Shown: piece by piece, positions 1-64,000 of the stretch
How positions within the stretch are numbered: the stretch's first letter is position 1
Layout of the letters: the number at the start of each line of letters is the position of its first letter
Source: Saccharibacillus endophyticus
GTDB taxonomy: Bacteria; Bacillota; Bacilli; Paenibacillales; Paenibacillaceae
Direction of reading: 5' to 3'
Assembly (NCBI RefSeq): GCF_013185185.1
Contig: NZ_JAAZWE010000001.1
Coordinates: forward strand, 186,001 to 250,000
Length of the DNA: 64,000 bases
Notes under the pieces: model-generated
Told to the model about the DNA's origin: nothing
Database searches by the model: none
The model's input: only the letters and a program-made list of their open reading frames with translations
Position numbers and translations under genes: made by a program

Positions 1-2
1 GT

Positions 3-686
3 GCAGGCATCGGGAAATCCCTTTCCTTTTACCGACTTCAGGCATTCGAGGTCGTGGCTCCGGTGCTGGAGGCGATTGCGCTGGTCAACCGGACTTATTT
101 GCGCAAAGGGTGGGGCAAGAATCTCACGGAGATCTATAATCTGCCCGTTCGCCCAGCAGAGCTGGAACAGGTGATGAATACGATCATGCGAAGTGCGGAA
201 CCGCCTGCGATCATTGGAGCCTGCGAGTTTCTGGCGGATGCGGTGAAAGGGGTCATTGACGACCGGAGAAGCCTGCTTCAGCCTCCAACGCCCGATTATG
301 CGCAAAGAGCCGAAGGGTTTTTCGAAGAGTTCAAAGGACTGCTGGATAAAGTGCAATCGGCTTGCGAACGCAAGGATTATGAGCTGGCCTTTTTCTCGGC
401 GGTGCATGCGGAGAGCGAACTGAACAGCTTCCTCGTATTTTGCGAAACGGGGCACTGGAAAGTTGGGAAAAAAGCGCAAGAGGCGGGGCGAAAGATTGCC
501 GAACAGGCCAAATTGCCTTCACTCGTATCGGTACTTGACCCTGCCAATCTGTTTGTGCTTCAATCCGCTGCGAACCGCTTGGAAGTGACGCTGGAACGCT
601 TTTTCCGCGAGCAGGGCGTAGATATTCGGAAATTCGATAGTCTGACCGAATTCCGTGCGTTCTTGTTGGGATCGAAATCAGAGTGA
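3..686 (+). CDS. Uncharacterised protein, 5' end outside the window
   Basis: The frame is open from the first bases to a TGA at 684, giving about 227 visible residues; the true start lies upstream. A GTG at 54 has no convincing ribosome site, so I treat the gene as truncated by the window edge. The visible part is mostly helical, with a hydrophobic N-terminal stretch (FEVVAPVLEAIALVNRTYL) and two Cys near the middle. No catalytic motif is obvious. It could be the C-terminal helical part of a nucleotidyltransferase-like protein, but that is only an impression of its helical pattern. It converges on the LacI regulator gene across a large palindromic element. Confidence 0.6.
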   Translation, partial: AGIGKSLSFYRLQAFEVVAPVLEAIALVNRTYLRKGWGKNLTEIYNLPVRPAELEQVMNTIMRSAEPPAIIGACEFLADAVKGVIDDRRSLLQPPTPDYAQRAEGFFEEFKGLLDKVQSACERKDYELAFFSAVHAESELNSFLVFCETGHWKVGKKAQEAGRKIAEQAKLPSLVSVLDPANLFVLQSAANRLEVTLERFFREQGVDIRKFDSLTEFRAFLLGSKSE

Positions 687-703
687 GGCTGTACGATAGA
701 ATG

Positions 704-859
704 AAAAAAGCACCGACCGAGTAGCTTGACCAAGTTAAATGTAAGGTTACGCCCGGCTGAAACGCACCTAAAGCGTGTGCGTTTCAGCCACACGTAAACC
801 TATGATTAAGGTTGGTCAAGCTACCAGAACATGAATTTGTTCTTGGAACGGTGCTTTTT
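704..859. terminator. Large nested inverted-repeat element between convergent genes
   Basis: The outer arms AAAAAGCACCG (705-715) and CGGTGCTTTTT (849-859) form a bidirectional terminator-like stem. Inside are GTAGCTTGACCAA (721-733) with TTGGTCAAGCTAC (812-824), then GGCTGAAACGCAC (755-767) with GTGCGTTTCAGCC (777-789), and a side hairpin at 824-846. The insert at 721-824 looks like a palindromic element nested in a terminator loop. Confidence 0.6.
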
Positions 860-867
860 GGCGTGTT

Positions 868-1896
868 TTAGGCGTCGTGCATCGCGGAGCGCTTCAGCGA
901 CACGCTTGACTCCCGGACGATCAGACGCGGCTCGAACTGGACTTTTTCATAATCGCCGATGATTTGATCACGGATACGTTTGAGTAAAAGTTCTGCCGCC
1001 AATCGCGCCACTTCGCTGCCCATGATGGAAACGGAGCTGATTTGCGGGCTGCTGATCGTGGTCCATTGGTTGTTATCGACACCGACGACGGCAACTTCTT
1101 CCGGTACGCGCACGCCGAGTTCTTTGAAACGGTTCACGAGTCCGATCGCGACCATGTCATTCACCGCGTACACGGCATCCGGCATATGGGCCAACCCGTG
1201 AAAATAATCGGCGGCGCGTGTTCCGGTTTGCAACGAAAAGTCGTCGCCGAAATACACCAGTGAAGCGTCTACCCGATCCAGTGCGCGTTCATAGGCGAGG
1301 TAGCGGTCTTCGATGACGTCTTTTTGCGTGCCGGCATAAGCAATACGGCTGCGGCCGATCTGCTTGAGATGATCCATCACGAGCTGGCCTTCCAGCATGG
1401 ACAAACACACGATGTCCGCTTGAAGCGTAGAGTCCAGCTGCTTACCGTAGTTGATCACAGAAATCGGCACGCCGGCTTTGTTGATCAGCTCGGGCAGCGT
1501 TTTCGGGTAGGCCAGCGGCATGATGATGAGTCCGTCCACATGCAGCTTTTTGATATCGCGAACCACTTCCAGCTCGGCCCGCGCGTTGCCCGCCGTGTTG
1601 ATCTGGACGACCCGGTAACCGTGCGCTTTCGCGGCTTGCTCGACGGCCCAGGCAATATCCGGAATGATCGCGTTGCGGATATCCGGCACGGCGAGCGCGA
1701 TTTGGTTGGTTAGACGAACCTTCAGGCTCTGCGCGGATGTATTGGGGACGAAGCCGAGTTCTTCTATCTTTTGGAGGATGCGGGTCCGGGTCTTGGCGCT
1801 AATCCCTTCGCCGTTGTTAATCGCCCGGGAAACGGTTGCGATCCCGACTCCGGCATGCCGGGCCACATCCTCGATCGTTACTTTCTTCGATGCCAC
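868..1896 (-). CDS. LacI/GalR-family transcriptional regulator
   Basis: A 342-residue repressor-type protein of normal family length. The N-terminal helix-turn-helix (about residues 6-26, TIEDVARHAGVGIATVSRA) is canonical LacI. The rest is a periplasmic-binding-protein-like effector domain with the usual late motif VVGVDNN. It is divergent from the butanediol dehydrogenase gene. Two similar palindromes, one just upstream of its own start and one over the dehydrogenase promoter, are its likely operators, so autoregulation and control of the neighbour are probable. The effector is unknown. GGAAACGTTTCC-like sites are typical of LacI-family and catabolite-control proteins, so CcpA could also bind. 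Confidence 0.93.
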   Translation of the reverse strand: MASKKVTIEDVARHAGVGIATVSRAINNGEGISAKTRTRILQKIEELGFVPNTSAQSLKVRLTNQIALAVPDIRNAIIPDIAWAVEQAAKAHGYRVVQINTAGNARAELEVVRDIKKLHVDGLIIMPLAYPKTLPELINKAGVPISVINYGKQLDSTLQADIVCLSMLEGQLVMDHLKQIGRSRIAYAGTQKDVIEDRYLAYERALDRVDASLVYFGDDFSLQTGTRAADYFHGLAHMPDAVYAVNDMVAIGLVNRFKELGVRVPEEVAVVGVDNNQWTTISSPQISSVSIMGSEVARLAAELLLKRIRDQIIGDYEKVQFEPRLIVRESSVSLKRSAMHDA

Positions 1897-1920
1897 ATTG
1901 ATCGCCTGCCTTATTCGGGT

Positions 1921-1940
1921 TTTCGGAATCGTTTCCGAAA
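1921..1940. promoter_or_regulatory. Operator palindrome upstream of the lacI-type gene
   Basis: TTTCGGAA-TCGT-TTCCGAAA is an inverted repeat with 8-base arms placed 25 bases before the regulator's start. Its centre and arms resemble the palindrome at 2126, which suggests autoregulation by the LacI-type protein or binding by CcpA. Confidence 0.6.
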
Positions 1941-2090
1941 AATTTTGAAAACTCTGTTATGTCTCTTTATTATATCATTCCATCCATAAGCAAGGTTGAA
2001 ATTCGGGCATAACGGCTTTAAAAAGCTTGTTTTTAAGGTTTTTGATGATAAAAAGTCTATGAAACGCAAGGATATATCTGCTTGATTGGT

Positions 2091-2139
2091 TTGACAATGT
2101 GTCAGAACTGTGACATATTTGATTTCGGAAACGTTTCCG
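2091..2139 (+). promoter_or_regulatory. Promoter and overlapping operator of the butanediol dehydrogenase gene
   Basis: TTGACA at 2091-2096 and CATATT at 2114-2119 are 17 bases apart and fit a vegetative sigma-A promoter. A perfect 14-base palindrome, CGGAAACGTTTCCG (2126-2139), covers the expected transcription start. A bound LacI-family protein there would block initiation. Confidence 0.6.
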
Positions 2140-2188
2140 GAATAACCGGAATGCGTAGTGTGAAGACAATCGAAGGAGATGACCGGCA

Positions 2189-3238
2189 ATGAAAGCATTG
2201 AGATGGCATGGACCGAAGGATTTGCGTCTGGAGACGATCGAGGAGCCGAAAGCTCTTCCCGGAAAAGTAAAGATCAAAGTGGAATGGTGCGGCATTTGCG
2301 GCAGCGATCTGCACGAATATACGGCAGGCCCTATCTTTATCCCGGCAAGCGATCCGCATCCGATCACGGGCGAAGTCGCTCCGGTCGTGATGGGGCATGA
2401 ATTCTCCGGCCGCGTCGTGGAAACGGGCGAAGGCGTGACTCGCGTACAAGCCGGAGATCGCGTTGTGGTCGAACCGATTTATGCTTGCGGAACATGCGAA
2501 GCTTGTCGGAAAGGCAAATATAATCTGTGCGAAAAAATGGGCTTTCTCGGTCTCGCCGGAGGCGGAGGAGGATTCTCCGAATACGTAACGGCTGAAGATT
2601 ATATGGTGCACAAAATTCCGGACAGCATTTCTTACGAGCAAGGCGCATTGGTTGAACCGTCTGCGGTTGCGCTGCATGCCGTGCGTCAAAGCAAACTGAA
2701 AGTCGGCGATAAAGCCGCGGTATTCGGCGCAGGTCCGATCGGTCTGCTGGTGATCGAAGCGCTCAAAGCATCCGGCGCTGCGGAAATCTATGCGGTCGAG
2801 CTATCCCCGGAACGTAAAGCGAAAGCAGCCGAACTAGGCGCGATCGTGCTTGATCCGAAAGAATTCGACGTTGTTGCCGAGCTGCATGCCCGTACGAACG
2901 GCGGCGTGGACGTCGCTTACGAAGTTACCGGCGTGCCTCCGGTTCTGACGCAAGCTCTGGAATCGACGAATATCGGCGGCGAGCTGATGATCGTCAGCAT
3001 CTTCGAGACCGAAGCTCCGATCATGCCGAACCGCATCGTGATGAAAGAACGCACCGTGAACGGAATCATCGGCTACCGCGACGTGTTCCCTGCGGTTATC
3101 AGCCTGATGGATCAAGGCTACTTCCCGGCAGATAAGCTGGTAACGAAGCGGATCGGGTTGGATGAGGTGTTGAGCGAAGGATTCGAGACGCTGTTGAAAG
3201 AGAAGAATCAGGTGAAGATTCTGGTTAAGGCGGAGTAG
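2189..3238 (+). CDS. bdhA: (R,R)-butanediol dehydrogenase / medium-chain zinc alcohol dehydrogenase
   Basis: A 349-residue zinc-dependent MDR dehydrogenase, likely interconverting acetoin and 2,3-butanediol with NAD. Visible features are the catalytic zinc ligands in CGICGSDLHE (about residues 34-43) and the GHEFSG motif (about 70-75). The structural-zinc cysteines are CGTCEACRKGKYNLC (about 96-110), and the Rossmann motif is GAGPIG (about 180-185). Length and motifs match Bacillus subtilis BdhA. The ATG follows a GAAGGAGATG ribosome site. The divergent LacI regulator and the operator over the promoter suggest induction by a sugar or overflow signal. Other polyol or threonine dehydrogenases share this fold, so the substrate is inferred from overall resemblance. 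Confidence 0.82.
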   Translation: MKALRWHGPKDLRLETIEEPKALPGKVKIKVEWCGICGSDLHEYTAGPIFIPASDPHPITGEVAPVVMGHEFSGRVVETGEGVTRVQAGDRVVVEPIYACGTCEACRKGKYNLCEKMGFLGLAGGGGGFSEYVTAEDYMVHKIPDSISYEQGALVEPSAVALHAVRQSKLKVGDKAAVFGAGPIGLLVIEALKASGAAEIYAVELSPERKAKAAELGAIVLDPKEFDVVAELHARTNGGVDVAYEVTGVPPVLTQALESTNIGGELMIVSIFETEAPIMPNRIVMKERTVNGIIGYRDVFPAVISLMDQGYFPADKLVTKRIGLDEVLSEGFETLLKEKNQVKILVKAE

Positions 3239-3349
3239 ATGGTAGTGGGCGGCCTATTCGTTTTAATAAGCCACTAGTGAAACGATTCTTACTTCGAGCA
3301 AAGGCCCCACCTTGTCTGGAAGTATAGAAGCAATAGCTGGCAGACTAAT

Positions 3350-3385
3350 CCCGGAAACGTTAAAGAGACGTTTCCGGGATTTTTA
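3350..3385 (+). terminator. Rho-independent terminator after bdhA
   Basis: CCCGGAAACGT (3350-3360) pairs with ACGTTTCCGGG (3368-3378), followed by ATTTTTATT. The stem repeats the GGAAACGT half-site of the two operators upstream. Confidence 0.85.
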
Positions 3386-3419
3386 TTGTGAATGCAAATA
3401 CGGGATGAATGCGAGCTTA

Positions 3420-3472
3420 CAAAAGTGCGAACCTGAAGCTCACATAGAATCCCCGGCAGGTTCGCACTTTTG
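3420..3472. repeat. 16-bp perfect inverted repeat
   Basis: CAAAAGTGCGAACCTG (3420-3435) and CAGGTTCGCACTTTTG (3457-3472) enclose 21 bases. Each side shows a short T or A run, so it could terminate transcription in either direction. Confidence 0.6.
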
Positions 3473-3573
3473 AGCCCTCAGAGCCTTGTTGGGCGAGGAC
3501 TGAAAGTGGGTACTGTCGCTCCCTATACGGGAGTGCAGAATCGAAGCAGGTGCCTAAATGTATACTCTTTACT

Positions 3574-3610
3574 ATGTTGAAACCACGGTAATTTCCCGTG
3601 GTTTCAACAT
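3574..3610. repeat. 15-bp perfect hairpin
   Basis: ATGTTGAAACCACGG (3574-3588) pairs with CCGTGGTTTCAACAT (3596-3610) around a 7-base loop. No T run follows. It lies in a gene-free stretch and its role is unknown. Confidence 0.5.
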
Positions 3611-3633
3611 GTCTATAAAGACTAACGTAGCTA

Positions 3634-3776
3634 GAAGCGAGAAGGTGGAGAGAGAAATTCAGTGAAGGAATGGAATGATCGCCTTTGAAATCGGGAAAAT
3701 TCCGCTAAAAATTCAATCCTTTTTCCCGATTTCAACACGCGACCGGAACGAATTTCTCTCGGAGCCTTCTCGCTTC
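3634..3776. repeat. Long intergenic palindromic repeat, copy 1
   Basis: Three nested perfect stems: GAAGCGAGAAGG/CCTTCTCGCTTC (3634-3645 and 3765-3776), GAGAGAAATTC/GAATTTCTCTC (3650-3660 and 3750-3760), and a 15-bp inner stem TTGAAATCGGGAAAA (3685-3699) with 3721-3735. Blocks of it recur in the same order at 59832-60022, so this is a dispersed structured family and not a single terminator. Confidence 0.6.
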
Positions 3777-3819
3777 CCGCACAAACTTAACTTTCTCGAC
3801 AGCCTAGAACTACGACATC

Positions 3820-3951
3820 ATGCAGCACGGGATATTCGGCGGAGTCGGCAGCGCAGGCATGCAGCTGTCGATCGCCTCGATTTCCATACTGATCCTGCTG
3901 TCCCTGTCCATTTTGCTGTCGCTCAAGCTGTATGCCAGACAGGATATTTGA
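3820..3951 (+). pseudogene. C-terminal remnant of an ABC-type membrane permease
   Basis: A 43-codon frame starts at ATG 3820; an in-frame TAG lies a few codons upstream. It encodes MQHGIFGGVG, then a hydrophobic helix (IASISILILLSLSILLSLKLY) and ends ARQDI. A transmembrane helix followed by LKLYxRxD is typical of the extreme C-terminus of ABC-2-type permeases. I read it as the tail of a gene lost next to the palindromic repeat. A genuine small membrane protein cannot be excluded. Confidence 0.35.
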
Positions 3952-4098
3952 TTCCAAGCGCACCAAGCTCGAAATTTGTAAAACTGCGGGGTAACCTCTA
4001 TACTTAAAGTGACCGATATTCATGATATGACGAATATTTGACGGGCGGCCGGATGCCGAATTCGGTGCCCCCTGCAGAGAGGAACGGAAACAAATTTC

Positions 4099-4863
4099 AT
4101 GGAAAACAATGCTTTGGATTTTACGAATAAAAGGATCCCGATGGAGCAGCTGAAGTCGTTCCGCGACGAAGTAACCCGCTTTATGATGACGTACAAGTTT
4201 GCACTCGACGAGATGGAAACCAAGATCGACATCCTGAAGCAGGAATTTCAGACGCTGCACGACTACAGTCCGATCGAGCATACCAAGTCGCGCCTCAAGT
4301 CGCCGGAGAGCATCGTGAACAAGCTGATTCGCAAGCAGCACGATATTTCCCTGACCTCGATCAAGGAGCATATCCGCGATATCGCCGGCCTGCGTATTAC
4401 GTGTTCATTCATTTCCGATATCTACAAGGTCAGCGAGATGCTTCAGCAGCAGAACGACCTTAAAGTATTGGACATCAAGGACTACATTGCCCATCCGAAA
4501 AGCAACGGTTACCGCAGCCTGCATCTGTTGATCGAAGTGCCGGTGTTCTTGTCCGACCGGACGGAGCATGTGTGCGTGGAGCTTCAGATTCGCACCATCG
4601 CGATGGATTTCTGGGCCAGCCTGGAACATAAAATCTTCTACAAATACAATCAGGACGTGCCTAGCGAACTGTTGTCCGAGCTGAAAACGGCTGCGGATTC
4701 CGCCAGCTCGCTCGATCTGCAAATGGAACGTTTGCAGCATGAAGTACAGGCGATCAAGGACGCGCACGACGCCGAAGAACGCGAAATGTTGAAGACCATT
4801 CATATCAACGGCCAGCAATTCCGGATTCCGGGAACGCTGCTCGACATATTGGGACAAAATTGA
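4099..4863 (+). CDS. ywaC: Small alarmone synthetase, RelP/SasA (YwaC) type
   Basis: Makes (p)ppGpp by moving pyrophosphate from ATP to GTP or GDP; acts in the cytosol in stress signalling. The 254 residues hold a lone RelA/SpoT synthetase domain: YKFALDEMETK (about 32-42), HTKSRLKS (61-68), DIAGLRI (94-100), the G-loop SNGYRSLHL (135-143), LQIRTIAMDFWASLEHK (162-178). There is no hydrolase or regulatory domain. The wording of these motifs follows B. subtilis YwaC (SasA) more closely than YjbM, though the protein is about 40 residues longer at both ends. The start is the ATG after AGAGGAACGG. A strong terminator follows. Confidence 0.88.
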   Translation: MENNALDFTNKRIPMEQLKSFRDEVTRFMMTYKFALDEMETKIDILKQEFQTLHDYSPIEHTKSRLKSPESIVNKLIRKQHDISLTSIKEHIRDIAGLRITCSFISDIYKVSEMLQQQNDLKVLDIKDYIAHPKSNGYRSLHLLIEVPVFLSDRTEHVCVELQIRTIAMDFWASLEHKIFYKYNQDVPSELLSELKTAADSASSLDLQMERLQHEVQAIKDAHDAEEREMLKTIHINGQQFRIPGTLLDILGQN

Positions 4864-4870
4864 TCGTGTT

Positions 4871-4909
4871 AAAAAGACCAGGGCGGAAACATTCCATCCG
4901 GTCTTTTTT
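4871..4909 (+). terminator. Terminator after the alarmone synthetase gene
   Basis: AAAAAGACC (4871-4879) pairs with GGTCTTTTTT (4900-4909), with a 20-base loop. Confidence 0.7.
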
Positions 4910-5065
4910 CCTATATTCATAGGTAAAATTTGCTTGGAAAATGCTTATGAAACCATTGATTTTAGCGCTAAAGGCCCGTAGTATATTGTATACTTAGTAA
5001 TTGTGTACGCTAAAAAGGTAAACGATTCGAACGGAAAACGCTGCTGCGATGGGGGAGGAGTCACC

Positions 5066-6694
5066 TTGCCGGGACAACATATGTATAAAAAAGGCACACA
5101 GTTCAAACAGCCGGATTGGGGACTGCTTGATCGGGAGAGCGAATCGGAAGGCTGCACGGCCGAAGAATTTTCGCGCTTGCTGGACCTATTGGAAGTCCAG
5201 CCTTACCGCGACGTGAATTCGGCGATTGCGCCGGTTCAGCAGGCACTCGGTGTCGCCGCCAGATTGGACCGCGAGGATCTGACCCAACGAACTCGCCTCA
5301 TCCATGCCGACGTACTGGGCCGCCAAGGGAAAATCGCCGAAAGCGGTCGTCTGATTCGCGAGATTAATGCGTGGGCCGCAGAGAATGACCATGAGTATAT
5401 TTTGGCGCGCAGCCACCGCTTGCTTGCCGGGTTTTTCCGGCGGCTCGGGGATAATGACAGCTCGCTTGAGCACGCGCTGCGCGGGTTAAAGCATCTTCCC
5501 GGCGGCGTCGCACCGGCTACGCGTGCGGACCACTTGATGATGCTGGCGCTCGCGCTCGATGAATCGGGGGCTTACGACGACGCGAAGCAGCGTTTCGACG
5601 AAGTGCTCGAGATCGCGAATGCAACCCAGGACGTACAATTTGCTTTGTATGCGCTCAACAATATGGCGTTCACGTATTACGATCTGGGCGATCTGGAAAA
5701 GGCGGAAGAACTGATCGTGAAAATTCGCGATCTATCCGCCGTCCATGGATTCCCGCTTAACGCGATGCAGCTGGATACGATCGCGAAGGGAGAAATGCTG
5801 CTGGGTCGGCCGGAAGAGGCGGAGCGTACGTTACTGCCGGTCATTACCGATCCGTCCGAGCGTCGTTTGAGCGAGCTTGCTTCGCTGCCCGAATGCATGC
5901 TGACGATTGCTCAGGCTCAATTGCTTCAGGATAAGTTGGAAGAGTCCCAGGCGATGCTGGATGAAGCCAAGCATCTATGCGACGATCACGGTCTGGCGGC
6001 TTTGAGCGTACGCGTTCGTTTGCGTCAGTCGGAGCTGTATGCGGCGGCGGGTCGTTATAAGGAAGCGTACGAGGAGCACCGCTTGTTCCACGACGAATCC
6101 GAGGCGCTGCGTTCCGCGGAGCGCGAAGCCAAGGCCCATATTTTCCAAGCGGTATTCGAAGCCGAGGAAGCGCGCAAGAGCAGCGAGCATTTCCGCGAAA
6201 TGGCGCTGCGCGATCCGCTTACGGGACTGCGTAATCGGCGCTTCATCGACGAGCATATCGACACCTTGCTGAAGGAAGCGAAAGAAACGGGCGAGGCTCT
6301 CACCATCGCGATTATCGACTTGGATCATTTTAAACGCGTCAACGATACGTTATCGCACGTCGTCGGTGATACCGTGCTGATCAACGTCGCCAAAATTTTG
6401 TCGGTGGCGGCGGCCGAACCGGCTGCGGTAGCGCGGATGGGCGGCGAAGAATTCGTGGCGTTGTTCCCGCGCGCGGACGAAAAACAAGGCCGCGAATTGG
6501 CGAATCGGTTGTGCCGGGCGATTCGCGGCGCGGACTGGAGTCCGATTACGGGCAGTCTGCCCGTAACCGCAAGCATCGGCGTGCACACCGTATACGGCGG
6601 TTCGATCGGACGAACCGAGCTGCTGGCGATCGCGGATCGGCGTTTGTATATGGCGAAGCATGCCGGCAAAGACTGCGTGGTATCCGAGGGATAG
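5066..6694 (+). CDS. TPR-repeat diguanylate cyclase (GGDEF)
   Basis: Predicted to make cyclic di-GMP from two GTP. The TTG at 5066 is chosen because GGGGGAGGAG ends five bases before it; the frame is open to a GTG at 5003 that has no ribosome site. The first ~370 residues are helical TPR-like repeats (for example YALNNMAFTYYDLGDLEKAEEL), likely protein-protein sensing. The C-terminal GGDEF domain has DPLTGLRNRR and the active-site loop GGEEF at about 459-463. No RxxD inhibitory site precedes it, so product feedback through that site is not expected. No transmembrane helix is seen. It is a single-gene unit. Confidence 0.88.
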   Translation: MPGQHMYKKGTQFKQPDWGLLDRESESEGCTAEEFSRLLDLLEVQPYRDVNSAIAPVQQALGVAARLDREDLTQRTRLIHADVLGRQGKIAESGRLIREINAWAAENDHEYILARSHRLLAGFFRRLGDNDSSLEHALRGLKHLPGGVAPATRADHLMMLALALDESGAYDDAKQRFDEVLEIANATQDVQFALYALNNMAFTYYDLGDLEKAEELIVKIRDLSAVHGFPLNAMQLDTIAKGEMLLGRPEEAERTLLPVITDPSERRLSELASLPECMLTIAQAQLLQDKLEESQAMLDEAKHLCDDHGLAALSVRVRLRQSELYAAAGRYKEAYEEHRLFHDESEALRSAEREAKAHIFQAVFEAEEARKSSEHFREMALRDPLTGLRNRRFIDEHIDTLLKEAKETGEALTIAIIDLDHFKRVNDTLSHVVGDTVLINVAKILSVAAAEPAAVARMGGEEFVALFPRADEKQGRELANRLCRAIRGADWSPITGSLPVTASIGVHTVYGGSIGRTELLAIADRRLYMAKHAGKDCVVSEG

Positions 6695-6723
6695 TCATTC
6701 AGCGAAAATTGAATTCGATTGCG

Positions 6724-6762
6724 CAGCCGTTAGCGCATAGCAGATCCGCTAACGGCTGTTTG
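6724..6762 (+). terminator. Hairpin after the diguanylate cyclase gene
   Basis: CAGCCGTTAGCG (6724-6735) pairs perfectly with CGCTAACGGCTG (6747-6758). Only TTTG follows, so termination may be weak. Confidence 0.5.
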
Positions 6763-6919
6763 CCGTGCCTGGGGAGGACGTTTCGCTGCTGCATGGAAGG
6801 TGGCAGCAACGGTACGTTTTTCGCAGGAGTCCGTTGACCGGGTATCGAATCAGGTTTTGGAGATTTGCGGGAGATCGTGTTTAATGGAGGAGAACAGCAA
6901 GCGGACAGGAGGAAGTCAG

Positions 6920-7639
6920 ATGAGTAAAAAAGTGCTGGTCGTGGATGATGAGCCAGGTATTCGCAGCGCGATCGCGTATGCGTTAAAGCGCGAAGGATAC
7001 GAAATCGAAACGGCGGCGGACGGCGTGGAAGCGTTGGAGAAGGTGGAGTCGTTCGGCCCTTTGGTGTTGGTGCTCGATGTGATGATGCCGAGGATGGACG
7101 GGTATGAGGTATGCCGTCGCCTGGAGAATCGCAGCGGGATCGGGATTATTTTGCTGACCGTCAAAAACGATATGGTCGATAAAATCGTCGGGCTGGAGCT
7201 TGGCGCGGACGATTATATGACGAAGCCGTTCGAAATTCGCGAGGTGCTGGCACGGGTGAAAGCGCTCATGCGCCGGGTGGAGAAACAGACGCCGGCCGTC
7301 GAAGCGCATGACATTGCGGCCGAAGAATTCGATGCCGACGATCGGGTGGAGCTGGGGCCGCTTCGTATCCGGATCTCCCACCGTTCGGCCGAGCTGGACG
7401 GGGAGGAGCTGGAGCTGACGCCGAAAGAGTTCGATCTGCTCACGCTGCTTGTGTCGCGTCCGGCACGGGTGTTTACCCGGGACGATCTGCTCGACCGCGT
7501 GTGGAGCATGGATTATGCAGGCGGAACGCGGACGGTGGATATTCATGTGCAGCGGCTGCGGAAAAAACTGGGCGAAGCTCATCAGGGGATGCTGCAAACG
7601 GTATACGGCGTCGGCTACAAGGCGACCGCGCCGTCATGA
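6920..7639 (+). CDS. OmpR/PhoB-family response regulator
   Basis: 239 residues with a receiver domain (about 1-120: VDDE acidic pocket, phospho-acceptor Asp in VLDVMMPRMDG, Lys in TKPFE) and a C-terminal winged-helix DNA-binding domain (about 145-237, with ELTPKEFDLL and VHVQRLRKKL-like wording). Between them is an acidic linker of about 25 residues. The ATG at 6920 follows AGGAGGAAGTCAG. The stop overlaps the kinase start as ATGA, so the two are translationally coupled and are partners. Confidence 0.95.
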   Translation: MSKKVLVVDDEPGIRSAIAYALKREGYEIETAADGVEALEKVESFGPLVLVLDVMMPRMDGYEVCRRLENRSGIGIILLTVKNDMVDKIVGLELGADDYMTKPFEIREVLARVKALMRRVEKQTPAVEAHDIAAEEFDADDRVELGPLRIRISHRSAELDGEELELTPKEFDLLTLLVSRPARVFTRDDLLDRVWSMDYAGGTRTVDIHVQRLRKKLGEAHQGMLQTVYGVGYKATAPS

Positions 7640-9240
7640 GGGTCAGCATTAAGCTGAAGTTTACGCTTTTTCTGGCGCTGCTGCTTAGTTTGACCGTCGG
7701 CGTCTTGAGCGTGCTGATTCTACAGGGAACGGAACGGAGCCAGACGCAGCAGATCGAAGACACGATGGCCCGGCAGACGCAATTGGCCAATCTTCGGGTG
7801 CGGCAGGAGTATTATACGCAAGAGCCGAGACTTGATCCGCCGGAGTTTTTGCAGCAGGAAGGAGTCCGGTTGTCGGACGAGTTGTCGGATCTGATCGGCA
7901 TGCCGGTGACGTTGTACGATACCGAAGGCGAACGGATCGGGACTTCGCTGCCGGGCGAGATTCCGCCGCTGGAAGGCGATCCGTCCGGCGCTTCGTCGTT
8001 CCGTTACGCGATGGCCGGACAGGTGGCGTATTGGAAGCAGGGCAGTTCGCTGGAGTATTTCGCGCCGCTGGAAGGCCCGGAAGGTCAGGTCGGGGTGATT
8101 CGTTTCCGGTATTCGATTGCGAGTTATCAGGCGGCTTACGCGGATATTCGGGGGCTTTTTGTCAGCATCGGACTTGGCGTGGTCGGGTTGAGTTTTGTGC
8201 TGGGCTATTTGTTTTTCAATCGGTTTGCGGCGGGGATTATTCGTTTGAAAAGAACGGCGGATGCGATTCGGCGCGGCGAGTTCGTGCGCAGCGCGCCGCT
8301 GAGGCGCCGTCGGGACGAGCTGGGACAGTTGGGCGAAGGATTGTACGAGATGAGCGGAGCGATCGAGCGCAATATCGAGGCGATGCGGGAGGAGCAGCAT
8401 AAGCTCAAGCTGGCCGTGGAGAAGCTTCAGGCGCTGGAAAAGCAGCAGAAAGAGTATATCGGCAGCATCAGCCACGAGTTCAAAACGCCGCTGACTTCGA
8501 TCAAAGCGTACGTCGAGCTGCTGGAGATGTACGGCGACGATCCGAATTTGCTGGAAGAAGCGAGGAGTAATATCGGCAAAGAAGCGGAGCGACTATACGA
8601 GATGGTCGAGAAGGTGCTGCGTCTGGCCGAGCTGGAAAAGTACGATTTCGAGATCCAGGCGGGGGAAATGGATGCGGAGGAAGCGCTGCGGGACGTGGTC
8701 GGACGGATGCGCGGGAAGGCGGAAAGATTCGACCTGACGCTGCGTTTGGAGTCGGGGGCAGCGGCGTTCAAAGTAGATCAAGCGCCTCGTTTTCCGATCT
8801 GGTTCGACCGGGAGAGCTTTATGCATATCTTCGTGAATCTGCTGGATAATGCGATTAAGTATAACGTGCCGGACGGCACCGTTCTCGTGGAATTGCAGAA
8901 ACGGTCGGCGCGGGAGGTGGAAGAGAAGCTTGTGAAGCGGCGTTCCGCAGCGGGTGCTGTTGAGGCGGCAGACACGGACACGCCTATTACGGCGGAGCAT
9001 GTTCTGGCGATTCGCATCTTCAATACGGGACCCGCGATTCCGGAAGAGCTGCGGGAGCGGATCTTCGAGCCGTTTTTCACCGTTAACCGGGATCGCGCGC
9101 GGCAGTCCGGAGGAAGCGGGCTGGGATTGGCGCTCGTGAAAAGGTTGACCGAGGCGCAGGGAGGCAGCATCGAGCTGCTGTCTTCGGATGAACGGGGGAC
9201 GGTGTTCGAGCTGACGTTTCCGTTGATGCACGACGTTTAG
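7636..9240 (+). CDS. Membrane sensor histidine kinase
   Basis: 534 residues. A first transmembrane helix (about 8-29) is followed by an extracellular sensor of about 130 residues, a second helix (about 175-197) and a HAMP linker. A HisKA domain follows, with the phospho-acceptor in SHEFKTPLTS (His about 280). The HATPase domain has the N box (NLLDNAIKY), an F box around IFEPFF and a glycine-rich GGSGLGLAL box. It phosphorylates the response regulator encoded just upstream. The signal is unknown; the lipoprotein gene downstream may be part of sensing or a target. Confidence 0.94.
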   Translation: MRVSIKLKFTLFLALLLSLTVGVLSVLILQGTERSQTQQIEDTMARQTQLANLRVRQEYYTQEPRLDPPEFLQQEGVRLSDELSDLIGMPVTLYDTEGERIGTSLPGEIPPLEGDPSGASSFRYAMAGQVAYWKQGSSLEYFAPLEGPEGQVGVIRFRYSIASYQAAYADIRGLFVSIGLGVVGLSFVLGYLFFNRFAAGIIRLKRTADAIRRGEFVRSAPLRRRRDELGQLGEGLYEMSGAIERNIEAMREEQHKLKLAVEKLQALEKQQKEYIGSISHEFKTPLTSIKAYVELLEMYGDDPNLLEEARSNIGKEAERLYEMVEKVLRLAELEKYDFEIQAGEMDAEEALRDVVGRMRGKAERFDLTLRLESGAAAFKVDQAPRFPIWFDRESFMHIFVNLLDNAIKYNVPDGTVLVELQKRSAREVEEKLVKRRSAAGAVEAADTDTPITAEHVLAIRIFNTGPAIPEELRERIFEPFFTVNRDRARQSGGSGLGLALVKRLTEAQGGSIELLSSDERGTVFELTFPLMHDV

Positions 9241-9263
9241 GGTGAGAGGGAAGAGTCATAGCG

Positions 9264-9297
9264 AAGTCGCGGGGAACCGCGGCTTTTTCTTTTTTTA
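9264..9297 (+). terminator. Terminator between the kinase gene and the lipoprotein gene
   Basis: AAGTCGCGG pairs with CCGCGGCTT (one wobble) around GGAA, followed by a run of Ts broken by one C. The lipoprotein gene probably has its own promoter. Confidence 0.65.
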
Positions 9298-9418
9298 TCA
9301 GAACAAGAGGTTGAACATGTTATTGCAACGCGCTACTTACGTGTTCGAAACATTTTCGAAGCATTTGTTCGGTACACTGATTGCAATCACACAGATTCGA
9401 CGAGGGGAAGGAATTCAT

Positions 9419-10615
9419 ATGAAGTCAATATATAGAGGAAAGTCTGGCGTCAGACTAGGGCGTGGCGTATCTCGCGTCAAAGGGATTGCGGCCGCGGCTG
9501 CTGTATTGGCCTTGCTCGCGGGGTGTGCTTCACCGTCGTCTCCATCCGGAGAAACGGTCGTCGTGCCTGATTCATCCGTCAGCCAAACCGATCCTTCGAC
9601 TCAAGCGGCCACGCCGAGCATTACGGTTAAAGACAACACGAATGCTTCGGTTTACGCCGATCTGAAGCTTGAGGATATTCAACAGATCGACGGCGTGCGT
9701 GGGCAGGATTGGCTCAGCGAGGATGAAGTCGTGGTGAATCGTCAAAACGAGGCGGGCGAGCCGACCGAGTTCAGCGACGGAGAGATTTTGCCGCAGGGGT
9801 TATATGTGCATACTCTTGCCGGGGGTAAGGAGAAGACGATCATTGCGGACGATACCAACTGGGGAGGAGCCAAGCTGTCGCCGGACAAAAAGCATCTTTT
9901 TTACCAAGAGATCTTCGAAATGACCGGGGTGGGTTACATCATGGATCTGGAAACGGGAGAGTCGGTACAGATCGCGGACGGGCGCGAGATTCTGATCGAC
10001 GGAGCCTGGTTGGGTGATGATCATTTCGTTTACGGGAATATCGAAGGACAGTTGTTCCAAACCGATCTGTCCGGGAAAAGCGAGCAGCTGCTGGATCTGG
10101 CCGATGCCGGGCAGCGCGCGAGCGGAATCCAGACTGTAGGCGATATTGTGTATTATACCGGATTGAACGAGCAGGAGTTGTTCGCTTATCATACGTCGAC
10201 GAAAGAATTGGAACGGTTCGGCAGCGGCATTCTGTGGGCGATCCCGGCACCGGACGGCAGTCAGCTCGCGCTGGTGAAGCGGACAGGCGAGACGGAAATG
10301 ACGCTGATGCTGACGGACTTGGCGGGAAACGAGAAGAAAACGCTGGCAACCGGAACGCAGGTGTTCGGGACAAGCTGGTCGCCGGACGGGAAACGGCTGG
10401 CGTATACGGTGACATCGGCAGATGACGGAAGCAAGGACGGGTTTTACATTTCGGACGTGAATACAGGAGAGGCGTTTATGATTTCGTCGGACCTGGCGGA
10501 TGCGGGAGACGCGATGAAATGGAGTCCGTCGGGAACGAAGATTATGGTGAATAAAGTAGATCGGAAGAACGGAGAGATGCTGGCGCAGTCGTCGATTATT
10601 AAGGTGTCGTGGTGA
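9419..10615 (+). CDS. Lipoprotein with TolB/PD40-type beta-propeller
   Basis: 398 residues. The ATG at 9419 follows GAGGGGAAGG. The N-terminus carries a basic stretch, a hydrophobic segment and the lipobox LLAGC, so it is exported and anchored to the outer face of the membrane. After a Ser/Pro/Thr-rich linker come repeated blades with SPDKKHLFY, APDGSQLAL, SPDGKRLAY and SPSGTKIMV, typical of WD40-like PD40 propellers. No enzyme motif is seen. It likely binds protein, peptide or glycan at the surface. Its position behind a two-component system suggests co-regulation, but a terminator lies between. Confidence 0.82.
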   Translation: MKSIYRGKSGVRLGRGVSRVKGIAAAAAVLALLAGCASPSSPSGETVVVPDSSVSQTDPSTQAATPSITVKDNTNASVYADLKLEDIQQIDGVRGQDWLSEDEVVVNRQNEAGEPTEFSDGEILPQGLYVHTLAGGKEKTIIADDTNWGGAKLSPDKKHLFYQEIFEMTGVGYIMDLETGESVQIADGREILIDGAWLGDDHFVYGNIEGQLFQTDLSGKSEQLLDLADAGQRASGIQTVGDIVYYTGLNEQELFAYHTSTKELERFGSGILWAIPAPDGSQLALVKRTGETEMTLMLTDLAGNEKKTLATGTQVFGTSWSPDGKRLAYTVTSADDGSKDGFYISDVNTGEAFMISSDLADAGDAMKWSPSGTKIMVNKVDRKNGEMLAQSSIIKVSW

Positions 10616-10676
10616 GACGGGAGAGTCGGAGGTTTGCGAGAAGAAGCAGAGGATGGGCGATATGGGATAGAGGTGG

Positions 10677-10705
10677 AAAGCCTGCGCGATAGTGCGGGCT
10701 TTTTG
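10677..10705 (+). terminator. Terminator after the propeller lipoprotein gene
   Basis: AAAGCC(T)GC pairs with GC(G)GGCTTT around an 8-base loop, followed by TTTTT-rich sequence. Confidence 0.65.
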
Positions 10706-10775
10706 CTTTGCGGCGCGGGAATGAAGACGAGAGGAGAGCGGTGAAAAAATGGTGTTCATGCTTGGTGGGTAGGGT

Positions 10776-10781
10776 TATACT
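10776..10781 (+). promoter_or_regulatory. Candidate array promoter (-10 TATACT)
   Basis: TATACT lies in a gene-free stretch and would direct transcription across the attI-like repeats into the first cassette, where integrons place their Pc promoter. The -35 region (around TGTTCA) is poor, so this is tentative. Confidence 0.3.
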
Positions 10782-10807
10782 GTAAGCGAAGGTGAAAGAT
10801 GGGTGAG

Positions 10808-10896
10808 GTTCGTGAATACCACGATCAAAGCGTATATTCGGAAGTTCGTGAATATTGCGAATTGGAAGTATAGGCGAAGTTCGTGAATAAGACGTT
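10808..10896 (+). repeat. attI-like entry site: three direct repeats before the first cassette
   Basis: GTTCGTGAATA occurs at 10808-10818, 10844-10854 and 10879-10889, spaced 36 and 35 bases. It matches the right outer stem of the E1-E18 repeats (CGTGAATA). The last copy is followed four bases later by GTT (10894-10896), the cassette boundary. No left half (AAC with TATTCACG) accompanies these copies, so it is not an ordinary array repeat. Classical attI sites also have extra direct recombinase-binding repeats beside the crossover GTT. The functional claim is inference. Confidence 0.45.
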
Positions 10897-10939
10897 ATCG
10901 GAAATAACATGCAGATGAAAATGAAAGTAGGTATGTTAA

Positions 10940-11416
10940 ATGAATTTTTCTATCATTCAAGTCAATCAAAAACATAAAGAAGTATTAGACAATCTCATGC
11001 AATTCTATATTTATGATTTTTCCGAATTCCTTGCATTTGATGTAGAAGAAAATGGACAGTACAGCCCCTACCCGTTAGATGATTATTTTGAAGAAGGAAA
11101 CCACCAATTTGCTTATGTGATTAAACGAGAAGAGAAGTACATAGGATTTGTCTTAGTTCGTTTAATAGAAGACTTGGAAATTCGGCATTATTCAATTACA
11201 GAATTTTTTATATTAAAGAAGTATAGACGAGAAGGAATGGGAATGGCAGTAGCAACTGATCTATTTAACCGACATAAAGGGCCGTGGGAAGTACATCAAA
11301 TTGAAAGTAATAAAGGAGCACAAATATTTTGGAAAAGAGTGATTAATGAATATACAAAAGGTCAATTTGAAGAGCGGGTTGAGAACGGAAAAACGATACA
11401 AACGTTTATTAGCTGA
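10940..11416 (+). CDS. GNAT-family N-acetyltransferase (cassette C1)
   Basis: 158 residues, predicted to transfer an acetyl group from acetyl-CoA to an unknown small molecule or protein. The acetyl-CoA loop is seen in YRREGMGMAVATDLF (about 94-108), a version of the RxxGxG/A motif, with the preceding beta strand ITEFFILKK. It is the first gene of the array, with GC content clearly below the upstream backbone genes. The unit starts with GTTATCGGA at 10894 and ends with the complementary TCCGATAAC before E1; 16 of 18 bases pair. The substrate is unknown. Confidence 0.82.
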   Translation: MNFSIIQVNQKHKEVLDNLMQFYIYDFSEFLAFDVEENGQYSPYPLDDYFEEGNHQFAYVIKREEKYIGFVLVRLIEDLEIRHYSITEFFILKKYRREGMGMAVATDLFNRHKGPWEVHQIESNKGAQIFWKRVINEYTKGQFEERVENGKTIQTFIS

Positions 11417-11441
11417 TTCAAGAAGACATGTTACATCCGAT

Positions 11442-11529
11442 AACATAATATTCACGCTGCGGACATCCGTCCTTGATCTGGCATTCGCCAGACACTCGAC
11501 ATGCGTCGAGTCGTGAATACAGGAACGTT
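11442..11529 (+). repeat. Array repeat E1 (attC-like, 88 bp)
   Basis: AAC opens and GTT closes the site. The outer stem is TATTCACG/CGTGAATA. The three inner hairpins are GGAC/GTCC, TCTGGC/GCCAGA and ACTCGAC/GTCGAGT, each with a CATNCG-type loop. Confidence 0.85.
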
Positions 11530-11602
11530 AACTGAAACTCCTTAAAGGAGTGCTGATTTTAAAGATTAAAACAAATTTTTGTACTCTGAAGGGAGCATTC
11601 AT

Positions 11603-12364
11603 ATGTTTAGAAGTTTTATTTATGTTAATACTGAAAAAGTTTACGAATACTATAGTTTACTTGATCCTTCGATAAAAGAAAAAGCGATATCAAAAGAAAA
11701 AAGCACTACAAACAAAGCTGAGATTTCGAAATCGCCTATCGGATTTGAACATTCAAAAACAGAAACTATGAAAAGCGAAGTAAGCCAATATTTTTTATTG
11801 GATTACAACAACTTTGAAAGAGCTCTTACTAAATTAAATGGAGAAAATTATTTTGATTTAGTAGATAGTGATAATGACTATGACATTTCGACGATACCTC
11901 AATCTTCAATTGGAAAGATACAAAACAATTTCTGTGTGCCAGAGGAATTTGATTATATAGAATTAACTAATTTGTTCAAGCCCCTTTTAAAACAATCTTT
12001 GAACATTGAGGAATCAGAACAAGAATTATATGATGCATTTTTGGGGGATACTAAGGCTGATATTCCAATCCTTATAAAACATGAAGACAGCACTGTATTT
12101 GGAACTCTTGATACTAGATACTTAAATGAGCCTTATAATCAACTTGAAGAATATACAACAGATGAGGTAACTATTTTATTCAAAGCAGTCTCTCACAATT
12201 CAAGTGATAAAATCAAAATTTTCGATCCTTTTAAGGACTTTATTAAATTCAATCGAGCTATGCGTAGAAGTATGGATATAGAAAGTAGCTACACAAAAGA
12301 ATTTTCGCCGATTATCGTCGATGGGCCAGTAGTGAAAGTAGAAATACTAGCAATATATAAATGA
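11603..12364 (+). CDS. Uncharacterised protein, DUF6414-like (cassette C2)
   Basis: 253 residues from the ATG at 11603, which has GAAGGGAG seven bases before it; the frame extends to a TTG at 11579 without a better site. The N-terminus, FRSFIYVNTEKVYEYYSLLD, resembles the opening of DUF6414 proteins as I recall them. No catalytic motif or membrane segment is visible. A Lys/Ser-rich stretch (about 25-55) may be flexible. It fills one cassette whose ends are GTTAACTGA and TCAGTTAAC. DUF6414 genes often lie in mobile or defence-like regions, but no function is claimed. Confidence 0.7.
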   Translation: MFRSFIYVNTEKVYEYYSLLDPSIKEKAISKEKSTTNKAEISKSPIGFEHSKTETMKSEVSQYFLLDYNNFERALTKLNGENYFDLVDSDNDYDISTIPQSSIGKIQNNFCVPEEFDYIELTNLFKPLLKQSLNIEESEQELYDAFLGDTKADIPILIKHEDSTVFGTLDTRYLNEPYNQLEEYTTDEVTILFKAVSHNSSDKIKIFDPFKDFIKFNRAMRRSMDIESSYTKEFSPIIVDGPVVKVEILAIYK

Positions 12365-12417
12365 ATAGATTACAGATAAAGAATCATTTTATCTAGTAAG
12401 ATCTAGGAGCATCAGTT

Positions 12418-12505
12418 AACATAATATTCACACTGCGGGCATACGCCCTTGGTCTGGCATTTGCCAGACACTCGACATGCGTCGAGTCGTGAATACAGGA
12501 ACGTT
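12418..12505 (+). repeat. Array repeat E2 (attC-like, 88 bp)
   Basis: Same plan as E1. Arm A is GGGC/GCCC and arm B TCTGGC/GCCAGA. The left stem base has one change (TATTCACA). Confidence 0.85.
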
Positions 12506-12559
12506 ATCCGAAATCCTTTGAAGCATTTAAAAAATATCTAAAGACACAGGAGTAAAAAA

Positions 12560-13066
12560 TTGATTGCAAATAAGAGACATATTCGGATAGGTGCAGAGGA
12601 ATGGATGGAAGGTTTAGAAGATGCTCAAGTGGATGTGGTCGTAACATTCCCTAATTCAACAAAATGGATTTCAAATTTCTATACGATTAAATGTATTGAA
12701 TCAATGAGAAAAGATTATTTAATGAATGGCCATTGCTTGAAGGGTGCATATTGGTGCGCTTCCTCGCCAATAATTATTGTAGATCGTATAAGTCGTGACA
12801 GAATTGAACAAGTCATTGACGAACTAATTGAAACAGGAGGATTTAGAGATCTATTTGATTACTTCGGGGCTGTTCAGGAAGAAGATATTATACGACATGA
12901 ATATCCTGAAAACTTTTTTGATCAAAGTTCTAAATTAGATCCTTCATATGTTACCTCTCATGCAAGTCAGTTAGCCCAAATGTTAGATCAATCAAGTGAA
13001 GAGGTTAGAGAAACCGTATTGAAGGGCATATTAGGGTATCTCAAAGAAGCTAAGGACTTCGGATAA
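12560..13066 (+). CDS. Uncharacterised protein (cassette C3)
   Basis: 168 residues starting at TTG 12560 after ACAGGAG. I do not recognise the family. It is acidic, without signal peptide or membrane helix. The second half (DELIETGGFRDLFDYFG and a C-terminal helix with Gln/Ser/Glu) looks like the short regulatory or immunity-type proteins common in cassettes. The TAA stop lies inside the cassette-end motif (GGATAAC), so the gene runs right up to the recombination site with no spare sequence. Cassette ends: GTTATCCGAA and TTCGGATAAC, ten bases fully complementary. Confidence 0.7.
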   Translation: MIANKRHIRIGAEEWMEGLEDAQVDVVVTFPNSTKWISNFYTIKCIESMRKDYLMNGHCLKGAYWCASSPIIIVDRISRDRIEQVIDELIETGGFRDLFDYFGAVQEEDIIRHEYPENFFDQSSKLDPSYVTSHASQLAQMLDQSSEEVRETVLKGILGYLKEAKDFG

Positions 13067-13152
13067 CAATATATTCACGCTGCGGACATTCGTCCTTGGT
13101 CCGGCATACGCCGGACACTCGACATGCGTCGAGTCGTGAATACAGGAACGTT
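13065..13152 (+). repeat. Array repeat E3 (attC-like, 88 bp)
   Basis: AAC at 13065 overlaps the stop codon of the preceding gene. The arms are GGAC/GTCC, TCCGGC/GCCGGA and ACTCGAC/GTCGAGT. Confidence 0.85.
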
Positions 13153-13194
13153 ATCCGAAACCACCAAAAATCATTTAGAACTTAGGAGGAGATT

Positions 13195-14142
13195 ATGACT
13201 GTCATAGAATACACTACAGGTATTTTTAATGATGAATATAAGTCTAAGATCGATGAGTTTTTTGGAGAGAGAATGAAAGAGCTATCTACCAATTTAGAGT
13301 TAAATACATTAGAGAGAATAATAGTATCAGGGAAATTCACAGATGATGTTTTAAAGGTTCAAGAAGAATATCAGATGAGTGAAAGAGGACATACTGATAG
13401 AGATGACGGGATTGCAGTTGCAAAAGTTCTCCATACCAAATTTAAAGGACAACTTAAACAAACAATTGTGATCAATGATTATCTGATTAATGGGCTGTTT
13501 ATTCCTGAAGCTGCACAAATTTCACTTCATCTTTTACATCATGAATTCTGTCATATTCATGAAAATTATTATCAAAATGAAATGTTTACCTCAGAAGCAA
13601 GAAATGGACACGGAATGGATAGGCTTCAGCATACATTAATATGTAACGCGGAGCCAATATGGTCCGAATATTTTGCCGTAAGAAGTTCTTCAACGTCTTT
13701 AGTAATGAACGCCGATACTGATTTGTACTTTCCTTATTTGTTAGATTTGATAGATTTATGTAAAGAAAAAATAGAAGAAAGAATCTCTAAATATAGGTTG
13801 AATGGAAATCTTGATGATTTGTTTGCTTTTTTGCAGGAAGAAACATCTATGTTACTTAAAATAGCTGCCACTACTCAAGGATATATCGATGGTTTGGGCT
13901 TAGCCAAACACGAAATTTCTCATATGATTGAAGAACAATTACAGAAAACATATTTTTATGATATTTGGACTTCTCAGCAGAAAGTATTAAGAGAACTTTT
14001 TGATAAATTCCCTAATTGGAACGATGTATATGAACTAAGTGGGTTAGGTGAGGCGGTCAAAGAATGTTGGAGTGAAATGGGTATGTTTGTAACCTATGTT
14101 CAAGGTAGCGAAGGCATATATATCAATGTACCTTGGAAATAG
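13195..14142 (+). CDS. Zincin-like putative metalloprotease (cassette C4)
   Basis: 315 residues, start at ATG 13195 after CTTAGGAGGAG. The motif HEFCH (116-120, inside HLLHHEFCHIHE) is the HExxH zinc signature. A Glu in IWSEYFAVRSS (about 158) could be the third ligand, as in gluzincin-like families. No signal peptide or membrane helix is seen, so it would act in the cytosol. The rest of the sequence I do not recognise. It stands alone in a cassette (ends GTTATCCGA and TCGGATAAC). Toxin-like proteases are plausible cassette cargo, but neither substrate nor activity can be read here. Confidence 0.72.
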   Translation: MTVIEYTTGIFNDEYKSKIDEFFGERMKELSTNLELNTLERIIVSGKFTDDVLKVQEEYQMSERGHTDRDDGIAVAKVLHTKFKGQLKQTIVINDYLINGLFIPEAAQISLHLLHHEFCHIHENYYQNEMFTSEARNGHGMDRLQHTLICNAEPIWSEYFAVRSSSTSLVMNADTDLYFPYLLDLIDLCKEKIEERISKYRLNGNLDDLFAFLQEETSMLLKIAATTQGYIDGLGLAKHEISHMIEEQLQKTYFYDIWTSQQKVLRELFDKFPNWNDVYELSGLGEAVKECWSEMGMFVTYVQGSEGIYINVPWK

Positions 14143-14181
14143 AAGATTCATTAAACAACGTTAGAAGCTGGGGCATCGGAT

Positions 14182-14269
14182 AACATAATATTCACGCTGC
14201 GGACATCCGTCCTTGGCCCGGCATTCGCCGGACACTCAGCATACGCTGAGTCGTGAATACGGGAACGTT
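14182..14269 (+). repeat. Array repeat E4 (attC-like, 88 bp)
   Basis: Arm C is changed on both sides (ACTCAGC/GCTGAGT against ACTCGAC/GTCGAGT in E1), a compensatory double change. The right linker is CGGGAAC. Confidence 0.85.
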
Positions 14270-14639
14270 ATACGTAATTACGAAGGGCTGATTAAGAGCA
14301 TTTGAATGATGATCTTTCCTTGAACGACGAGCCCTTTGATCGGCTCGAAGAAGGCGAATTGGAAAAGTAAAATGGGGAATCAAAAAACGGATAAGAAATA
14401 GGTAAAAGCAAAAAGTAAATTTGAATGAGAAGAACGATTGGAAGAAGAAGCGGAATCGAAGAGGTAAACGCCTCGGAGGGAAAGCATTTAAAACCCAGTG
14501 AAATTCAAAACGTAAACAGTGGGAAATGACATTTCAAGAACAGAAAACATGGAATAAAGAAATAGAATAAAGTGGAGTAAGACATTAGATATAAGAATAA
14601 TTTTGGGAAGCCAATTCAAAGAAGATCGTAACTTCGTAT
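14270..14639 (+). other. Cassette C5 without an evident gene
   Basis: The unit is bounded by GTTATACGTAATTACGA and TCGTAACTTCGTATAAC. It has no long frame. A short peptide frame, NDEPFDRLEEGELEK followed by a stop, is preserved in its relative C8 with mostly silent changes, and a second stretch VNASEGK is also shared. It looks like a decayed gene, or a functional noncoding unit, copied twice in the array. Confidence 0.6.
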
Positions 14640-14727
14640 AACATAATATTCACGCTGCGGGCATACGCCCTTGGTCTGGCATTCGCCAGACACTCGACAT
14701 ACATCGAGTCGTGAATACAGGAACGTT
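14640..14727 (+). repeat. Array repeat E5 (attC-like, 88 bp)
   Basis: The arms are GGGC/GCCC, TCTGGC/GCCAGA and CTCGAC/ATCGAG (one pair lost). Confidence 0.85.
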
Positions 14728-14758
14728 AGTTGAAATTCATTGAAGGGAATTGATCATA

Positions 14759-15772
14759 ATGACATTTACCATTAATTACTCTAAATTAAAAGACGAGTAT
14801 AAAGATTTTTCTCCTTATTTTGAAACGCATAGACAGTCATTAAACTTATTGTTTGAAACACTTTTGAATCAACAAGATTCAAACGCTATTAATAGTTATT
14901 TATCTCAAGCACCTAATCAAAACATAATGAATGAGATCAAACAAAAACTTGTATATAGTAGTACGCTATGTTTTTTTAGAGCATTTGATTTGTTCTTGGC
15001 TTATATAACTCTAGAGGATAAGAAATTTAAAACTTGGTCAGAGGTCACAGGATACTATAGTAAATTTTATATAATAAAAGCCATCAACTCTTTGCTCCTT
15101 AGAGGCTATGAAGTAATCGATTATGATAAAAGAGGTCAATTAGTAGACAGTAGAAGGGATGGATCTTTTTATTTTGCTTTTGATAATAATGGATTCAACT
15201 TATACAACAGTACTAAAATAGAGTACCAACAACTACAAAAAGACCCACAAACAAATCAAAGATATGGCTCTCATCAATTATGGTGGAGGCTCCTTGAAAC
15301 AATTACAGATATAAAAGGAATTGAAAAATTCAGTAGACTAAATTATTTGCTTGATCAAAATTGGACTAATCCAAAACTACGAAATCAAATTAATTATTCA
15401 CTAGAATATTTAGAAGGATTCCAAGAATTAGATTGGTTTGATGCAAATCTAAAAGGGCATCATAGCTGGAATTCTAAGGATAATAGAGACTTTACAAGTA
15501 TGAAAAATTTCTTTAAAAATACTGATCCTGAAGATATAGATATGGGAGATTATTATACTGATTTAAGAGTTTACTTATGGGAGTCAATTATGTCCTATTT
15601 GGAGATTTACAAAGATGTTCTTGGGACAAATCGTATTTTCAGAATTGAGAATATTAATTATTTGATGCAAGCGCATGAGACTGACAAGGCAGTACCTGAA
15701 GCATCTAAAAACATGAAGAAAATGATAAATGAGTTATTTGGCATAGAAATTGAAGAAGATCCTTTTAGCTAA
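14759..15772 (+). CDS. Uncharacterised protein (cassette C6)
   Basis: 337 residues. ATG 14759 is preferred over the in-frame TTG 14750 because GAAGGG sits 11 bases before the ATG but only two before the TTG. I do not recognise it. It is rich in aromatic residues and predicted mostly helical (CFFRAFDLFLAYITLED, YYSKFYIIKAINSLLL), soluble, with no signal peptide. The cassette ends are among the best in the array: GTTAGTTGA..TTCATTG pairs with CAATGAA..TCAACTAAC at 16 of 18 positions. A defence or stress role would fit the neighbourhood but is not shown. Confidence 0.72.
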   Translation: MTFTINYSKLKDEYKDFSPYFETHRQSLNLLFETLLNQQDSNAINSYLSQAPNQNIMNEIKQKLVYSSTLCFFRAFDLFLAYITLEDKKFKTWSEVTGYYSKFYIIKAINSLLLRGYEVIDYDKRGQLVDSRRDGSFYFAFDNNGFNLYNSTKIEYQQLQKDPQTNQRYGSHQLWWRLLETITDIKGIEKFSRLNYLLDQNWTNPKLRNQINYSLEYLEGFQELDWFDANLKGHHSWNSKDNRDFTSMKNFFKNTDPEDIDMGDYYTDLRVYLWESIMSYLEIYKDVLGTNRIFRIENINYLMQAHETDKAVPEASKNMKKMINELFGIEIEEDPFS

Positions 15773-15798
15773 TACACAGGAGCCAATGAACATCAACT

Positions 15799-15886
15799 AA
15801 CATAATATTCACGCTGCGTACATTCGTCCTTGGTCTGGCATTCGCCAGACACTCGACATGCGTCGAGTCGTGAATATAGGAACGTT
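15799..15886 (+). repeat. Array repeat E6 (attC-like, 88 bp)
   Basis: Arm A is weakened (GTAC/GTCC). Arms B (TCTGGC/GCCAGA) and C (ACTCGAC/GTCGAGT) are intact. The right linker is TAGGAAC. Confidence 0.82.
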
Positions 15887-15922
15887 ATCTGAAACTAGTT
15901 TAAAAACGAGGAGAATGAAGAT

Positions 15923-17008
15923 ATGAGTGAATATTTAACTTCTGAAATAGAATTTGATTTTGAAGAACATAAACAAAAAACTATTTTGGAATATTTACAA
16001 CTGCAACCTCAATATGAAGCTTTTAGTTCGTCATTAAAAAGTATTCTAGAACATTGTCTAGAACAAAGTGGAGTTTATTACCATTCAATAGAGGCACGTG
16101 CAAAATCAATTCAAAGTGTTGGAGAAAAAGCAGCTAGGCCATCTAAAAGTGATCCTAATAGACCGAGGTATACTGAACCACTAAAAGAGATTACTGATTT
16201 AGCAGGAGTAAGAATCATCACATTTTTCACAAGTACTCTTCAACAGGTAGATGAGATAATAAAAAGAGAATTTGTTGTGTTAGAACGAAGCGACAAAAGC
16301 GAATTGCTTGATGAAAAGTTGGGCTACTTGAGTATTCATTATCTTGTAACACTCAATCATAATAGAAATAATTTGCTTGAGTATTCAAGGTTTAATCAGC
16401 TAATAGCTGAGATACAAGTTAGAACTATACTGCAACATGCGTGGGCAGAAATTGAACATGACATCCAATATAAATCGGAAGTCGCAATTACAAAATCAAT
16501 AAGGAGACGTTTTACGGATCTAGCAGGCTTACTAGAAATAGCGGATAGAGAATTTCAATCTATTCAAGAAGAAGACGAGAAATCTCGAAATGAATCTCGT
16601 GCAAATGTTCGAGAAGGTCGATTAGCAGAAGTGGAGATTACTCCGGATGCGTTAAAGGAATATCTAAATAAAAAGTTCGGAATTGATGGTCGAATGACTG
16701 ATTTTTCCTATAGGTATTTTGCTTCACATCTTATTGAAATGGGATTTAGTGATTTCAAACAAATAGATGATTGCATTAATGGTCTTGATTCAATTTCTAT
16801 CAGCAGAACAATTTGGGGTCAGAGACAAGGACAGCTTTCTAGATTCGAAGATGCACTTCTAACTGGAATGGGTGAAAACTTTAAAAGATTGCACCCATAT
16901 GCACAAAGGGAGAACAGAGAAGAGTGGTACTCTTTTTGGGATAGTAGATTTAAAAAACTTGAAGAAGCTGGTATTGAGATTGGTAATTATGATCCTAATG
17001 TTTCTTGA
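15923..17008 (+). CDS. RelA/SpoT-domain nucleotide pyrophosphokinase, possible toxSAS (cassette C7)
   Basis: 361 residues, start ATG 15923 after GAGGAGAATG. The RelA/SpoT synthetase core covers about residues 45-215: DLAGVRI (92-98), GYLSIHY (134-140), EIQVRT (163-168), QHAWAEIEHD (171-180). In the G-loop the usual GYRSLH arginine is Leu, which may change activity or substrate. A C-terminal extension of about 140 residues is unlike the housekeeping YwaC-type gene at 4099. Synthetases of this build include toxic (toxSAS/CapRel) enzymes that modify tRNA or make alarmones during phage attack. No antitoxin gene shares the cassette, so any control would be internal. That is inference. Confidence 0.8.
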   Translation: MSEYLTSEIEFDFEEHKQKTILEYLQLQPQYEAFSSSLKSILEHCLEQSGVYYHSIEARAKSIQSVGEKAARPSKSDPNRPRYTEPLKEITDLAGVRIITFFTSTLQQVDEIIKREFVVLERSDKSELLDEKLGYLSIHYLVTLNHNRNNLLEYSRFNQLIAEIQVRTILQHAWAEIEHDIQYKSEVAITKSIRRRFTDLAGLLEIADREFQSIQEEDEKSRNESRANVREGRLAEVEITPDALKEYLNKKFGIDGRMTDFSYRYFASHLIEMGFSDFKQIDDCINGLDSISISRTIWGQRQGQLSRFEDALLTGMGENFKRLHPYAQRENREEWYSFWDSRFKKLEEAGIEIGNYDPNVS

Positions 17009-17046
17009 GTTATCAAGCATACTCGAAGGCGATACTAGCATCAGAT

Positions 17047-17134
17047 AACATAATATTCACGTTGCGGGCATCCGCCCTGGGTCCGGCATTCGCCGGACAC
17101 CCAGCATACGCTGGGTCGTGAATACAGGAACGTT
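17047..17134 (+). repeat. Array repeat E7 (attC-like, 88 bp)
   Basis: The arms are GGGC/GCCC, TCCGGC/GCCGGA and ACCCAGC/GCTGGGT. Arm C differs from E1 on both sides yet still pairs perfectly. Confidence 0.85.
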
Positions 17135-17498
17135 ATACGTAATTACGAAGGGCTGATTAAGAGCATTTTAGTGACAATCTTTTCTTGAATGACGAGCCCT
17201 TCGATCGGCTCGAAGAAGATGAATTGGAAAAGTAAAAGGTGAAATCAAAAAACAGATAAGAAATGGATAAAAGTAAAAGTGAATTTGGATTTAAGAACGA
17301 TTGAAAGAAGAAGCGGAATCAAAGAGGTAAACGCCTCGGAGGGAAAGCCTTTCAAACCAAGCAAAATTCAAAACGAAAACAGTGGGAAATGACATTTTAA
17401 AAATAGGTAACACCGAATAAATAGAATAGAACTGAGTGAAGCATTAAAGATAAGAACGATTTTATGTAGCAGACTCAAAGAAGATCGTAACTACGTAT
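17135..17498 (+). other. Cassette C8 without an evident gene, relative of C5
   Basis: It aligns with C5 over its whole length with many substitutions and small gaps, including the first ~36 bases and a GAGGTAAACGCCTCGGAGGG block. It preserves the short peptide NDEPFDRLEEDELEK. The ends pair at 16 of 17 positions (GTTATACGTA.TTACGA). No long frame is present. Confidence 0.6.
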
Positions 17499-17586
17499 AA
17501 CATAATATTCACGCTGCGGACATTCGTCCTTGATCCGGCATACGCCGGATACTCGACAGTGGTCGAGCCGTGAATACAGGAACGTT
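17499..17586 (+). repeat. Array repeat E8 (attC-like, 88 bp)
   Basis: Arms A (GGAC/GTCC) and B (TCCGGC/GCCGGA) are intact. Arm C has a different loop (CTCGAC AGTG GTCGAG). Confidence 0.83.
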
Positions 17587-17691
17587 ATACGTAATACCGG
17601 AAAAACATATTTAAAAACTAGACCAGACAAAGAGTTAATCGATTTAACATTTTGCGTTATACTGTGAAGTAAGAATAGGAGGCGATTCCTC

Positions 17692-17865
17692 ATGAGCCTG
17701 GAACAAAAATTGATTAACGACTTTTTATCTTTACCCCAAGAAAAACAAATGGAAGTCATTGATTTCGTAGAATTTCTAAAAACGAAAAATGCATCTCAAA
17801 CAGAAGCTATGATGGACGACATCATTAACGAGAATTTAGAAGCGCTTAAAGAACTCGCCAAATGA
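17692..17865 (+). CDS. Antitoxin of a Doc-type toxin-antitoxin pair (cassette C9)
   Basis: 57 codons, ATG 17692 after AGGAGGCGATTCC. The protein begins SLEQKLINDFLSLPQEKQ and continues with EVIDFVEFLKTK, the pattern of DUF2281/VapB-like small antitoxins; the acidic C-terminal helix (ENLEALKELAK) would wrap the toxin. The stop overlaps the toxin start (ATGA), so the two are co-translated, and such antitoxins usually repress their own promoter. The short length fits the family. It shares one cassette with the toxin. Confidence 0.75.
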   Translation: MSLEQKLINDFLSLPQEKQMEVIDFVEFLKTKNASQTEAMMDDIINENLEALKELAK

Positions 17866-18239
17866 AATCGATTACGATTGACCAATTGCTGGTCTATCAT
17901 CAAAAGATCATGAAAGTAACCGGTGGAGCAGATGGAGTTAGAGATCAAGGATTGCTAGAAAGCGCATTGGGTAAAGCTGAACAGACCTTTGATGGTGAAG
18001 AGTTGTATCCAGGTCTAACAAGGAAAGTTTCTGTCGTGACTTTCTCCTTAATCAAAAACCATGGATTCGTGGATGGAAATAAACGTATTGGAGTAGCCGT
18101 TATGCTACTTTTACTTCGATTAAATGGATATTCTATTCGATATAGCCAAGATGAACTCGTTCAATTAGGATTGGGAACAGCAGAAGGAAAATTAAATGAA
18201 AAAGATATTGAGGAATGGATAATAAGGCATCGAGAATGA
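17862..18239 (+). CDS. doc: Doc/Fic-family toxin (cassette C9)
   Basis: 125 residues, the size of Doc (death-on-curing) toxins, which phosphorylate elongation factor Tu and stop translation. The Fic-type active-site motif HGFVDGNKR (about 67-75) matches the Doc form H-x-F-x-[DN]-[GA]-N-K-R. The N-terminus, ITIDQLLVYHQKIMKVTGG, is typical of Doc. It overlaps its antitoxin by four bases. Toxin-antitoxin pairs are frequent in long integron arrays, where they hinder loss of the array. Cassette ends GTTATACGTA and TACGTCTAAC differ at one position. Confidence 0.88.
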   Translation: MKSITIDQLLVYHQKIMKVTGGADGVRDQGLLESALGKAEQTFDGEELYPGLTRKVSVVTFSLIKNHGFVDGNKRIGVAVMLLLLRLNGYSIRYSQDELVQLGLGTAEGKLNEKDIEEWIIRHRE

Positions 18240-18297
18240 AGCTCGGTGTCTTATTCTATATCTTCTTGAATATTCAAGGAAGACCGGTACTACGTCT

Positions 18298-18385
18298 AAC
18301 ATCATATTCACGCTGCGGACATTCGTCCTTGGTCCGGCATACGCCGGACACCCGACATGCGTCGGTTCGTGAATACAGGAACGTT
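18298..18385 (+). repeat. Array repeat E9 (attC-like, 88 bp)
   Basis: The arms are GGAC/GTCC, TCCGGC/GCCGGA and CCGAC/GTCGG. The left linker is ATCA in place of ATAA. Confidence 0.83.
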
Positions 18386-18426
18386 ATCTGAAACAACCAT
18401 AATAGCTTATATTTTGGAGGTTACTC

Positions 18427-18885
18427 ATGGCAGTATGGGATTACCAAGTCATTTTATATCCTCAAGATAATAAAGCGATTATGACAGAGGAAGGCATTGA
18501 TTTTGTAGGGATTCATGAATTTTCTTTTGATCAGATTGTTGAACAATTAGTATCAACAGGGAAGGTAAAGAAAGGCTCGGTACAAAGGCAATGGAATTCG
18601 TTTGCTGAAGATTGTTACTACATTTATAAGGATAGAACAAGTTTAATAGAAATTGAAATTAATGATGGAGTTAAAGAGGAGCAGGTTAGGACGCTATCGC
18701 TACGAACAAACATATATAAACCTGAGGGAGATATAAAATCACTAATTACACTGGCAAAGATGCTGAGTATTGAATTAGCTCTATCTATATGGGATATGAG
18801 ACTAAAAAGTATAGTGGATAAAGAAGATGAAGAAAGCTTGCAAAGAACAATTCAAAATTATAATTCATACAAACAAAGATCGTAA
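18427..18885 (+). CDS. Uncharacterised protein (cassette C10)
   Basis: 152 residues, ATG 18427 after TTGGAGG. No family recognised. It is a soluble alpha/beta protein with an early hydrophobic strand (YQVILYP), a central IEIEIND strand and a helical C-terminus. Size and composition resemble immunity-type proteins, but no toxin gene is adjacent. Cassette ends GTTATCTGA..CAACCAT pair at 16 of 18 positions with the end before E10. Confidence 0.68.
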   Translation: MAVWDYQVILYPQDNKAIMTEEGIDFVGIHEFSFDQIVEQLVSTGKVKKGSVQRQWNSFAEDCYYIYKDRTSLIEIEINDGVKEEQVRTLSLRTNIYKPEGDIKSLITLAKMLSIELALSIWDMRLKSIVDKEDEESLQRTIQNYNSYKQRS

Positions 18886-18914
18886 GTATTTCAGGAAGCA
18901 TGGTTGAATCAGAT

Positions 18915-18984
18915 AACATAATATTCATGCTGCGGGCATTCGCCAGACACCCGACATACGTCGGGTCATGAATACAGGAACGTT
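18915..18984 (+). repeat. Array repeat E10 (attC-like, shortened to 70 bp)
   Basis: Arms A and B are fused by a deletion. Arm C (ACCCGAC/GTCGGGT) is perfect. The outer stem changed on both sides (TATTCATG/CATGAATA), a compensatory change. Confidence 0.8.
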
Positions 18985-19020
18985 ATCGGACATACCAAAA
19001 AGCATAGAGGAGAAATTAAT

Positions 19021-19326
19021 ATAAATTTCAATATAGAGATTACTGATAAAGATGAGATTGAAACCTTTTATTCCCTACTGGTTTTGGGCTGCATAACAGC
19101 TATACGAGAAGATCTTCTGACTTGGGATCAAGTAGAAGAGCGGTTATTCAGTCCGAACACTTTAACAAAAATAGAAGAACTAAATCTTCACTCCACCCTC
19201 ATCGAAATCACAAATCAAGGAATAATGGAACTGAATTTGCTTCAAAGATTAAATGCAATAGAATATGAAAAATCGATGGATGAAATAGAAAATCTTTTGA
19301 AGACATTTATAAAAGAACAAAAATAA
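19021..19326 (+). CDS. Small uncharacterised protein with probable ATA start (cassette C11)
   Basis: The only strong ribosome site, AGAGGAG (19006-19012), is eight bases before an ATA codon at 19021 and two before an ATT at 19015. No ATG, GTG or TTG occurs before the TTG at 19084. Starting at ATA gives 101 residues (INFNIEITDKDEIETFYSLL as visible N-terminus), a coherent helical acidic protein; starting at TTG would discard the hydrophobic first helix. Either a rare start codon is used or a former ATG mutated to ATA and the gene is failing. The family is not recognised. Confidence 0.5.
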   Translation: MNFNIEITDKDEIETFYSLLVLGCITAIREDLLTWDQVEERLFSPNTLTKIEELNLHSTLIEITNQGIMELNLLQRLNAIEYEKSMDEIENLLKTFIKEQK

Positions 19327-19404
19327 GTGAAGGGGAATGGAAACATTGGATTAAATAAGATCGAGAAAAACTGAATGCAATTCGAGAAGAATGGTACGTC
19401 ACAT

Positions 19405-19477
19405 AACATAATATTCACGCTGCGGGCATTCGCCGGATACCCAGCATACGTTGTTGGATCGTGAATACAGGAACGTT
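19405..19477 (+). repeat. Array repeat E11 (attC-like, 73 bp)
   Basis: Arms A and B are fused as in E10. Arm C is damaged (CCCAGC against GTTGTTGG). The outer stem TATTCACG with CGTGAATA is intact. Confidence 0.78.
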
Positions 19478-19526
19478 ATCGGAAATCATCGCAAAGGATT
19501 AAATTCTATTTTCAAGAAGGGGACAT

Positions 19527-20108
19527 ATGAATAACCTTATAAGCGAATTGTTAGCATCCAATAAATCTAATCGATTAATAATTGGGTTAGATGGATTAAG
19601 CCGATCCGGAAAAACGACATATGTGAAATCATTAATCAACGAGTTGAATCAAACCAAGAATAAAAATTGCGTTTTTCATCTTGATGATCATATAGAGCCG
19701 AGGAGCAAAAGATATAATACAGGAAATGAAGAATGGCGTGAATATTATTATCTTCAATGGAATGTTGAATACTTGAGAGAAGAGTTATTTGAAAAATTAC
19801 ATGAAGAGAATGAGATCAGTATTTTTTACTATGAATTCGAGTTTGATAGGCAATTATTGAAAAGAGTAAAAATTCCTAAACAATGTGTAATAATTATAGA
19901 AGGAGTATTTATACAACGGTCTGAGTGGCGAAATTATCTAGATTATGTAATTTATTTAGATTGCCCAAGAGAAACTCGATTCTTACGTGAAGGAAAGAAT
20001 ACAAGGGAAAATACTCAAAAGTTTAAAGATAGGTATTGGAAAGCAGAGGATTTCTATTTGGAAACAATAAAGCCGCAAGATATAGCCAATATTACAATAA
20101 AGAATTAG
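19527..20108 (+). CDS. Uridine-kinase-like P-loop kinase (cassette C12)
   Basis: 193 residues. The Walker A loop GLDGLSRSGKTT (20-31) is followed by the acceptor-side LDDHIEPR (about 52-59) and a strand VIIIEGVFIQR (about 122-132), the layout of uridine/pantothenate-kinase-like NTPases. VIYLDCPRETRFLRE precedes the lid region. It likely phosphorylates a nucleoside or related metabolite in the cytosol. ATG 19527 follows AAGAAGGGG. The gene is intact; the IS110 element lies downstream in the same cassette, at the cassette's recombination end. Confidence 0.82.
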   Translation: MNNLISELLASNKSNRLIIGLDGLSRSGKTTYVKSLINELNQTKNKNCVFHLDDHIEPRSKRYNTGNEEWREYYYLQWNVEYLREELFEKLHEENEISIFYYEFEFDRQLLKRVKIPKQCVIIIEGVFIQRSEWRNYLDYVIYLDCPRETRFLREGKNTRENTQKFKDRYWKAEDFYLETIKPQDIANITIKN

Positions 20109-20207
20109 AGCAAGTTTGATTGTAGTTCGAAGAAGTCGCTGACATCCTATAAACCAGCTAATCAAAGTCAAGTCTTTCATAAAAAATCGTTGAGCTGTGT
20201 AAAGTGC

Positions 20208-21416
20208 TTAATGAGCTTGAAAGGCCGATCCGGAGTTCCACATGCCAAAAATAATGCGTAAAAGCTTATGTGAAGTCGCCACAATCGCGACTTTTGCCGG
20301 TTTGCCTTCGTCCCGTTTTTGCTGATAAAATTGAAAGAGAATCGAATTTCTCGGACCGTGAACCTTCTTTGAAATGCCGGCTACCGTCGCTTGATAAAGC
20401 GCCGTTCGAAGGTACGAAGAGCCCCGTTTCGAGATTCGATTCTTCTTGGATTTGAAGGTTCCCGATTCGTGAACAGCGGAGTCTAGCCCGGCAAAAGCTG
20501 TCAGCTGTTTCACGGAAGGGAACCTTTTTATATCTCCGATTTCAGCAATAAGCATGGCGGCTGTTAAGAGGCCTACACCTGGAATCGTGCGAAGCAGAGC
20601 ATAGGTTTCAATCGATTCAGCGAGGGATTGCATCGCTTGTAAAAGCTCATCGATGCAATCCTGATACGTTTGTAGAAGGTGGATATAGTGCTTGAGAACT
20701 TCCTTTTGAGCCTCGATTCCATGAAGATCCGGCAGGCTCTGTCTGGCAATTTCAAGTAGCTGCTGGCGCTTGGTTTCGTTCCAAGCTCGACCCCGACGGT
20801 TGCGTAGCAGCAGGTTCAAAACCTCTTCTGGATCTGCGGATAGAAGCTCGGCAGGCGTAGGAAAACGAGAGAGAAGCTCCAAGGAAGTGCGGTTACAGAC
20901 CTTTTGAAACGCTTGATCGTATCCGGGAAAAAGGAGATCCAAAACGGCGCGAAAATGAATCTGCGTCTGGCCGTATAAGGCCGTCCAATGTTGATATTGT
21001 CGGCCGATCACGCGGAGCTGCTGAACGTTCTCATTCAACTGGACGTGAGGCTGAGGATCTTGCAAGTAAAAAACGTGGGCAATCCGTATCGCATCGATGG
21101 GATCGGTTTTGACCTTGCGTACCGCCTTTTGTTTCAGTTGGTGAGTCAATAACGGATTTAGCAGAACGACCAAATAACCTTGGGAAGAAAAGAAGGAAGC
21201 CAGAGGCTTGGAATAGTTCCCCGTGGCTTCAAGAACGACTTTGGGTTCTTGGCCGGAAACGGATTTCAACTCCTTCAGAACAGCTAGAACTTGTTGAAGA
21301 CCTTCTTGGGAATGATAAAATGTAAACGGTTTATACAGACAATTGTGGTAGGAAAGAAAAGCAACAGCTACGCTTTTACCTTTAGCAACGTCAATGCTGA
21401 GAACCGGTTGATTCAT
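20208..21416 (-). CDS. IS110-family transposase (DEDD recombinase)
   Basis: 402 residues from the ATG at 21414-21416, which follows AAAGGAGG by five bases; an upstream in-frame ATG lacks a site. The N-terminal RuvC-like DEDD domain shows SIDVAKGK, LEATGNYS and KTDPIDAIRIA. A helical linker follows, and then the C-terminal Transposase_20 domain with the serine region (TIPGVGLLTAAMLIAEIGDI, TAFAGLDSAVHESG, KRGSSYLRTALYQ). It is full length and apparently intact. IS110 enzymes are guided by a bridge RNA encoded beside the gene. Confidence 0.93.
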   Translation of the reverse strand: MNQPVLSIDVAKGKSVAVAFLSYHNCLYKPFTFYHSQEGLQQVLAVLKELKSVSGQEPKVVLEATGNYSKPLASFFSSQGYLVVLLNPLLTHQLKQKAVRKVKTDPIDAIRIAHVFYLQDPQPHVQLNENVQQLRVIGRQYQHWTALYGQTQIHFRAVLDLLFPGYDQAFQKVCNRTSLELLSRFPTPAELLSADPEEVLNLLLRNRRGRAWNETKRQQLLEIARQSLPDLHGIEAQKEVLKHYIHLLQTYQDCIDELLQAMQSLAESIETYALLRTIPGVGLLTAAMLIAEIGDIKRFPSVKQLTAFAGLDSAVHESGTFKSKKNRISKRGSSYLRTALYQATVAGISKKVHGPRNSILFQFYQQKRDEGKPAKVAIVATSHKLLRIIFGMWNSGSAFQAH

Positions 21417-21459
21417 GAGGACCTCCTTTAATTTCACTGGAGCCGGCACTTTCATTCTC

Positions 21460-21643
21460 CACAGGTTGGCACGGTGATACGGGCTCTAGGCCCAACCAGC
21501 TAAATCGGGGTATGAACAAAAGGCGAGGAGCTATAACACTTTATAAGACGGGATCGGTGTCCCAACAAAACATGCGTTATTTTGCCCAGTGTTTCCTCCA
21601 GTATAAAGAAAAAGTTCATCCCCAAACGAGCTGGGGATGAACT
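21460..21643 (-). ncRNA. Candidate bridge RNA of the IS110 element
   Basis: Read on the minus strand from the element's 5' end. First comes a hairpin with 11-bp arms (21613-21643), then TGTTATAG (21531-21538), identical to the reconstructed target TGTTATAG. Next comes a segment containing ATACC (complement of the left end GGTAT) and TTAGCTGGT (21495-21503, identical to the right end at 20154-20162). Hairpin, target segment, donor segment is the order known for IS110 bridge RNAs such as that of IS621. The 3' limit is a guess, and no left-target guide was found. Confidence 0.5.
21613..21643 (-). terminator. Strong hairpin at the IS110 5' end
   Basis: AGTTCATCCCC (21613-21623) pairs with GGGGATGAACT (21633-21643). 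On the minus strand a TTTTTC run follows. It may block read-through into the transposase gene and may also be the 5' stem-loop of the bridge RNA. Confidence 0.6.
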
Positions 21644-21652
21644 GAGAATACC

Positions 21653-21740
21653 AACATAATATTCACGCTGCGGGCATACGCCTTTGATCCGGCATTCGCT
21701 GGACACCCGACATCCGTCGGGTCGTTAATACAGGAACGTT
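21653..21740 (+). repeat. Array repeat E12 (attC-like, 88 bp)
   Basis: Complete apart from its displaced left flank, which lies on the far side of the IS110 element at 20136-20153. The arms are GGGC/GCCT, TCCGGC/GCTGGA and ACCCGAC/GTCGGGT. The right stem has one change (CGTTAATA). Confidence 0.8.
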
Positions 21741-21814
21741 AAGTGAAATTCCAGTGAGAGTTATAGGCTTATGAAATGATATAATATAACCATCAAAAAA
21801 GAGGAGGGACAAAG

Positions 21815-22057
21815 ATGAAGTGGCAAGAAGTTCAACAGATCTTTCCGAATCAATTTGTGAAATTCGAAGTTCTTCATTCAGAAGAAACCGATCATCAAGA
21901 GATCATTGATGATGTAGCGGTAATTGGTCCGATCAGTGATAAAGAAGCGACTCGTGAATTATTGAATAGCCGAGATAAAACGCTAGTTTATCATACTTCC
22001 AAAGATCAAGTCGTAGTGAAGGTACGGAAAAATATCGGGTTAAGGAGAAGTCTTTAA
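21815..22057 (+). CDS. Small uncharacterised protein, partner of retropepsin-like gene (cassette C13)
   Basis: 80 residues, ATG 21815 after GAGGAGGGAC. The wording KWQEVQQIFPNQFVKFEVL, the central DDVAVIGPI and the late LVYHTSKDQVVV recall a small conserved protein that in Bacillales often precedes a retropepsin-like aspartic protease gene. That is the arrangement here: its TAA is directly followed by the ATG of the protease-like frame (TAAATG). It probably serves as a partner or regulator of that protein. No membrane segment is seen. Confidence 0.72.
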   Translation: MKWQEVQQIFPNQFVKFEVLHSEETDHQEIIDDVAVIGPISDKEATRELLNSRDKTLVYHTSKDQVVVKVRKNIGLRRSL

Positions 22058-22435
22058 ATGAATATCGAATATCGAGACGGACTGTTATTTACGGAAATAA
22101 CAGTCCATTTTAATAAGCAACAGAAAGTCATATCGAACATCGTGATCGATACAGGAGCCAGTCACAGCTTAATTTCATAAGATGAAGTGGACAAGATCGG
22201 GATACAAGTGGACATGGACGATGAAATCACAACCAGTTACAGGATCGGAGGTAAAGAGCATGCCTTTAGTAAGAAAATTGAGGCCATACAAGTAGGGGGT
22301 TTTATTTTAAAAGATGTATACATAGACTTTACTTCATTCAAATATCACAACATTAACGGACTTTTGGGGCTTGATGTACTGACTGAAAGGGAATTTAATA
22401 TTGATCTAAAAGCATTTAAATTACTTCGTTCATAA
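22058..22435 (+). pseudogene. Retropepsin-like aspartic protease interrupted by one stop codon (cassette C13)
   Basis: 126 codons in one frame. The first half has the active-site motif IVIDTGASHSLIS (about 29-41), immediately followed by an in-frame TAA at 22178-22180. The second half, DEVDKIGIQ through the flap-like region to LLGLDVL (about 107-113), continues without shift. One base change (for instance CAA to TAA) explains it. Single-domain bacterial retropepsins of this size exist and act as dimers. Sequencing error or stop read-through are alternatives. Confidence 0.75.
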
Positions 22436-22484
22436 GAGATTAAGAAATTGAGTGAGTGATTCGATGAAGACTGGAACATGACTT

Positions 22485-22572
22485 GACAATATATGCACCC
22501 TGCGGGCATACGCCCTAGGTCTGCCATTCTCCATACACTCGACAGTCGTCGGGTCGTGAATACGGGAACGTT
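22485..22572 (+). repeat. Array repeat E13 (degenerate attC-like, 88 bp)
   Basis: The opening AAC is GAC and the left stem is altered (TATGCACC). Arm B is damaged. Even so, the upstream flank still pairs with the cassette start at 21738 at 14 of 18 positions. Confidence 0.7.
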
Positions 22573-22630
22573 ATAGGAAAGATCGAAAACCAAAAAAATA
22601 GAGTCATTCAAGTTGAATGACTACAAGTTT

Positions 22631-22921
22631 TCATTGTCTATTAAATTTTTCGAACTCGGATTCCGAACGAAAGATTCGTTTATTCAAAGAAGCAACCTCA
22701 GAATCTTTGTCCGTAAAGTTATGATGGATTTTTTCTAAGAGAGCAAAGATATCTTTAGGTTGTCCGTTCTCTAGGCGAACAGTAGATTGATAAATACTAT
22801 GAATTTGAATAGACATTTGTTTTTGGTTCTGATCCAAAAGTATTTGATTTTGATTTAATTGTTGAACATCTTGTCTAAGGGCTTGAAGTTCTTGAAGGAT
22901 CTGATTAAGAGTTTCTTCCAT
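22631..22921 (-). CDS. Coiled-coil protein encoded antisense in cassette C14
   Basis: 96 residues from the ATG at 22919-22921, which follows AAGAAAGGTGGG on the minus strand; a GTG four codons earlier is too close to that site. The first 50 residues are a heptad-rich, Gln/Asn/Leu coiled coil (TLNQILQELQALRQDVQQLN), followed by a charged helix. It is the only cassette gene opposite to the array direction, so it must carry its own promoter. Small coiled-coil proteins like this occur near phage and mobile DNA; function unknown. Confidence 0.65.
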   Translation of the reverse strand: MEETLNQILQELQALRQDVQQLNQNQILLDQNQKQMSIQIHSIYQSTVRLENGQPKDIFALLEKIHHNFTDKDSEVASLNKRIFRSESEFEKFNRQ

Positions 22922-23080
22922 AAACCATCCCACCTTTCTTAATGATGATTATAATACGGATACAGAGATTGAAAATAAAAGAAAATTGAAAGACGAGATA
23001 AGAGAAATTGTGTAGGAACTTAAACCTTATAGAATGATAAGGACGTGTAGGAAATTTCGAAGAAGAACGATCCATCCTAT

Positions 23081-23168
23081 AACATAATATTCATGCTGAG
23101 GGCATTCGCCCTTGGTCCGGAATACGCCAAACACCCGACATACGTCGGGTCGTGAATACAGGAACGTT
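23081..23168 (+). repeat. Array repeat E14 (attC-like, 88 bp)
   Basis: Arms A (GGGC/GCCC) and C (ACCCGAC/GTCGGGT) are intact and arm B is damaged. The left stem reads TATTCATG against CGTGAATA on the right, leaving one wobble pair. Confidence 0.78.
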
Positions 23169-23188
23169 ATACGAAAGGACCGAGGCAA

Positions 23189-23638
23189 GTGATATTGAAT
23201 AAGCCACTTGATCCATACGATTTCTTTATTGAATCTGAAGATAAGAAATCACATATCCTTTTTTCATTTCAGGACATTGAATTAGAGCGATATAAATCCA
23301 TTAACTACTTGGTACATATTAAGGACGATCAGTTTGCTGGACAAGCCGAGATCTGGATTGAGCATGAAGAAATCCATGATTTTATGGAAGGACTTTTAAA
23401 AACTGAAAATAGCGAAGTCAAAACGATTCAGTTAAAAGCCATGAGTGATAAGGAATTTGAAATGAGTTTTATCGATCAAAAAATGGGGCATTACGAAATT
23501 GCCTATTCCATTACAAAGAGAAGATATTCAAGAGACGGATTAATAGAAACGACATTGAAAGGCTCTTTTGGCTACGATAGTGAATTTTTAAACCTACTGA
23601 AAGAGAGTTTGAAGAGAATTAATAGACTGTTGTCTTAA
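23189..23638 (+). CDS. Uncharacterised protein, WapI-immunity-like (cassette C15)
   Basis: 149 residues, GTG 23189 after ACCGAGG. Alternating strands (HILFSFQDIELERYKSINYL, EIWIEHEEIHDFM) and a closing amphipathic helix suggest a small beta-rich protein of the type annotated as WapI-family or other contact-inhibition immunity proteins. The match is by general appearance only. The cassette starts GTTATACGAA.GGACC and its end, before E15, is complementary at 14 of 15 positions. Confidence 0.65.
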   Translation: MILNKPLDPYDFFIESEDKKSHILFSFQDIELERYKSINYLVHIKDDQFAGQAEIWIEHEEIHDFMEGLLKTENSEVKTIQLKAMSDKEFEMSFIDQKMGHYEIAYSITKRRYSRDGLIETTLKGSFGYDSEFLNLLKESLKRINRLLS

Positions 23639-23670
23639 ACATTTGTGAGCAATTCAAGGTCCCTTCGTAT

Positions 23671-23730
23671 AACATAATATTCACGCTGCGGGCATCCGCC
23701 CTTGATGCGGCATTCGCCAAGTCGTGAACA
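23671..23730 (+). repeat. Array repeat E15 (attC-like, truncated on the right)
   Basis: AAC, left stem TATTCACG, arm A and most of arm B are present. After GTCGTGAACA the site breaks off without the GTT. This marks the end of the well-preserved array. Confidence 0.72.
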
Positions 23731-23817
23731 GTCCCTATCGGTATTTTTACTTAGGCTTAGAACATTAAAAAAGTAATTACTTATATATGAAGGTGACTTT
23801 AACAAGGAGGAGTACCC

Positions 23818-24669
23818 ATGGAGGATATTGAAAAGATTCATACACTAGCAAGAAAGTATTGTATGGTGAAAAGTACATATTGGGGAAGAAAATACTCAAA
23901 GCTGATTGAGGAAGGTACGTATAGATTAGACGGCGGTGGTTACACCTTAGAAGCAAAGCGATTATTTCCAAGATACATTGTGTTGAATGCAATTCTTCCA
24001 GAAATCGAACGATTTTTGCCCAATGACTTCTCCAACAAGGATGAAGTAAAAAATTCACTTTTGTATGCTATTCAAAATGCCCAAAATAGATTGACTGAAA
24101 TTAATAATGATGATGCTACGTGTCAGGAAACAATGGATGAAGAGCGTCAGGCGTTTTACGATTTTATAGAAAAAAAGTGCATGGAAATACCTCAGAATGT
24201 TAGACCGTTATCATACAGACGTACGTTATCATCGCAAGAAAGTAAAATGTTATGGATTGAGTTGAATAAAAAGTGGAGCATAGAAGTAAATGATTACTGG
24301 TATCCGCTTATTAGTCATAAGCCAAATGATACAGAAGCATTTATGGATGATTACTTCTATTCAGAAGTAGGCATTGGCCACCTTATAAAGATACTGAAGA
24401 AGCGAAATGTCCAAAGGGTATTTGAGCTGAGAGAAGGTAGCATGTCCCCTGAGTATGAAATTGATTTAGAGAGTTTCAATTCAGCATATAATATAAATGG
24501 AGAAGGTTTTTGGTTTTCAAGCGACTTGGACTGGGTTATTTACGCATCACACGAAAATTCAATAACTATAGCAGGAGCATGGCTATTAGCTGAGATTAAA
24601 AAGATTTGGTTGAACTGGGAAGAACGAACTTGGTTAGATTGGAAAGAGAGATTAGAAAGAGGGTTATAA
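23818..24669 (+). CDS. Uncharacterised protein
   Basis: 283 residues, ATG 23818 after AAGGAGGAGTACCC. The AT-rich codon use is like the cassettes, but no repeat closes it downstream, so it may be the last, truncated cassette or a separate import. It is soluble and rich in Trp and Glu at the C-terminus (IKKIWLNWEERTWLDWKERLE). The N-terminal part is helical and basic-acidic mixed. There is no recognisable motif. The short segment IAGAWLLAEI near the end is hydrophobic but not a membrane helix. Confidence 0.65.
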   Translation: MEDIEKIHTLARKYCMVKSTYWGRKYSKLIEEGTYRLDGGGYTLEAKRLFPRYIVLNAILPEIERFLPNDFSNKDEVKNSLLYAIQNAQNRLTEINNDDATCQETMDEERQAFYDFIEKKCMEIPQNVRPLSYRRTLSSQESKMLWIELNKKWSIEVNDYWYPLISHKPNDTEAFMDDYFYSEVGIGHLIKILKKRNVQRVFELREGSMSPEYEIDLESFNSAYNINGEGFWFSSDLDWVIYASHENSITIAGAWLLAEIKKIWLNWEERTWLDWKERLERGL

Positions 24670-24763
24670 TCAAAGACCAGACCCTTAAAAAAGGTTAGGG
24701 TTAGAAATGACGCTCGGATTTTTAAGGAAGCGCTTTATTATTTGAAACTTAGGAGGACCTCGA

Positions 24764-26032
24764 ATGAATTATCAAAATTGGGCCGGCAACTTTACTTATG
24801 GAGCGACCGAAATGATCTATCCCGAAAGCGTGGAGCATTTGCAGCAACTGGTCAAAGAGCATGGAAAGATCAAGGTTTCGGGCAGCGGCCATACGTTCAA
24901 TGCGATCACGGATACGAACGGGATTTTCGTTTCGCTGCGACATTGGAACCGCATGTTGGCCTTAACCGAAGAACGCGGCACGGTAACGGTCGAAGGAGGG
25001 ATCACGTACGGGGAACTATGCGCGGAGCTTGCTCCGACCGATTATGCGCTTCATAATCTGGCATCGCTTCCTCATATCACGGTTGCCGGTGCCGTCGCTA
25101 CGGCCACCCATGGGTCGGGCAGCCGTAACGGAAGCTTGGCGGCAGCGGTAGAAGGGATCGAACTGGTCGACGCGAACGGAGAGCTGCATACGTTCAGCCG
25201 CGGCGATGCGGAATTCGCCGGCGTTGTCGTAAACCTCGGCGCGCTCGGCATCGTGACGAAGCTGACGCTGAACGTCGTGCCGGCCTATCCCGTCAGACAG
25301 TTCGTTTATGAGAATCTGCCGCTTTCGCAGCTTGAAGAAAACGCGGAAGGTATATTTACGGACGCTTACAGCGTAAGTTTGTTCACGGATTGGCAGCAGC
25401 CGAGATTTCATCAGGTATGGACAAAATGCCGGGAAGAAGATGGCGTAAGCTATGCCGGACATGCGGACTATTACGGAGCGCTGCCTGCGACGGCCCCTGT
25501 GCATCCGCTGCCGGACATGCATGCGGAAAACTGCACGGAGCAGCTTGGCAAGCCGGGGATGTGGCATGAGCGGCTCGCGCATTTCCGTATGGAATTTACG
25601 CCGAGTGCCGGCAAAGAGCTGCAGAGCGAATACTTGATGCCGCGGGAGCATGTATATGAAGCGGCGCTGGCCGTTCACCAGCTGCGGGAGCATCTTGCGC
25701 CGATTTTGTTCGTCAGCGAATTGCGCACGATCGCTGCGGACGATTTGTGGCTGAGCCCTTTTTGCGATCAACCTTCGGTGGCGTTTCACTTCACGTGGCG
25801 GGACGACTGGCAGGCGGTCGAGCGCGTGCTTCCGCTGCTGGAAGCAGCGCTGGCGCCGTTTCACGCACGTCCGCATTGGGGCAAGCTGTTTACGGTACCG
25901 GCCGATGTCCTGCAGGGACAATTCGACAAGCTGCCGCAGTTTCGGAAGCTGATCGACAAGTATGACCCTAACGGAAAATTCAGCAATGCGTTTCTGGATA
26001 CTTATGTTCGTCCAGCCCGGACGTCACGTTGA
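24764..26032 (+). CDS. aldO: Alditol oxidase (AldO-type FAD enzyme)
   Basis: 422 residues with backbone-like GC content. It oxidises a polyol such as xylitol or sorbitol at C1, making the aldose and hydrogen peroxide. Visible features are the covalent-FAD motif SGSGHTFN (His about 43), the PCMH FAD-binding fold with LPHITVAGAVATATHGSG (about 102-119), and NLGALGIVT. Further on are YSVSLFTDW, NCTEQLG, ELQSEYLMPREH and HWGKLFTVP near the C-terminus, closely following Streptomyces AldO. ATG 24764 follows CTTAGGAGGACC. A strong terminator follows. It sits as a backbone-type gene between the good and the decayed parts of the array. Confidence 0.9.
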   Translation: MNYQNWAGNFTYGATEMIYPESVEHLQQLVKEHGKIKVSGSGHTFNAITDTNGIFVSLRHWNRMLALTEERGTVTVEGGITYGELCAELAPTDYALHNLASLPHITVAGAVATATHGSGSRNGSLAAAVEGIELVDANGELHTFSRGDAEFAGVVVNLGALGIVTKLTLNVVPAYPVRQFVYENLPLSQLEENAEGIFTDAYSVSLFTDWQQPRFHQVWTKCREEDGVSYAGHADYYGALPATAPVHPLPDMHAENCTEQLGKPGMWHERLAHFRMEFTPSAGKELQSEYLMPREHVYEAALAVHQLREHLAPILFVSELRTIAADDLWLSPFCDQPSVAFHFTWRDDWQAVERVLPLLEAALAPFHARPHWGKLFTVPADVLQGQFDKLPQFRKLIDKYDPNGKFSNAFLDTYVRPARTSR

Positions 26033-26057
26033 GGCTGAACGAGGCTTTCAGGAAATG

Positions 26058-26106
26058 AAAAGGCTGCCGCCTCGTCTCAAGCGGGACGAGGCGGCAGCCT
26101 TTTTTC
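26058..26106 (+). terminator. Strong terminator after aldO
   Basis: A 19-bp stem (26058-26076 with 26085-26103, GC-rich core GGCTGCCGCCTCGTC) is followed by TTTTTT. Confidence 0.9.
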
Positions 26107-26156
26107 GTCATATCGCAGAGTGGATTCCGCAGTCCGAAATGCGCTGCCGCAGTTGA

Positions 26157-26244
26157 AGTATCATATTCATGCTGCGGACATTCGTTCTAAGCCCGGCTTA
26201 CGCCGGACACTCGACATGCGTCCGGTCATGAATACAGGAACGTT
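26157..26244 (+). repeat. Array repeat E16 (degenerate attC-like)
   Basis: The opening AAC is lost. The outer stem TATTCATG/CATGAATA, arm B (CCGGC..GCCGG) and most of arm C remain. It ends in CGTT at 26241-26244, so it still defines the start of the next unit. Confidence 0.65.
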
Positions 26245-26283
26245 AGATAAAATTGCCTTAAGACCTAAGGAGTGAGTTGAATT

Positions 26284-26616
26284 ATGCATAGAATTGCTAA
26301 AATATTTTTGGTTTTAATACTGTTGATAACGGTTTTTACGGGCTGTGTGAGCCAAAGAGGTGCGATTAGTTCGGTAACAACATTTCTGCGTGTGATTGAG
26401 AAGGATCACTCTGATGATTATAAAGAAAAATGGATTGTTGGTTATAATTCGAGTGCTAACGAAATAGATGAAGTACGAATAATGATAGAAGATGTGAGGG
26501 TTTGGAATCTTATTGAAGTAAATAAAGAGTATTTTGTTTCGTATCAGGGTTCTAAAGAGAGTGGTTATGTGTTAGGTCAAATCGAACATGTTGGAGACGA
26601 AAATACCTTAAGATGA
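26284..26616 (+). CDS. Small lipoprotein (cassette-like unit)
   Basis: 110 residues. The N-terminal signal (MHRIAKIFLVLILLITVF) ends in the lipobox FTGC, so the mature protein is anchored outside the membrane. The remainder is a small beta-rich domain of unknown function (EKWIVGYNSSANEID, YFVSYQGSKESGYVLGQIEH). The ATG follows CTAAGGAGTG. The unit start GTTAGATAAAATTGCCTT pairs with the sequence before E17 at about 15 of 18 positions, so it is a genuine cassette in the decayed part of the array. Confidence 0.75.
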   Translation: MHRIAKIFLVLILLITVFTGCVSQRGAISSVTTFLRVIEKDHSDDYKEKWIVGYNSSANEIDEVRIMIEDVRVWNLIEVNKEYFVSYQGSKESGYVLGQIEHVGDENTLR

Positions 26617-26641
26617 CTCGAGTAAGAAGGCAACATCATCT

Positions 26642-26692
26642 AACATATATTCATGCGACTGACATACATCGGGTCATGGATACAAGAACGTT
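26642..26692 (+). repeat. Array repeat E17 (minimal attC-like, 51 bp)
   Basis: AAC and GTT are kept and the outer stem is largely paired (TATTCATG/CATGGATA). Arms A and B are missing and arm C is imperfect (GAC..ATC). Confidence 0.65.
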
Positions 26693-26700
26693 ATATGTAG

Positions 26701-27459
26701 TCTCTTGAAGAGCGTGAAGATCAAATTACTGCGGAAAGATTGAATATTGAAGATAGAACTTCATTTTTACTGGGTAGCGTTGCTCCAGATGCCGTTGCTA
26801 CAAAAGATGACTCTCACTTCTACAGAGGAGAGCATCACGACTTTACAAGGCGCATAGATTATCAAGAATTTTTAGATAAGTATAGCGCCTATTCAAATAA
26901 CAGGTATGTGCTCGGATATTTTGCACATTTAATTGCAGATGAGCAGTGGATGAAGGGGGTTTATATGCCTTGGCTGAGAAATCGAATGGAAGAAGATCCT
27001 GAAGTATATCCTTTGTATCATAATGATTTTAAATTACTGAACGGAAAGCTGTTAGAGCACTATGATTGCACGAAGGAAATGAGGGACGCGATCTCTGATG
27101 AAACTGGGGCGTGTACGCAAACTCCGCCGGGAGCAGATTGAGCTGAATTTTCGTTCTCGGCAAGGAATTTTTCTGAAGGCGTGCCGGGGCACGTCAAAGG
27201 AAAATGACGCTGCAGAGGGCGAAAAGGCAGGTCAAGGTGCACGGTGTTGAGTTTGCGTACACGGCCTAGTGAAGTTATAGATTTGGATGAAGTTAAGTCT
27301 CGCGAGGCACTCGACTTTATTCCTTATGTATTAGGGGATATGGAGTACGAAAAACAAAGTATAGATGAAGTGCTAAAGGTTTTTAGTTTTATACAGATCA
27401 AAGGATACATCGAAACATCAGTAAATATGGGAATCATGAATCTGCAAAAATATATGTAA
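26701..27459 (+). pseudogene. Zinc-dependent phospholipase-C-like protein, broken by an insertion
   Basis: An open frame from just after E17 reads LEEREDQITAERLNIEDRTS then FLLGSVAPDA, HFYRGEHHDF and YFAHLIADEQW, to DAISDETG near 27105. The same protein then resumes at about 27263 with EVIDLDEVKSREALDF and ends at 27459. The intact relative at 34831 has the same FVLGSVAPDA and YFAHILTDYLW motifs and an N-terminus that is missing here. So the gene lost its start next to E17 and was then split by the 27111-27262 element. It belongs to the Zn-dependent PLC-like family by resemblance. Confidence 0.72.
27111..27262. mobile_element. MITE-like insertion, about 152 bp
   Basis: Perfect 14-base terminal inverted repeats, GTGTACGCAAACTC (27111-27124) and GAGTTTGCGTACAC (27249-27262), with GGC/GCC-like extensions. 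It interrupts the phospholipase-like gene. No transposase frame lies inside, and no clear target duplication was found. Confidence 0.6.
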
Positions 27460-27510
27460 AAAAGAGAATAGGTTAAATAGTGGATTGGGAGAAGACAGGG
27501 ACAACCTACT

Positions 27511-27582
27511 ACATCATATCCACGCTGCGGGCAGACGCCCTGCATCCGTCATTCTCCGCATACTCATGAATACAGAAACGTC
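27511..27582 (+). repeat. Array repeat E18 (remnant)
   Basis: Recognisable by CACGCTGCGGGCAGACGCCC, a damaged arm B and TCATGAATACAGAAACGTC. The GTT is now GTC and the left AAC is lost. Confidence 0.55.
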
Positions 27583-27619
27583 ATACAAAACTCCGGAACG
27601 AATAGTTAGAGGTGCGAGC

Positions 27620-28102
27620 ATGAGACAAGAAGACATAGAACTGCTTTTGAAAAAGAAAAACCTAATTAACAAGCCGCTCATCGGTTGTACGGAAGAAGAG
27701 ATCGTTAAATTAGAGGAAAAGGTTGGTTTTAAGCTGCCTGAAACGTATAAACAATTCTTGCTTGCGGCTGGACATGAATCAGGCAGATTATTTCAAGGAA
27801 CGGCTGTTCATTATATCGATCTTATTGAAATTCAAGAATGGGCCAAAGAATTATTGGAAGAGAATCACAACCCTATTGCTTTACCGAATAGTTCATTAGT
27901 TTTTTCCATGCACCAAGGGTATGAAATCAAATTTTTTGATGTCGACATGGGCGAGAATCCGCCTGTATTTCTTTGGTACGAAGGAATGGAAAACCCGGCA
28001 TCGGCTATTCGGTTATTTGAGACATTCGATGAATTCTTATTGCAAGAGATTAAAGATCATTCGAATGTAGATTGGAGAGATCAAAATGTTTGTGAGCGAT
28101 AA
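27620..28102 (+). CDS. SMI1/KNR4 (SUKH) family protein
   Basis: 160 residues, ATG 27620 after AGAGGTGCGAG. Motifs of the SUKH fold: GCTEEEIVKLEEKVGFKLPE (about 22-41), YKQFLLAAGHESG, a central IDLIEIQEWAKELL helix and the late PVFLWYEG strand with SFDEFL-like FETFDEFLL. In bacteria these are often immunity proteins against polymorphic toxins; no toxin gene is adjacent. It lies after the last recognisable array repeat and may be the last cassette of the decayed tail. Confidence 0.82.
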   Translation: MRQEDIELLLKKKNLINKPLIGCTEEEIVKLEEKVGFKLPETYKQFLLAAGHESGRLFQGTAVHYIDLIEIQEWAKELLEENHNPIALPNSSLVFSMHQGYEIKFFDVDMGENPPVFLWYEGMENPASAIRLFETFDEFLLQEIKDHSNVDWRDQNVCER

Positions 28103-28564
28103 GACTTCAATGCACAAAAATCAAAGATATAGAAGGTCTGAAAATCGCAGATGTTTGAAATGTATTCGAGAAAACAAATGATACCAAACTAATTAACAGG
28201 ATCAAAAAGAATTTTAGAATTGGGTGCAAACCAACAACAGACTTTTACCGTTGATTTTATAGGGAAGCAAGAATCGAACGATACGAAGCAGGATCGGAAT
28301 CCGCCTGAACAAATCGTGTTCGTGCCTGATTCGGCTAACGCCGAGGTATGAAGCGAAAGGCACAAGTATACATATGGGACATCCCGTCATGAAACTTCGG
28401 AAAAATTCTATGTTGATGATCAGACTGAAAAAAAGGAGAAGTTAAAGTGCGAAATTGTTCGAAGCCTATACAATCATTTATGGCGACGGTAAAAAAAGCG
28501 ACATTGAAATTGACAGAGTAACCTACAGCGGCCGCAAAAAGTTCTTCATGCAGGAGGAGTACCC
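28103..28564 (+). other. Gene-poor stretch with a C-terminal gene remnant
   Basis: No intact gene. From 28448 to a TGA at 28566-28568 a frame reads SAKLFEAYTIIYGDGKKSD and ends RKKFFMQEEYP, a plausible C-terminus of a lost protein; a TAA precedes it. The ribosome site of the next gene (CAGGAGGAG) lies inside this remnant. The rest shows nothing recognisable. Confidence 0.4.
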
Positions 28565-29326
28565 ATGATATTGGAAAAAGTCATACCTGAACTCAATATA
28601 CAACGTGAATATAAAGACTTCGTGGATGCCTATATCGATCAGATTCGCGCCGAATTCGAAGATAAGATCCATAGCGTCTACATGTGCGGGTCGATTCCGA
28701 AAGGAACGGCCGTACCTTTTAAATCGGATGCGGACTTTACGATCGTATGCGAAAATGCCGGAGATATCGATTACGGAAAACTGGAGACGATCAAAAATCA
28801 ACTGGTAGAGAAATATCCATTTTTAACGAAGATTGATACGATTGTTTGTCCGGTCGACGATGTAGTCAGCAGACCCAACGAGTGGGGATTTTGGATCAAG
28901 GTCATTTGCATTTGCGTATACGGTGAAGATATCGGCGAACAAGTACCTCCGATCGTGATTTCTCCGGCGTTCATTTTAGAGTTGAATACGGATACCCCGG
29001 AGGAAATCGAGCGTATACGTCATTCGCTTTCCAATGCCGATGATCGCTCGCTGAAGACCAGGTACGTCAAAGGTTACTCCAAAAGATTGCTGCGCGCGTT
29101 GTATTCGTTGATTTTAGAAGATACGGGCGTATGGCAGGATGACATGTTGGAAATGAAAAATGACCTTTTAAAATATTGCGAGATCAACCCCGCCATCATT
29201 GAATATCTGTATGCTTGTTATTTGGACAGCCATGTATCCGTGGAAGAGTTTCTGGAAATCGCAGACGAAGCGTATTGCTATGTCGAGCAGGCTTTACAGG
29301 CAATGGAGATTTCCAGAGAAACCTAA
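28565..29326 (+). CDS. Nucleotidyltransferase-fold protein
   Basis: 253 residues, ATG 28565 after CAGGAGGAGTACCC. The polymerase-beta-like signature is in CGSIPKGTAVPFKSDADFTI (about 39-58): G-S with a helix and SDADF, giving two metal-binding aspartates. A helical C-terminal half (about 150-250) resembles the substrate domain of aminoglycoside nucleotidyltransferases and related proteins. It would transfer a nucleotide to a small molecule or protein. GC content is backbone-like. The 29327-29429 stretch after it holds only a short remnant frame (GYGDFISVQERAVYLKYSFN). Confidence 0.78.
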   Translation: MILEKVIPELNIQREYKDFVDAYIDQIRAEFEDKIHSVYMCGSIPKGTAVPFKSDADFTIVCENAGDIDYGKLETIKNQLVEKYPFLTKIDTIVCPVDDVVSRPNEWGFWIKVICICVYGEDIGEQVPPIVISPAFILELNTDTPEEIERIRHSLSNADDRSLKTRYVKGYSKRLLRALYSLILEDTGVWQDDMLEMKNDLLKYCEINPAIIEYLYACYLDSHVSVEEFLEIADEAYCYVEQALQAMEISRET

Positions 29327-29477
29327 AGCGTGGATACGAGGATACGGTGATTTCATAAGTGTCCAAGAGCGCGCCGTGTATCTGAAATATAGTTTTAATA
29401 CAGCGGAAACTACGACATAAAATCATTCCATGATTCGAGCATTTCAAGCGTTGATTATGAAAAGGAGGAATCGTCTA

Positions 29478-30011
29478 ATGCATAGATCCATTGGGATTCT
29501 TGCTGCATGTCTCTTATCGATTGCTTTGGTCGGGTGCTCGTCTGATCCGGTGCGCGCTTCGAACTACGAAGGAAAACCGGTTACGATCGGGATCATCGGA
29601 ACGCCGCCGGCTATGCGAGAGCGGAACGTGAATTTCGAGCAAATAGACTTCGACCAGTTGGAGGAGGTGGACTCTTCATCCGGATATGATGCTGTTTTTA
29701 TCACCGAAGAGCATTTATCTGAAGCCGCCGACTCGAAGTATGCCCCTATATATAAAACAGCGGGTGTGCCGTTTTTCTTTATCGAGTCCAAGAAGTCCCA
29801 TTTGCCTTTTATCAGCGAGCAGCGGACGTATGAAGAGTTTCCGGATCTGAACACGGATGCTTATGTAAGCGGCTATTTTGGCGATAATCGAAACTCAAAA
29901 TATTGGTCATACGGATTGCAAAATGACGAGCCGAATCGATCCGACATTGAAGACGTATACACTCGAATTTTTGAAACGATCACCCATATCGAAGCAGAGG
30001 TCAACTCATGA
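29478..30011 (+). CDS. Lipoprotein of unknown function
   Basis: 177 residues from the ATG at 29478, nine bases after AAAGGAGG; the frame also opens 16 codons upstream without a site. The signal peptide ends in the lipobox LVGC. The mature part contains KPVTIGIIGTPPAMRER and YDAVFITEEHL, a Rossmann-like strand pattern seen in binding proteins, but too short for a full binding protein. The stop overlaps the next lipoprotein start (ATGA), so the two are made together. Confidence 0.78.
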   Translation: MHRSIGILAACLLSIALVGCSSDPVRASNYEGKPVTIGIIGTPPAMRERNVNFEQIDFDQLEEVDSSSGYDAVFITEEHLSEAADSKYAPIYKTAGVPFFFIESKKSHLPFISEQRTYEEFPDLNTDAYVSGYFGDNRNSKYWSYGLQNDEPNRSDIEDVYTRIFETITHIEAEVNS

Positions 30012-30487
30012 AGAGATGCCGGTTGATTCTTTTTTTGCTCCTGATTCTTCTTGTCGGCTGCGGCGGGACGAATGAAGATTCCGGTGCCGCAGAACAATTT
30101 ATCACAGAGAAGGGCTATACGATTGTCAAAAAAGAAAAAGAGACCTACGAATATACGCTGACAAAAAGTCAGCTTACGGAAATGCCGTATATCCAATATT
30201 GGAGCGTACAAAGCGAAGCGCCAGATGTTTATATAGGCAAACAGATCCGTACGAGCAAATTCATTGTGAATCATCATCCGTTGGACGAACTTAGCGATCA
30301 GGCGAAAAAACAAACGGTCATCTATGTGATGGAATCGGGCGATGACGTTATCGGAGGCTACAGCATTCCGGATTATAAAGAACTGCATATGGGCTGGGTG
30401 TACAGCATTGACGGCGAGACGTTGGAAGAAATGACCGGGATGTCTTATCCAGGCTGGCTGGAAGAGTGGAACAAAGCGTATAAGTAG
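30008..30487 (+). CDS. Lipoprotein, DUF4830-like
   Basis: 159 residues, start overlapping the upstream stop by four bases. The lipobox is LVGC after a Leu-rich signal. The mature sequence has EQFITEKGYTIVKKEKETYE, then VIYVMESGDDVIGGYSIPD and a Gly/Trp-rich end, a layout resembling DUF4830 proteins. It likely sits on the outer membrane face with its upstream partner. Confidence 0.75.
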   Translation: MKRCRLILFLLLILLVGCGGTNEDSGAAEQFITEKGYTIVKKEKETYEYTLTKSQLTEMPYIQYWSVQSEAPDVYIGKQIRTSKFIVNHHPLDELSDQAKKQTVIYVMESGDDVIGGYSIPDYKELHMGWVYSIDGETLEEMTGMSYPGWLEEWNKAYK

Positions 30488-30521
30488 CCCTATTCGCAAT
30501 TTCTAAGTTGAGGTGATGTTA

Positions 30522-31058
30522 ATGGGCTTATCTAGTGATTCGATCAAAGTACTGCTTCCACCTGAAGAAAATTTTACCCCTACGGATCTCATTGAACATG
30601 TGGCAGGCGTGATGTATACGGAAGAGGCCCGTTCAATCAGGAACAGCATTGAAGAACTCCCTGAAATGCTGAGGATCATCATGTGGATCATTGATTTCGA
30701 CACGGAATTAGCGATGAACGGAATTTTAGGTTTTTTGGAGAACTCTTCCGGCAGATACTTGAGCGAGACGGTGGCAGCCTTGCAATTGATCGGAGCTACA
30801 AAAGATGCAGCCCTATTGAAGGAGATAGAAAAGCAAGTTGAAGAAATTAACGTTGAAACCAAAATCGAATTAAACCCTTACCAAGTTACCTCGTTTGAAG
30901 ATCGGCACTCTATCAATGAAGAAGCATTAAAAAAGATCGAGGAGCTGGCTGACCGATTATATCTGAATTCAGATTATCGCAATGTTTTTGACTACTTGGT
31001 GACGTATCTGTCCGATCATTGGAATCTGATAGGCAATCCTTTTAGAGAGGAAAAATGA
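30522..31058 (+). CDS. DUF4375-like (DMP19-type) helical protein
   Basis: 178 residues from ATG 30522, nine bases after TGAGGTG. All-helical: LPEMLRIIMWIIDFDTELAMNGILGFLENSSG is typical of the DUF4375/DMP19 family, which includes immunity-like proteins. No catalytic motif. It is the first of two small genes separated by seven bases, so it is probably co-transcribed with the next gene. Confidence 0.72.
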   Translation: MGLSSDSIKVLLPPEENFTPTDLIEHVAGVMYTEEARSIRNSIEELPEMLRIIMWIIDFDTELAMNGILGFLENSSGRYLSETVAALQLIGATKDAALLKEIEKQVEEINVETKIELNPYQVTSFEDRHSINEEALKKIEELADRLYLNSDYRNVFDYLVTYLSDHWNLIGNPFREEK

Positions 31059-31065
31059 ACTTCAT

Positions 31066-31455
31066 ATGATCGAAAACCAGCAAATCTTCCCCATCTTACT
31101 CCAAGCCTACCCGTCTTATCTCAATAGATATGAAGCGTACATCGAACAGAACTATGAAATTGAAGAAGAAAGATTGCTGTACGTGGATATAGGCGACTTT
31201 ACTGCATATATGATCGAATGTTATGCGAAGCGAAAGACGGATGAATTCGACGAAGCGTTTGACGCGATCGAGCAGATGCTTGTGCATGGAGATTCGTATG
31301 TCCAAGATTTTGCCGTAGTCGGCATTTTAGAAACGCTGCAAAATCAATTACTGGACAAGAAGATCGAACTCAATGAATTCGAAGCTTTGCTGCAACCGGA
31401 GTCGAAGGCAGCATGGCGTCATTTGATTGATTTTTGGAATGGAAAAGTTCAATAA
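31066..31455 (+). CDS. Small helical protein, DUF7674-like
   Basis: 129 residues. DIGDFTAYMIECYAKRKTDE, AIEQMLVHGDSYVQDFAVVG and the closing AAWRHLIDFWNG look like the small DUF7674 family as I recall it; these often appear beside DUF4375-like genes and are immunity-type. It follows the preceding gene by seven bases. The ribosome site GAGAGGAAAAATG overlaps the end of that gene. Confidence 0.62.
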   Translation: MIENQQIFPILLQAYPSYLNRYEAYIEQNYEIEEERLLYVDIGDFTAYMIECYAKRKTDEFDEAFDAIEQMLVHGDSYVQDFAVVGILETLQNQLLDKKIELNEFEALLQPESKAAWRHLIDFWNGKVQ

Positions 31456-31495
31456 TTTAGCGATATCCCATCACGACGAAACGAGAAGATATTTG

Positions 31496-32140
31496 ATGAA
31501 CAAAAAAACAGTTTTTTACCGCGCTGCCGTTCTGCTTGCATTGATCGTCGTCATCTCTGCTTGTGCAGTCATGTCACTCAGCTTGAAAAAACAACATGAA
31601 AAGATCGAACTGCTGGAAAGCCGCGATACTGCGCTGCAGCAATCGTTGGATCAAGCGGTTGCGGCAAACAAGAGTTTAAAAGTGCAGATCGAAGAAAGCA
31701 AGCATCTGGGGGACTATCAAGGCAATGATGATTTTTCGACGATCATAAATGACAATCCGATAGATCGAGATTATGAGCAGGAGCGTAAAATTCTTCAAGA
31801 AAGTCCCGAAAGTACAACCTTGGCCTGGGGAGCTTTTGAGAGCAAGTATTTAACGAAATGGCAAAATGAAATGAACGCGGCGCTTGACGGTCTTTCCAAA
31901 ATCTTAAATGAAGCAGATCGATCAAACCTGGAACAATCGCAAAAAAGTTGGCAATCTTATATGGATGATCAGGCCCAATTTGTTATGGGTCAATTTCTGG
32001 ACACCCGATATTTCGGCACTCAAGGCGACGTACAATTTTTAGCGGCTCAATCCAAACAAACCAGAGAAAGAACGATCCGATTGATGGAGTATCTATTTAG
32101 CATCGACCGAGAAGCAATCGATTTTGCATATAAAAGTTGA
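31496..32140 (+). CDS. Membrane-anchored LprI-like (DUF1311) protein
   Basis: 214 residues from ATG 31496 (GAGAAG site); the frame opens earlier inside the previous gene without a site. One N-terminal transmembrane helix (about 9-30, VLLALIVVISACAV) is followed by a coiled coil (about 32-65). The C-terminal domain has WQNEMNAALDGLSKIL, LEQSQKSWQSYMDDQ and RTIRLMEYL, the pattern of LprI/DUF1311 lysozyme-inhibitor-like domains. The Cys at about 23 could instead be a lipobox (VISAC). It likely acts at the cell surface. Confidence 0.65.
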   Translation: MNKKTVFYRAAVLLALIVVISACAVMSLSLKKQHEKIELLESRDTALQQSLDQAVAANKSLKVQIEESKHLGDYQGNDDFSTIINDNPIDRDYEQERKILQESPESTTLAWGAFESKYLTKWQNEMNAALDGLSKILNEADRSNLEQSQKSWQSYMDDQAQFVMGQFLDTRYFGTQGDVQFLAAQSKQTRERTIRLMEYLFSIDREAIDFAYKS

Positions 32141-32187
32141 GTAGACAAGCCGAATAAGCCGTTAATCCATTTCGAAAGGAGAACAAG

Positions 32188-32406
32188 ATGGCAGAGAAGA
32201 TTATCTTTTTTATTTTTCTGATTCCTTTGCTTGGGGTATTGGTCTGGAGCTACTTTGACCCTAGAGAAAGTCTGATATTCGGGAAAAGGTGGATGTTCAA
32301 AGAAGAACCTGAACCGTCGGAAGGGGCGATTCGTTATATCAAAGTGGCGTCGGCAATCAGCGTTGTTTTGCTTTTGCTTATAGGCGTTGCCGTTATTTTT
32401 GTGTGA
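32188..32406 (+). CDS. Small membrane protein
   Basis: 72 residues with two transmembrane helices (about 5-22 and 51-71) flanking a short charged loop (FDPRESLIFGKRWMFKEEPEP). ATG 32188 follows CGAAAGGAG. The layout matches small DUF6199-type proteins of Firmicutes. Function unknown. Confidence 0.72.
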   Translation: MAEKIIFFIFLIPLLGVLVWSYFDPRESLIFGKRWMFKEEPEPSEGAIRYIKVASAISVVLLLLIGVAVIFV

Positions 32407-32445
32407 GTTACTGCCTTACTCGACAGAATTAGGAGATGGTTATCC

Positions 32446-32517
32446 ATGCCGCGTCACTGTTCATTGATCATTGACTTTCATCAAGAAACGGTCGAAGCGA
32501 TTCATCTCAACGGATAA
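32446..32517 (+). pseudogene. Very short frame, probably a gene remnant
   Basis: A good ribosome site (TTAGGAGATGG) precedes ATG 32446, but the frame ends after 23 codons (reading LIIDFHQETVEAIHLNG at its end). It is probably the 5' stub of a lost gene. A functional micro-peptide is less likely. Confidence 0.3.
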
Positions 32518-32532
32518 GCGAAGGTGATGGTA

Positions 32533-32919
32533 TTGAAAGAAAAAATGAAAGAACTTATTGAGCTTTACCATCGACATGGTTTTGAAAATGAATCGATGTT
32601 GTATCGTGATTTGCAAGACTTACAGTATGATTTTGCCGAAGAATTCAAAAAATACGCGCCTCAGGAAATCATAAACGCGGACTTCAGCACGTACGCGGCC
32701 TTCACTCACGGATTGGCTTCAGGAGGTATCCGCACGAAACTTCAAGATCCTTTGGAGCGCAATAAGACGAGCGAATGGTTAAGCAAATCGTTCTTTGAAT
32801 GGTTTCCCAAATACAGGTTTTTGGAGAGACATCGTTTGGATGAATATGAGAGCTTGAACCGAGAATTAAATACGGTCAATGAATGGAGAAAGCGGCTGAT
32901 CGAGCTGATCGATTCGTAA
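32533..32919 (+). CDS. Small helical protein of unknown function
   Basis: 128 residues from TTG 32533, eight bases after AAGG; a GTG at 32524 and ATG at 32527 are too close to that site. Helical, acidic, with LYRDLQDLQYDFAEEFKKYAP and a basic C-terminus (NEWRKRLIELIDS). The family is not recognised. It lies in the run of small accessory genes between the nucleotidyltransferase and PLC-like genes. Confidence 0.6.
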   Translation: MKEKMKELIELYHRHGFENESMLYRDLQDLQYDFAEEFKKYAPQEIINADFSTYAAFTHGLASGGIRTKLQDPLERNKTSEWLSKSFFEWFPKYRFLERHRLDEYESLNRELNTVNEWRKRLIELIDS

Positions 32920-32942
32920 ATACACCAAGATCGGAGCCCGTG

Positions 32943-33395
32943 ATGAAAAAGTTGACGATCGTCTTGTTGAGTCTCATTCTGCTTTTGGCAGGCTGCAGCA
33001 CCACGCATCGTGTCCATACCGATTCGACCAAAGAATTGGTCAAAGATTTAAAAGAACTGTCTCCGTCGATCGAAAAAGTTCGGATCACGTTCACTCGCCC
33101 CGATCTTACTTACGCAATCGAGATGAACCAGGAACCGAGTCAGGAAGAGTTGGAATCGATCCTCGCCGGAATCGAAAAGTTTTCGACGGTGGAGCGGATC
33201 AACGAGATTGCTCGCAGCGTCAAATGGAATTCGGAAATATCGACCGTGCATCTTCGGATCAGTGCGGATGAAAATAAAGAAACTGACGAACATTCTTATT
33301 ATGCCCGATATTTCAAAACATCGAACGCAAGCGATTATTCCGAAGAAAATATTGAGGCGTATCGAATTTGGCATGAAAACGATCTCAACCCGTAG
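32943..33395 (+). CDS. Lipoprotein of unknown function
   Basis: 150 residues from ATG 32943, with a Leu-rich signal peptide and lipobox LLAGC. The mature domain alternates strands and helices (VRITFTRPDLTYAIEMN, STVHLRISADENKETDE) like a small alpha/beta extracytoplasmic domain. It converges on the next minus-strand gene with only 30 bases between. Confidence 0.75.
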   Translation: MKKLTIVLLSLILLLAGCSTTHRVHTDSTKELVKDLKELSPSIEKVRITFTRPDLTYAIEMNQEPSQEELESILAGIEKFSTVERINEIARSVKWNSEISTVHLRISADENKETDEHSYYARYFKTSNASDYSEENIEAYRIWHENDLNP

Positions 33396-33424
33396 CGGAA
33401 TTTGGCTCCCGTTCGATTCATTTG

Positions 33425-33946
33425 TTATTCCTGCAGTACCACTTTAAAACTTGAGGACTCGATCGGAGTGAGAACGTTCCCGTCCTGCGAAACCCAAGCA
33501 ACGTCGATGTCTAAATAGTCCTGATCGTTCAGATCAATATCGATCGATCTTCGCTGAAACTCGTCGAATAAACCTGTAGTTTTGATCACCGTATTTTTAT
33601 CGAATATCTGACCGTCTGTCCCCCGAATCGTCACGTGAAAAATCCGATCGGGAATGTTCCGGGACGGGTCGGCCTGATATTTGTGCTTGCTGTAGCTTAA
33701 TCCGAACTGAAGCTTTTTCGATTCCGGCAGATAGTAGAGCGGAGTCAGAGAAACACGGGGTTCGGATAACTGACTCGGACGAGTCGTAAGCATAATCGGC
33801 TCCTCCTGTTTTCCGTACGGATCATCCCATTGCAGCGGTAAGGTCATGCCTGTTTGAAGCGCGAGCAACGATCGGTCCGCATATACATAAACTCCGGTCA
33901 GCGTAAGGATTGCGGTCAGAATCAAAATCATAACCTTGCTTCGCAT
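33425..33946 (-). CDS. Exported or membrane-anchored protein of unknown function
   Basis: 173 residues from the ATG at 33944-33946, which follows GAGGAGGATTCC; an upstream frame extension lacks a site. One N-terminal hydrophobic helix (about 5-22, VMILILTAILTLTGVYVYA) is a signal or anchor. The exterior domain is beta-rich (TPLYYLPESKKLQFGLSYSK, DRIFHVTIRGTDG, DYLDIDVAWVSQDG). No known motif. Confidence 0.72.
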   Translation of the reverse strand: MRSKVMILILTAILTLTGVYVYADRSLLALQTGMTLPLQWDDPYGKQEEPIMLTTRPSQLSEPRVSLTPLYYLPESKKLQFGLSYSKHKYQADPSRNIPDRIFHVTIRGTDGQIFDKNTVIKTTGLFDEFQRRSIDIDLNDQDYLDIDVAWVSQDGNVLTPIESSSFKVVLQE

Positions 33947-34239
33947 GGAATCCTCCTCGTCATGACGTGATCGGCCAACTATAAGCATACCTTACCCGTT
34001 TATGTTGAGTCGTGCCATCGATGACTTGTTAACGGATATCGCTTCGAAAGTACAAAAGCCGGATTGGAAACCTTTGTTTACAAATGTAGAGATCCAAGTC
34101 GTGGCTCTATCCAGGGATGAGAACAATACGGATACAGAAATACGATTAGCTACAAAAGAGAAAAGCTCGGATCGGATGGATTTTTAATATAACGGACAAT
34201 ATCCAGCGAATACCTATAGCAGAAAGTGGTGATTTTCTT

Positions 34240-34788
34240 TTGTACGGCGTCGTCCTGTCTTTTGATGCATATACGGAAAAAGCCATCCGAAAGTTGTGGA
34301 AAGAGTTAAGCGATCGCGGCATATCGCATTATGCGCAAGAGATCGAAAATCGGAAGCCCCATCTGACGATCGCGGACTATTCGGAATTGAACAACGAAGC
34401 CGAATACTGCGAACAGTTCGTTCGTTATTACGAATCGGCTTCGAAGATGTCTCTAGGCTTCGGCGCATTGGGAACATTCATCGACAGTGGGGCTTTGTTT
34501 TTGTCTCCGAACCCGACAAAGAAGCTGCTTGATTTTCACTTCGATCATCATCGGCATTTCCATGCCTATAGCAGCTTCTCAAATCCGGTCTATCATCCAG
34601 GGCAATGGATTCCTCACTGCATGATCGCAAACCGCCTGGATGACGTAAAGCTGTCGGAAGCCTTGCGCTTCGCCACAAAAAGCTTAACCGCGATAGAAGC
34701 CGAAGTCCAAGAAGTATCACTGATCAAAATCATACATGACGAAAATAAAAAAACGATTCGCACGCTGGCGAGTCAAAGCCTTGCCTGA
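34240..34788 (+). CDS. 2'-5' RNA ligase superfamily (2H phosphoesterase) protein
   Basis: 182 residues from TTG 34240. Two 2H-type motifs: PHLTIAD (about 46-52) fits HxT; PHCMIAN (about 127-133) has Met where Ser/Thr is usual, so the second half-site is altered. These enzymes open cyclic phosphodiesters or ligate RNA. The length is normal for the family. Just upstream (34002-34187) lies a 61-codon frame without a ribosome site, likely a remnant. Confidence 0.75.
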   Translation: MYGVVLSFDAYTEKAIRKLWKELSDRGISHYAQEIENRKPHLTIADYSELNNEAEYCEQFVRYYESASKMSLGFGALGTFIDSGALFLSPNPTKKLLDFHFDHHRHFHAYSSFSNPVYHPGQWIPHCMIANRLDDVKLSEALRFATKSLTAIEAEVQEVSLIKIIHDENKKTIRTLASQSLA

Positions 34789-34830
34789 CTCACGACCATC
34801 CAATCCTCTTTTCAGAAAGGAATGCCGATT

Positions 34831-35490
34831 ATGCCTTTGCCTATGGTTCACCTGGGAGTCGCCGACCGTTACTTTGCAGGAAGTCCCGTTCCCGACCCGT
34901 TCGTGCTCGGAAGCGTTGCGCCGGATGCCATTCATATGAGAAAAGGAACCGGCCGCGAAGACAAGCTGCGCACCCATTTCGGCGGCAAAGAAACGACTCC
35001 CGATCAGCTGGAGCGTCATTACGCGCAGTGGATCGGCCGAAATCCGAGCGAAGAATGGAAGCTGTACGTTCAAGGGTACTTTGCGCATATCTTGACCGAT
35101 TATTTATGGGGACTTCGCGTTTATGCCGATTTCAAAGACCAAGCCCAGCAGGACGGAATTCCCGAGAGCGAGATCAAAACCGGTTACTATATCGACACGG
35201 ACGGCGTAGACTTTGCGCTGTACGAAACTTCCGTTTGGAAAAAAGACCTTTGGGAAAGCCTGGTGCGGGTACCGGCCTGCGCGATGGATCCGCTGCTCAG
35301 CGAGCAGGAGATCGACGAGTGGAGAACCCGCACGATCCGCTGGTTCGAAGACGCGTCGAACAAACCGGCCAATCCGCCCCGATTCATCACGCGCGAAATC
35401 GTTGAAGTGTTTATCGAACAGGCAGGCGGCGAGATTCGAACGATTTTGGACGAATGGGACGCACGCCTGTCTTGCGGACCGTCGTCTTGA
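34831..35490 (+). CDS. Zinc-dependent phospholipase-C-like hydrolase
   Basis: 219 residues; ATG 34831 is used because AAAGGA directly abuts the earlier ATG at 34822 but sits about nine bases before this one. PMVHLGVADR, PFVLGSVAPDAIHMR, THFGGKE and YFAHILTDYLWGLR supply His and Asp residues in the arrangement of Zn-dependent PLC-like (S1/P1-related) hydrolases. The paralogue at 26701 shares the motifs but is broken. Substrate unknown; no signal peptide, so probably cytosolic. Confidence 0.7.
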   Translation: MPLPMVHLGVADRYFAGSPVPDPFVLGSVAPDAIHMRKGTGREDKLRTHFGGKETTPDQLERHYAQWIGRNPSEEWKLYVQGYFAHILTDYLWGLRVYADFKDQAQQDGIPESEIKTGYYIDTDGVDFALYETSVWKKDLWESLVRVPACAMDPLLSEQEIDEWRTRTIRWFEDASNKPANPPRFITREIVEVFIEQAGGEIRTILDEWDARLSCGPSS

Positions 35491-35572
35491 TCGGGACTTG
35501 TCTTTATTTAGTGTTGACAAGGTACGAGCTGGTTCGCAGCAACTATAGATACTCGATAAGGAGTGGACAACC

Positions 35573-36553
35573 ATGAAAGCCGTCATCGTCGAACGACAAT
35601 CGAACATCAATACGCTGCAAGTTACGGAGCTCCCGATTCCTAAGCCCGCTTCGGGCGAACTATTGATCAACGTGCAGGCCGCGGCCGTCAACCGGACGGA
35701 TATCGTCACGCGGGAAGGCCAGTCCGGTTACGCGACGAATCCGGTCCTCGGGGTAGAGATCGCGGGAATCGTGGAACAAGCGGAACAAGAAACCGGCTTT
35801 GCGCCCGGCGATCGGGTTATGGGCCTTGTCAACGGCGGAGGTTACGCGGAATACGCGGTGATGCCCGCGGACCGGGCGATCAAGATTCCGGCCGAATATT
35901 CGTTCGAACAGGCCGCGGCCGTGCCGGAAGTATTCCTGACCGCTTACCAGACGTTGTATACGATCGGAAGGCTTCAGCGGCATGAGTCGGTGCTGATTCA
36001 TGCGGGCGCAAGCGGCGTGGGAACGGCGGCGATCCAACTGGCCCGCACGCTCAGTCAGGCGAAAGTGATCGTGACGGCCGGCTCGCAAAAAAAGCTCGAT
36101 TTTTGCAAAGATTTGGGCGCGGACGTGCTGATCAACTATAAAGAACAATCTTTTGAGGAAGAAGTGCTGCGCGCCACGGACGGCAAAGGCGTCGATCTGA
36201 TCCTGGATTTCGTCGGCGCGGATTACTGGGACAAAAACCTCGCCAGCATCAAAAAAGAAGGACGCTGGGTGCTGATCGGCATACTGGGCGGAGTGCAGGT
36301 GGAAAAAGTGAATCTGTTCGCCCTCATGTCCAAATGCGTGCAGCTGACCGGCACGCTGCTGACGCCGAGAAGCGACGAGTATAAAGCCAAGCTTACGGGC
36401 GATTTCGTCCGGGACGTCATGCCGCATATGAAAAAAGGCGAAATCAAGCCGATCGTCGACACGGTCTTTCCGCTCGCGGAAGCGATGGAAGCCCAGCGGC
36501 ATATGGAGGAGAACCGGAATATCGGGAAAATCGTGCTCGGCGTAGGGAATTGA
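35573..36553 (+). CDS. Zinc-free quinone-oxidoreductase-type MDR protein (PIG3-like)
   Basis: 326 residues. NADPH-dependent reductase of the QOR/PIG3 group: AAAVNRTDIVTREGQ, AAAVPEVFLTAYQTLY, the nucleotide-binding HAGASGVGTAAIQLAR (about 143-158), and GADVLINYKEQSFEEEV. No catalytic zinc cysteines. It likely reduces small quinones or enones. ATG 35573 follows TAAGGAGTGG. It is a single gene, convergent with the GH43 gene; a small AAAGC/GCTTTTTT hairpin separates them. Confidence 0.88.
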   Translation: MKAVIVERQSNINTLQVTELPIPKPASGELLINVQAAAVNRTDIVTREGQSGYATNPVLGVEIAGIVEQAEQETGFAPGDRVMGLVNGGGYAEYAVMPADRAIKIPAEYSFEQAAAVPEVFLTAYQTLYTIGRLQRHESVLIHAGASGVGTAAIQLARTLSQAKVIVTAGSQKKLDFCKDLGADVLINYKEQSFEEEVLRATDGKGVDLILDFVGADYWDKNLASIKKEGRWVLIGILGGVQVEKVNLFALMSKCVQLTGTLLTPRSDEYKAKLTGDFVRDVMPHMKKGEIKPIVDTVFPLAEAMEAQRHMEENRNIGKIVLGVGN

Positions 36554-36596
36554 AAGCTTTGAAGGCGCAGCTTTTTTGAGGCGGGCAGATTTATTC

Positions 36597-37466
36597 CTAT
36601 TCAATCCCTAACAACGAAGCGAGCGGAATCAAAATCGTTCTCTCGTATGGCGTGCGGTTCGGCGTATGCAGCGCGAGCATTTTTTCGCCTTCCGTCGTCT
36701 CGAAAATCATCCCGTGTCCGCCGTCGCTGCCGTACAGCGGCGTATCCTCATGCGTCCACGGGCCTTGCAGTGTGCCGGACTCCGATACCGCCAGTCCGAG
36801 CGCGTAGCGGTTGTCGATAAAGCTGGCCCAAATCAGGCAGAGCCGATCTTCGTTCCGGAACAGGAACGGCCCGTCCGTGACAAAGTTTTCCCGGCCCGGG
36901 TAGCGCTCGGCATAAAAGGGAGTGGCCCACGGCGCCGCCGAGGCATGGAACAAAGTTACCGGTTCTCCGGCCGCTGCGGTCAAGTCATGATCCAGCGGCA
37001 TGGCGCATATCGTACCGTCCCCGATCTGCTGCCATTCCCTGCAAAACACCATCCACGGCTGCTGCTGTTCGTCCACGTATAACGTTCCGTCCAGCGAACT
37101 CCAATCTTCCGGCGTTACCGGACCTTGGCTGCGCGAGCGGTAAGGACCGAGAATATGATCCGCGTCCAGAATGGCCGTGCCGAGCAGCCCGTTGTCTTTG
37201 CGCCGAAAAGTAGCGAACATATAATACCGACCTTGATAAACATGTACCTCCGGCGCCCAAAAGTTCTTTTCGGCGAAAAAGTCCGGTTCCGGGCGGAACA
37301 CGGGATGCGGACCTTCCCAATGCTCCAGATCCCGGCTGACATAAGCGTCGAAGCCCGTGCCTTCGTTCCAAATATCCCGATCGGTGCTGCCGAACAAATA
37401 ATAGGCTCCAGCTTCCTTGTCCGTCACGATATACGGGTCCCGAATTTGAATTTCCGACAATAACAT
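36597..37466 (-). CDS. Glycoside hydrolase family 43-type enzyme
   Basis: 289 residues from the ATG at 37464-37466 (site GGAAGGAGC); the frame extends further without one. Five-bladed propeller glycosidase acting on arabinose- or xylose-containing glycans: RDPYIV near the N-terminus holds the general base Asp, FWAPEVHVYQGRYYMFAT is the canonical GH43 signature, SSLDGTLYVD carries the pKa-modulating Asp, and YGSDGGHGMIF the metal-binding His. No signal peptide, so it cleaves imported oligosaccharides. Last gene of the minus-strand sugar operon. Confidence 0.85.
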   Translation of the reverse strand: MLLSEIQIRDPYIVTDKEAGAYYLFGSTDRDIWNEGTGFDAYVSRDLEHWEGPHPVFRPEPDFFAEKNFWAPEVHVYQGRYYMFATFRRKDNGLLGTAILDADHILGPYRSRSQGPVTPEDWSSLDGTLYVDEQQQPWMVFCREWQQIGDGTICAMPLDHDLTAAAGEPVTLFHASAAPWATPFYAERYPGRENFVTDGPFLFRNEDRLCLIWASFIDNRYALGLAVSESGTLQGPWTHEDTPLYGSDGGHGMIFETTEGEKMLALHTPNRTPYERTILIPLASLLGIE

Positions 37467-37556
37467 GAATCTGCTCCTTCCATAAGGCTGCGGACAGAGA
37501 GGGGACGCACTGCGCACCTGCTCCGTCCGCGGTCTTTTATGAATGTAATAATAGAC

Positions 37557-39281
37557 CTAACCGTACGACGGATACGCGATCCCCGGATCGCCGACCGTAC
37601 GGAAGCTTGGCTGCTGCTGCTCGTACTCTTGAATTTCATTGCCTTTGACGACAACTTCCAACTCCTGATTGTCATACCGTACGACGCCTCGTACCGTCTG
37701 CACGCTCATTCCGATACATGCCCGCAAATGCCCTGCGCGATCCGTCACGATTCGCAATCCGTAAGGAAAGCTGAGATGCGGCCTGCCGTTTTTGTACATG
37801 AAGCATCGATCCGGCGTGTTGACGAGTTCGTAATGAATCCCGTCCACCGTGCGGCTGTAGGCGGTATCTCCGGCGATCTCTTCGCCGTGGTCGTCGGCGC
37901 TCGGCAGCAGGCCCGTGAACGCCAACGTTCGGTCGGGCTGCGGCAGGATGCCGCAAAGCCGTTCCGCGATATCCAGCAGCGCCAGGATCGAAGGGGAGTA
38001 CTGCTCCGTGAATCCCATCTCTCCGGTCCACGGACTGAGACATTGGGCGAACCGATCCGAGCGCGCGAACGCGCTTAAGATCGGATGCAGCACCCAGGAC
38101 AATTCCACGTGCCGCTGATGATGCTCGAACGCGTGCGGCGTGCGAAGAATGGTCAAAAAGTTCGTCGGGCCCGACCAGCTGTTGTAATGATTGAACGGGT
38201 CGAAGCGGGGATTGTCCATCGCGATCGACGTCAACGGGTATTTGGCGAAAAACTTGGACGTGTTCAGCAGATAGCGCCGCAGCGTCTCCGCGAAAAATTC
38301 GCCGTCGCCCACTTCGCAGGCCAGTACCCGCAGCAGCACGTCCGACTGCACCCGCACCCACTGATCGTGACGGTCGCGGTCGTAAAAGAACCCGTCCTGT
38401 TCGTCGAAGCAGTATCGATACAGACTGTCCAGACTTTGCTTTGCCATCCGCAGCCAATCCTGACCGGCATCGGGATACTCCAGCCGATCCGCGATCTTCG
38501 ACAGATACGTCCGCTGGCAAAAGATGTTCGCGGTCAGATCCGGAGCCAAAAAAGGGAGCAGCGGCGAATGCGGATCGCAAGCGGCGGCATCGCCCCGATA
38601 CGGCACGTCCGGCACGTGCCAGAAGCGCGGCGACAGATCGTGTCCGGTATCGAACGTGCCGAACGCTTCGACGCATCCGGTGCCGCGCGTATCGCGATAC
38701 GTGCCGATCCAACGGTCGTACCGCCGCATTGCTTCGTACATGACCGGGAGAAAATCCGAGGTATCCGCCGAGGTTTCTTTTTCATGCAAACGGCTATAGT
38801 TCCAGACCGAACGCGCCAGCGGCGTGACCAATTGAATCTGCCGGTAAGAAGGACCGTCCGCCGTGATCTTGTAAGGCAGCAATCCGTCTTCGCGCTGGAA
38901 AGCGGCGAAGCCCCGGTACGTATTTTCCGCAACTTCGGGCAAAAAGCGTGCCAGCACTTCCGTATTGATCGTGCCCGTGCTTTCCAGCCAGCAGCCGAAG
39001 TAGGTGCCGCCTTCATGCAGGATCGGTCCCAGTCCGGCCGTCGGCACGATACAATTCATGAGCTGCCGCCGAGCTTCGCGGTACCGGCTTTCCAGCTTGC
39101 CGGTCGACGTCGCGAAATTCACGCCGCTTTGCTGCCACTGTTCCGACAAGCGGATATGCAGCGAGCTGCTTTCTTCCTGCTGAGCGGGGGAAGGATTCCG
39201 CAGTTTTTGCAGCAGGGGAAGAATCTTTTCGGAAAACGGGGCGTCGGGATCGGCGTAAAGTTCCGTTCGTTCGTCGTTCAT
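37557..39281 (-). CDS. MGH1-type (alpha/alpha)6 glycoside hydrolase
   Basis: 574 residues from the ATG at 39279-39281 (AAAGGAGC site). An alpha/alpha toroid glycosidase: LHEGGTYFGCWLEST, FAAFQREDGLLPYKI, RYDRWIGTYRDTRGTGCVEAFGTFDTG (in pieces), NPRFDPFNHYNSWSGPTN and SPWTGEMGFTEQYSP resemble GH63/GH37-like bacterial enzymes annotated as MGH1-type. Acidic residues in CVEAF and GEMG are candidate catalysts. No signal peptide, so it is intracellular. Between the binding-protein and GH43 genes of one operon, it probably degrades the same imported oligosaccharide. Confidence 0.78.
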   Translation of the reverse strand: MNDERTELYADPDAPFSEKILPLLQKLRNPSPAQQEESSSLHIRLSEQWQQSGVNFATSTGKLESRYREARRQLMNCIVPTAGLGPILHEGGTYFGCWLESTGTINTEVLARFLPEVAENTYRGFAAFQREDGLLPYKITADGPSYRQIQLVTPLARSVWNYSRLHEKETSADTSDFLPVMYEAMRRYDRWIGTYRDTRGTGCVEAFGTFDTGHDLSPRFWHVPDVPYRGDAAACDPHSPLLPFLAPDLTANIFCQRTYLSKIADRLEYPDAGQDWLRMAKQSLDSLYRYCFDEQDGFFYDRDRHDQWVRVQSDVLLRVLACEVGDGEFFAETLRRYLLNTSKFFAKYPLTSIAMDNPRFDPFNHYNSWSGPTNFLTILRTPHAFEHHQRHVELSWVLHPILSAFARSDRFAQCLSPWTGEMGFTEQYSPSILALLDIAERLCGILPQPDRTLAFTGLLPSADDHGEEIAGDTAYSRTVDGIHYELVNTPDRCFMYKNGRPHLSFPYGLRIVTDRAGHLRACIGMSVQTVRGVVRYDNQELEVVVKGNEIQEYEQQQPSFRTVGDPGIAYPSYG

Positions 39282-39320
39282 GTCCACGCTCCTTTGCGGC
39301 ATCGATATCCAACCAAGGAT

Positions 39321-40676
39321 TTACTGAGCCGAAGTTTTGTTTTTGGCGAAAATCTGCTGCGCGCCTTTGTAGAAATCCGATACGGCCTGCTCGACCGATT
39401 TGCGGCCGAAGCCGATCTCCTGAACGGTCGTTTCGCCCAGCTTGGTGAACTCGGCGCCGCCGGGGATATTATAGCTGACGACGAAGTTCTCTTTTTCGGC
39501 AGCTTCCGATACGCGGCTCGTATAATCGTACACGATCAGATCCGCCGGACTCGCGTCTTTTTGCAGCAATTCCCGATTGGCCGCCGTGACGGGAACGCCG
39601 CGATCGCTGCCGAGAATCTTCGCCGCATCGGCGTCGTTGATCCAGAAATCGATCAGTTTGGCGACGGCTTCCGGGTGTTCGGTTTTGGCATACGCGGACA
39701 AGCCTTGACTGGATTCGAACACGACGCCGGTACCTTTCGGACCTCGCGGCACTTGGACCAAGATCAGCTCGTCTTCGGTCAGGTTTTGAAAAGCGGCCAG
39801 TTGGTTCGAAGGAATCAACGTCATGCCGACGCCGCTCGTGATCAGCAGCGTTTTGGCAGTATCGTTCGGCGGATTCGATACCTGCATCTCCGGCGAGACG
39901 ACGCCTCCGTTTTGGGTCGTTTCGTCCCAATATTGATACCACGGCAAAATGTCCGCTTCTTCGAAGCCCAACGCTTCATTTTCCATGTCGTACAGCTGCT
40001 TGCCGTTTTGCTTCAGGAAAATATCCATCCCGTCGAACGTGAAGTTGTACGTGCCGGCGACGCCGTCCAGCTTGTCGGACAACTCTTTGCTGATCCGCGC
40101 GTAATCGTCCCAGTTCCAGCCGTCTTCGGGGATCGGCATGCCGGCTTTTTCGAACAGCGTTTTATTGACGACGATCCCGCGGGCATTGGCTCCGGCGGAG
40201 ACGTTCACCAGTTTGCCGCCGAGCGTGCCGTATTCCACCAGCGATTGGTCCATCTGCTCCAGCTTCAGCTCGTTTCCGACGTAAGGCGTCAGATCGAGCA
40301 GCACGCCTTTGCTGGCGTAATCCGTGACGTTGCCGCCGAGGAAAAAGACGTCCGGCGCGGTGCCGGAAGCGAGCTGCGTATTCAATTTGTCGAAGTATCC
40401 GGTCGAAGGCGCGAATTCGCCCATGACTTTGATATCCGGATTTTTTTGCTCGAACAATTTAATCGCCTGGTTGGTCGTGTCCGCCCGCTTCTGATCGCCC
40501 CACCACATCATGCGCAGTTCCGTTTGGCCGCCGGTCGTTTCGCTTGTTTCGCCGCCGCCTGCCTGCTGCGCCGCGGGACCGCCGCTGCCGCCTGAACAGG
40601 CGCTGAGCAGCAGCGTAACCGTCAGCGCGCTCAACCCCGTCATCCACCGTTTGCCTTTTTTGCTGAACATGCTCAT
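39321..40676 (-). CDS. Sugar ABC transporter substrate-binding lipoprotein
   Basis: 451 residues, ATG after GAGGAGTGATTCG. Signal peptide with lipobox LLSAC, Gly/Ser-rich linker, then a family-1 solute-binding fold: LRMMWWGDQKRAD, LFEQKNPDIKVMGEFA, GTAPDVFFLGG, FVVSYNIPGGAEFTK. It captures an oligosaccharide outside the cell and delivers it to the two permeases encoded upstream. No ATPase gene is in the locus, as is common where a shared MsmX-type ATPase serves many importers. Confidence 0.93.
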   Translation of the reverse strand: MSMFSKKGKRWMTGLSALTVTLLLSACSGGSGGPAAQQAGGGETSETTGGQTELRMMWWGDQKRADTTNQAIKLFEQKNPDIKVMGEFAPSTGYFDKLNTQLASGTAPDVFFLGGNVTDYASKGVLLDLTPYVGNELKLEQMDQSLVEYGTLGGKLVNVSAGANARGIVVNKTLFEKAGMPIPEDGWNWDDYARISKELSDKLDGVAGTYNFTFDGMDIFLKQNGKQLYDMENEALGFEEADILPWYQYWDETTQNGGVVSPEMQVSNPPNDTAKTLLITSGVGMTLIPSNQLAAFQNLTEDELILVQVPRGPKGTGVVFESSQGLSAYAKTEHPEAVAKLIDFWINDADAAKILGSDRGVPVTAANRELLQKDASPADLIVYDYTSRVSEAAEKENFVVSYNIPGGAEFTKLGETTVQEIGFGRKSVEQAVSDFYKGAQQIFAKNKTSAQ

Positions 40677-40709
40677 CGAATCACTCCTCGTGTTTGGATA
40701 AAAGCTTTT

Positions 40710-41615
40710 TCATTTCAGTCCCGTCGTCGCGATTCCTTCCAGGAAGTAGCGTTGGAACGCCAGGAAGATGACGGTGATCGGCAGCAGCGACAAAGCGGAC
40801 ATCGCCAGCAGGCCGCCCCAATCGGATTGTCCCGACGGATCGAACAGCGAGCGGATGCCGAGCTGCACCGTGAACAGATTGATATCGCTGAGATAGATCA
40901 TCTGGCTGAAGAAATCGTCCCACGACCAGATGAAGGTGAAGATCGCGGTCGAGATCAAGGCGGGAACCAGCAGCGGAAGAATGATCCGGAAATAAATCTG
41001 CCGCTGGCTGCATCCGTCGATGGTGGCGCTCTCGTCGAGTTCCTTCGGCAAGCCGCGGATAAACTGCACCATTAGCAGGATAAAGAAGGAGTCGTGGGCC
41101 AGCCATTTGGGCAGAATCAGCGGGAAGTACGTGTTGATCCATTCCAGCTTGCTGTAAATGACGTACTGCGGCACCAGCACCACATGATACGGCAGCATGA
41201 TCGTGACCAGCATCAGGCTGAACCAGAGACCTTTGAAGCGGAAATTCAACCGTCCGAACGCGTAAGCGGCCATCGAGCACGTCACCAGATTGCCCAGCAC
41301 GGACATGACGGAGATGAAGGCGGAGTTGGCGAAAAAGCGTCCGAACGATACGCCTTGCAGTCCTTTCCAGCCGTTGACGTAATTCTCGAACGTCCACGTC
41401 TGCGTGATCAGTCCGGGACTGCTGAAGATGATCTGATTCGGCTTGAACGAGCTGCTGATCAGCCAAAGTACCGGATACAACATCAGCAGGCCGAACCCGA
41501 TAATGACGATATGCTTCAGCAGCGCCCGTAAGCGAACCGCCCGATGCGCCGTGCGGGAACGGGACATTTCGGAAGCGTTTGCAGAAGAATCGGCAGAAGT
41601 CGTTTTGATATTCAT
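40710..41615 (-). CDS. Sugar ABC transporter permease, MalG/LplC type
   Basis: 301 residues with six predicted membrane helices, the first at about 31-50. The EAA-type loop that docks the ATPase is seen in ELDESATIDGCSQRQIYFRIILP. The C-terminus, RYFLEGIATTGLK, is the usual end of MalG-like permeases. It pairs with the permease encoded just upstream in the same operon (six bases between them). Confidence 0.93.
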   Translation of the reverse strand: MNIKTTSADSSANASEMSRSRTAHRAVRLRALLKHIVIIGFGLLMLYPVLWLISSSFKPNQIIFSSPGLITQTWTFENYVNGWKGLQGVSFGRFFANSAFISVMSVLGNLVTCSMAAYAFGRLNFRFKGLWFSLMLVTIMLPYHVVLVPQYVIYSKLEWINTYFPLILPKWLAHDSFFILLMVQFIRGLPKELDESATIDGCSQRQIYFRIILPLLVPALISTAIFTFIWSWDDFFSQMIYLSDINLFTVQLGIRSLFDPSGQSDWGGLLAMSALSLLPITVIFLAFQRYFLEGIATTGLK

Positions 41616-41621
41616 GTTCCG

Positions 41622-42524
41622 TTATCTCCCTTCCTGATCGCCGTAGAATACCCAGAATCGGGACGTCAAGAACACAAGCGCCGTGAATGCCCCGATGATG
41701 ACCAGCATGATCCAAGCCAGCGCGGAAGCATATCCCATATCGAAAAACGAGAAGCCTTTCAAATACAGGTACAAGGTGTAAAACATCGTCGCATCAAGCG
41801 GACCGCCGCGCCCGTCGCCGATCACGTAAGCCGGGGTGAACGCTTGGAACGAATTGATGATGCTCATGACAAGGTTAAAAAACAACACCGGCGACAGCAT
41901 GGGCAGCGTAATGCGGAAAAACTGCTTAACTTTGCCTGCTCCGTCGATCTGCGACGCTTCGTACAGATCGGCGGGAACCTGTTTCAAGCCGGCCAGGAAG
42001 ATCACCATCGCGGAACCGAACTGCCACGTCGACAAGCTGACGATGGTATACACGATATAATCGGGATGCGAGATCCAGGACGGGCCGTTGATGCCGAACC
42101 AGGCTAGAAACTGATTCAGCGCGCCGCTTCCGTCGAAAATTTGCCGCCAGACGATCGCGATCGCCACGCTGCCTCCGAGCAGGGACGGAATATAGTAGAC
42201 GGTGCGGTAGATGCCCAGCGCGCGAATGCCTTTGTTCAGCGCCAACGCGATCGCCAGGGCGAACATCAGCCGCAGCGGAACGGACAGGAACACATACTTG
42301 AACGTCAGCAGCAGCGAAGCCGTGAACGTGCCGTCCTGCGTGAAAATCTGTCGGTAATTCTCGGTTCCGATCCACTGCGGGGGAGAAAGCAGATTATACT
42401 GGGTCAGCGATAAATACAGCGAACCGAGCATGGGGCCCAGCGTCAGGCAAAAAAAGCCGATCAACCAGGGCGTCAAAAAAGCGTAAGCGGTCCAATTGGA
42501 TTGCCGGCGTCGCGCGGATTTCAT
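41622..42524 (-). CDS. Sugar ABC transporter permease, MalF/LplB type
   Basis: 300 residues, six predicted helices starting at about 14-34 (FLTPWLIGFFCLTLGPMLGS). The EAA loop is DLYEASQIDGAGKVKQFFRITLP. Partner of the MalG-type permease. It is the first transport gene after the YesN-type regulator; the 76-base gap between them may hold the operon promoter, but no clear -35/-10 pair was found. Confidence 0.93.
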   Translation of the reverse strand: MKSARRRQSNWTAYAFLTPWLIGFFCLTLGPMLGSLYLSLTQYNLLSPPQWIGTENYRQIFTQDGTFTASLLLTFKYVFLSVPLRLMFALAIALALNKGIRALGIYRTVYYIPSLLGGSVAIAIVWRQIFDGSGALNQFLAWFGINGPSWISHPDYIVYTIVSLSTWQFGSAMVIFLAGLKQVPADLYEASQIDGAGKVKQFFRITLPMLSPVLFFNLVMSIINSFQAFTPAYVIGDGRGGPLDATMFYTLYLYLKGFSFFDMGYASALAWIMLVIIGAFTALVFLTSRFWVFYGDQEGR

Positions 42525-42600
42525 CAGTTCTCAGCTCCTTTTAACTATTCTGTCTATCCGGATAAGTCCATCATAGACAAAGGAGCGGGGCGCTTGAATG

Positions 42601-44280
42601 TCATTTCTTCGGCAAAGCGCTATCGTTTTTTTCGGATTGCCGCTGACGGTATTCGGACGGCGCGATGCCGTGCAGCTTTTTGAATTTGGAGCTGAAGTAG
42701 CTGGCATTGGAAAATCCCGTCAGTTCGGCGATGTCCCATAAATTCAGTTCGGTATGCCGGAGCAGGTGCATGGCTTGCTTCATGCGCGCTTCCGTCACAT
42801 ACCCGATAAAGGTCTGTCCGGTGCGATTTTTGAACAATTCCGAGAAATAGGAGGGATGATAATTGAACCGCTCGGCGATATCCGTCAAGCTCAGGTCGTA
42901 CATATAGTTTTCGTCGATCCAATGCTGGGCTTGGCGGATCCGGGAACCGTCGTCGGACGTCTCGGCAGACTGTGTTTGCAGTTGCCGGTGCAGCTTGGAC
43001 GCGATTTCGCGGATAAACGCGAAAGCCTCTTCCGTGCCGCGCAGTCCGAGCACCAGCTCGGGACGGATCCACAGCCGGTCGTGTTCGTACGATGCCAGCC
43101 GGTGCTCGTGAGCGAGATGTTCCAAACCGATACAGATCCGGAAGATCGTTTTCGCGAAATAAGGCCGGGATATTCGAAAAGCTTGCTCAAGTTCGGCTTG
43201 CAGCAGTCGATCGTAGGCTTCGGAATCTCCTTTTGCCAAGCAGAGATTCATTTCCTGAGTCCGATCCCGCATCGATTGCGGATAGTCGGTGCCTGCGGTG
43301 CCTGCCGGAATCTGATTCGCCAAAGAACCGTGGAGCTGCTGCTTCTCCTGCAAGTTCCAATCCAGCAGCGCGCCGATATACCCGTCTTTCCAGCAGGCCA
43401 TGCCTTGGACCGACGGCCCTTGACCGAGCAGCGGCCGGATGCCGACGAGCTGTTCGGTCAATCCGATCAGCTCGCCCAGCTGAAGCGAAGCTTCCCGCCT
43501 GACGGATTCGTCTTGGTCATCGATCATGACATGCATCAGTTCGGGGTAAGCGGCATCGCGGAATACGGTCGCCGCCTGCTCCGTGCGCTGACCCCATTCC
43601 CGGCACAGCAGCTCGAACGGAAGACGCAGCTGATCGGCGGGACGCTGCGGCCTAGAATGATCCTGTTCACGAGACAGAGAAAGGGACAGCAGGGACTGAC
43701 CGCGTTCGCCCAGTCCCAGCGTGACGAACGAAATCCGTCTGTCTTCCCAAGTATCCAGATGGAACAGCCGCGAGCGCTCCGCAAGTTGGCGGTCGGGGGT
43801 GAAGCGGTCTTTGATCAGGTGCACGATGAAATTTTCTTTCATCTCCTCGTAATAACGCGATAACCGCCATTCCTGCTCGCCTTGCTGCTGACGATCCGAT
43901 CGCTTCCGGTCCAATTCCTTTTTCACTTTTTCCAAAGAAAGGGCCAATTCGTCTCTCGCGACCGGCTTCAGCAGATAGTCGCGGGCATGGCTGCGGATCG
44001 CCGCCCGGGCGTATTGAAAGTCCTCGTAGCCGGTAATGACGATGATCAGAATCTCCGGGAACCGCGATCGGCATTGTTCCAAAAATTCGACCCCGTTCAT
44101 CAGCGGCATGTTCATGTCGGTCACCACGATGTCGACCGAACCCTGCTCCAATCGTTCGATCGCTTGCCGTCCGTTCGACGCTTCGGCAGCCACGGTCAAG
44201 CCTATCCGTTCCCAATCGACCTTTAATTTAAGACCTTGAATGATTTCCGGTTCGTCGTCGACGAGCATTACGGTATACAT
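42601..44280 (-). CDS. YesN-type response regulator (receiver + AraC)
   Basis: 559 residues. The N-terminal receiver (about 1-120: MLVDDEPEI, acceptor Asp in DIVVTDMNMPLMNG, Lys in LKPVARDE) is followed by a long variable middle of about 330 residues. The C-terminal AraC DNA-binding domain (about 455-555) has two helix-turn-helices, SLTDIAERFNYHPSYFSELFK and LWDIAELTGFSNASYFSSKFKK. It would activate the sugar import operon in response to its partner kinase, whose gene ends three bases upstream. Confidence 0.93.
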   Translation of the reverse strand: MYTVMLVDDEPEIIQGLKLKVDWERIGLTVAAEASNGRQAIERLEQGSVDIVVTDMNMPLMNGVEFLEQCRSRFPEILIIVITGYEDFQYARAAIRSHARDYLLKPVARDELALSLEKVKKELDRKRSDRQQQGEQEWRLSRYYEEMKENFIVHLIKDRFTPDRQLAERSRLFHLDTWEDRRISFVTLGLGERGQSLLSLSLSREQDHSRPQRPADQLRLPFELLCREWGQRTEQAATVFRDAAYPELMHVMIDDQDESVRREASLQLGELIGLTEQLVGIRPLLGQGPSVQGMACWKDGYIGALLDWNLQEKQQLHGSLANQIPAGTAGTDYPQSMRDRTQEMNLCLAKGDSEAYDRLLQAELEQAFRISRPYFAKTIFRICIGLEHLAHEHRLASYEHDRLWIRPELVLGLRGTEEAFAFIREIASKLHRQLQTQSAETSDDGSRIRQAQHWIDENYMYDLSLTDIAERFNYHPSYFSELFKNRTGQTFIGYVTEARMKQAMHLLRHTELNLWDIAELTGFSNASYFSSKFKKLHGIAPSEYRQRQSEKNDSALPKK

Positions 44281-44283
44281 GGT

Positions 44284-46152
44284 TCAGCGCTCCTTTTTCA
44301 TGGTTTCGATATCGGGGATTTCCGGTTTTTGAACATTTTCCGTAATGGGGATCATCAGCTCGATCCGGGTGCCTGACGCTGCTTGCTCGTTATCCTCGTC
44401 CAACGGGCGGGAGCGGATATGTACGTTGAAAGAATCTCCGTAATACAAGCGGCAGCGGGCCAGCACGTTGCCGAGCCCGATATGCCAACTGCTGCTGCTC
44501 AAGATCTGCTCCAGCCTGGCGGGCGAAGGCGCGTGCAGGAATTTGGCGATCGACTCGTCGGACATGCCGGGACCGTTATCCTGTACGACTAGATGAATAT
44601 GCCGGTGCGCCCGATACACTTCGATGCTCACGATCGCTTCTTGGCGTTCAGGCAAGCTGTATTTGACCGCATTTTCGATCAGCGGCTGCAAAATGAACTT
44701 GATGGTCTTGAGCGAATCCAGTCCGGGCTGCTGCTGAAGGTTGATCTGCAGCCGTTCGCCGAACCGGATGCGCAAAATCGCGATATAATCCCGCACGTAC
44801 TTCAATTCTTCTTTCAAAGGGGTCAGGTCATCGTTGATGTGTAAGGAGAAGCGCAGCATTTTGCCCAATGATTCGATCACGCTTACCGTATCGTCCGTCC
44901 GCTTTTGCATCGCCAGGCTGCTGAGCAGCTCCAGCGTATTGAACAGGAAATGCGGATTGATTTGCAGCAGCAGCGCTTTGTATTCGGCCTGCTGGCGCAG
45001 CAGCTTGAGTTCGAACTCCGTTTTGATATGTTCATTCAACTGCCGGGTCATCTCGCCGAACGTGAACGTCACGTATCCGATCTCGCTGTGAACAGGCAGA
45101 GCGGGAGGAATTTTGCGCTGGGCCTTGGCGAAGTCGCCGCGCTTGATGTCGTTCATGGCCGACACTAATCTTGAAAGCGGTTTCGTGATACTATAAGACA
45201 ATAAGCTAGCCACGATGATCGACGTTACGAGCAGCACGGAAGCCGCGATGATGATACTGATCCGCAGTTTGAACAGGTTGGCGTACAGATCGGCTTCGGA
45301 TACTTTGCCGATCAGCATCCAATCGGTCATGGCCAGCTTTTTGTATACGATGATGCTCGTTTGCCCTTGTTCATCCGATACGTACAACACTCCCTGTTTG
45401 GCGGGACCGCTGCGGATTTGCCGGACTCTCTCCCGGTCGGACGCGCTGATCTGAAAGCTCGACGGTTCCAGCAGCGGTTGACCGTTTTCGTCGAGCAGAT
45501 AAATATTGCCTTTTTCGCCCAAATGTATCCGATCCAGCGGACGGGTAAAGTAGTCGGCGCCGATATTGATCTTCATGACGCTGCGGGTGCGCGAAGGCTC
45601 GAAGCTGCCGATCGGCATCAGCATGCTGACGACGGGATGCCGGTTATTCTGCTCCAGCTCCGCCTGATCCTGATGAGCGGCAGCCCAATGCTTTCCTTCG
45701 GCGAAAAATCGCGTGTACCAATCTTCCTGCTTGAAAAAATCTCCCGATTCCATCGGACTTGCGCTTCCGCTGCCGATCCACAGTCCTTCCTGCCGATAAA
45801 TGCTCACGGAAGAAACGCTGGAGTAGCTGTTCGCGGCGCGGGTGAGAAACTGGCTCATTTGCAGATGCGCCAGCATCTTTTCCCCGCTGCCGAGGTCGGG
45901 GTTCGAGACGATCGAGTCCCATTCTTCGGTCGTGCTGCTGTTGAAAACAAGCGAAGCCAGATCGTAAATTTGCGTCTGCACCATATCCACGTAAGAACCG
46001 TATTCGTCCATTTTCTCCAAAGCCGACGACTCGATGTAGGAGCGGATGACGGAGCGGGCTTCGTTGAACAGCAGAATCGCCAAGGTGCTGAACGACAAAA
46101 CAAGCAGGGTCACGAAAAACAAAATCAACCGATTGCGCAGCGAATAAAACAT
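44284..46152 (-). CDS. YesM-type sensor histidine kinase
   Basis: 622 residues from the ATG at 46150-46152 (AAAGGAGG site). Membrane helix about 9-29, an extracellular double-Cache-like sensor of about 260 residues, a second helix (about 297-318) and a HAMP. The His_kinase domain has QINPHFLFNTLELLSSL, and the HATPase has LQPLIENAVKYSL and QDNGPGMS. It senses a carbohydrate or envelope signal and phosphorylates the YesN-type regulator. Start of the minus-strand operon; the usual glycine-rich end box is partly degenerate (SSWHIGLGNVLARC). Confidence 0.93.
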   Translation of the reverse strand: MFYSLRNRLILFFVTLLVLSFSTLAILLFNEARSVIRSYIESSALEKMDEYGSYVDMVQTQIYDLASLVFNSSTTEEWDSIVSNPDLGSGEKMLAHLQMSQFLTRAANSYSSVSSVSIYRQEGLWIGSGSASPMESGDFFKQEDWYTRFFAEGKHWAAAHQDQAELEQNNRHPVVSMLMPIGSFEPSRTRSVMKINIGADYFTRPLDRIHLGEKGNIYLLDENGQPLLEPSSFQISASDRERVRQIRSGPAKQGVLYVSDEQGQTSIIVYKKLAMTDWMLIGKVSEADLYANLFKLRISIIIAASVLLVTSIIVASLLSYSITKPLSRLVSAMNDIKRGDFAKAQRKIPPALPVHSEIGYVTFTFGEMTRQLNEHIKTEFELKLLRQQAEYKALLLQINPHFLFNTLELLSSLAMQKRTDDTVSVIESLGKMLRFSLHINDDLTPLKEELKYVRDYIAILRIRFGERLQINLQQQPGLDSLKTIKFILQPLIENAVKYSLPERQEAIVSIEVYRAHRHIHLVVQDNGPGMSDESIAKFLHAPSPARLEQILSSSSWHIGLGNVLARCRLYYGDSFNVHIRSRPLDEDNEQAASGTRIELMIPITENVQKPEIPDIETMKKER

Positions 46153-46184
46153 CGTTTGCCTCCTTTCGATAGCTCTGATTATAG

Positions 46185-46218
46185 TGCAAATCCGCAAACC
46201 CGAAAGACCGGATTTGCA
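46185..46218. promoter_or_regulatory. Inverted repeat between yesM-type and lipoprotein genes
   Basis: TGCAAATCCG (46185-46194) and CGGATTTGCA (46209-46218), spacer 14. It lies between divergent genes, so it is a candidate operator for either; no binding protein can be named. Confidence 0.4.
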
Positions 46219-46301
46219 TATTTGCCGAAAAACCATAGAATGGAAGCAGAAGATTAAGAGTTTATTTTATGTGTATATCTGGATATTAGGGAGGGCCGGC
46301 T

Positions 46302-46886
46302 ATGATAAAAAAAGGGAATATCTTCTTGCTGATCGCAATCGTTCTGGTGCTGACGGCCTGCCAATCTTCGCAGCAGCCGTTGCAGCCTACCAAACAAGAG
46401 ACCGTTGATTTCGACAGAACCGCGGCGACGGAAATGGTGGAGAAAAAAGAACGAATGATCATGGATGCCGCTTCGAAAGGCACATTTACGAAACAGGAAT
46501 ACGACGAGTTGGAAAAAGCGTTCACGGAGGAGTTCGGAGATCGCGCCCAAGACTTTTTATCCATGTTGTTCGTTCTCGATCTGGATGCGGCGCCTGACGC
46601 GGACCTGAAAATTAATGAAAACATGCTGTATCCGACCGTGTTTCATGAAGGCATCAATATAACAAGCGCGACCGTTCATACGATTGAATACGAGGAGGGG
46701 GTTCTCAGCCTAACCAGCTTAACCGTGAAGGAAGAGTATGACGGTAACGACGAGAAGCTGCAAGGTTGGAATCGGGAATATATTTTTGAACCCGACGAGA
46801 ATGAAAAATGGCAGCTCAAAAGTTTTTCCGGAACGATGAATTTTTCCGGAGAGGATTATACGATGGATTATTTGGAGTTGAAGTGA
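46302..46886 (+). CDS. Lipoprotein of unknown function
   Basis: 194 residues. Signal peptide with lipobox VLTAC, followed by a Gln/Pro linker and a helical segment (TEMVEKKERMIMDAASKGTF), then a beta domain (ITSATVHTIEYEEGVLSLTS, REYIFEPDENEKWQLKSFSG). ATG 46302 follows GGGAGGGCC. Likely a surface protein; a run of small + genes follows. Confidence 0.78.
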   Translation: MIKKGNIFLLIAIVLVLTACQSSQQPLQPTKQETVDFDRTAATEMVEKKERMIMDAASKGTFTKQEYDELEKAFTEEFGDRAQDFLSMLFVLDLDAAPDADLKINENMLYPTVFHEGINITSATVHTIEYEEGVLSLTSLTVKEEYDGNDEKLQGWNREYIFEPDENEKWQLKSFSGTMNFSGEDYTMDYLELK

Positions 46887-46901
46887 TGAAGGAGCGTATG
46901 C

Positions 46902-47567
46902 ATGAAATTCACATCCATACATAAGAAGACCCGGGGAATGCGCAAAAAAGCGCGGAATCTCGCCAGATGGCCGGAACATCACAAGGAACTGGATATCGAA
47001 TCCTTGATTCGCCACCGTAAAGACTACGTGAAAATTTGGATCGATCCGTTTTACCGCCTCTATCAGATTACGCCTAATAAAATAGGAAAGAAAAATCCGA
47101 AGCATCGGTTCCAAAAACAGATTCTGTATCAATTGCTTGATATTTATTCGGCTTGGCAGAAGAAACTGGATGAGTTGGACCAGCCTTATTACCTGAAAAT
47201 ATGGATAGGCGATCCGGAATTCATGGATTCTCAGGTCGTTGCGGCGCTTGAACCGGAGATCGATTATTACAGCAAGCTTTTCCGAGACAAAGAACAGGGC
47301 AAAGAATTCCCGTTGGATATTCGGCATCCGTTGATGGAGCATTTCAAGTGGGAACGTTGTTGGAACGGCTATTATATTTGGGAAAGCGACCTGGACACGG
47401 CTGAGGAAATCCAGGAAGCGCAGCATAAAGCCATTGAAATCAGCGAAACTTTCTTTAACGGACGGTTGGAAAAATCGTATTTTATTCCTACCGGGGATAT
47501 GTGGGTGGGGAGTATAAAGCAAAGCAAGAACGCCATTATTTTAAAAGGGGATCCCAATCATGGATAA
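46902..47567 (+). CDS. Uncharacterised protein
   Basis: 221 residues, ATG after AAGGAGCG. Very basic N-terminus (HKKTRGMRKKARNLARWPEH), then WIDPFYRLYQITPNK and KIWIGDPEFMDSQVV. Rich in Trp and Tyr; soluble. The family is not recognised. It overlaps the next kinase gene by eight bases, so the two are probably translated together. Confidence 0.7.
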   Translation: MKFTSIHKKTRGMRKKARNLARWPEHHKELDIESLIRHRKDYVKIWIDPFYRLYQITPNKIGKKNPKHRFQKQILYQLLDIYSAWQKKLDELDQPYYLKIWIGDPEFMDSQVVAALEPEIDYYSKLFRDKEQGKEFPLDIRHPLMEHFKWERCWNGYYIWESDLDTAEEIQEAQHKAIEISETFFNGRLEKSYFIPTGDMWVGSIKQSKNAIILKGDPNHG

Positions 47568-48093
47568 AGGGAAAATTATCTTTTTGAACGGCGTCACAAG
47601 CTCAGGCAAAACTTCGATCGTGGATGCGATGCAGGCGTACACGGACCCATTTTTTTATGTAGTAGCCAATGATCTTTTCGAAAATACGATCGGCGATCAG
47701 CATCTGCAAAACGATTACTGGAAGTATCTGAGCGAAGCCGTAATCATGATGTACCATACGGCCAAAGTGTTTTCGGACAGAGGAAAGAACATTCTGATCG
47801 ACGGGATTTTGGTAGAAAGACCCGAGCTTCAGCCGCACTACCGGCAGGTTCAGGAGATTTCCGCCGGGTATCCGCTGGAGATCGTGGAGGTCTATTGTCC
47901 GTTGGAAATTTGCCGAACCCGTAATCTGGAACGCGGAGACCGGGGTGAACACCAATCCGCCGAGCAGCACCGAATCATGGCATCGGATATCGCATATGAT
48001 TTCTCGGTCGATACGAGTCTGCATACGCCTGAAGAGTGCGCGGAATTAATCACTGAAGCCTTATTTCAAAACGAATCGAAGATTGGACGTTAG
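47560..48093 (+). CDS. Chloramphenicol-phosphotransferase-like kinase
   Basis: 177 residues. P-loop FLNGVTSSGKTS (about 7-18), VVANDLFENT with an acidic acceptor, ILIDGILVERPE, the CPLEICRTRNLERGDR lid with Arg residues, and YDFSVDTSLHTPEECA, the family's closing motif. It would phosphorylate a hydroxyl on a small molecule; actual chloramphenicol resistance is not implied. A second member is encoded at 51153 with different details. Confidence 0.82.
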   Translation: MDKGKIIFLNGVTSSGKTSIVDAMQAYTDPFFYVVANDLFENTIGDQHLQNDYWKYLSEAVIMMYHTAKVFSDRGKNILIDGILVERPELQPHYRQVQEISAGYPLEIVEVYCPLEICRTRNLERGDRGEHQSAEQHRIMASDIAYDFSVDTSLHTPEECAELITEALFQNESKIGR

Positions 48094-48104
48094 GAGGCGC
48101 AAGC

Positions 48105-48761
48105 ATGGCCATTTATTTGGTAAGGCACGGAGCGGATGACGAAAACTACCGCGGCGGCTGGAGTCAGCGAGGGCTGAATACGGAAGGGTACAGGCAGTCC
48201 GAGAAGCTCGGGAAATATCTCGAGGCGCGCAATTCAAGCACTTTTCGAATCGGTCGAATCATAAGCAGCGACTTGCAGCGCGCATTGGATACGGCAAACG
48301 AGATTTCTGCTTGCTTGGATGTTCCGGTCGAACGCGATGCGCAGTGGAGGGAGATGAACAACGGAGTCATTGCCGGAATGCCTAACGAGATCGTGAACGA
48401 GCGTTTTCCCGGCCTTTATTTTTCGAGCTTGCGAATGGACGAGCGTTATCCCGGCGGTGCGAGCCCGGCAGAATTTTATTCGCGAATCGAAACTGCTTTT
48501 AACCGGTTATGCGAGCAGCATTTAGCCCAAGACGGCGATTCGAACATCCTGCTCGTTACGCACGGCGGAGTCATCAACATCATTTACAGCATGCTGAAAG
48601 GCGTGACGTGGACGAATCGAAGCAAGTCATTCCCTTCGGCGCCTACCAGTCTGCATCGTATCGAGCATATGGGTGGAAAATGGGAGATTACGCTGGAGAA
48701 TGCGGTGGATGATTTTGACGGAACCAAGCAGGTAGGGAAGATTTCAAGCACCGATTCCTAA
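48105..48761 (+). CDS. Histidine phosphatase superfamily protein
   Basis: 218 residues. Catalytic LVRHGADDEN (about 5-14) with the phospho-accepting His, a conserved SSDLQRALDTA, a Glu acid in REMNNG, and LLVTHGGVINII with the second His (about 149-160). Phosphoglycerate-mutase-like phosphatase acting on a small phospho-compound. ATG follows TTAGGAGGCGC. It continues the + strand series of nucleotide and small-molecule enzymes. Confidence 0.88.
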   Translation: MAIYLVRHGADDENYRGGWSQRGLNTEGYRQSEKLGKYLEARNSSTFRIGRIISSDLQRALDTANEISACLDVPVERDAQWREMNNGVIAGMPNEIVNERFPGLYFSSLRMDERYPGGASPAEFYSRIETAFNRLCEQHLAQDGDSNILLVTHGGVINIIYSMLKGVTWTNRSKSFPSAPTSLHRIEHMGGKWEITLENAVDDFDGTKQVGKISSTDS

Positions 48762-48823
48762 AACAAGCTTTTCACCGATTGATCGAGCCGACCTTACATC
48801 TATGCATGAAGAAAGGTGAGAAT

Positions 48824-49474
48824 ATGAAACCTACTTTAGAACGTTATGCGATTGACTTCAATCCGGTAGGCGATCTCGACCAAGACGTCGCTTCATTTTT
48901 GACTTTACATCATAATGGATCAACGCTGGAGCATACGATAAAAGTGAAAAACGAAGCGAAGAAGATTGCCGAACTCTATGACGGGAGTCTGGTAGATAAA
49001 TCCATTAAGGCAGCGCTGCTGCACGACATTAGTAATGTAGTGCCAATCTCGAAAATGCTGGAGTTCGCCAACCAACTTCAAATAGACATCATGGAGGAGG
49101 AATGGAAATACGCGAGAAGCGTTCATCAGAAACTGTCAGAAATCATGGCGAAAGAGATTTTCGGAATCACAGACATTGAAGTTTTGAATGCCATCAGAAG
49201 TCATACCACGCACAAAGCAAATGCATCAATGACGGATAAAATTTTGTTCGTGGCAGACAAAATTTCTTGGGAACTTCCAGGGACGCACCCTTATTTGGCG
49301 GAGATGAGAAAACAGGTATATGATTTCAAAATCGATCAAGCCATACTCCTTTATTTGGATGTGATTTGGGAGCAGCGAGACAAACTCAAATTGGTGCATC
49401 CATGGCTTATTGAAGCGAGAGAAGAACTTATTTTAAAGACAAACATTCGCTCGGGTGCAGAAAATGAAAAATAA
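48824..49474 (+). CDS. HD-domain hydrolase, YqeK-like
   Basis: 216 residues from ATG 48824 (GAAAGGTGAG). The HD signature is made of HTIKVKNEAKKIAELYD (first His), AALLHDISNV (the HD pair) and IRSHTTHKANASMTDKILFVADKI. This is the arrangement of YqeK-type HD phosphohydrolases that split diadenosine tetraphosphate. An N-terminal extension of about 30 residues is unusual. It overlaps the next Nudix-like gene. Confidence 0.78.
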   Translation: MKPTLERYAIDFNPVGDLDQDVASFLTLHHNGSTLEHTIKVKNEAKKIAELYDGSLVDKSIKAALLHDISNVVPISKMLEFANQLQIDIMEEEWKYARSVHQKLSEIMAKEIFGITDIEVLNAIRSHTTHKANASMTDKILFVADKISWELPGTHPYLAEMRKQVYDFKIDQAILLYLDVIWEQRDKLKLVHPWLIEAREELILKTNIRSGAENEK

Positions 49475-50489
49475 CCCGATGTTGAACGAGGTTGTTCTCG
49501 AACTTTGTTACTTGGTGCATTGCATGCGCCGAATCGGTCCGTTAGCCGTACCCGAGCACGAGATCGAATCGGTTTTAAGTAAAGCGGCTTCGAAAAACGT
49601 CGCAAGATTTATCAAAGACGGCATACAAATCATGAAAAGGGGAGGGATGTATGCATACTGGAAAAAATATTTGGAGTCAAACCTGCTCGAATATGTCCGC
49701 AACCCGGAGCTGAGTCCCGAAGAGTTAAAAGCCATACATTACGGCATGTACATGTTGGAATACTGTAGTCACGGGGACTTGGAAGAAGTCGTGCGGCATT
49801 GCAGATTGATCTTGCGCGAAGAAAATGAAGATCATGAACGCTCGAAAGATATGGATTACACGTACGAAGAACCGGTGAGGGTTAGAAGGGTTTTAGAGTT
49901 TTTGCGAGCAAGGGATTATGCCAACGAAGCGATCGATCGCGAAGAATTTGAAGCCTTCAAATCCAGCGGATGGGAACAAATCGTGGAAACGCCGGCGCTT
50001 TCGAGAAAAGAAATCCAACGTTTGCTGGATGAACATGATCAATCGATGCGGATGATGCGCGAAGAAGTCGTTAAAGGAAACGAAATGAAATTTCTCGCAT
50101 CCGTAAGTGTAATCGTTCTCAACGAGCAAAACGAGATTTTATTGGCAAAAGGACACAGGGGATGGGACATGCCTCAAGGCTATGTGGAAGAAGGCGAGTC
50201 CATTCGGCAAGCGGCGGTTCGAAAGGTCAAAGAAGCAACCGGCGTCGATATGGAATTGGACAAATTCTGCGGGATCTTTTACAACGTGACGCGCGGCATA
50301 AGCAACCATATCTTTACCGGCAAGCCGATCGGAGGGACTCCGGAGGCCAGCGGCGAGAGCGAGGACGTCGGCTATTTCACGATGGAAGAAGCCAAGAAGA
50401 AGATCATCTGGGGTGACTTCAAAGAGCGGCTTCGTTGGGCATTGGACGAGAGCAGTCATCCTTTTTTGATCGAGCTTTGGGATGAGTAG
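49464..50489 (+). CDS. Nudix-fold protein with a degenerate Nudix box
   Basis: 341 residues (ATG 49464; GTG 49455 possible). The first ~200 residues are helical and of unknown family (LELCYLVHCMRRIGPLAVPE). The C-terminal Nudix fold has GYVEEGESIRQAAVRKVKEATG in place of GX5EX7REUXEEXG: the REUXEE core reads R-K-V-K-E-A, so two of the metal-binding glutamates are replaced. It may be catalytically dead and act as a nucleotide sensor. The gene overlaps the HD gene, so functional coupling is likely. Confidence 0.78.
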   Translation: MKNNPMLNEVVLELCYLVHCMRRIGPLAVPEHEIESVLSKAASKNVARFIKDGIQIMKRGGMYAYWKKYLESNLLEYVRNPELSPEELKAIHYGMYMLEYCSHGDLEEVVRHCRLILREENEDHERSKDMDYTYEEPVRVRRVLEFLRARDYANEAIDREEFEAFKSSGWEQIVETPALSRKEIQRLLDEHDQSMRMMREEVVKGNEMKFLASVSVIVLNEQNEILLAKGHRGWDMPQGYVEEGESIRQAAVRKVKEATGVDMELDKFCGIFYNVTRGISNHIFTGKPIGGTPEASGESEDVGYFTMEEAKKKIIWGDFKERLRWALDESSHPFLIELWDE

Positions 50490-50527
50490 CCAGTGATAGG
50501 AGGAAGCCGACGAGCAGCTTGCAGGGA

Positions 50528-50974
50528 TTACGGTTCGCTCCCGATCTCTTCTTTCCATCCGTAAGCCAGCCACGTCATCAGCGGTTCGTCATAAAGTTTC
50601 CAACGCTCGATCGAGTCTTCTGCCAAAATCAGAAGCGAAGTTTGTCCTGTCGAGACGATGATGTTTTTGCCGTCCGTCAACGTAAGGACTAAAACGTTTC
50701 CCGGCATCGAAGTCATCGTAATGCCTTCATCGCCGACTTTTCCCTGGTTCTCCGCTTCATCCAGCCACCCGACGATTTTTTCGATGATTTCTTTACCGGA
50801 AGGACTGTCTGCATCCATGACTTTCGAGACGACTCCGGTATTCATTCCTTCTGCCACATAGAGCGACTGCACTTCGGATAATTCGGGAATCAATCCTGGC
50901 GGCGTTTTTTCCTGACAGCCCGTTAGAAGCAAGATGAACAGACAGCTGATTACAAGCATGTACGTTTTGCGCAT
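50528..50974 (-). CDS. Lipoprotein of unknown function
   Basis: 148 residues from the ATG at 50972-50974 (GGGAGGAACC). The lipobox is LLTGC. The mature part has EVQSLYVAEGMNTGVVSKVMD, NVLVLTLTDGKNIIVSTGQ and DSIERWKLYDEPLM, a small beta-rich domain similar to other Bacillales surface lipoproteins. Opposite in direction to its neighbours. Confidence 0.75.
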   Translation of the reverse strand: MRKTYMLVISCLFILLLTGCQEKTPPGLIPELSEVQSLYVAEGMNTGVVSKVMDADSPSGKEIIEKIVGWLDEAENQGKVGDEGITMTSMPGNVLVLTLTDGKNIIVSTGQTSLLILAEDSIERWKLYDEPLMTWLAYGWKEEIGSEP

Positions 50975-51152
50975 GGTTCCTCCCAAGAATTTAAGATTTC
51001 TTTTAGGTTTTGCTTCATGCTGCATCGCAGGACGATTTCTGGGCCTTTCCCGCGGGAACCTATGGATTAGGCTCTGTTGCGGAAAATAAAGGAAAAGCTG
51101 GATAGGTTACATAAGCGAGTAACCCTATTATATACAGAGAAGGATGATTTTT

Positions 51153-51746
51153 TTGCAAAAAGGCATAATTTTATTCATGAACGGCACGTCCAGCGCAGGC
51201 AAGACCAGTATCGCGAAGGAGCTGCTGAAGCAAATCGAGATTCCTTTCCAGCATGTATCCGTAGACGATTTTTTTCATAATTATGACGAGTTTATCGACA
51301 AAAAGTATCCGAACCTTGAACCTGCGATCGAAGTCGAACAGCATACCGTCGCGCAAATCATTTTCGATCCGATCGGCTCTCTGTGCTATTCGACCGTCAA
51401 GCTGTTTTCGGAAATGGGCGTGAACGTCATTTTGGATACGGTAATCGATAACGAAAAATGGTTTAACGTATGCCAAGATCTATTTTCCGGTCATCCCACA
51501 TTGTTCGTAGGCGTCATCTGCTCCAGAGAAGAGTTGGCAAGAAGAGAAGAAGCAAGAGGAGATCGAGCGATCGGATTGGCCAATGCGCAGTTCGATGGCG
51601 TGTATACGTTCGAAAAATACGACGTTGAAGTGAACACCGAAGAGCTGAGTCCGGAAGAATGCGCCGAAAAAATATTGAGCTTTATTCAAACAGGTCAGGC
51701 ATATTCGACATTTGAGCAGTCCGGCAAAAGAGCGTTAGGGATGTGA
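51153..51746 (+). CDS. Chloramphenicol-phosphotransferase-like kinase, second copy
   Basis: 197 residues from TTG 51153, nine bases after GAAGG; the earlier ATG at 51144 abuts that site. P-loop FMNGTSSAGKTS, VSVDDFFHNYDEF, VNVILDTVIDNEKWF, VICSREELARREEARGDR and the closing YDVEVNTEELSPEECA. Same family as the protein at 47560 but only moderately similar in wording, so an old duplication or two separate arrivals. Substrate unknown. Confidence 0.8.
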   Translation: MQKGIILFMNGTSSAGKTSIAKELLKQIEIPFQHVSVDDFFHNYDEFIDKKYPNLEPAIEVEQHTVAQIIFDPIGSLCYSTVKLFSEMGVNVILDTVIDNEKWFNVCQDLFSGHPTLFVGVICSREELARREEARGDRAIGLANAQFDGVYTFEKYDVEVNTEELSPEECAEKILSFIQTGQAYSTFEQSGKRALGM

Positions 51747-51791
51747 GGTGAATACGATCTTATTTCCCGAATCGACGATGAAGGCGGTTCG

Positions 51792-51878
51792 ATGATTCCT
51801 ACAGCATATCCCAAATGCGAAAAGCACGACGTGTATTTGAACTGCCACGGATGTTTGCTGTGCAATAACGACGAGTGA
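51792..51878 (+). CDS. Cys-rich micro-protein (28 residues), tentative
   Basis: ATG 51792, preceded by AAGGCGG. The peptide ends CEKHDVYLNCHGCLLCNNDE; four Cys in C-x8-C-x2-C-x2-C spacing plus two His suggest metal binding. Nothing else supports expression; it may be a chance frame or the tail of a lost gene. Confidence 0.3.
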   Translation: MIPTAYPKCEKHDVYLNCHGCLLCNNDE

Positions 51879-51917
51879 TCGCGCAAGCGTGCCTACCCGA
51901 AAGGAGCAGATCATCCA

Positions 51918-52280
51918 ATGTCTGAATCTGAATTTTTTTTGTACGATTATATCAGTATTTACTCGGATGAGCGTTATGCAGGGCGGATCAAAACTATCGA
52001 TATCGAGCGCTTTTTCATTGAAGTATTGGCGTTTGAAAAAACGGATAGCTTGAAGTTTTCCAAAGTCGTTTCCGGCGAACCTTTCAGGGCAACGGGATAC
52101 TTGGCGAATGCTCAGGGAGGCTATGCTTTTGATACATTGGACGGAATCGAAGAGATCAACCTGATCGAGATCGATATCCCGCTTCAAATGAACATGGAGC
52201 TGGAAAAATTTATTCTGGCTGCCGCATATCAAATAGCTAAGCGATATTCGTGGATCGTGGATGAACGGAGAGAATATTGA
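51918..52280 (+). CDS. Uncharacterised protein
   Basis: 120 residues, ATG after GAAAGGAGCAG. An alpha/beta protein, acidic, starting EFFLYDYISIYSDERYAGRI, with TGYLANAQGGYAF in the middle and a closing helix. Size and composition resemble immunity-type proteins. No motif recognised. Confidence 0.68.
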   Translation: MSESEFFLYDYISIYSDERYAGRIKTIDIERFFIEVLAFEKTDSLKFSKVVSGEPFRATGYLANAQGGYAFDTLDGIEEINLIEIDIPLQMNMELEKFILAAAYQIAKRYSWIVDERREY

Positions 52281-52385
52281 AGCCGATCGGGACGATGCAA
52301 ATCGGATCTAACTTTTATGTCGAATGATTCGTTTATGATATAACAACAAGTTCAATGCACATCGCATATGAGGAAGGAGAATCAT

Positions 52386-52550
52386 ATGGAAGCGATACGG
52401 ATCGGATTGAGTCTATTGTTTTTTATCATGATCGCAGCGCTTTTTTTCGGGTTGATCCGTGCGTTCGTTATCAGGTATTTGGACGACTTTTATCAAAAAG
52501 CGTTCGAAAAGATGCGACATGGATTCAAAAGGACGCCTTCTAATGATTAA
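52386..52550 (+). CDS. Small single-pass membrane protein
   Basis: 54 residues from ATG 52386 (GAGGAAGGAG). One hydrophobic helix (about 6-27, LSLLFFIMIAALFFGLIRAF) followed by a basic C-terminus (KAFEKMRHGFKRTP), so probably inserted with the tail inside. Unknown function. Confidence 0.6.
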   Translation: MEAIRIGLSLLFFIMIAALFFGLIRAFVIRYLDDFYQKAFEKMRHGFKRTPSND

Positions 52551-52608
52551 AGAGTTATGCATATAGCTTTTCAGTTCATGTCGACAATCCGGAAAGGTTG
52601 GGAATCAA

Positions 52609-53244
52609 ATGGGCACGAAATTTGCAAACCTTCATATTCAAATGCAGGATCAACAGCTCGTACTCGACGCTTTAAGGCAATTGACCGATCAGGCCGGGCA
52701 CGTATTGGTCAAGCCGATTTTAAATGAGTCGAGCATCCTCGATCAATATATCCAGCGAAAAGAAGACGGAAGCTCCAGCATCGAGACCGAGCCGCATGTG
52801 ACGTATTATCTGCATCAAAGCGGCGAGTGGACGACCGTGCTCAACTATTATTTCGAATGGGGAACGGTCGAACAAGTCGGAGAGCTGCTGTCCACGTTTG
52901 TTTCGCAACCGGTAATGACCGTCGGATTTTTCGATGAAGATATTTTCGAATGGACGATATTCCAAGACGGCGAAGCGAGATCCAGAAAACTGTTTTGCGG
53001 AATGTGGGCTGCCGACGAGTATGAGCTTAAGCCGGAAATCGTGGATTTTACTTATTTGCAAGAAGTGGTCGGAATCAAACGCGCAGATCTCGATCGGTTA
53101 TTCGACAGCGAAACTCCCGAGCAGGCCGTAGATGCGCTTTCGGAGCTGCTCAACGTGCATTTGTGGATCGATTATAAAGTCATGGATAGCGATTCGGAGT
53201 CGGCGAAAAGATATTCCCGAGTCGACCAAGATATAAGGAAGTGA
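52609..53244 (+). CDS. Uncharacterised protein
   Basis: 211 residues from ATG 52609; a weak GAAAGG precedes it. Alpha/beta pattern with ANLHIQMQDQQLVLDALRQL at the start and a central YLHQSGEWTTVLNYYFEWG. The layout of an N-terminal ferredoxin-like half recalls proteins found beside DUF4288 genes. It is followed after four bases by the DUF4288 gene, so the two share an operon. Confidence 0.68.
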   Translation: MGTKFANLHIQMQDQQLVLDALRQLTDQAGHVLVKPILNESSILDQYIQRKEDGSSSIETEPHVTYYLHQSGEWTTVLNYYFEWGTVEQVGELLSTFVSQPVMTVGFFDEDIFEWTIFQDGEARSRKLFCGMWAADEYELKPEIVDFTYLQEVVGIKRADLDRLFDSETPEQAVDALSELLNVHLWIDYKVMDSDSESAKRYSRVDQDIRK

Positions 53245-53248
53245 TCGA

Positions 53249-53653
53249 TTGAACCCGACAGATCCTAACCCGGGCGAGGAATCAAGCTGGTACGCCGTCA
53301 AGATGCTGTTTGAATGCTTCATTACGGGCAGGCCGGACGCTTCCAAGATCGACGACGATTATACGGAAGACAAGACGTACGAAGAGAGCATCTACCTGAT
53401 CCATGCAAATTCGCTCGAAACGGCATACGAGAAAGCGGAGCAAGAAGCTCGAAGTTACGAGATGTCTTATCAAAACGTATACAGGCAGGACGTGGAATGG
53501 AAGTTTGTGCGGTTCTTGGATGCTTTTCATTTATTCGATCAAGAGCCTGCGGATTTGACCGAAGTCTATTCCCGGCATATCAGCGCACCGAAGCGAACGA
53601 AAACGGAAGAGTTTGTGCGCAAGATGTTTCCCGAGACGGAAAAGCAAGATTAA
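53249..53653 (+). CDS. DUF4288 family protein
   Basis: 134 residues from TTG 53249. WYAVKMLFECFITG, then YEESIYLIHANSLETAYEKAEQEA (quoted to show family wording) and DVEWKFVRFLDAFHLFD are diagnostic of DUF4288. It is a small alpha/beta protein of unknown function, often next to toxin-immunity or phage-related genes. Translation is probably coupled to the gene before it. Confidence 0.78.
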   Translation: MNPTDPNPGEESSWYAVKMLFECFITGRPDASKIDDDYTEDKTYEESIYLIHANSLETAYEKAEQEARSYEMSYQNVYRQDVEWKFVRFLDAFHLFDQEPADLTEVYSRHISAPKRTKTEEFVRKMFPETEKQD

Positions 53654-53683
53654 GCACAGCCGACATTTCAGGAGGATTCCCTA

Positions 53684-54421
53684 TTGAAAAGTTATTACGG
53701 AGAATTATGCACCAAAGTCTACGAGAGCGATAAGTCGTTAGCCGAAGGCGAAGAGTTGGAGTTCTATCTGTCCTTCGTAACCCGACCGGACATGCAGGTG
53801 CTGGAGCCGATGTGCGGCAACGGGCGGCTGCTGATTCCTTTCATGCAGCGCGGGATCGCGATCGAAGGGTTCGATATTTCGGAAGACATGCTGAAGGTGT
53901 GCAGGGAAAAAGGGCGCAGCCTGGGGTTGGAACCTCGTGTCGATCAGGCCAAACTCGAAGAATTCGTCAGCGACAAAAGTTTTGACCTGATCGTAATTCC
54001 GTTCGGTTCGTTCTCGCTGCTGCCGGATGAGCTTGTAGATCAAGGTCTTCGCCGGTTGAAAAAAGCTTTGAGCGATCAAGGGAAGCTGCTGTTGACGATC
54101 ATGGTCGAGCCGCATCAGGGAGAGGACCTTGCGGAATGGACCGAATCGGGCATGACGCAGCTCGCAAACGAATCGATTAGGCTGTACAAGAAAACCCGGT
54201 ATGATGCGGAAAAAGCAGTCCTGTTCACCGAATTGAAATACGAACTGGTCAAGGACGATCGCGTGCTGCGGACGGAGATCATGGAGTTTCCGGTTCGCTT
54301 TTACGGCATCGACGCCTTTAAGCAGATCCTTGAGCGGAATGGTTTTCGACAAGTTACGGTGCATGAGGTGGAGAACGGGTACGGCGAAGGGACTCTTTTC
54401 CACGTGTTCGAATGCGGTTAG
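53684..54421 (+). CDS. Class I SAM-dependent methyltransferase
   Basis: 245 residues from TTG 53684 (CAGGAGGATTCCC). SAM-binding motif I is VLEPMCGNGRLLIPFMQRG (about 38-56), motif II IEGFDISEDML, and the later strand FDLIVIPFGSFSLLPD. Methylates an unknown small molecule; the lack of an N-terminal recognition domain argues against DNA or rRNA. Confidence 0.88.
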   Translation: MKSYYGELCTKVYESDKSLAEGEELEFYLSFVTRPDMQVLEPMCGNGRLLIPFMQRGIAIEGFDISEDMLKVCREKGRSLGLEPRVDQAKLEEFVSDKSFDLIVIPFGSFSLLPDELVDQGLRRLKKALSDQGKLLLTIMVEPHQGEDLAEWTESGMTQLANESIRLYKKTRYDAEKAVLFTELKYELVKDDRVLRTEIMEFPVRFYGIDAFKQILERNGFRQVTVHEVENGYGEGTLFHVFECG

Positions 54422-54482
54422 CCGACTTGGATCATGGCCGCGTTCGATCATCCGATTCTATTGAAAGGCAGGCGATCCGTCG

Positions 54483-54983
54483 ATGTTTTACGTCAATGCG
54501 CGAGCTTTTATCGAACGCGAAAGCGAAGGCATAATCGAGCTGCTGATCCAGACTCGCACCAAAACCGATCAACAATCATTGGAACTTCCGGGCGGACAGT
54601 TGGAGCCGTTCGAAGCAATCTTGGACGGGTTGAAGCGGGAAGTATTCGAAGAAACCGGATTGACGTTAGTCGAGGTCGAAGGCAGCGAGACCCGGATCGA
54701 TACGAGAGGGATCAACCCGGATTTCGAAGTCGAGTGTCTGGCTCCCTATTGCGTCTATCAAACGGTAAAGGGTCCGATCGATTCGGTCGGCATGTATTTC
54801 ATTGCGGAAGCTGAAGGCGAGTTATTGAAAACAGGCGATGAAACGGCGAATATTCGTTGGGTAGCGTTAGACGAGATCGATCGTCTCATGTCGGAAGATC
54901 CCCGACAGTTTTCGGACGTCGATCGTGCGGGGCTGATGTATTACCTGAAACATCGAGATCCGATAAGGAGGGATAAGCCATGA
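54483..54983 (+). CDS. Nudix hydrolase
   Basis: 166 residues. Complete Nudix box GGQLEPFEAILDGLKREVFEETGL (about 38-61), so catalytically competent. It would hydrolyse a nucleoside diphosphate derivative. It overlaps the next gene's start by four bases (ATGA). One of three Nudix proteins encoded within 8 kb. Confidence 0.88.
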   Translation: MFYVNARAFIERESEGIIELLIQTRTKTDQQSLELPGGQLEPFEAILDGLKREVFEETGLTLVEVEGSETRIDTRGINPDFEVECLAPYCVYQTVKGPIDSVGMYFIAEAEGELLKTGDETANIRWVALDEIDRLMSEDPRQFSDVDRAGLMYYLKHRDPIRRDKP

Positions 54984-55486
54984 AGCCGAAAAAAGGAAGC
55001 TTCAAACCGATCTATCTGCTTGCCGTTCCGATTATCGCGGCACTCGTAATCTTGCAGTTCAATCAGCATGCCGATCCGCTAAGCTCCATCATGAATCGTC
55101 CGATAGACGTCGAAAAAATCTCCAGTACCGAGATGGGGAGATATGTGTATTCGAACCAGAACGGAGCCGGATTTGTTGAATTTGAATATATTCCGTTGGA
55201 CGCCCAACAGATCGGTAATATCGCGACTTGGATAAACGAGGCTCCCGAATCCGCGATTACGATGCTAGACAACATGCCTTCGAATATTAGCGCCGGGATC
55301 GTTTTCAAAGTCAAATCCAACAAAGAAGTTCGAATCCAGTACAATCGGGATAAAGTCTACGTAACCCGCACGGACGTCAATCGGCAAATGCTTCGGTATT
55401 CGATCGAGCAGGCGGAATTGCAGAACTTCTTCGATGAGCAGCTCAAAGGATCCTATCTCGGCGAAGATCCGGTACCCGATGTGTAG
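54980..55486 (+). CDS. Membrane-anchored protein of unknown function
   Basis: 168 residues, coupled to the Nudix gene (ATGA). One N-terminal helix (about 10-28, LLAVPIIAALVIL), then an exterior domain of about 135 residues with VDVEKISSTEMGRYVYSNQN-like wording and AGIVFKVKSNKEVRIQYN. No known motif. Confidence 0.72.
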   Translation: MKPKKGSFKPIYLLAVPIIAALVILQFNQHADPLSSIMNRPIDVEKISSTEMGRYVYSNQNGAGFVEFEYIPLDAQQIGNIATWINEAPESAITMLDNMPSNISAGIVFKVKSNKEVRIQYNRDKVYVTRTDVNRQMLRYSIEQAELQNFFDEQLKGSYLGEDPVPDV

Positions 55487-55507
55487 AAAGCAAAGGAGTA
55501 GATTATC

Positions 55508-56413
55508 ATGTACGATCATCATACGTTCAGCTCGGCGGAAGAAGTCGATCAGCTTTTTCGGCATTATCATATAGACCGGAAAGTGACTCATGCCGAGAAA
55601 TTATCCGGGACTACCTCGGGTGTGGTATGGAAAGCCGTGACTCAATCCGGTGAAGCATACATTGTAAAACAGGATCATCCCGAGCAATTGGAAGCCGTTC
55701 AGCAATTTCTGGATACGCATAAAAATTCGAAGCTGCTGCCTGACGTGCTTTTCGCTGCCGAAGATCGGTCTTGCTTCGCTTACGTGTTTATCGAAGGAAC
55801 CACCCACTTCAATCGAGGACTAAAACGGGAGTGGATGGCTGTATTGATCCGGGAGCTGCTTCATTCCTATCAGCCTCATCAAAATTTACGCGCCGGGGCT
55901 TGGGTGCCTCATTCGCAAGAAAGCTGGAAAGCGTTCAATCTGGCAGGCATCGAAGAAGCGCGGTCGAACATCGGCGATGCATTGTCGTCGGAAGACCATG
56001 AACAGGTTATGGAGCAAGCGGAAAAGCTGTTCGAGGATAACTTGGCAGGCGTCGAGCAATTTTTTCTTCACGGCGATACGGGCGTTCACAACTTCGTGTT
56101 CGATAAGTCCGCATTAATTGGAGTGATTGACCCTTCCCCGATGATCGGCCCGCTGCTGTACGATTTCCTGTATGCCTTTTGCTCTTCGCCGGACGATATC
56201 GACATGGAGACTCTGGAATATTGCGCAGCTTTTCTCGAACAGGGAAAAGCGGACATATCCCGACTATGGGAAGAAACGCTGATCCAGCTCTACTGCCGAA
56301 TCGGTATTTGCATCAAGCATCATCCGCATGATCTGCCCGGCTATTTGCAAGCTTGGGAAGAATGGAAAAATGAATCAAGCCAACAAGGAGAACGTGAACG
56401 ATGGAATGCTTAG
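55508..56413 (+). CDS. Aminoglycoside phosphotransferase (APH) family kinase
   Basis: 301 residues. Protein-kinase-like fold: GVVWKAVTQSGEAYIVKQD carries the ATP-binding Lys, FLHGDTGVHNFVF holds the Brenner motif HGDxxxxN (about 187-194), and LIGVIDPSPM the metal-binding Asp. It phosphorylates a small hydroxylated compound; drug resistance cannot be assumed. The end overlaps the HIT gene start by 13 bases. Confidence 0.88.
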   Translation: MYDHHTFSSAEEVDQLFRHYHIDRKVTHAEKLSGTTSGVVWKAVTQSGEAYIVKQDHPEQLEAVQQFLDTHKNSKLLPDVLFAAEDRSCFAYVFIEGTTHFNRGLKREWMAVLIRELLHSYQPHQNLRAGAWVPHSQESWKAFNLAGIEEARSNIGDALSSEDHEQVMEQAEKLFEDNLAGVEQFFLHGDTGVHNFVFDKSALIGVIDPSPMIGPLLYDFLYAFCSSPDDIDMETLEYCAAFLEQGKADISRLWEETLIQLYCRIGICIKHHPHDLPGYLQAWEEWKNESSQQGERERWNA

Positions 56414-56829
56414 GCTGCCGAATCGCGAACGGCTTGGAGCCGAATTTGAATATCGTATATGAAAATGAGCTTATAACCTGCGTGCTTGATATTGATCCTT
56501 TCAATGAAGGCCATACGTTGATTCTTCCTAAGAAGCATTGTCTGGATCTCGATGAGATGGACGCCGATACAAGTCACGCCGTTATGGATGCTGCGCGCAT
56601 ATTGACCGGAACACTGAAGCTGCTTTTCCGACCTGACGGTGTACGAGTATGCCAAGACGGAGGAATTTTCAACGATCTGACCCATTACCATATGCACTTG
56701 ATTCCCAGATACGCAGAAGATCATTTTGTCTGGGGAGAGCCTGCCAGGCCGCATGATGCTGCGCAGCGATTGAGCCGGACGAAGGAAAAAATTGCGAATG
56801 CCTTATCAGTTGGAAAAAGGAGAGAATAA
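56401..56829 (+). CDS. HIT-family nucleotide hydrolase
   Basis: 142 residues, ATG after AAGGAGAACG inside the previous gene. The histidine triad is THYHMHLIPRY (about 97-107). An N-terminal ECLGCRIANG motif and Cys pair suggest a zinc site. It splits adenosine or guanosine phospho-derivatives. Tightly packed between APH-type and Nudix genes, so probably one transcript. Confidence 0.9.
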   Translation: MECLGCRIANGLEPNLNIVYENELITCVLDIDPFNEGHTLILPKKHCLDLDEMDADTSHAVMDAARILTGTLKLLFRPDGVRVCQDGGIFNDLTHYHMHLIPRYAEDHFVWGEPARPHDAAQRLSRTKEKIANALSVGKRRE

Positions 56830-56830
56830 G

Positions 56831-57319
56831 ATGACATTCCCCACTCATATCGTATCGGCAGGCGGGATCGTGGAAGACGGAAAAGGCAACATTTTATTAG
56901 TGAAGGCGCATGACGACGGGTGGGTGTATCCGGGCGGAATCACGGAGGTCGGAGAGAACCTGATCGACGGCGTGATTCGCGAGATCCGGGAAGAAAGCGG
57001 GATCGAAGCGGTCGTGACCCATATGGTGAACGTGATATCCAATACCGCCATACATAAATGGTACGACGGCGTAACCGATGTGCCGACCAAAGTCATGTTC
57101 GATTTTGCATGCAGGGCGATAGGTGGAACATTATCGACTTCGAACGAAACGAGCGACTGCCGATGGGTACCGAAAGAAGAAGTGCTGGATTTCATAACGC
57201 TGCCGGCGATCCGCTTGCGTTACGAAGCTTATTTGAAGTTTGAAGGCGCCGTAAACTACTTGGAATACGCGACCGCCACGAATACCGAATGCGAAGTCAA
57301 GCTGCAAAGACAGGTATAA
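56831..57319 (+). CDS. Nudix hydrolase
   Basis: 162 residues from ATG 56831 (AAAAGGAGAG). The Nudix box GGITEVGENLIDGVIREIREESGI (about 37-60) is complete. SAGGIVEDGKGNILLVKAH precedes it. Acts on a nucleoside diphosphate derivative. Its start lies two bases after the HIT gene stop. Confidence 0.9.
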   Translation: MTFPTHIVSAGGIVEDGKGNILLVKAHDDGWVYPGGITEVGENLIDGVIREIREESGIEAVVTHMVNVISNTAIHKWYDGVTDVPTKVMFDFACRAIGGTLSTSNETSDCRWVPKEEVLDFITLPAIRLRYEAYLKFEGAVNYLEYATATNTECEVKLQRQV

Positions 57320-57352
57320 GCATAAGCGTATAAATACACAGGAGGATTTCGA

Positions 57353-58021
57353 ATGCAGTCATTTTCAATCATCTTCGATATGGACGGTACTTTATTTCAA
57401 ACCGATCGCATTCTGGAAATCTCGCTGGAAGAGACGTTCGAGCATTTAAAGTCGCGCGATCTATGGGATAAAGAAGCTCCGAGTCCGATCGAAACGTACC
57501 GGGCGATCATGGGCGTGCCGCTGCCGCAGGTCTGGGAGACGCTGCTGCCCGAGCATAGCGACGAGATCCGTGCGGAGGTCGATCGGCACTTTTTGACAAC
57601 CTTGATCGCCAATATTCAAAAGGGAAAAGGGGCCTTATATGCAGGAACCTTGGAAGTTCTTGCTTATTTAAAAGAAAACGGATTTCCGGTCTATATCGCA
57701 AGCAACGGGTTAAAGCCGTATCTGGCCGCGATCGTCCGCTATTACGGGCTGGATGCCTGGGTTACCGAGACGTTCAGCATCGAGCAGATCGATTCGTTGG
57801 ACAAAGCGGAACTGGTGAGGTCCATCATTGAAAAATACGGGTTCGAAAAAGGAGCGGTTGTCGGAGATCGGCTTTCCGATATCCGCGCCGCTCAAACTAA
57901 CGGATTGCTCGCGATCGGATGCCGGTTCGATTTCGCGCGCGAAGAAGAGTTGGCGCAGGCGGATATCGTGATCGATCATTTACAGGAGCTGAAAACGCTT
58001 ATTCATCAATTCCGCGTTTAG
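57353..58021 (+). CDS. HAD-superfamily hydrolase
   Basis: 222 residues. Motif I FDMDGTLFQTD (about 7-17) carries both catalytic aspartates, motif II is VYIASNG, the motif III Lys lies in DKAELVRSIIEKY, and motif IV is VVGDRLSDIRAA. A phosphatase of the phosphoglycolate/beta-phosphoglucomutase type with an alpha-helical cap. ATG follows CAGGAGGATTTCG. Confidence 0.92.
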   Translation: MQSFSIIFDMDGTLFQTDRILEISLEETFEHLKSRDLWDKEAPSPIETYRAIMGVPLPQVWETLLPEHSDEIRAEVDRHFLTTLIANIQKGKGALYAGTLEVLAYLKENGFPVYIASNGLKPYLAAIVRYYGLDAWVTETFSIEQIDSLDKAELVRSIIEKYGFEKGAVVGDRLSDIRAAQTNGLLAIGCRFDFAREEELAQADIVIDHLQELKTLIHQFRV

Positions 58022-58031
58022 AAACGGTTCG

Positions 58032-58694
58032 TCAAATATCGCTTTCTTCTCCCTCAGACAGGAGCATGCTCGGCACGTGATGAAGCTCGTTATACCGTTC
58101 CAGCTCATCGATTTCATGTTGAAGATCATCGAAGTTGAAGCGATGCGATCCCCATTGGCTTGCGATGATCCCGTCCGAATCTGGTTCTACGGTGAATTTC
58201 CCATCAGAAAGCCCCATTACGCCATAATCGAAATCTTCTTTATCGAGCCTGGAACCTTTGTTGGCGCTCAGGAACAAAACGACTTCTTCGCCGATCGTAA
58301 ACATCGGGGTCACTTTTTCGTCTACGATCAAGATTTTATCGTCTGTCTCGCCTCCTGCTGTTCGAACTTCTACAACGTTGCCGGGATCTCCTTTATAAAC
58401 AGTAAGTACTTGAACGAAAGTGTCAGTAGCCGGAAGTCCGGTAAAGTCGTTTTCCGTTTCTTGAGAAAGAACAGTACCATGAATGATAACATCCGAATCG
58501 CGCACCAGTTGATTCTTTTCCATTTTGGTCATCCAAGAACTGGCTTGAGCGATCTCTTTTTCACTACTTTCCTTCGTCGTTTCCATCGTTGCGGTTAGAG
58601 ATTCCGTTCGATTCGAGGTTTGATCTCCACAAGCGGCAAGAACGCCTAACAAGGCAGTCCCCATCAGCAAAAGCATTCTGTTAGATCGCATCAT
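58032..58694 (-). CDS. Lipoprotein of unknown function
   Basis: 220 residues from the ATG at 58692-58694 (AGGAGGGAAA). The lipobox is VLAAC. Mature domain: LVRDSDVIIHGTVLSQETEN, FVQVLTVYKGDPGNVVEVRTAGG and EEVVLFLSANKGS, a beta-barrel-like pattern typical of small exported OB-type domains. Convergent with the HAD gene, 10 bases apart. Confidence 0.78.
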   Translation of the reverse strand: MMRSNRMLLLMGTALLGVLAACGDQTSNRTESLTATMETTKESSEKEIAQASSWMTKMEKNQLVRDSDVIIHGTVLSQETENDFTGLPATDTFVQVLTVYKGDPGNVVEVRTAGGETDDKILIVDEKVTPMFTIGEEVVLFLSANKGSRLDKEDFDYGVMGLSDGKFTVEPDSDGIIASQWGSHRFNFDDLQHEIDELERYNELHHVPSMLLSEGEESDI

Positions 58695-58791
58695 TTTCCC
58701 TCCTGACTCCTGAATTGAATACCTATCTAATGAACGTCTTCTTTGCAAAGGACGTTATCTTTTTTATCCCTAAATCGAAAGGACGGTTCCT

Positions 58792-59328
58792 ATGCTCCGT
58801 TTACAAACTTTCACCCCGGAAGACTTCGATCAACTCATTCAATGGAGCGGCGACGAAGCCTTTTTGCTCCAATGGTCCGGTCCCCAATTTCAATATCCGC
58901 TATCTATCGATCAGTTGGAAACCTACACGCAAGGAGCTAACAACAAAGATTCCTCCGATCGGCTCATTTACAAAGTCGTCGACGAGTCAATCAACGAAAC
59001 CGTAGGCCACTTATGCCTAAGCCTGGACCGGGATAATCGTTCGGGACGAATCGGAAAAGTACTGCTCGGCGCAAACCATCAAGGCAAAGGCTACGGCGAA
59101 CAAATGATCCGGGAAGCGCTGCGGATCGGATTCGACGACTATCATCTGCACCGCATCAGCCTGGGCGTATTCGATTTCAACCACTCCGCGATCCGCTGCT
59201 ACGAAAAGTCAGGATTTGTTCAAGAAGGACTCATTCGGGATGCAAGAAGGTATAAAGACACCTTTTGGAATCTGATCGAAATGAGTATATTGGAAGAAGA
59301 ATGGAAAAGGATGAGCAAAGCCGAATGA
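58792..59328 (+). CDS. GNAT-family N-acetyltransferase (RimJ/RimL type)
   Basis: 178 residues. IGKVLLGANHQGKGYGEQMI carries the acetyl-CoA loop (GKGYGEQ), then LHRISLGVFDFNHSAIRCYEKSGF and a typical C-terminal tail, the RimJ/RimL layout. Acetylates an unknown amine. The last codons overlap the next frame (ATGA). Confidence 0.88.
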   Translation: MLRLQTFTPEDFDQLIQWSGDEAFLLQWSGPQFQYPLSIDQLETYTQGANNKDSSDRLIYKVVDESINETVGHLCLSLDRDNRSGRIGKVLLGANHQGKGYGEQMIREALRIGFDDYHLHRISLGVFDFNHSAIRCYEKSGFVQEGLIRDARRYKDTFWNLIEMSILEEEWKRMSKAE

Positions 59329-59788
59329 TCCGAGGCGTCAGCGTAGAAATTCCGAACGAATACGGCAGCTTTCTCGGCGAATTGCTAAAACCTTTTCCCG
59401 TCGCGGCATACAACTGGTGGGTCGGAGCAGAAGAATCGTATCGGATCGTAAACGGCGAGTTTGAACCTATGTTCTAAGAACCAGTGGAATGCATGAACGG
59501 CGAAGTACTGAAAAACATCATCGAGAACCAAAAAACTATCTCATTTTCCAAGACCTGAAATCTTTCCCCAAAACCGCTCGCCCTATCGAAATCAATACGT
59601 ATTCCGACTTCCTGACCAGCGAATGCGAATTATCCCTACTGGTCATCGATAGCAGCTACGTCACAATCTATTGCAAAGACATAAGGGTTACACACGACAT
59701 ACATACTCACGCCCAAGTCTTAAACTACAGAAATGTCCGCTACATCACCGACGAAAACGATTTTAGAACGAAGTTAACCGTCTACTAA
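59325..59788 (+). pseudogene. DUF2691-type gene with one stop and one frameshift
   Basis: From ATG 59325 the frame reads MIRGVSVEIPNEYGSFLGEL up to a TAA at 59475-59477, then continues in frame as NGEVLKNIIENQ to about 59530. The sequence next continues in another frame as YLIFQDLKSFPKT through LLVIDSSYVTIYCKD to the end at 59788. Adding one A to the A-run near 59530 and changing TAA to a sense codon restores a full DUF2691 protein of about 155 residues. Confidence 0.7.
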
Positions 59789-59831
59789 CCTAATACCCAA
59801 AATCCTTTCCTAAAAAGAAAAGCCCAGCGGA

Positions 59832-60022
59832 GCGAGAAATTCAGTGAATTATAGGTTTTCGAAGAAAACCTACGGTAACACGCTTGAAGTGTTGGCCTTT
59901 GAAGCCGGAAAATTCCTTAGTTAAATCCAATGCGTTTTACGGGTGAGACAGCGTCTTGTAAAGCATTTCGAAGAAATGCACTTCGGAAGCCTATGCTGGC
60001 AATTTCTCCCGCAGCCTCCCAG
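59832..60022. repeat. Long intergenic repeat, copy 2
   Basis: It shares ordered blocks with 3634-3776: GAGAAATTCAGTGAA, GCCTTTGAA, GGAAAATTCC and AATTTCTC..GCC. Outer pairing is GAGAAATT with AATTTCTC. This copy has its own inner hairpins, for example GCATTTC-GAA-GAAATGC. No coding content. Confidence 0.5.
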
Positions 60023-60073
60023 CTTTTTAAACCCAAACAGGATTTGCAATCTCTCACACAAGGAGTGGTTCAG

Positions 60074-60523
60074 ATGAAAAACATCTTCGACCCTGCGCCG
60101 ACCGAGGAAATTCTTACCCGGATCGATCAACTGCAACCGGATGCCGAGCCTTCATGGGGGAAAATGAGCGTCGCTCAAATGCTTGCGCATTGCTCAGCTT
60201 TTCAAGATATCGCCACCGGCGACTCCGTCAGCCCGAGAAGCTGGTTAGGCATAGTGGTTGGTCGTTTGGCTAAACCTGTTTTTTACAACGACAAGCCGCT
60301 TCCGCGAGACATGTCCACGATTCCGACGCTTATTATTACAGATCCACAAGCCTTTGATACAGAAAAAGCAATTCTGAGGCAGAAACTCAAAAAGTTACAA
60401 AGCATCGGACCTGACCAACAGCCGCTTCACCCTCATCCTTTCTTCGGCAAACTAAGCGCAGAAGAGTGGGGGAAAGGCATCTATAAACATCTGGATCATC
60501 ATCTCCGGCAGTTTGGCGTCTAA
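60074..60523 (+). CDS. DUF1569 (DinB-like) protein
   Basis: 149 residues from ATG 60074 (AAGGAGTGG); an open frame upstream runs into repeat copy 2 and is not coding. WGKMSVAQMLAHCSAFQDIA supplies the first His; the C-terminal EEWGKGIYKHLDHHLRQFGV supplies two more, as in the DinB/YfiT metal-binding four-helix fold. It probably binds a divalent metal; the reaction is unknown. Confidence 0.82.
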   Translation: MKNIFDPAPTEEILTRIDQLQPDAEPSWGKMSVAQMLAHCSAFQDIATGDSVSPRSWLGIVVGRLAKPVFYNDKPLPRDMSTIPTLIITDPQAFDTEKAILRQKLKKLQSIGPDQQPLHPHPFFGKLSAEEWGKGIYKHLDHHLRQFGV

Positions 60524-60737
60524 TTTAACCAAAGGAGAGGCCCAATCAATAATTACGATCTATTATTCGGCAATCAGTATCGGTTGATGCTAAGTAGTTG
60601 AGGTGCGTTGGTGCTAGAAAATCCGTCAAGGAGGATTCGAGGTCCGTTATGCCGAAGGGGTAGCGGACTATCGACGTCTGCGAATCGTGGCGATCAGAAA
60701 GTAAGAGATGCTGATTTGGAAGTTTGGATAAAGGATT

Positions 60738-60767
60738 AAAAAACTTGCACAAAAGTGCGGGTTTTTT
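60738..60767 (+). terminator. Terminator in the gap before 60806
   Basis: AAAAAACTTGCAC pairs with GTGCGGGTTTTTT around AAAA. The 60524-60737 stretch before it shows no gene. Confidence 0.7.
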
Positions 60768-60805
60768 ACACGCAAGCCTAAACCCGCTCGCCAGGAGGTT
60801 CTGAT

Positions 60806-61444
60806 ATGCCCTATAGCTATCCGGTTTTGCACGTTGAACCTTATCACGAGCGTCCTGAGTGGTTGAACAGCGCGACGGAAGTCGAGGAATACATGCGGCT
60901 TTCGCCGCTTGCAGACGAACGCGAAGTCGAGTTATTCCTATACGTGCTTCTGGGAGCCAGTGATCTTGAGCTACGCCCGACCCCTCGGGAGATGCTGCAA
61001 CAATTCATGGCGCTTGACGAGGAAGACGGAATCGCGCTTAGCGGCGGCATTGTTTTTTGCGAAAATGAAAACCGCCGCATCCTGCCCAGCTGCTGCGCGG
61101 GAGTCGAACAAATACCCGAGATTATAGAAGATGTGATCAATCGGCAAAGCCCGTGGCTGGGGCATGATCCATGGCCGACGATTACCTACGAAGGCGAGCA
61201 GGCGTATGTCTGGCCGGATCATGTTTCCGCTCAATTTCCCGATTCGGAATCGTTGAAGATCGAAGCCTCCGATGAACCGCCGATTGTCTATGCCTATAAG
61301 GAACTGCTGCAAAGCGTCCGCCGCTGCGCGTCTGAGCTTGAAGGCTTCATCGACGGACCGCTGTACCTTTGGTTAATCGCTAACAGTCCCGAACTAGCCG
61401 GAGCGGTGAGCGAACGTTTGAAGCGATTGCTTTTGCAAGAATAG
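60806..61444 (+). CDS. Uncharacterised protein
   Basis: 212 residues, ATG after CAGGAGGTTC. Acidic and soluble; VEEYMRLSPLADEREVELFL, then GGIVFCENENRRILPSCCAG, WLGHDPWPTITYEGE and a helical C-terminus. The central part, with two adjacent Cys and a SMI1-like GG..F pattern, is suggestive of an immunity-type fold but not diagnostic. Confidence 0.7.
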   Translation: MPYSYPVLHVEPYHERPEWLNSATEVEEYMRLSPLADEREVELFLYVLLGASDLELRPTPREMLQQFMALDEEDGIALSGGIVFCENENRRILPSCCAGVEQIPEIIEDVINRQSPWLGHDPWPTITYEGEQAYVWPDHVSAQFPDSESLKIEASDEPPIVYAYKELLQSVRRCASELEGFIDGPLYLWLIANSPELAGAVSERLKRLLLQE

Positions 61445-61518
61445 TAAGATAGGAATACGGGTAATTCGTAGGAAGCGAAGAGGAGTGTACATTCTAAAAC
61501 AGAAAGAAGGAGCCGAAC

Positions 61519-61959
61519 ATGATCCCTGCAAAAATCACGTTGGTTACGGTCGCGGCCGATAGCGTTCCGAAGCTGCGGGCCTTTTATCAGAGTTTGGGTT
61601 GGCCGGAGACGGATGTCAGCTCGGATAAGTACGCCGTATTCAAAACCGCAGGCGTGCTGCTGTCCATTTTTCCTATCGAAGAAGCGCTGCATGAAGCAGG
61701 ATTGGAATCGATAACGTCCTCCTCCGAACTTCCTGTTTTCAAAGGAGTCACGCTGTCGCTCAACGTCGATACGCCCGAACAGGTCGATACAATCATCCGC
61801 CAAGTGAAGGAAAAGGGCGGCCGAATCCTTAACGGACCGAAAGACGCCGTTTGGGGAGGACGCATCGGACACTTTATGGACCCGGAAAACAATCTATGGG
61901 AAGTCGCTTGGAATCCGACGGCCGTATTTAACGAATATGGGGCGATGACTTCTTTTTGA
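61519..61959 (+). CDS. Glyoxalase/VOC-fold protein
   Basis: 146 residues in two beta-alpha-beta-beta-beta halves: ITLVTVAADSVPKLRAFYQS, VTLSLNVDTPEQVDTIIRQV, GGRIGHFMDPENNLWEVAWNP. The last motif with its Glu is the typical VOC metal-ligand end. Could be a dioxygenase-like enzyme or a binding protein. Its stop overlaps the next gene. Confidence 0.88.
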   Translation: MIPAKITLVTVAADSVPKLRAFYQSLGWPETDVSSDKYAVFKTAGVLLSIFPIEEALHEAGLESITSSSELPVFKGVTLSLNVDTPEQVDTIIRQVKEKGGRILNGPKDAVWGGRIGHFMDPENNLWEVAWNPTAVFNEYGAMTSF

Positions 61960-62330
61960 AACATAAAATCAGGATTCCGATCGAGGTGAGCAGAATCAAG
62001 TTATTATTCGTATGCAGTCGCAATAAATGGAGAAGCCTGACCGCGGAAAAAATCTTCGATCCGCTGCCGGGCTATGACGTACGATCGGCCGGAACGGAGA
62101 ACGGAGCGCGAATCAAAGTGACGGAAGGCCATGTGGGCTGGGCGGATCAGATTTTTGTCATGGAAAAAAAGCATGTCCGGCGTTTGCGTGAAAAGTTCGT
62201 TACGGAACTGCAAGGAAAGCCTCTGATCTGTCTGGATATTCCCGACGATTACGGCTACATGGACGAAGACCTGATCGAAATATTGAAATCTCGGGTATCT
62301 GAACACGTATTGCTTCCGGAAGACTTTTAA
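61956..62330 (+). CDS. Low-molecular-weight phosphotyrosine-phosphatase-like protein
   Basis: 124 residues from TTG 61956 (overlapping the VOC stop); a GTG at 61986 would give a more typical N-terminus. The active-site loop CSRNKWRS matches CX5R[ST]; further family wording is SAGTENGARIKVTEGHVGWAD and IFVMEKKH. The usual C-terminal DPY motif is replaced by LDIPDDYGYMDE, which may supply the acid. Removes phosphate from an unknown target. Confidence 0.82.
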   Translation: MKHKIRIPIEVSRIKLLFVCSRNKWRSLTAEKIFDPLPGYDVRSAGTENGARIKVTEGHVGWADQIFVMEKKHVRRLREKFVTELQGKPLICLDIPDDYGYMDEDLIEILKSRVSEHVLLPEDF

Positions 62331-62399
62331 AGGCAGGCGCGACCGACAATAACAATGATACATATTACGGAGATCTACGAGCATAAGGAGGCATAGAGC

Positions 62400-63020
62400 G
62401 TGAGCAAAAAGGTCGATTATAAAAAGGACTACAAATCGTTATATCTTCCCAAGCCGGCCCCGGAGGTGCTAAAGATTCCGTCGATTCCTTTTTTCACGAT
62501 TGAAGGAAGCGGCGATCCCAATGAAGCAGACTTTGCACAGGCTACGGAAGCCTTATACAGCCTGAGCTATGCCGTCAAAATGTCTTATAAAAGCGACGAC
62601 ATCCCGGAAGGGTATTACGAATATACGGTTTTCCCGTTAGAAGGAATCTGGGATTTGGTCGATTATTCGAAGCCTTCCACGGATAAAAGCAACCTGAAGT
62701 ACAAAATCATGATTCGCCAACCGGACTTTTTGACCGACGAAGGTTTCGAACGGTTTTTGACGCAAACGAAAAAGAAAAAAACGAACCCGCGGCTGGATGA
62801 GGTGAGATTTGAACACGTGGAAGACGGGATGAGCTGTCAGATGATGCACGTCGGCAGCTTCGAAAACGAACCGGCGAGTTTTGCGCGCATGGAGCAGTTT
62901 TGTGCGGAGAACGGTTGGACGCGCAGCAGCAAGCTGCATCGCGAGATTTACATATCCGACCCGCGCAAGACCGTTCCGGAGAAACGGAGGACCGTTTTGC
63001 GATTCGGGGTGGAGAAATGA
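62400..63020 (+). CDS. GyrI-like small-molecule-binding protein
   Basis: 206 residues from GTG 62400 (AAGGAGGCATAG). Begins YKKDYKSLYLPKPAPEVL, continues with IPSIPFFTIEGSGDPNE, YAVKMSY and MHVGSFENEPASFARMEQF, and ends REIYISDP, the GyrI-like/BmrR-effector-like layout. It may bind or hydrolyse a cationic small molecule. Confidence 0.88.
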   Translation: MSKKVDYKKDYKSLYLPKPAPEVLKIPSIPFFTIEGSGDPNEADFAQATEALYSLSYAVKMSYKSDDIPEGYYEYTVFPLEGIWDLVDYSKPSTDKSNLKYKIMIRQPDFLTDEGFERFLTQTKKKKTNPRLDEVRFEHVEDGMSCQMMHVGSFENEPASFARMEQFCAENGWTRSSKLHREIYISDPRKTVPEKRRTVLRFGVEK

Positions 63021-63078
63021 GCACCTAAAAAACCGGCCTGACAAAGCGCGCGCTCCGTCATCCGGCATTTTAGGTGCT
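63020..63078. terminator. Inverted repeat between convergent genes
   Basis: AGCACCTAAAA (63020-63030) pairs with TTTTAGGTGCT (63068-63078), with an inner CCGG/CCGG pairing. A long bidirectional terminator-like stem. Confidence 0.5.
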
Positions 63079-63104
63079 GGCCCGGCGGTAGGGCCTGATC
63101 TGAT

Positions 63105-63509
63105 TTACTTGTTCTCTTCGCTCGGCGCGCCTTGATCTTCCATAAACCACAGCGGGTCCATATTGTCTTCTTCGCCGTTGTAGTTGATCAGGATTTCGTC
63201 GCCGGCTTTGATGTTGGTGTAAGCGTAGAAATCGAACGTATGCTTTTCGAAGCTGATTTCGTAGGTCGCATTGGGCGTGTAGGAATGGTTGATCAGGCTT
63301 CCGTAGCCGAGCAGGATCGCCGTGTGGTTCGCGCCGTATTCGAAAACGTAATCTTCCAAAATCGTTTTCTCGATATGTTCGTGTTCCTCGTTCTCGTAAG
63401 CGACGACCGGAGCTTCATGGATCAGCTCGCCTTTTGCGATATCGCGGGTCGCGAAAACGCCTCTTGTAAACTCGCCGCCGCTGAGCGGGGAATGCTTGAC
63501 TTCGATCAT
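63105..63509 (-). CDS. Small SET-domain protein
   Basis: 134 residues. SAM-binding SET wording: FTRGVFATRDIAKGELIHEAP, GYGSLINHSYTPNATYE (the NHS pseudo-knot motif) and IKAGDEILINYNGEEDN. A stand-alone SET fold with no pre- or post-SET cysteines, as in small bacterial SET proteins. It would methylate a lysine on an unknown protein. Confidence 0.85.
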   Translation of the reverse strand: MIEVKHSPLSGGEFTRGVFATRDIAKGELIHEAPVVAYENEEHEHIEKTILEDYVFEYGANHTAILLGYGSLINHSYTPNATYEISFEKHTFDFYAYTNIKAGDEILINYNGEEDNMDPLWFMEDQGAPSEENK

Positions 63510-63661
63510 GGTTTCACCTTCGCATTTCCTGGATTATAGAAAGATCGCCCCTTGCGGGCATAACGATAATTGTAGCCCAATCTGATCGGAACGGCAAGGA
63601 AGATCGAGAGGGGAAAAGTAAGCCTGTCGTTTAAACGGAAAAGAAGCGGGAGGTGCATGAA

Positions 63662-64000
63662 ATGAAATACGCCGCGACTTATTTGGACCGATATTTCGAT
63701 TCGATCGAAGAGTACGGTTCCAAAGTAGAGCTAATGACCTTGGCAAAAACCGGCGGTGCCGCAATGTCCGAATCTGCTTGGATCAGGGGGATCGGCGAAC
63801 TAATGAACTGGCAGGCCATGTCGGAGCGCTCCGGGGTATGGACTTATTACGAATCGGTAAATCCGCAAGCTGCCGAAACAACCGTTCTTTGGCTGGAGTC
63901 TCTGGACGGATCAGAAGGGTTCGCGCTTTATGCGCAAGGACTGAACCGATACGAAGATCAGATATTGATGGAACAGATCGATCACTGGATCGAGGAGCAC
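63662..64000 (+). CDS. Uncharacterised protein, 3' end outside the window
   Basis: ATG 63662 follows GGGAGGTGC. The 113 visible codons read KYAATYLDRYFDSIEEYGSK, then an alpha/beta pattern (TTVLWLESLDGSEGFALYAQ) without a known motif. The frame is open to the window end. Confidence 0.6.
   Translation, partial: MKYAATYLDRYFDSIEEYGSKVELMTLAKTGGAAMSESAWIRGIGELMNWQAMSERSGVWTYYESVNPQAAETTVLWLESLDGSEGFALYAQGLNRYEDQILMEQIDHWIEEH

Follow-up and report, generated by a model that had tools for sequence, protein, structure and literature searches.

A likely integron-like cassette platform served by a tyrosine recombinase without the IntI-specific domain in Saccharibacillus endophyticus

The window analyzed here, a stretch of 64,000 nt of the Saccharibacillus endophyticus chromosome (contig NZ_JAAZWE010000001.1, positions 186,001 to 250,000), contains an array of 15 cassettes at 10,894-23,673, separated by repeats of 71-89 nt. 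The cassettes mostly hold one gene each and run mostly in one direction, with their ORFs close behind the cassette start. The array is headed by an attI-like site (10,808-10,896), built of three direct repeats GTTCGTGAATA at 10,808, 10,844 and 10,879, with spacings of 36 and 35 bp; AGACGTT follows the third repeat. All features given below lie on the plus strand unless stated otherwise.

Cassette 1 (10,894-11,444) encodes a GNAT-like acetyltransferase (ORF 10,940-11,416) and is followed by attC-like site 1 (11,441-11,529), whose predicted fold runs from TAAC through a basal stem (ATTCACG/CGTGAAT) and three hairpins with ATNC-type loops to ACGTT. Cassette 2 (11,527-12,420; site 2, 12,417-12,505) carries a DUF6414 ORF (11,603-12,364), cassette 3 (12,503-13,067; site 3, 13,064-13,152) an ORF at 12,560-13,066 and cassette 4 (13,150-14,184; site 4, 14,181-14,269) an ORF at 13,195-14,142. 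Cassette 5 (14,267-14,642; site 5, 14,639-14,727) has no ORF of 80 aa and is related to cassette 8 and to the attI-proximal cassette of S. sacchari; cassette 8 (17,132-17,501; site 8, 17,498-17,586) likewise has no ORF of 80 aa on the plus strand. Between them lie cassette 6 (14,725-15,801; ORF 14,759-15,772; site 6, 15,798-15,886) and cassette 7 (15,884-17,049; site 7, 17,046-17,134), which encodes a RelA/SpoT-domain protein (ORF 15,923-17,008). Cassette 9 (17,584-18,300; site 9, 18,297-18,385) holds a DUF2281-like ORF (17,692-17,865, below the cut-off) and a Fic/DOC ORF (17,862-18,239), and a copy at 95% identity is found in the C12 array of this same genome.

In the second half of the array, cassette 10 (18,383-18,917; ORF 18,427-18,885) and cassette 11 (18,982-19,407; DUF3969-like ORF 19,084-19,326) are followed by the short sites 10 (18,914-18,984, 71 nt) and 11 (19,404-19,477, 74 nt), each with about one hairpin missing. 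Cassette 12 (19,475-21,655; site 12, 21,652-21,740) has a kinase-like ORF (19,527-20,108) and an IS110-family element inserted near its right end (transposase at 20,208-21,455, minus strand). Cassette 13 (21,738-22,487; ORFs 21,815-22,057 and 22,187-22,435) ends at the diverged site 13 (22,484-22,572), cassette 14 (22,570-23,083; site 14, 23,080-23,168) has its ORF (22,631-22,933) on the minus strand, and cassette 15 (23,166-23,673; ORF 23,189-23,638) is closed by a truncated last site without GTT (23,670-23,727). Three degraded sites at 26.2-27.6 kb (26,156-26,244; a right end at 26,675-26,692; 27,509-27,582) lie beyond the range given in an earlier note on this DNA. The right core CGTGAATACAGGAACGTT occurs 17 times at up to 3 mismatches versus 0.05 expected. 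An Rfam scan of 9-26 kb gave three matches, all under the gathering score and none meaningful.

The attI-like site is shared among relatives. Its last repeat followed by GTT (at most 2 mismatches) was found in 16 of the 21 loci examined, and ACGTT in 15. Homology to S. sacchari extends to 10,908, past which the cassettes diverge, and we infer a crossover at the GTT at 10,894-10,896. Judged by sequence likeness, attI-like sites adjoin the recombinase gene in sister genomes and, more loosely, in other genera: GTTCGKGAATA-type repeats with ACGTT lie 3' of the gene in 9 of 14 loci, and four loci of a second genus have a different sequence there. The window site has no recombinase gene beside it. 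A scan for promoters or terminators before it found none; in particular, no consensus promoter that might correspond to the common promoter Pc of integrons was found in 10,580-11,000.

The earlier note had described about fourteen units that start with GTT and end, before AAC, with the complement of their own start, and this is what we observed. Cassette starts are complementary to their own ends over about 16 positions; 14 of the 15 window units gave 9-13 matches of 15 between the start and the reverse complement of the end, and the IS110-interrupted unit (19,475-21,655) gave 1 of 15. The example pairs named earlier had the right sequences and correspond exactly to 11,527/12,420, 14,725/15,801, 15,884/17,049 and 18,383/18,917. 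Matches fall at positions 4-9 and 12-16; the mismatch noted at positions 10-11 is conserved, position 11 matching in just 8%. Across the 26 cassettes of the three arrays of this genome (four starts without a recognizable end excluded), own pairs averaged 10.7 of 15 matches versus 6.2 for other pairs. Random pairing, which had been named as the outcome that would undo the claim, never did as well (0 of 100,000 permutations reached the observed sum). Some other end outscored the true end in four of the 15 window units; two of these ends came from related cassettes, one was unrelated (13,150, 9 matches) and one case was the interrupted unit.

The pairing also holds outside this genome. Ten related genomes provided 107 cassettes in 13 arrays, with the true end best or tied in 91, and other genera 127 cassettes in 14 arrays, with 115. 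In larger arrays random pairing was never as good as the true pairs; four of the 13 arrays of related genomes, with 2-5 cassettes each, had no significance on their own. A circle formed from one cassette would thus contain a complete site, and the complementarity extends beyond the 7-base boxes of integrons. The two flanks of one repeat match less well, as the earlier note had it: on the bottom strand the circle junction folded better in 11 of the 12 window units tested and was more stable than the in-array junction in 60 of 63.

The repeats fit a basal stem and three hairpins with compensatory changes. In 23 full-length sites 93.8% of the cells were paired, and doubly changed cells numbered 32, compared with 12.5 after shuffling and no more than 9 after sliding. 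One of five covariation measures was no better than shuffles (432 of 500 as high), and RNAalifold recovered the basal stem alone from all 27 sites. Prediction and covariation together support a hairpin in which an unpaired spacer separates an outer from an inner box, capped by three terminal hairpins, not one. The bounding consensus of attC, RYYYAAC/GTTRRRY (PMC3053210), is generally fitted at AAC and GTT alone, as claimed before, and typical sequences are GTTATCC, GTTAACT and GTTATAC. Stem cells of this genome had A.C on top in 27 cases versus 14 for G.T; when 150 sites of other genomes were aligned, the best 95 had top A.C (bottom G.T) in 56 cells versus top G.T in 27. Position 11 is A.C in 95 of 107 cassettes. 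Where the cassette ends pair, neither strand is favored (24 A.C, 32 G.T). The asymmetry in the stem cells and at position 11 bears on strand use indirectly.

This genome has three platforms and a single cognate tyrosine recombinase, encoded on another contig, where the C12 array starts directly after the gene. The protein scores 144 bits with PF00589, and R234, K259, H324, R327, H350 and Y359, which we take to be the catalytic residues (the RKHRH-Y active site), are invariant in 49 homologues. Of 19 loci of its relatives in other genera, 17 have the gene directly before an array, with the sites on the strand of the gene; the remaining two, without sites, end 407 and 493 bp past the gene. Among relatives, 41 of the 46 genomes with the recombinase also have sites (Fisher p 4e-12), and 29 of the 70 site-bearing genomes have no recombinase at E 1e-60. 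Seven PF00589 places are present in the genome, none inside the window. A hidden IntI or another recombinase was rejected as the cognate enzyme, as the C12 PF00589 place adjoins sites and no IntI scored over the cut-off in 147 genomes. An identity with housekeeping XerC/XerD was rejected too (TIGR02225, 189 of 330 bits; TIGR02224, 187 of 335).

The recombinase does not have the IntI-specific domain. It is about 42 residues shorter than the integron integrase 2a3v at residues 172-240 of the latter. It also has an extra N-terminal part of about 95 residues, with no match in a Pfam search; a fold comparison (model pLDDT 83, pTM 0.48) covered residues 100-369. A true but divergent integron, whose IntI secondarily lost the IntI-specific helix, would overlap in its working with the reading that we prefer, but we regard it as unlikely. 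Of 120 homologues, 115 have their boxes spaced 58-61 aa apart (not measurable in 5) as against 100-101 in two IntI proteins, reference ORFs of this genome being left out of the comparison. Seven family members score 192-213 bits with TIGR02249, whose cut-off is 265 and which gives two IntI proteins 447-448. In the tree all 11 IntI rows group together, apart from the 13 family rows (100/100; several long branches flagged); the recombinase L004 of this genome was dropped as unreadable, and three of its recombinases serve as Xer-like outgroups. No IntI over the cut-off was found in the 147 relative genomes, a count to be read beside the 14 control genomes, which likewise gave none and hence no positive control. 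The published definition of integrons also requires the additional domain (criterion of Messier and Roy 2001, as cited in PMC9668308).

Sites were found in 70 of the 147 relatives, this genome counted, with at least two matches in 58 and one in 12. In the wider phylum (299 genomes, strict filters) four matched at E 1e-4: this genome, a family member and two with single weak matches. A scan with model R1 of 13 loci that have remote recombinases or classical integrons gave no match. Viral contigs contained one remote relative, and plasmids and phages contained relatives under 60% identity only (615 and 55 records). The earlier remark that such arrays are rare in Firmicutes agrees with the published view of integrons but fails for this type of array among the relatives of the present genome. 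A 2022 survey reports one complete Firmicutes integron (Limnochorda pilosa) and a few CALINs in a phylum making up 22% of its genomes and calls complete integrons there extremely rare (PMC9024848); a review names Firmicutes among the phyla with integrons (PMC8618304). Our search of open-licence PMC papers found no title or abstract on such arrays in Paenibacillaceae.

Content and order vary at the fixed platform. At the orthologous locus S. sacchari shares the attI flank (92%) and has other cassettes in another order, against the fixed order in relatives that the earlier note had set as a refutation. Window cassettes 3, 5, 8 and 13 correspond to S. sacchari cassettes 24 (89% identity), 1/14, 14/1 and 12 (94%). 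In the only homologous pair of which one copy adjoins attI, the two copies match from ACGTT onward, and in several homologous pairs the differences are compensatory. Asked whether cassettes carry their downstream sites along, 28 homologous pairs showed no general trend (downstream more alike than upstream in 10, equal in 1; p 0.75); one recent duplicate fits such carriage (100% versus 87%).

A further reading has the platform formerly working and by now inactive in this strain. The degraded sites at 22.5 and 26-27.6 kb, the truncated last site, the IS insertion and the damaged attI beside the recombinase gene fit such a fossil. We nevertheless think it a rather poor bet, as the recombinase gene has an uninterrupted reading frame of 384 codons, two attI-like sites are intact, S. 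sacchari has a perfect duplicate, and the 1,166-nt cassette 7 matches one of another species (sister genome G015) at 98% identity, which argues for recent exchange. RecA-mediated homologous recombination among near-identical repeats, shuffling the units with no site-specific recombination, is very unlikely. The sites are alike, and site cores of homologous cassettes diverge more than the cassettes themselves, as RecA would allow; yet it predicts no complementarity of ends, and in most of the 260 cassettes that were scored the pairing was specific to the cassette. Repeats that are 89 nt long and differ at many positions are also poor substrates for RecA. It is hardly credible that the cassettes are individual MITE- or transposon-like elements that inserted into a repeat family, each bounded by terminal inverted repeats of its own, since, although the ends are inverted repeats over 16-18 positions and one IS110-family element did insert, the arms vary by cassette where one transposase would need a common end, the IS110 ORF alone among 20 window ORFs scanned has a transposase match, and tyrosine recombinase relatives and attI-like sites head the arrays.

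We therefore favor, as very likely, a chromosomal platform that works like an integron but without IntI, the recombinase having no IntI-specific domain. The pairing tests and the S. sacchari locus back the integron-like interpretation of the earlier note; the case is comparative throughout, and from it we infer excision, circles and strand use. The recombinase is predicted to bring circular cassettes in at an attI-like site and to excise and reshuffle cassettes by way of sites folded as single strands. A circle would place the two ends of one cassette on either side of a core of about 80 nt, so that the core and its 16-18-nt arms could fold into a long stem with a three-hairpin cap. The recombinase would bind the CGTGAATA box, which is duplex in attI but becomes so in an attC-like site on folding only, and would cross over at the GTT box, presumably on the bottom strand as in integrons. 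One recombinase may act in trans on all attI-like platforms of this genome. With attI as the preferred entry, new cassettes would keep matching ends and the repeat between two neighbors would have unmatched flanks.

This is probably a second, Gram-positive integron lineage: an Xer-like family without the IntI helix, with its own attI and its own folded sites, to which each cassette contributes a stem of 16-18 nt that is private to it and has a fixed mismatch, so that start-end pairing, not a shared box, defines the substrate. It may be independent of IntI or come from a stage before the extra domain of IntI. If active, it would serve as a natural experiment on the parts that an integron requires, would show that single-strand cassette recombination is possible without the IntI helix and would offer a comparison for integron origin. 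The platform also marks a reservoir of shuffled accessory genes, in Saccharibacillus and probably also in Paenibacillus and its kin, and may be of use as a DNA-assembly tool for Gram-positive hosts. Integron-like sites are present in 70 of the 147 relatives of one Bacillota genome, beside a recombinase rejected by the IntI model.

The platform resembles chromosomal (sedentary) integrons in the direction of its cassettes, the place of their ORFs, the variation of content and order between relatives, the predicted folded site (outer GTT/AAC box, unpaired spacer, inner box), the matching cassette ends and, in relatives, the attI-like entry site adjoining the recombinase. It differs in the missing domain and extra N-terminal residues, in its three hairpins (sites are longer in other genera), in arms of 16-18 positions that vary by cassette and share a fixed A.C mismatch, in place of RYYYAAC/GTTRRRY boxes, and in having three platforms for one such recombinase. 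Integrase genes of integrons are usually oriented away from the array, whereas the recombinase gene here reads towards it. Like a CALIN (an attC cluster without integrase), the array of the window lacks a neighboring integrase, but an attI-like site of its own heads it, a cognate recombinase is encoded elsewhere in the genome, and its sites are attC-like. Integrative elements that exploit Xer, such as the CTX phage of Vibrio, likewise depend on a recombinase of the Xer type that acts on folded single-stranded DNA (here predicted), and the CTX/Xer reaction is described as the sole one with some likeness to cassette recombination (PMC4792948). Unlike the present system, CTX has no recombinase of its own, no cassette array and no attI platform. 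IS110/IS1111 elements are known to target attC. The IS110-family element of the window array is likewise inserted at a site, at its outer box, and here it is a passenger, outside the system.

In the window, positions 10,894-23,673 hold 15 units that run from GTT to AAC, with attC-like repeats of 71-89 nt in between. Within each unit, start and end are reverse-complementary at positions 1-9 and 12-16 and mismatched at positions 10-11. The earlier note had proposed that cassette starts and ends co-vary pairwise, and our scoring bears this out: over the 26 cassettes in the three arrays of this genome, a cassette's own start and end matched at 10.7 of 15 positions vs 6.2 of 15 in other pairs, a sum reached by none of 100,000 permutations. 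The sole window unit to fail the pairing outright (a match at 1 of 15 positions) is the one split by an IS110-family element. Ten other genomes, seven from the same genus and three from a second, contributed 13 arrays with 107 scored cassettes; the true end was best or tied best in 91, and positions 5-7 matched in 88-89% vs 34-46% in other pairs. Out of 20,000 permutations per array, none reached the observed value for five of these 13 arrays and 6 to 349 did so for four; the four small arrays (2-5 cassettes) were not significant singly.

The same pairing was observed in other genera, at loci found only through the recombinase described below. Sites were kept if AAC and GTT stood close to the ends of the model, a filter that left too few in three of 17 loci. 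On that basis the true end was best or tied in 115 of 127 cassettes (14 arrays), and pairing extended to position 18 (60% vs 26%). The common mismatch that the note had placed at positions 10-11 recurred here, as position 11 matched in 1% of the 127 cassettes; the mismatch is therefore conserved as a mismatch. At position 11, the start carries A and the end carries C in 95 of 107 cassettes.

The repeats themselves appear to fold. A single structure accommodates the 23 full-length sites found in this genome, with outer TAAC/GTTA, a basal stem ATTCACG/CGTGAAT, an unpaired and unequal spacer (ATAA vs CAGGAAC) and three hairpins with loops that are mostly ATNC. This structure pairs 93.8% of cells vs at most 37% for slid versions, and both-sided changes occur in 32 cells vs 12.5 in shuffles. 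Further pair types in these 23 sites showed no excess over shuffles (432 of 500 as high), and RNAalifold, run on all 27 sites of the genome including four short ones, recovered the basal stem alone. Where homologous cassettes occur in two species, their sites differ by compensatory changes, e.g. CCGACATTCGTCGG vs CCGGCATTCGCCGG. Other genera have longer sites, most of them about 110-200 nt.

PF00589 was found at seven places in the genome and at none inside the window. The cognate candidate is a 384-aa tyrosine recombinase on contig C12, directly upstream of the array there, with named relatives in Saccharibacillus, Paenibacillus, Cohnella and others, the nearest (94% identity) in the type strain S. 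sacchari DSM 19268 (Bacillota, Paenibacillaceae). Its match to the integron integrase model TIGR02249 is below cut-off and in two pieces. Compared with the integron integrase 2a3v, it is about 42 residues shorter in the region of the extra domain of IntI, the known integron integrase. The spacing between two conserved boxes is 58-61 aa in 115 of 120 homologues, the other five not being measurable, vs 100-101 in two IntI references. TIGR02249 was over cut-off in none of 147 relative genomes, in a search in which no positive control responded. The recombinase family and IntI form two separate, well supported groups in our tree, which leaves their mutual relation unsettled. The NCBI label "site-specific tyrosine recombinase/integron integrase" carried by some members is the title of model NF040815 and is no evidence of an integron. 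The array is no IntI integron by the defining test, and there is a real chance that the system is an independent lineage. Residues 1-95 of the recombinase (L038:6027-6311, on C12) form strands and helices in a predicted model (pLDDT about 90), with the consensus GRKWxPxxKxWxIPY and no match in a Pfam search; this N-terminal part is a candidate for recognizing the folded DNA.

Recombinase and sites tend to occur together. Among the 147 genomes, the recombinase was found in 46 (E 1e-60) and sites in 70 (E 0.01; 12 with a single match), with both in 41 (p 4e-12). The 29 genomes carrying sites without the recombinase at that threshold reflect either a state like CALIN (attC clusters lacking integrase) or contig breaks. 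Sites lay on the gene's strand in 17 of 19 recombinase loci fetched from other genera, and the remaining two end 407 and 493 bp past the gene. In the rest of the phylum sites were near absent (4 of 299 genomes). A Chryseobacterium plasmid (L127:7105-11789) encodes a distant relative of the recombinase (37%, N-terminal part included), after which a strongly foldable 209-nt repeat occurs three times with genes in between. No start-end pairing was visible in its two units; it is possibly a parallel array in Bacteroidota.

The window array is headed by an attI-like site of three GTTCGTGAATA repeats spaced 36 and 35 bp, the last of which runs into AGACGTT and then the first cassette. The last repeat plus GTT (up to 2 mismatches) was present in 16 of 21 loci examined, with ACGTT in 15 of the 16, and it occurs whether or not a recombinase lies alongside. 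It was absent at the other five: the damaged C12 site and four second-genus loci, where another sequence ending AGATGTT takes its place. In 15 of 19 loci of other genera, a cassette-start-like GTTA stands 68-306 bp past the recombinase gene; the sequences ahead of it vary in likeness, the nearest being GTTCGTAAATAAGACGTTA. The genome has three attI-like platforms (the window, contig C11, and the damaged one beside the recombinase on C12) vs a single such recombinase gene. In S. sacchari, three arrays have attI-like sites and the recombinase is matched once. The C12 array contains two sites that, together with the intervening DNA (L038:8844-9272), are in reverse orientation.

Cassette order is not fixed. 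A 27-site S. sacchari array stands at the same place as the window array, with 2,152 aligned columns 92% identical as far as position 10,908; past it, the orthologous locus holds other cassettes in another order. Of the 15 window cassettes, four (3, 5, 8 and 13) have S. sacchari relatives (81-94%), at cassettes 24, 1/14, 14/1 and 12, respectively. Cassette 7 (15884-17049, RelA/SpoT domain) is 98% identical to a cassette of the sister genome G015, which belongs to another species, although the recombinase of that genome and the one here are just 80% identical. A 95% copy of cassette 9 lies in the C12 array. A relative was found for 40 of the 151 cassettes compared. A single pair has one member beside attI and the other within an array; their similarity sets in at ACGTT. 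One perfect duplicate has a downstream site 100% identical vs 87% upstream, as co-transfer with the downstream site would give; 28 homologous pairs gave no overall signal of such co-transfer (p 0.75).

Judged from its sequence, the system appears to work like an integron, as the earlier note had suggested, though it does not pass the defining IntI test. A would-be circle junction is predicted to fold about 5-8 kcal/mol better than the in-array junction; it came out better in 60 of 63 bottom-strand and 58 of 63 top-strand cases, the bottom strand folding somewhat better. Among non-Watson-Crick stem cells, G.T falls on the bottom strand 56 times vs 27 on the top (best 95 of 150 aligned sites), and 27 vs 14 in this genome; where the cassette arms pair, there is no such bias (24 vs 32). 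The predicted folding and the G.T asymmetry fit a model in which a circle would be captured through its folded bottom strand, as passages of PMC3053210 and PMC8946536 describe for IntI, with the box CGTGAATA common to the attI-like and folded sites.

Most of the cargo consists of small genes, one per cassette, oriented along the array. Assigned families were GNAT-like, DUF6414, RelA/SpoT domain, Fic/DOC, DUF3969 and kinase-like, alongside proteins without assignment and, below cut-off, a DUF2281-like partner of Fic/DOC and a WapI-like protein. Known or candidate defence models (E 0.01) matched four of ten proteins tested: PDC-S33; PDC-S23 and PDC-M59B; PDC-M08B; and, weakly, PtuA. Two related cassettes (14267-14642 and 17132-17501), which have two relatives in S. 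sacchari, lack an ORF of 80 aa in array direction; they are possibly regulatory or selfish. The IS110-family element (approximately 20150-21650; transposase 20208-21455, minus strand) has itself as its single DNA match in the genome and lies at the outer box of the cassette 12 site, a position reminiscent of those IS1111 relatives that target attC.
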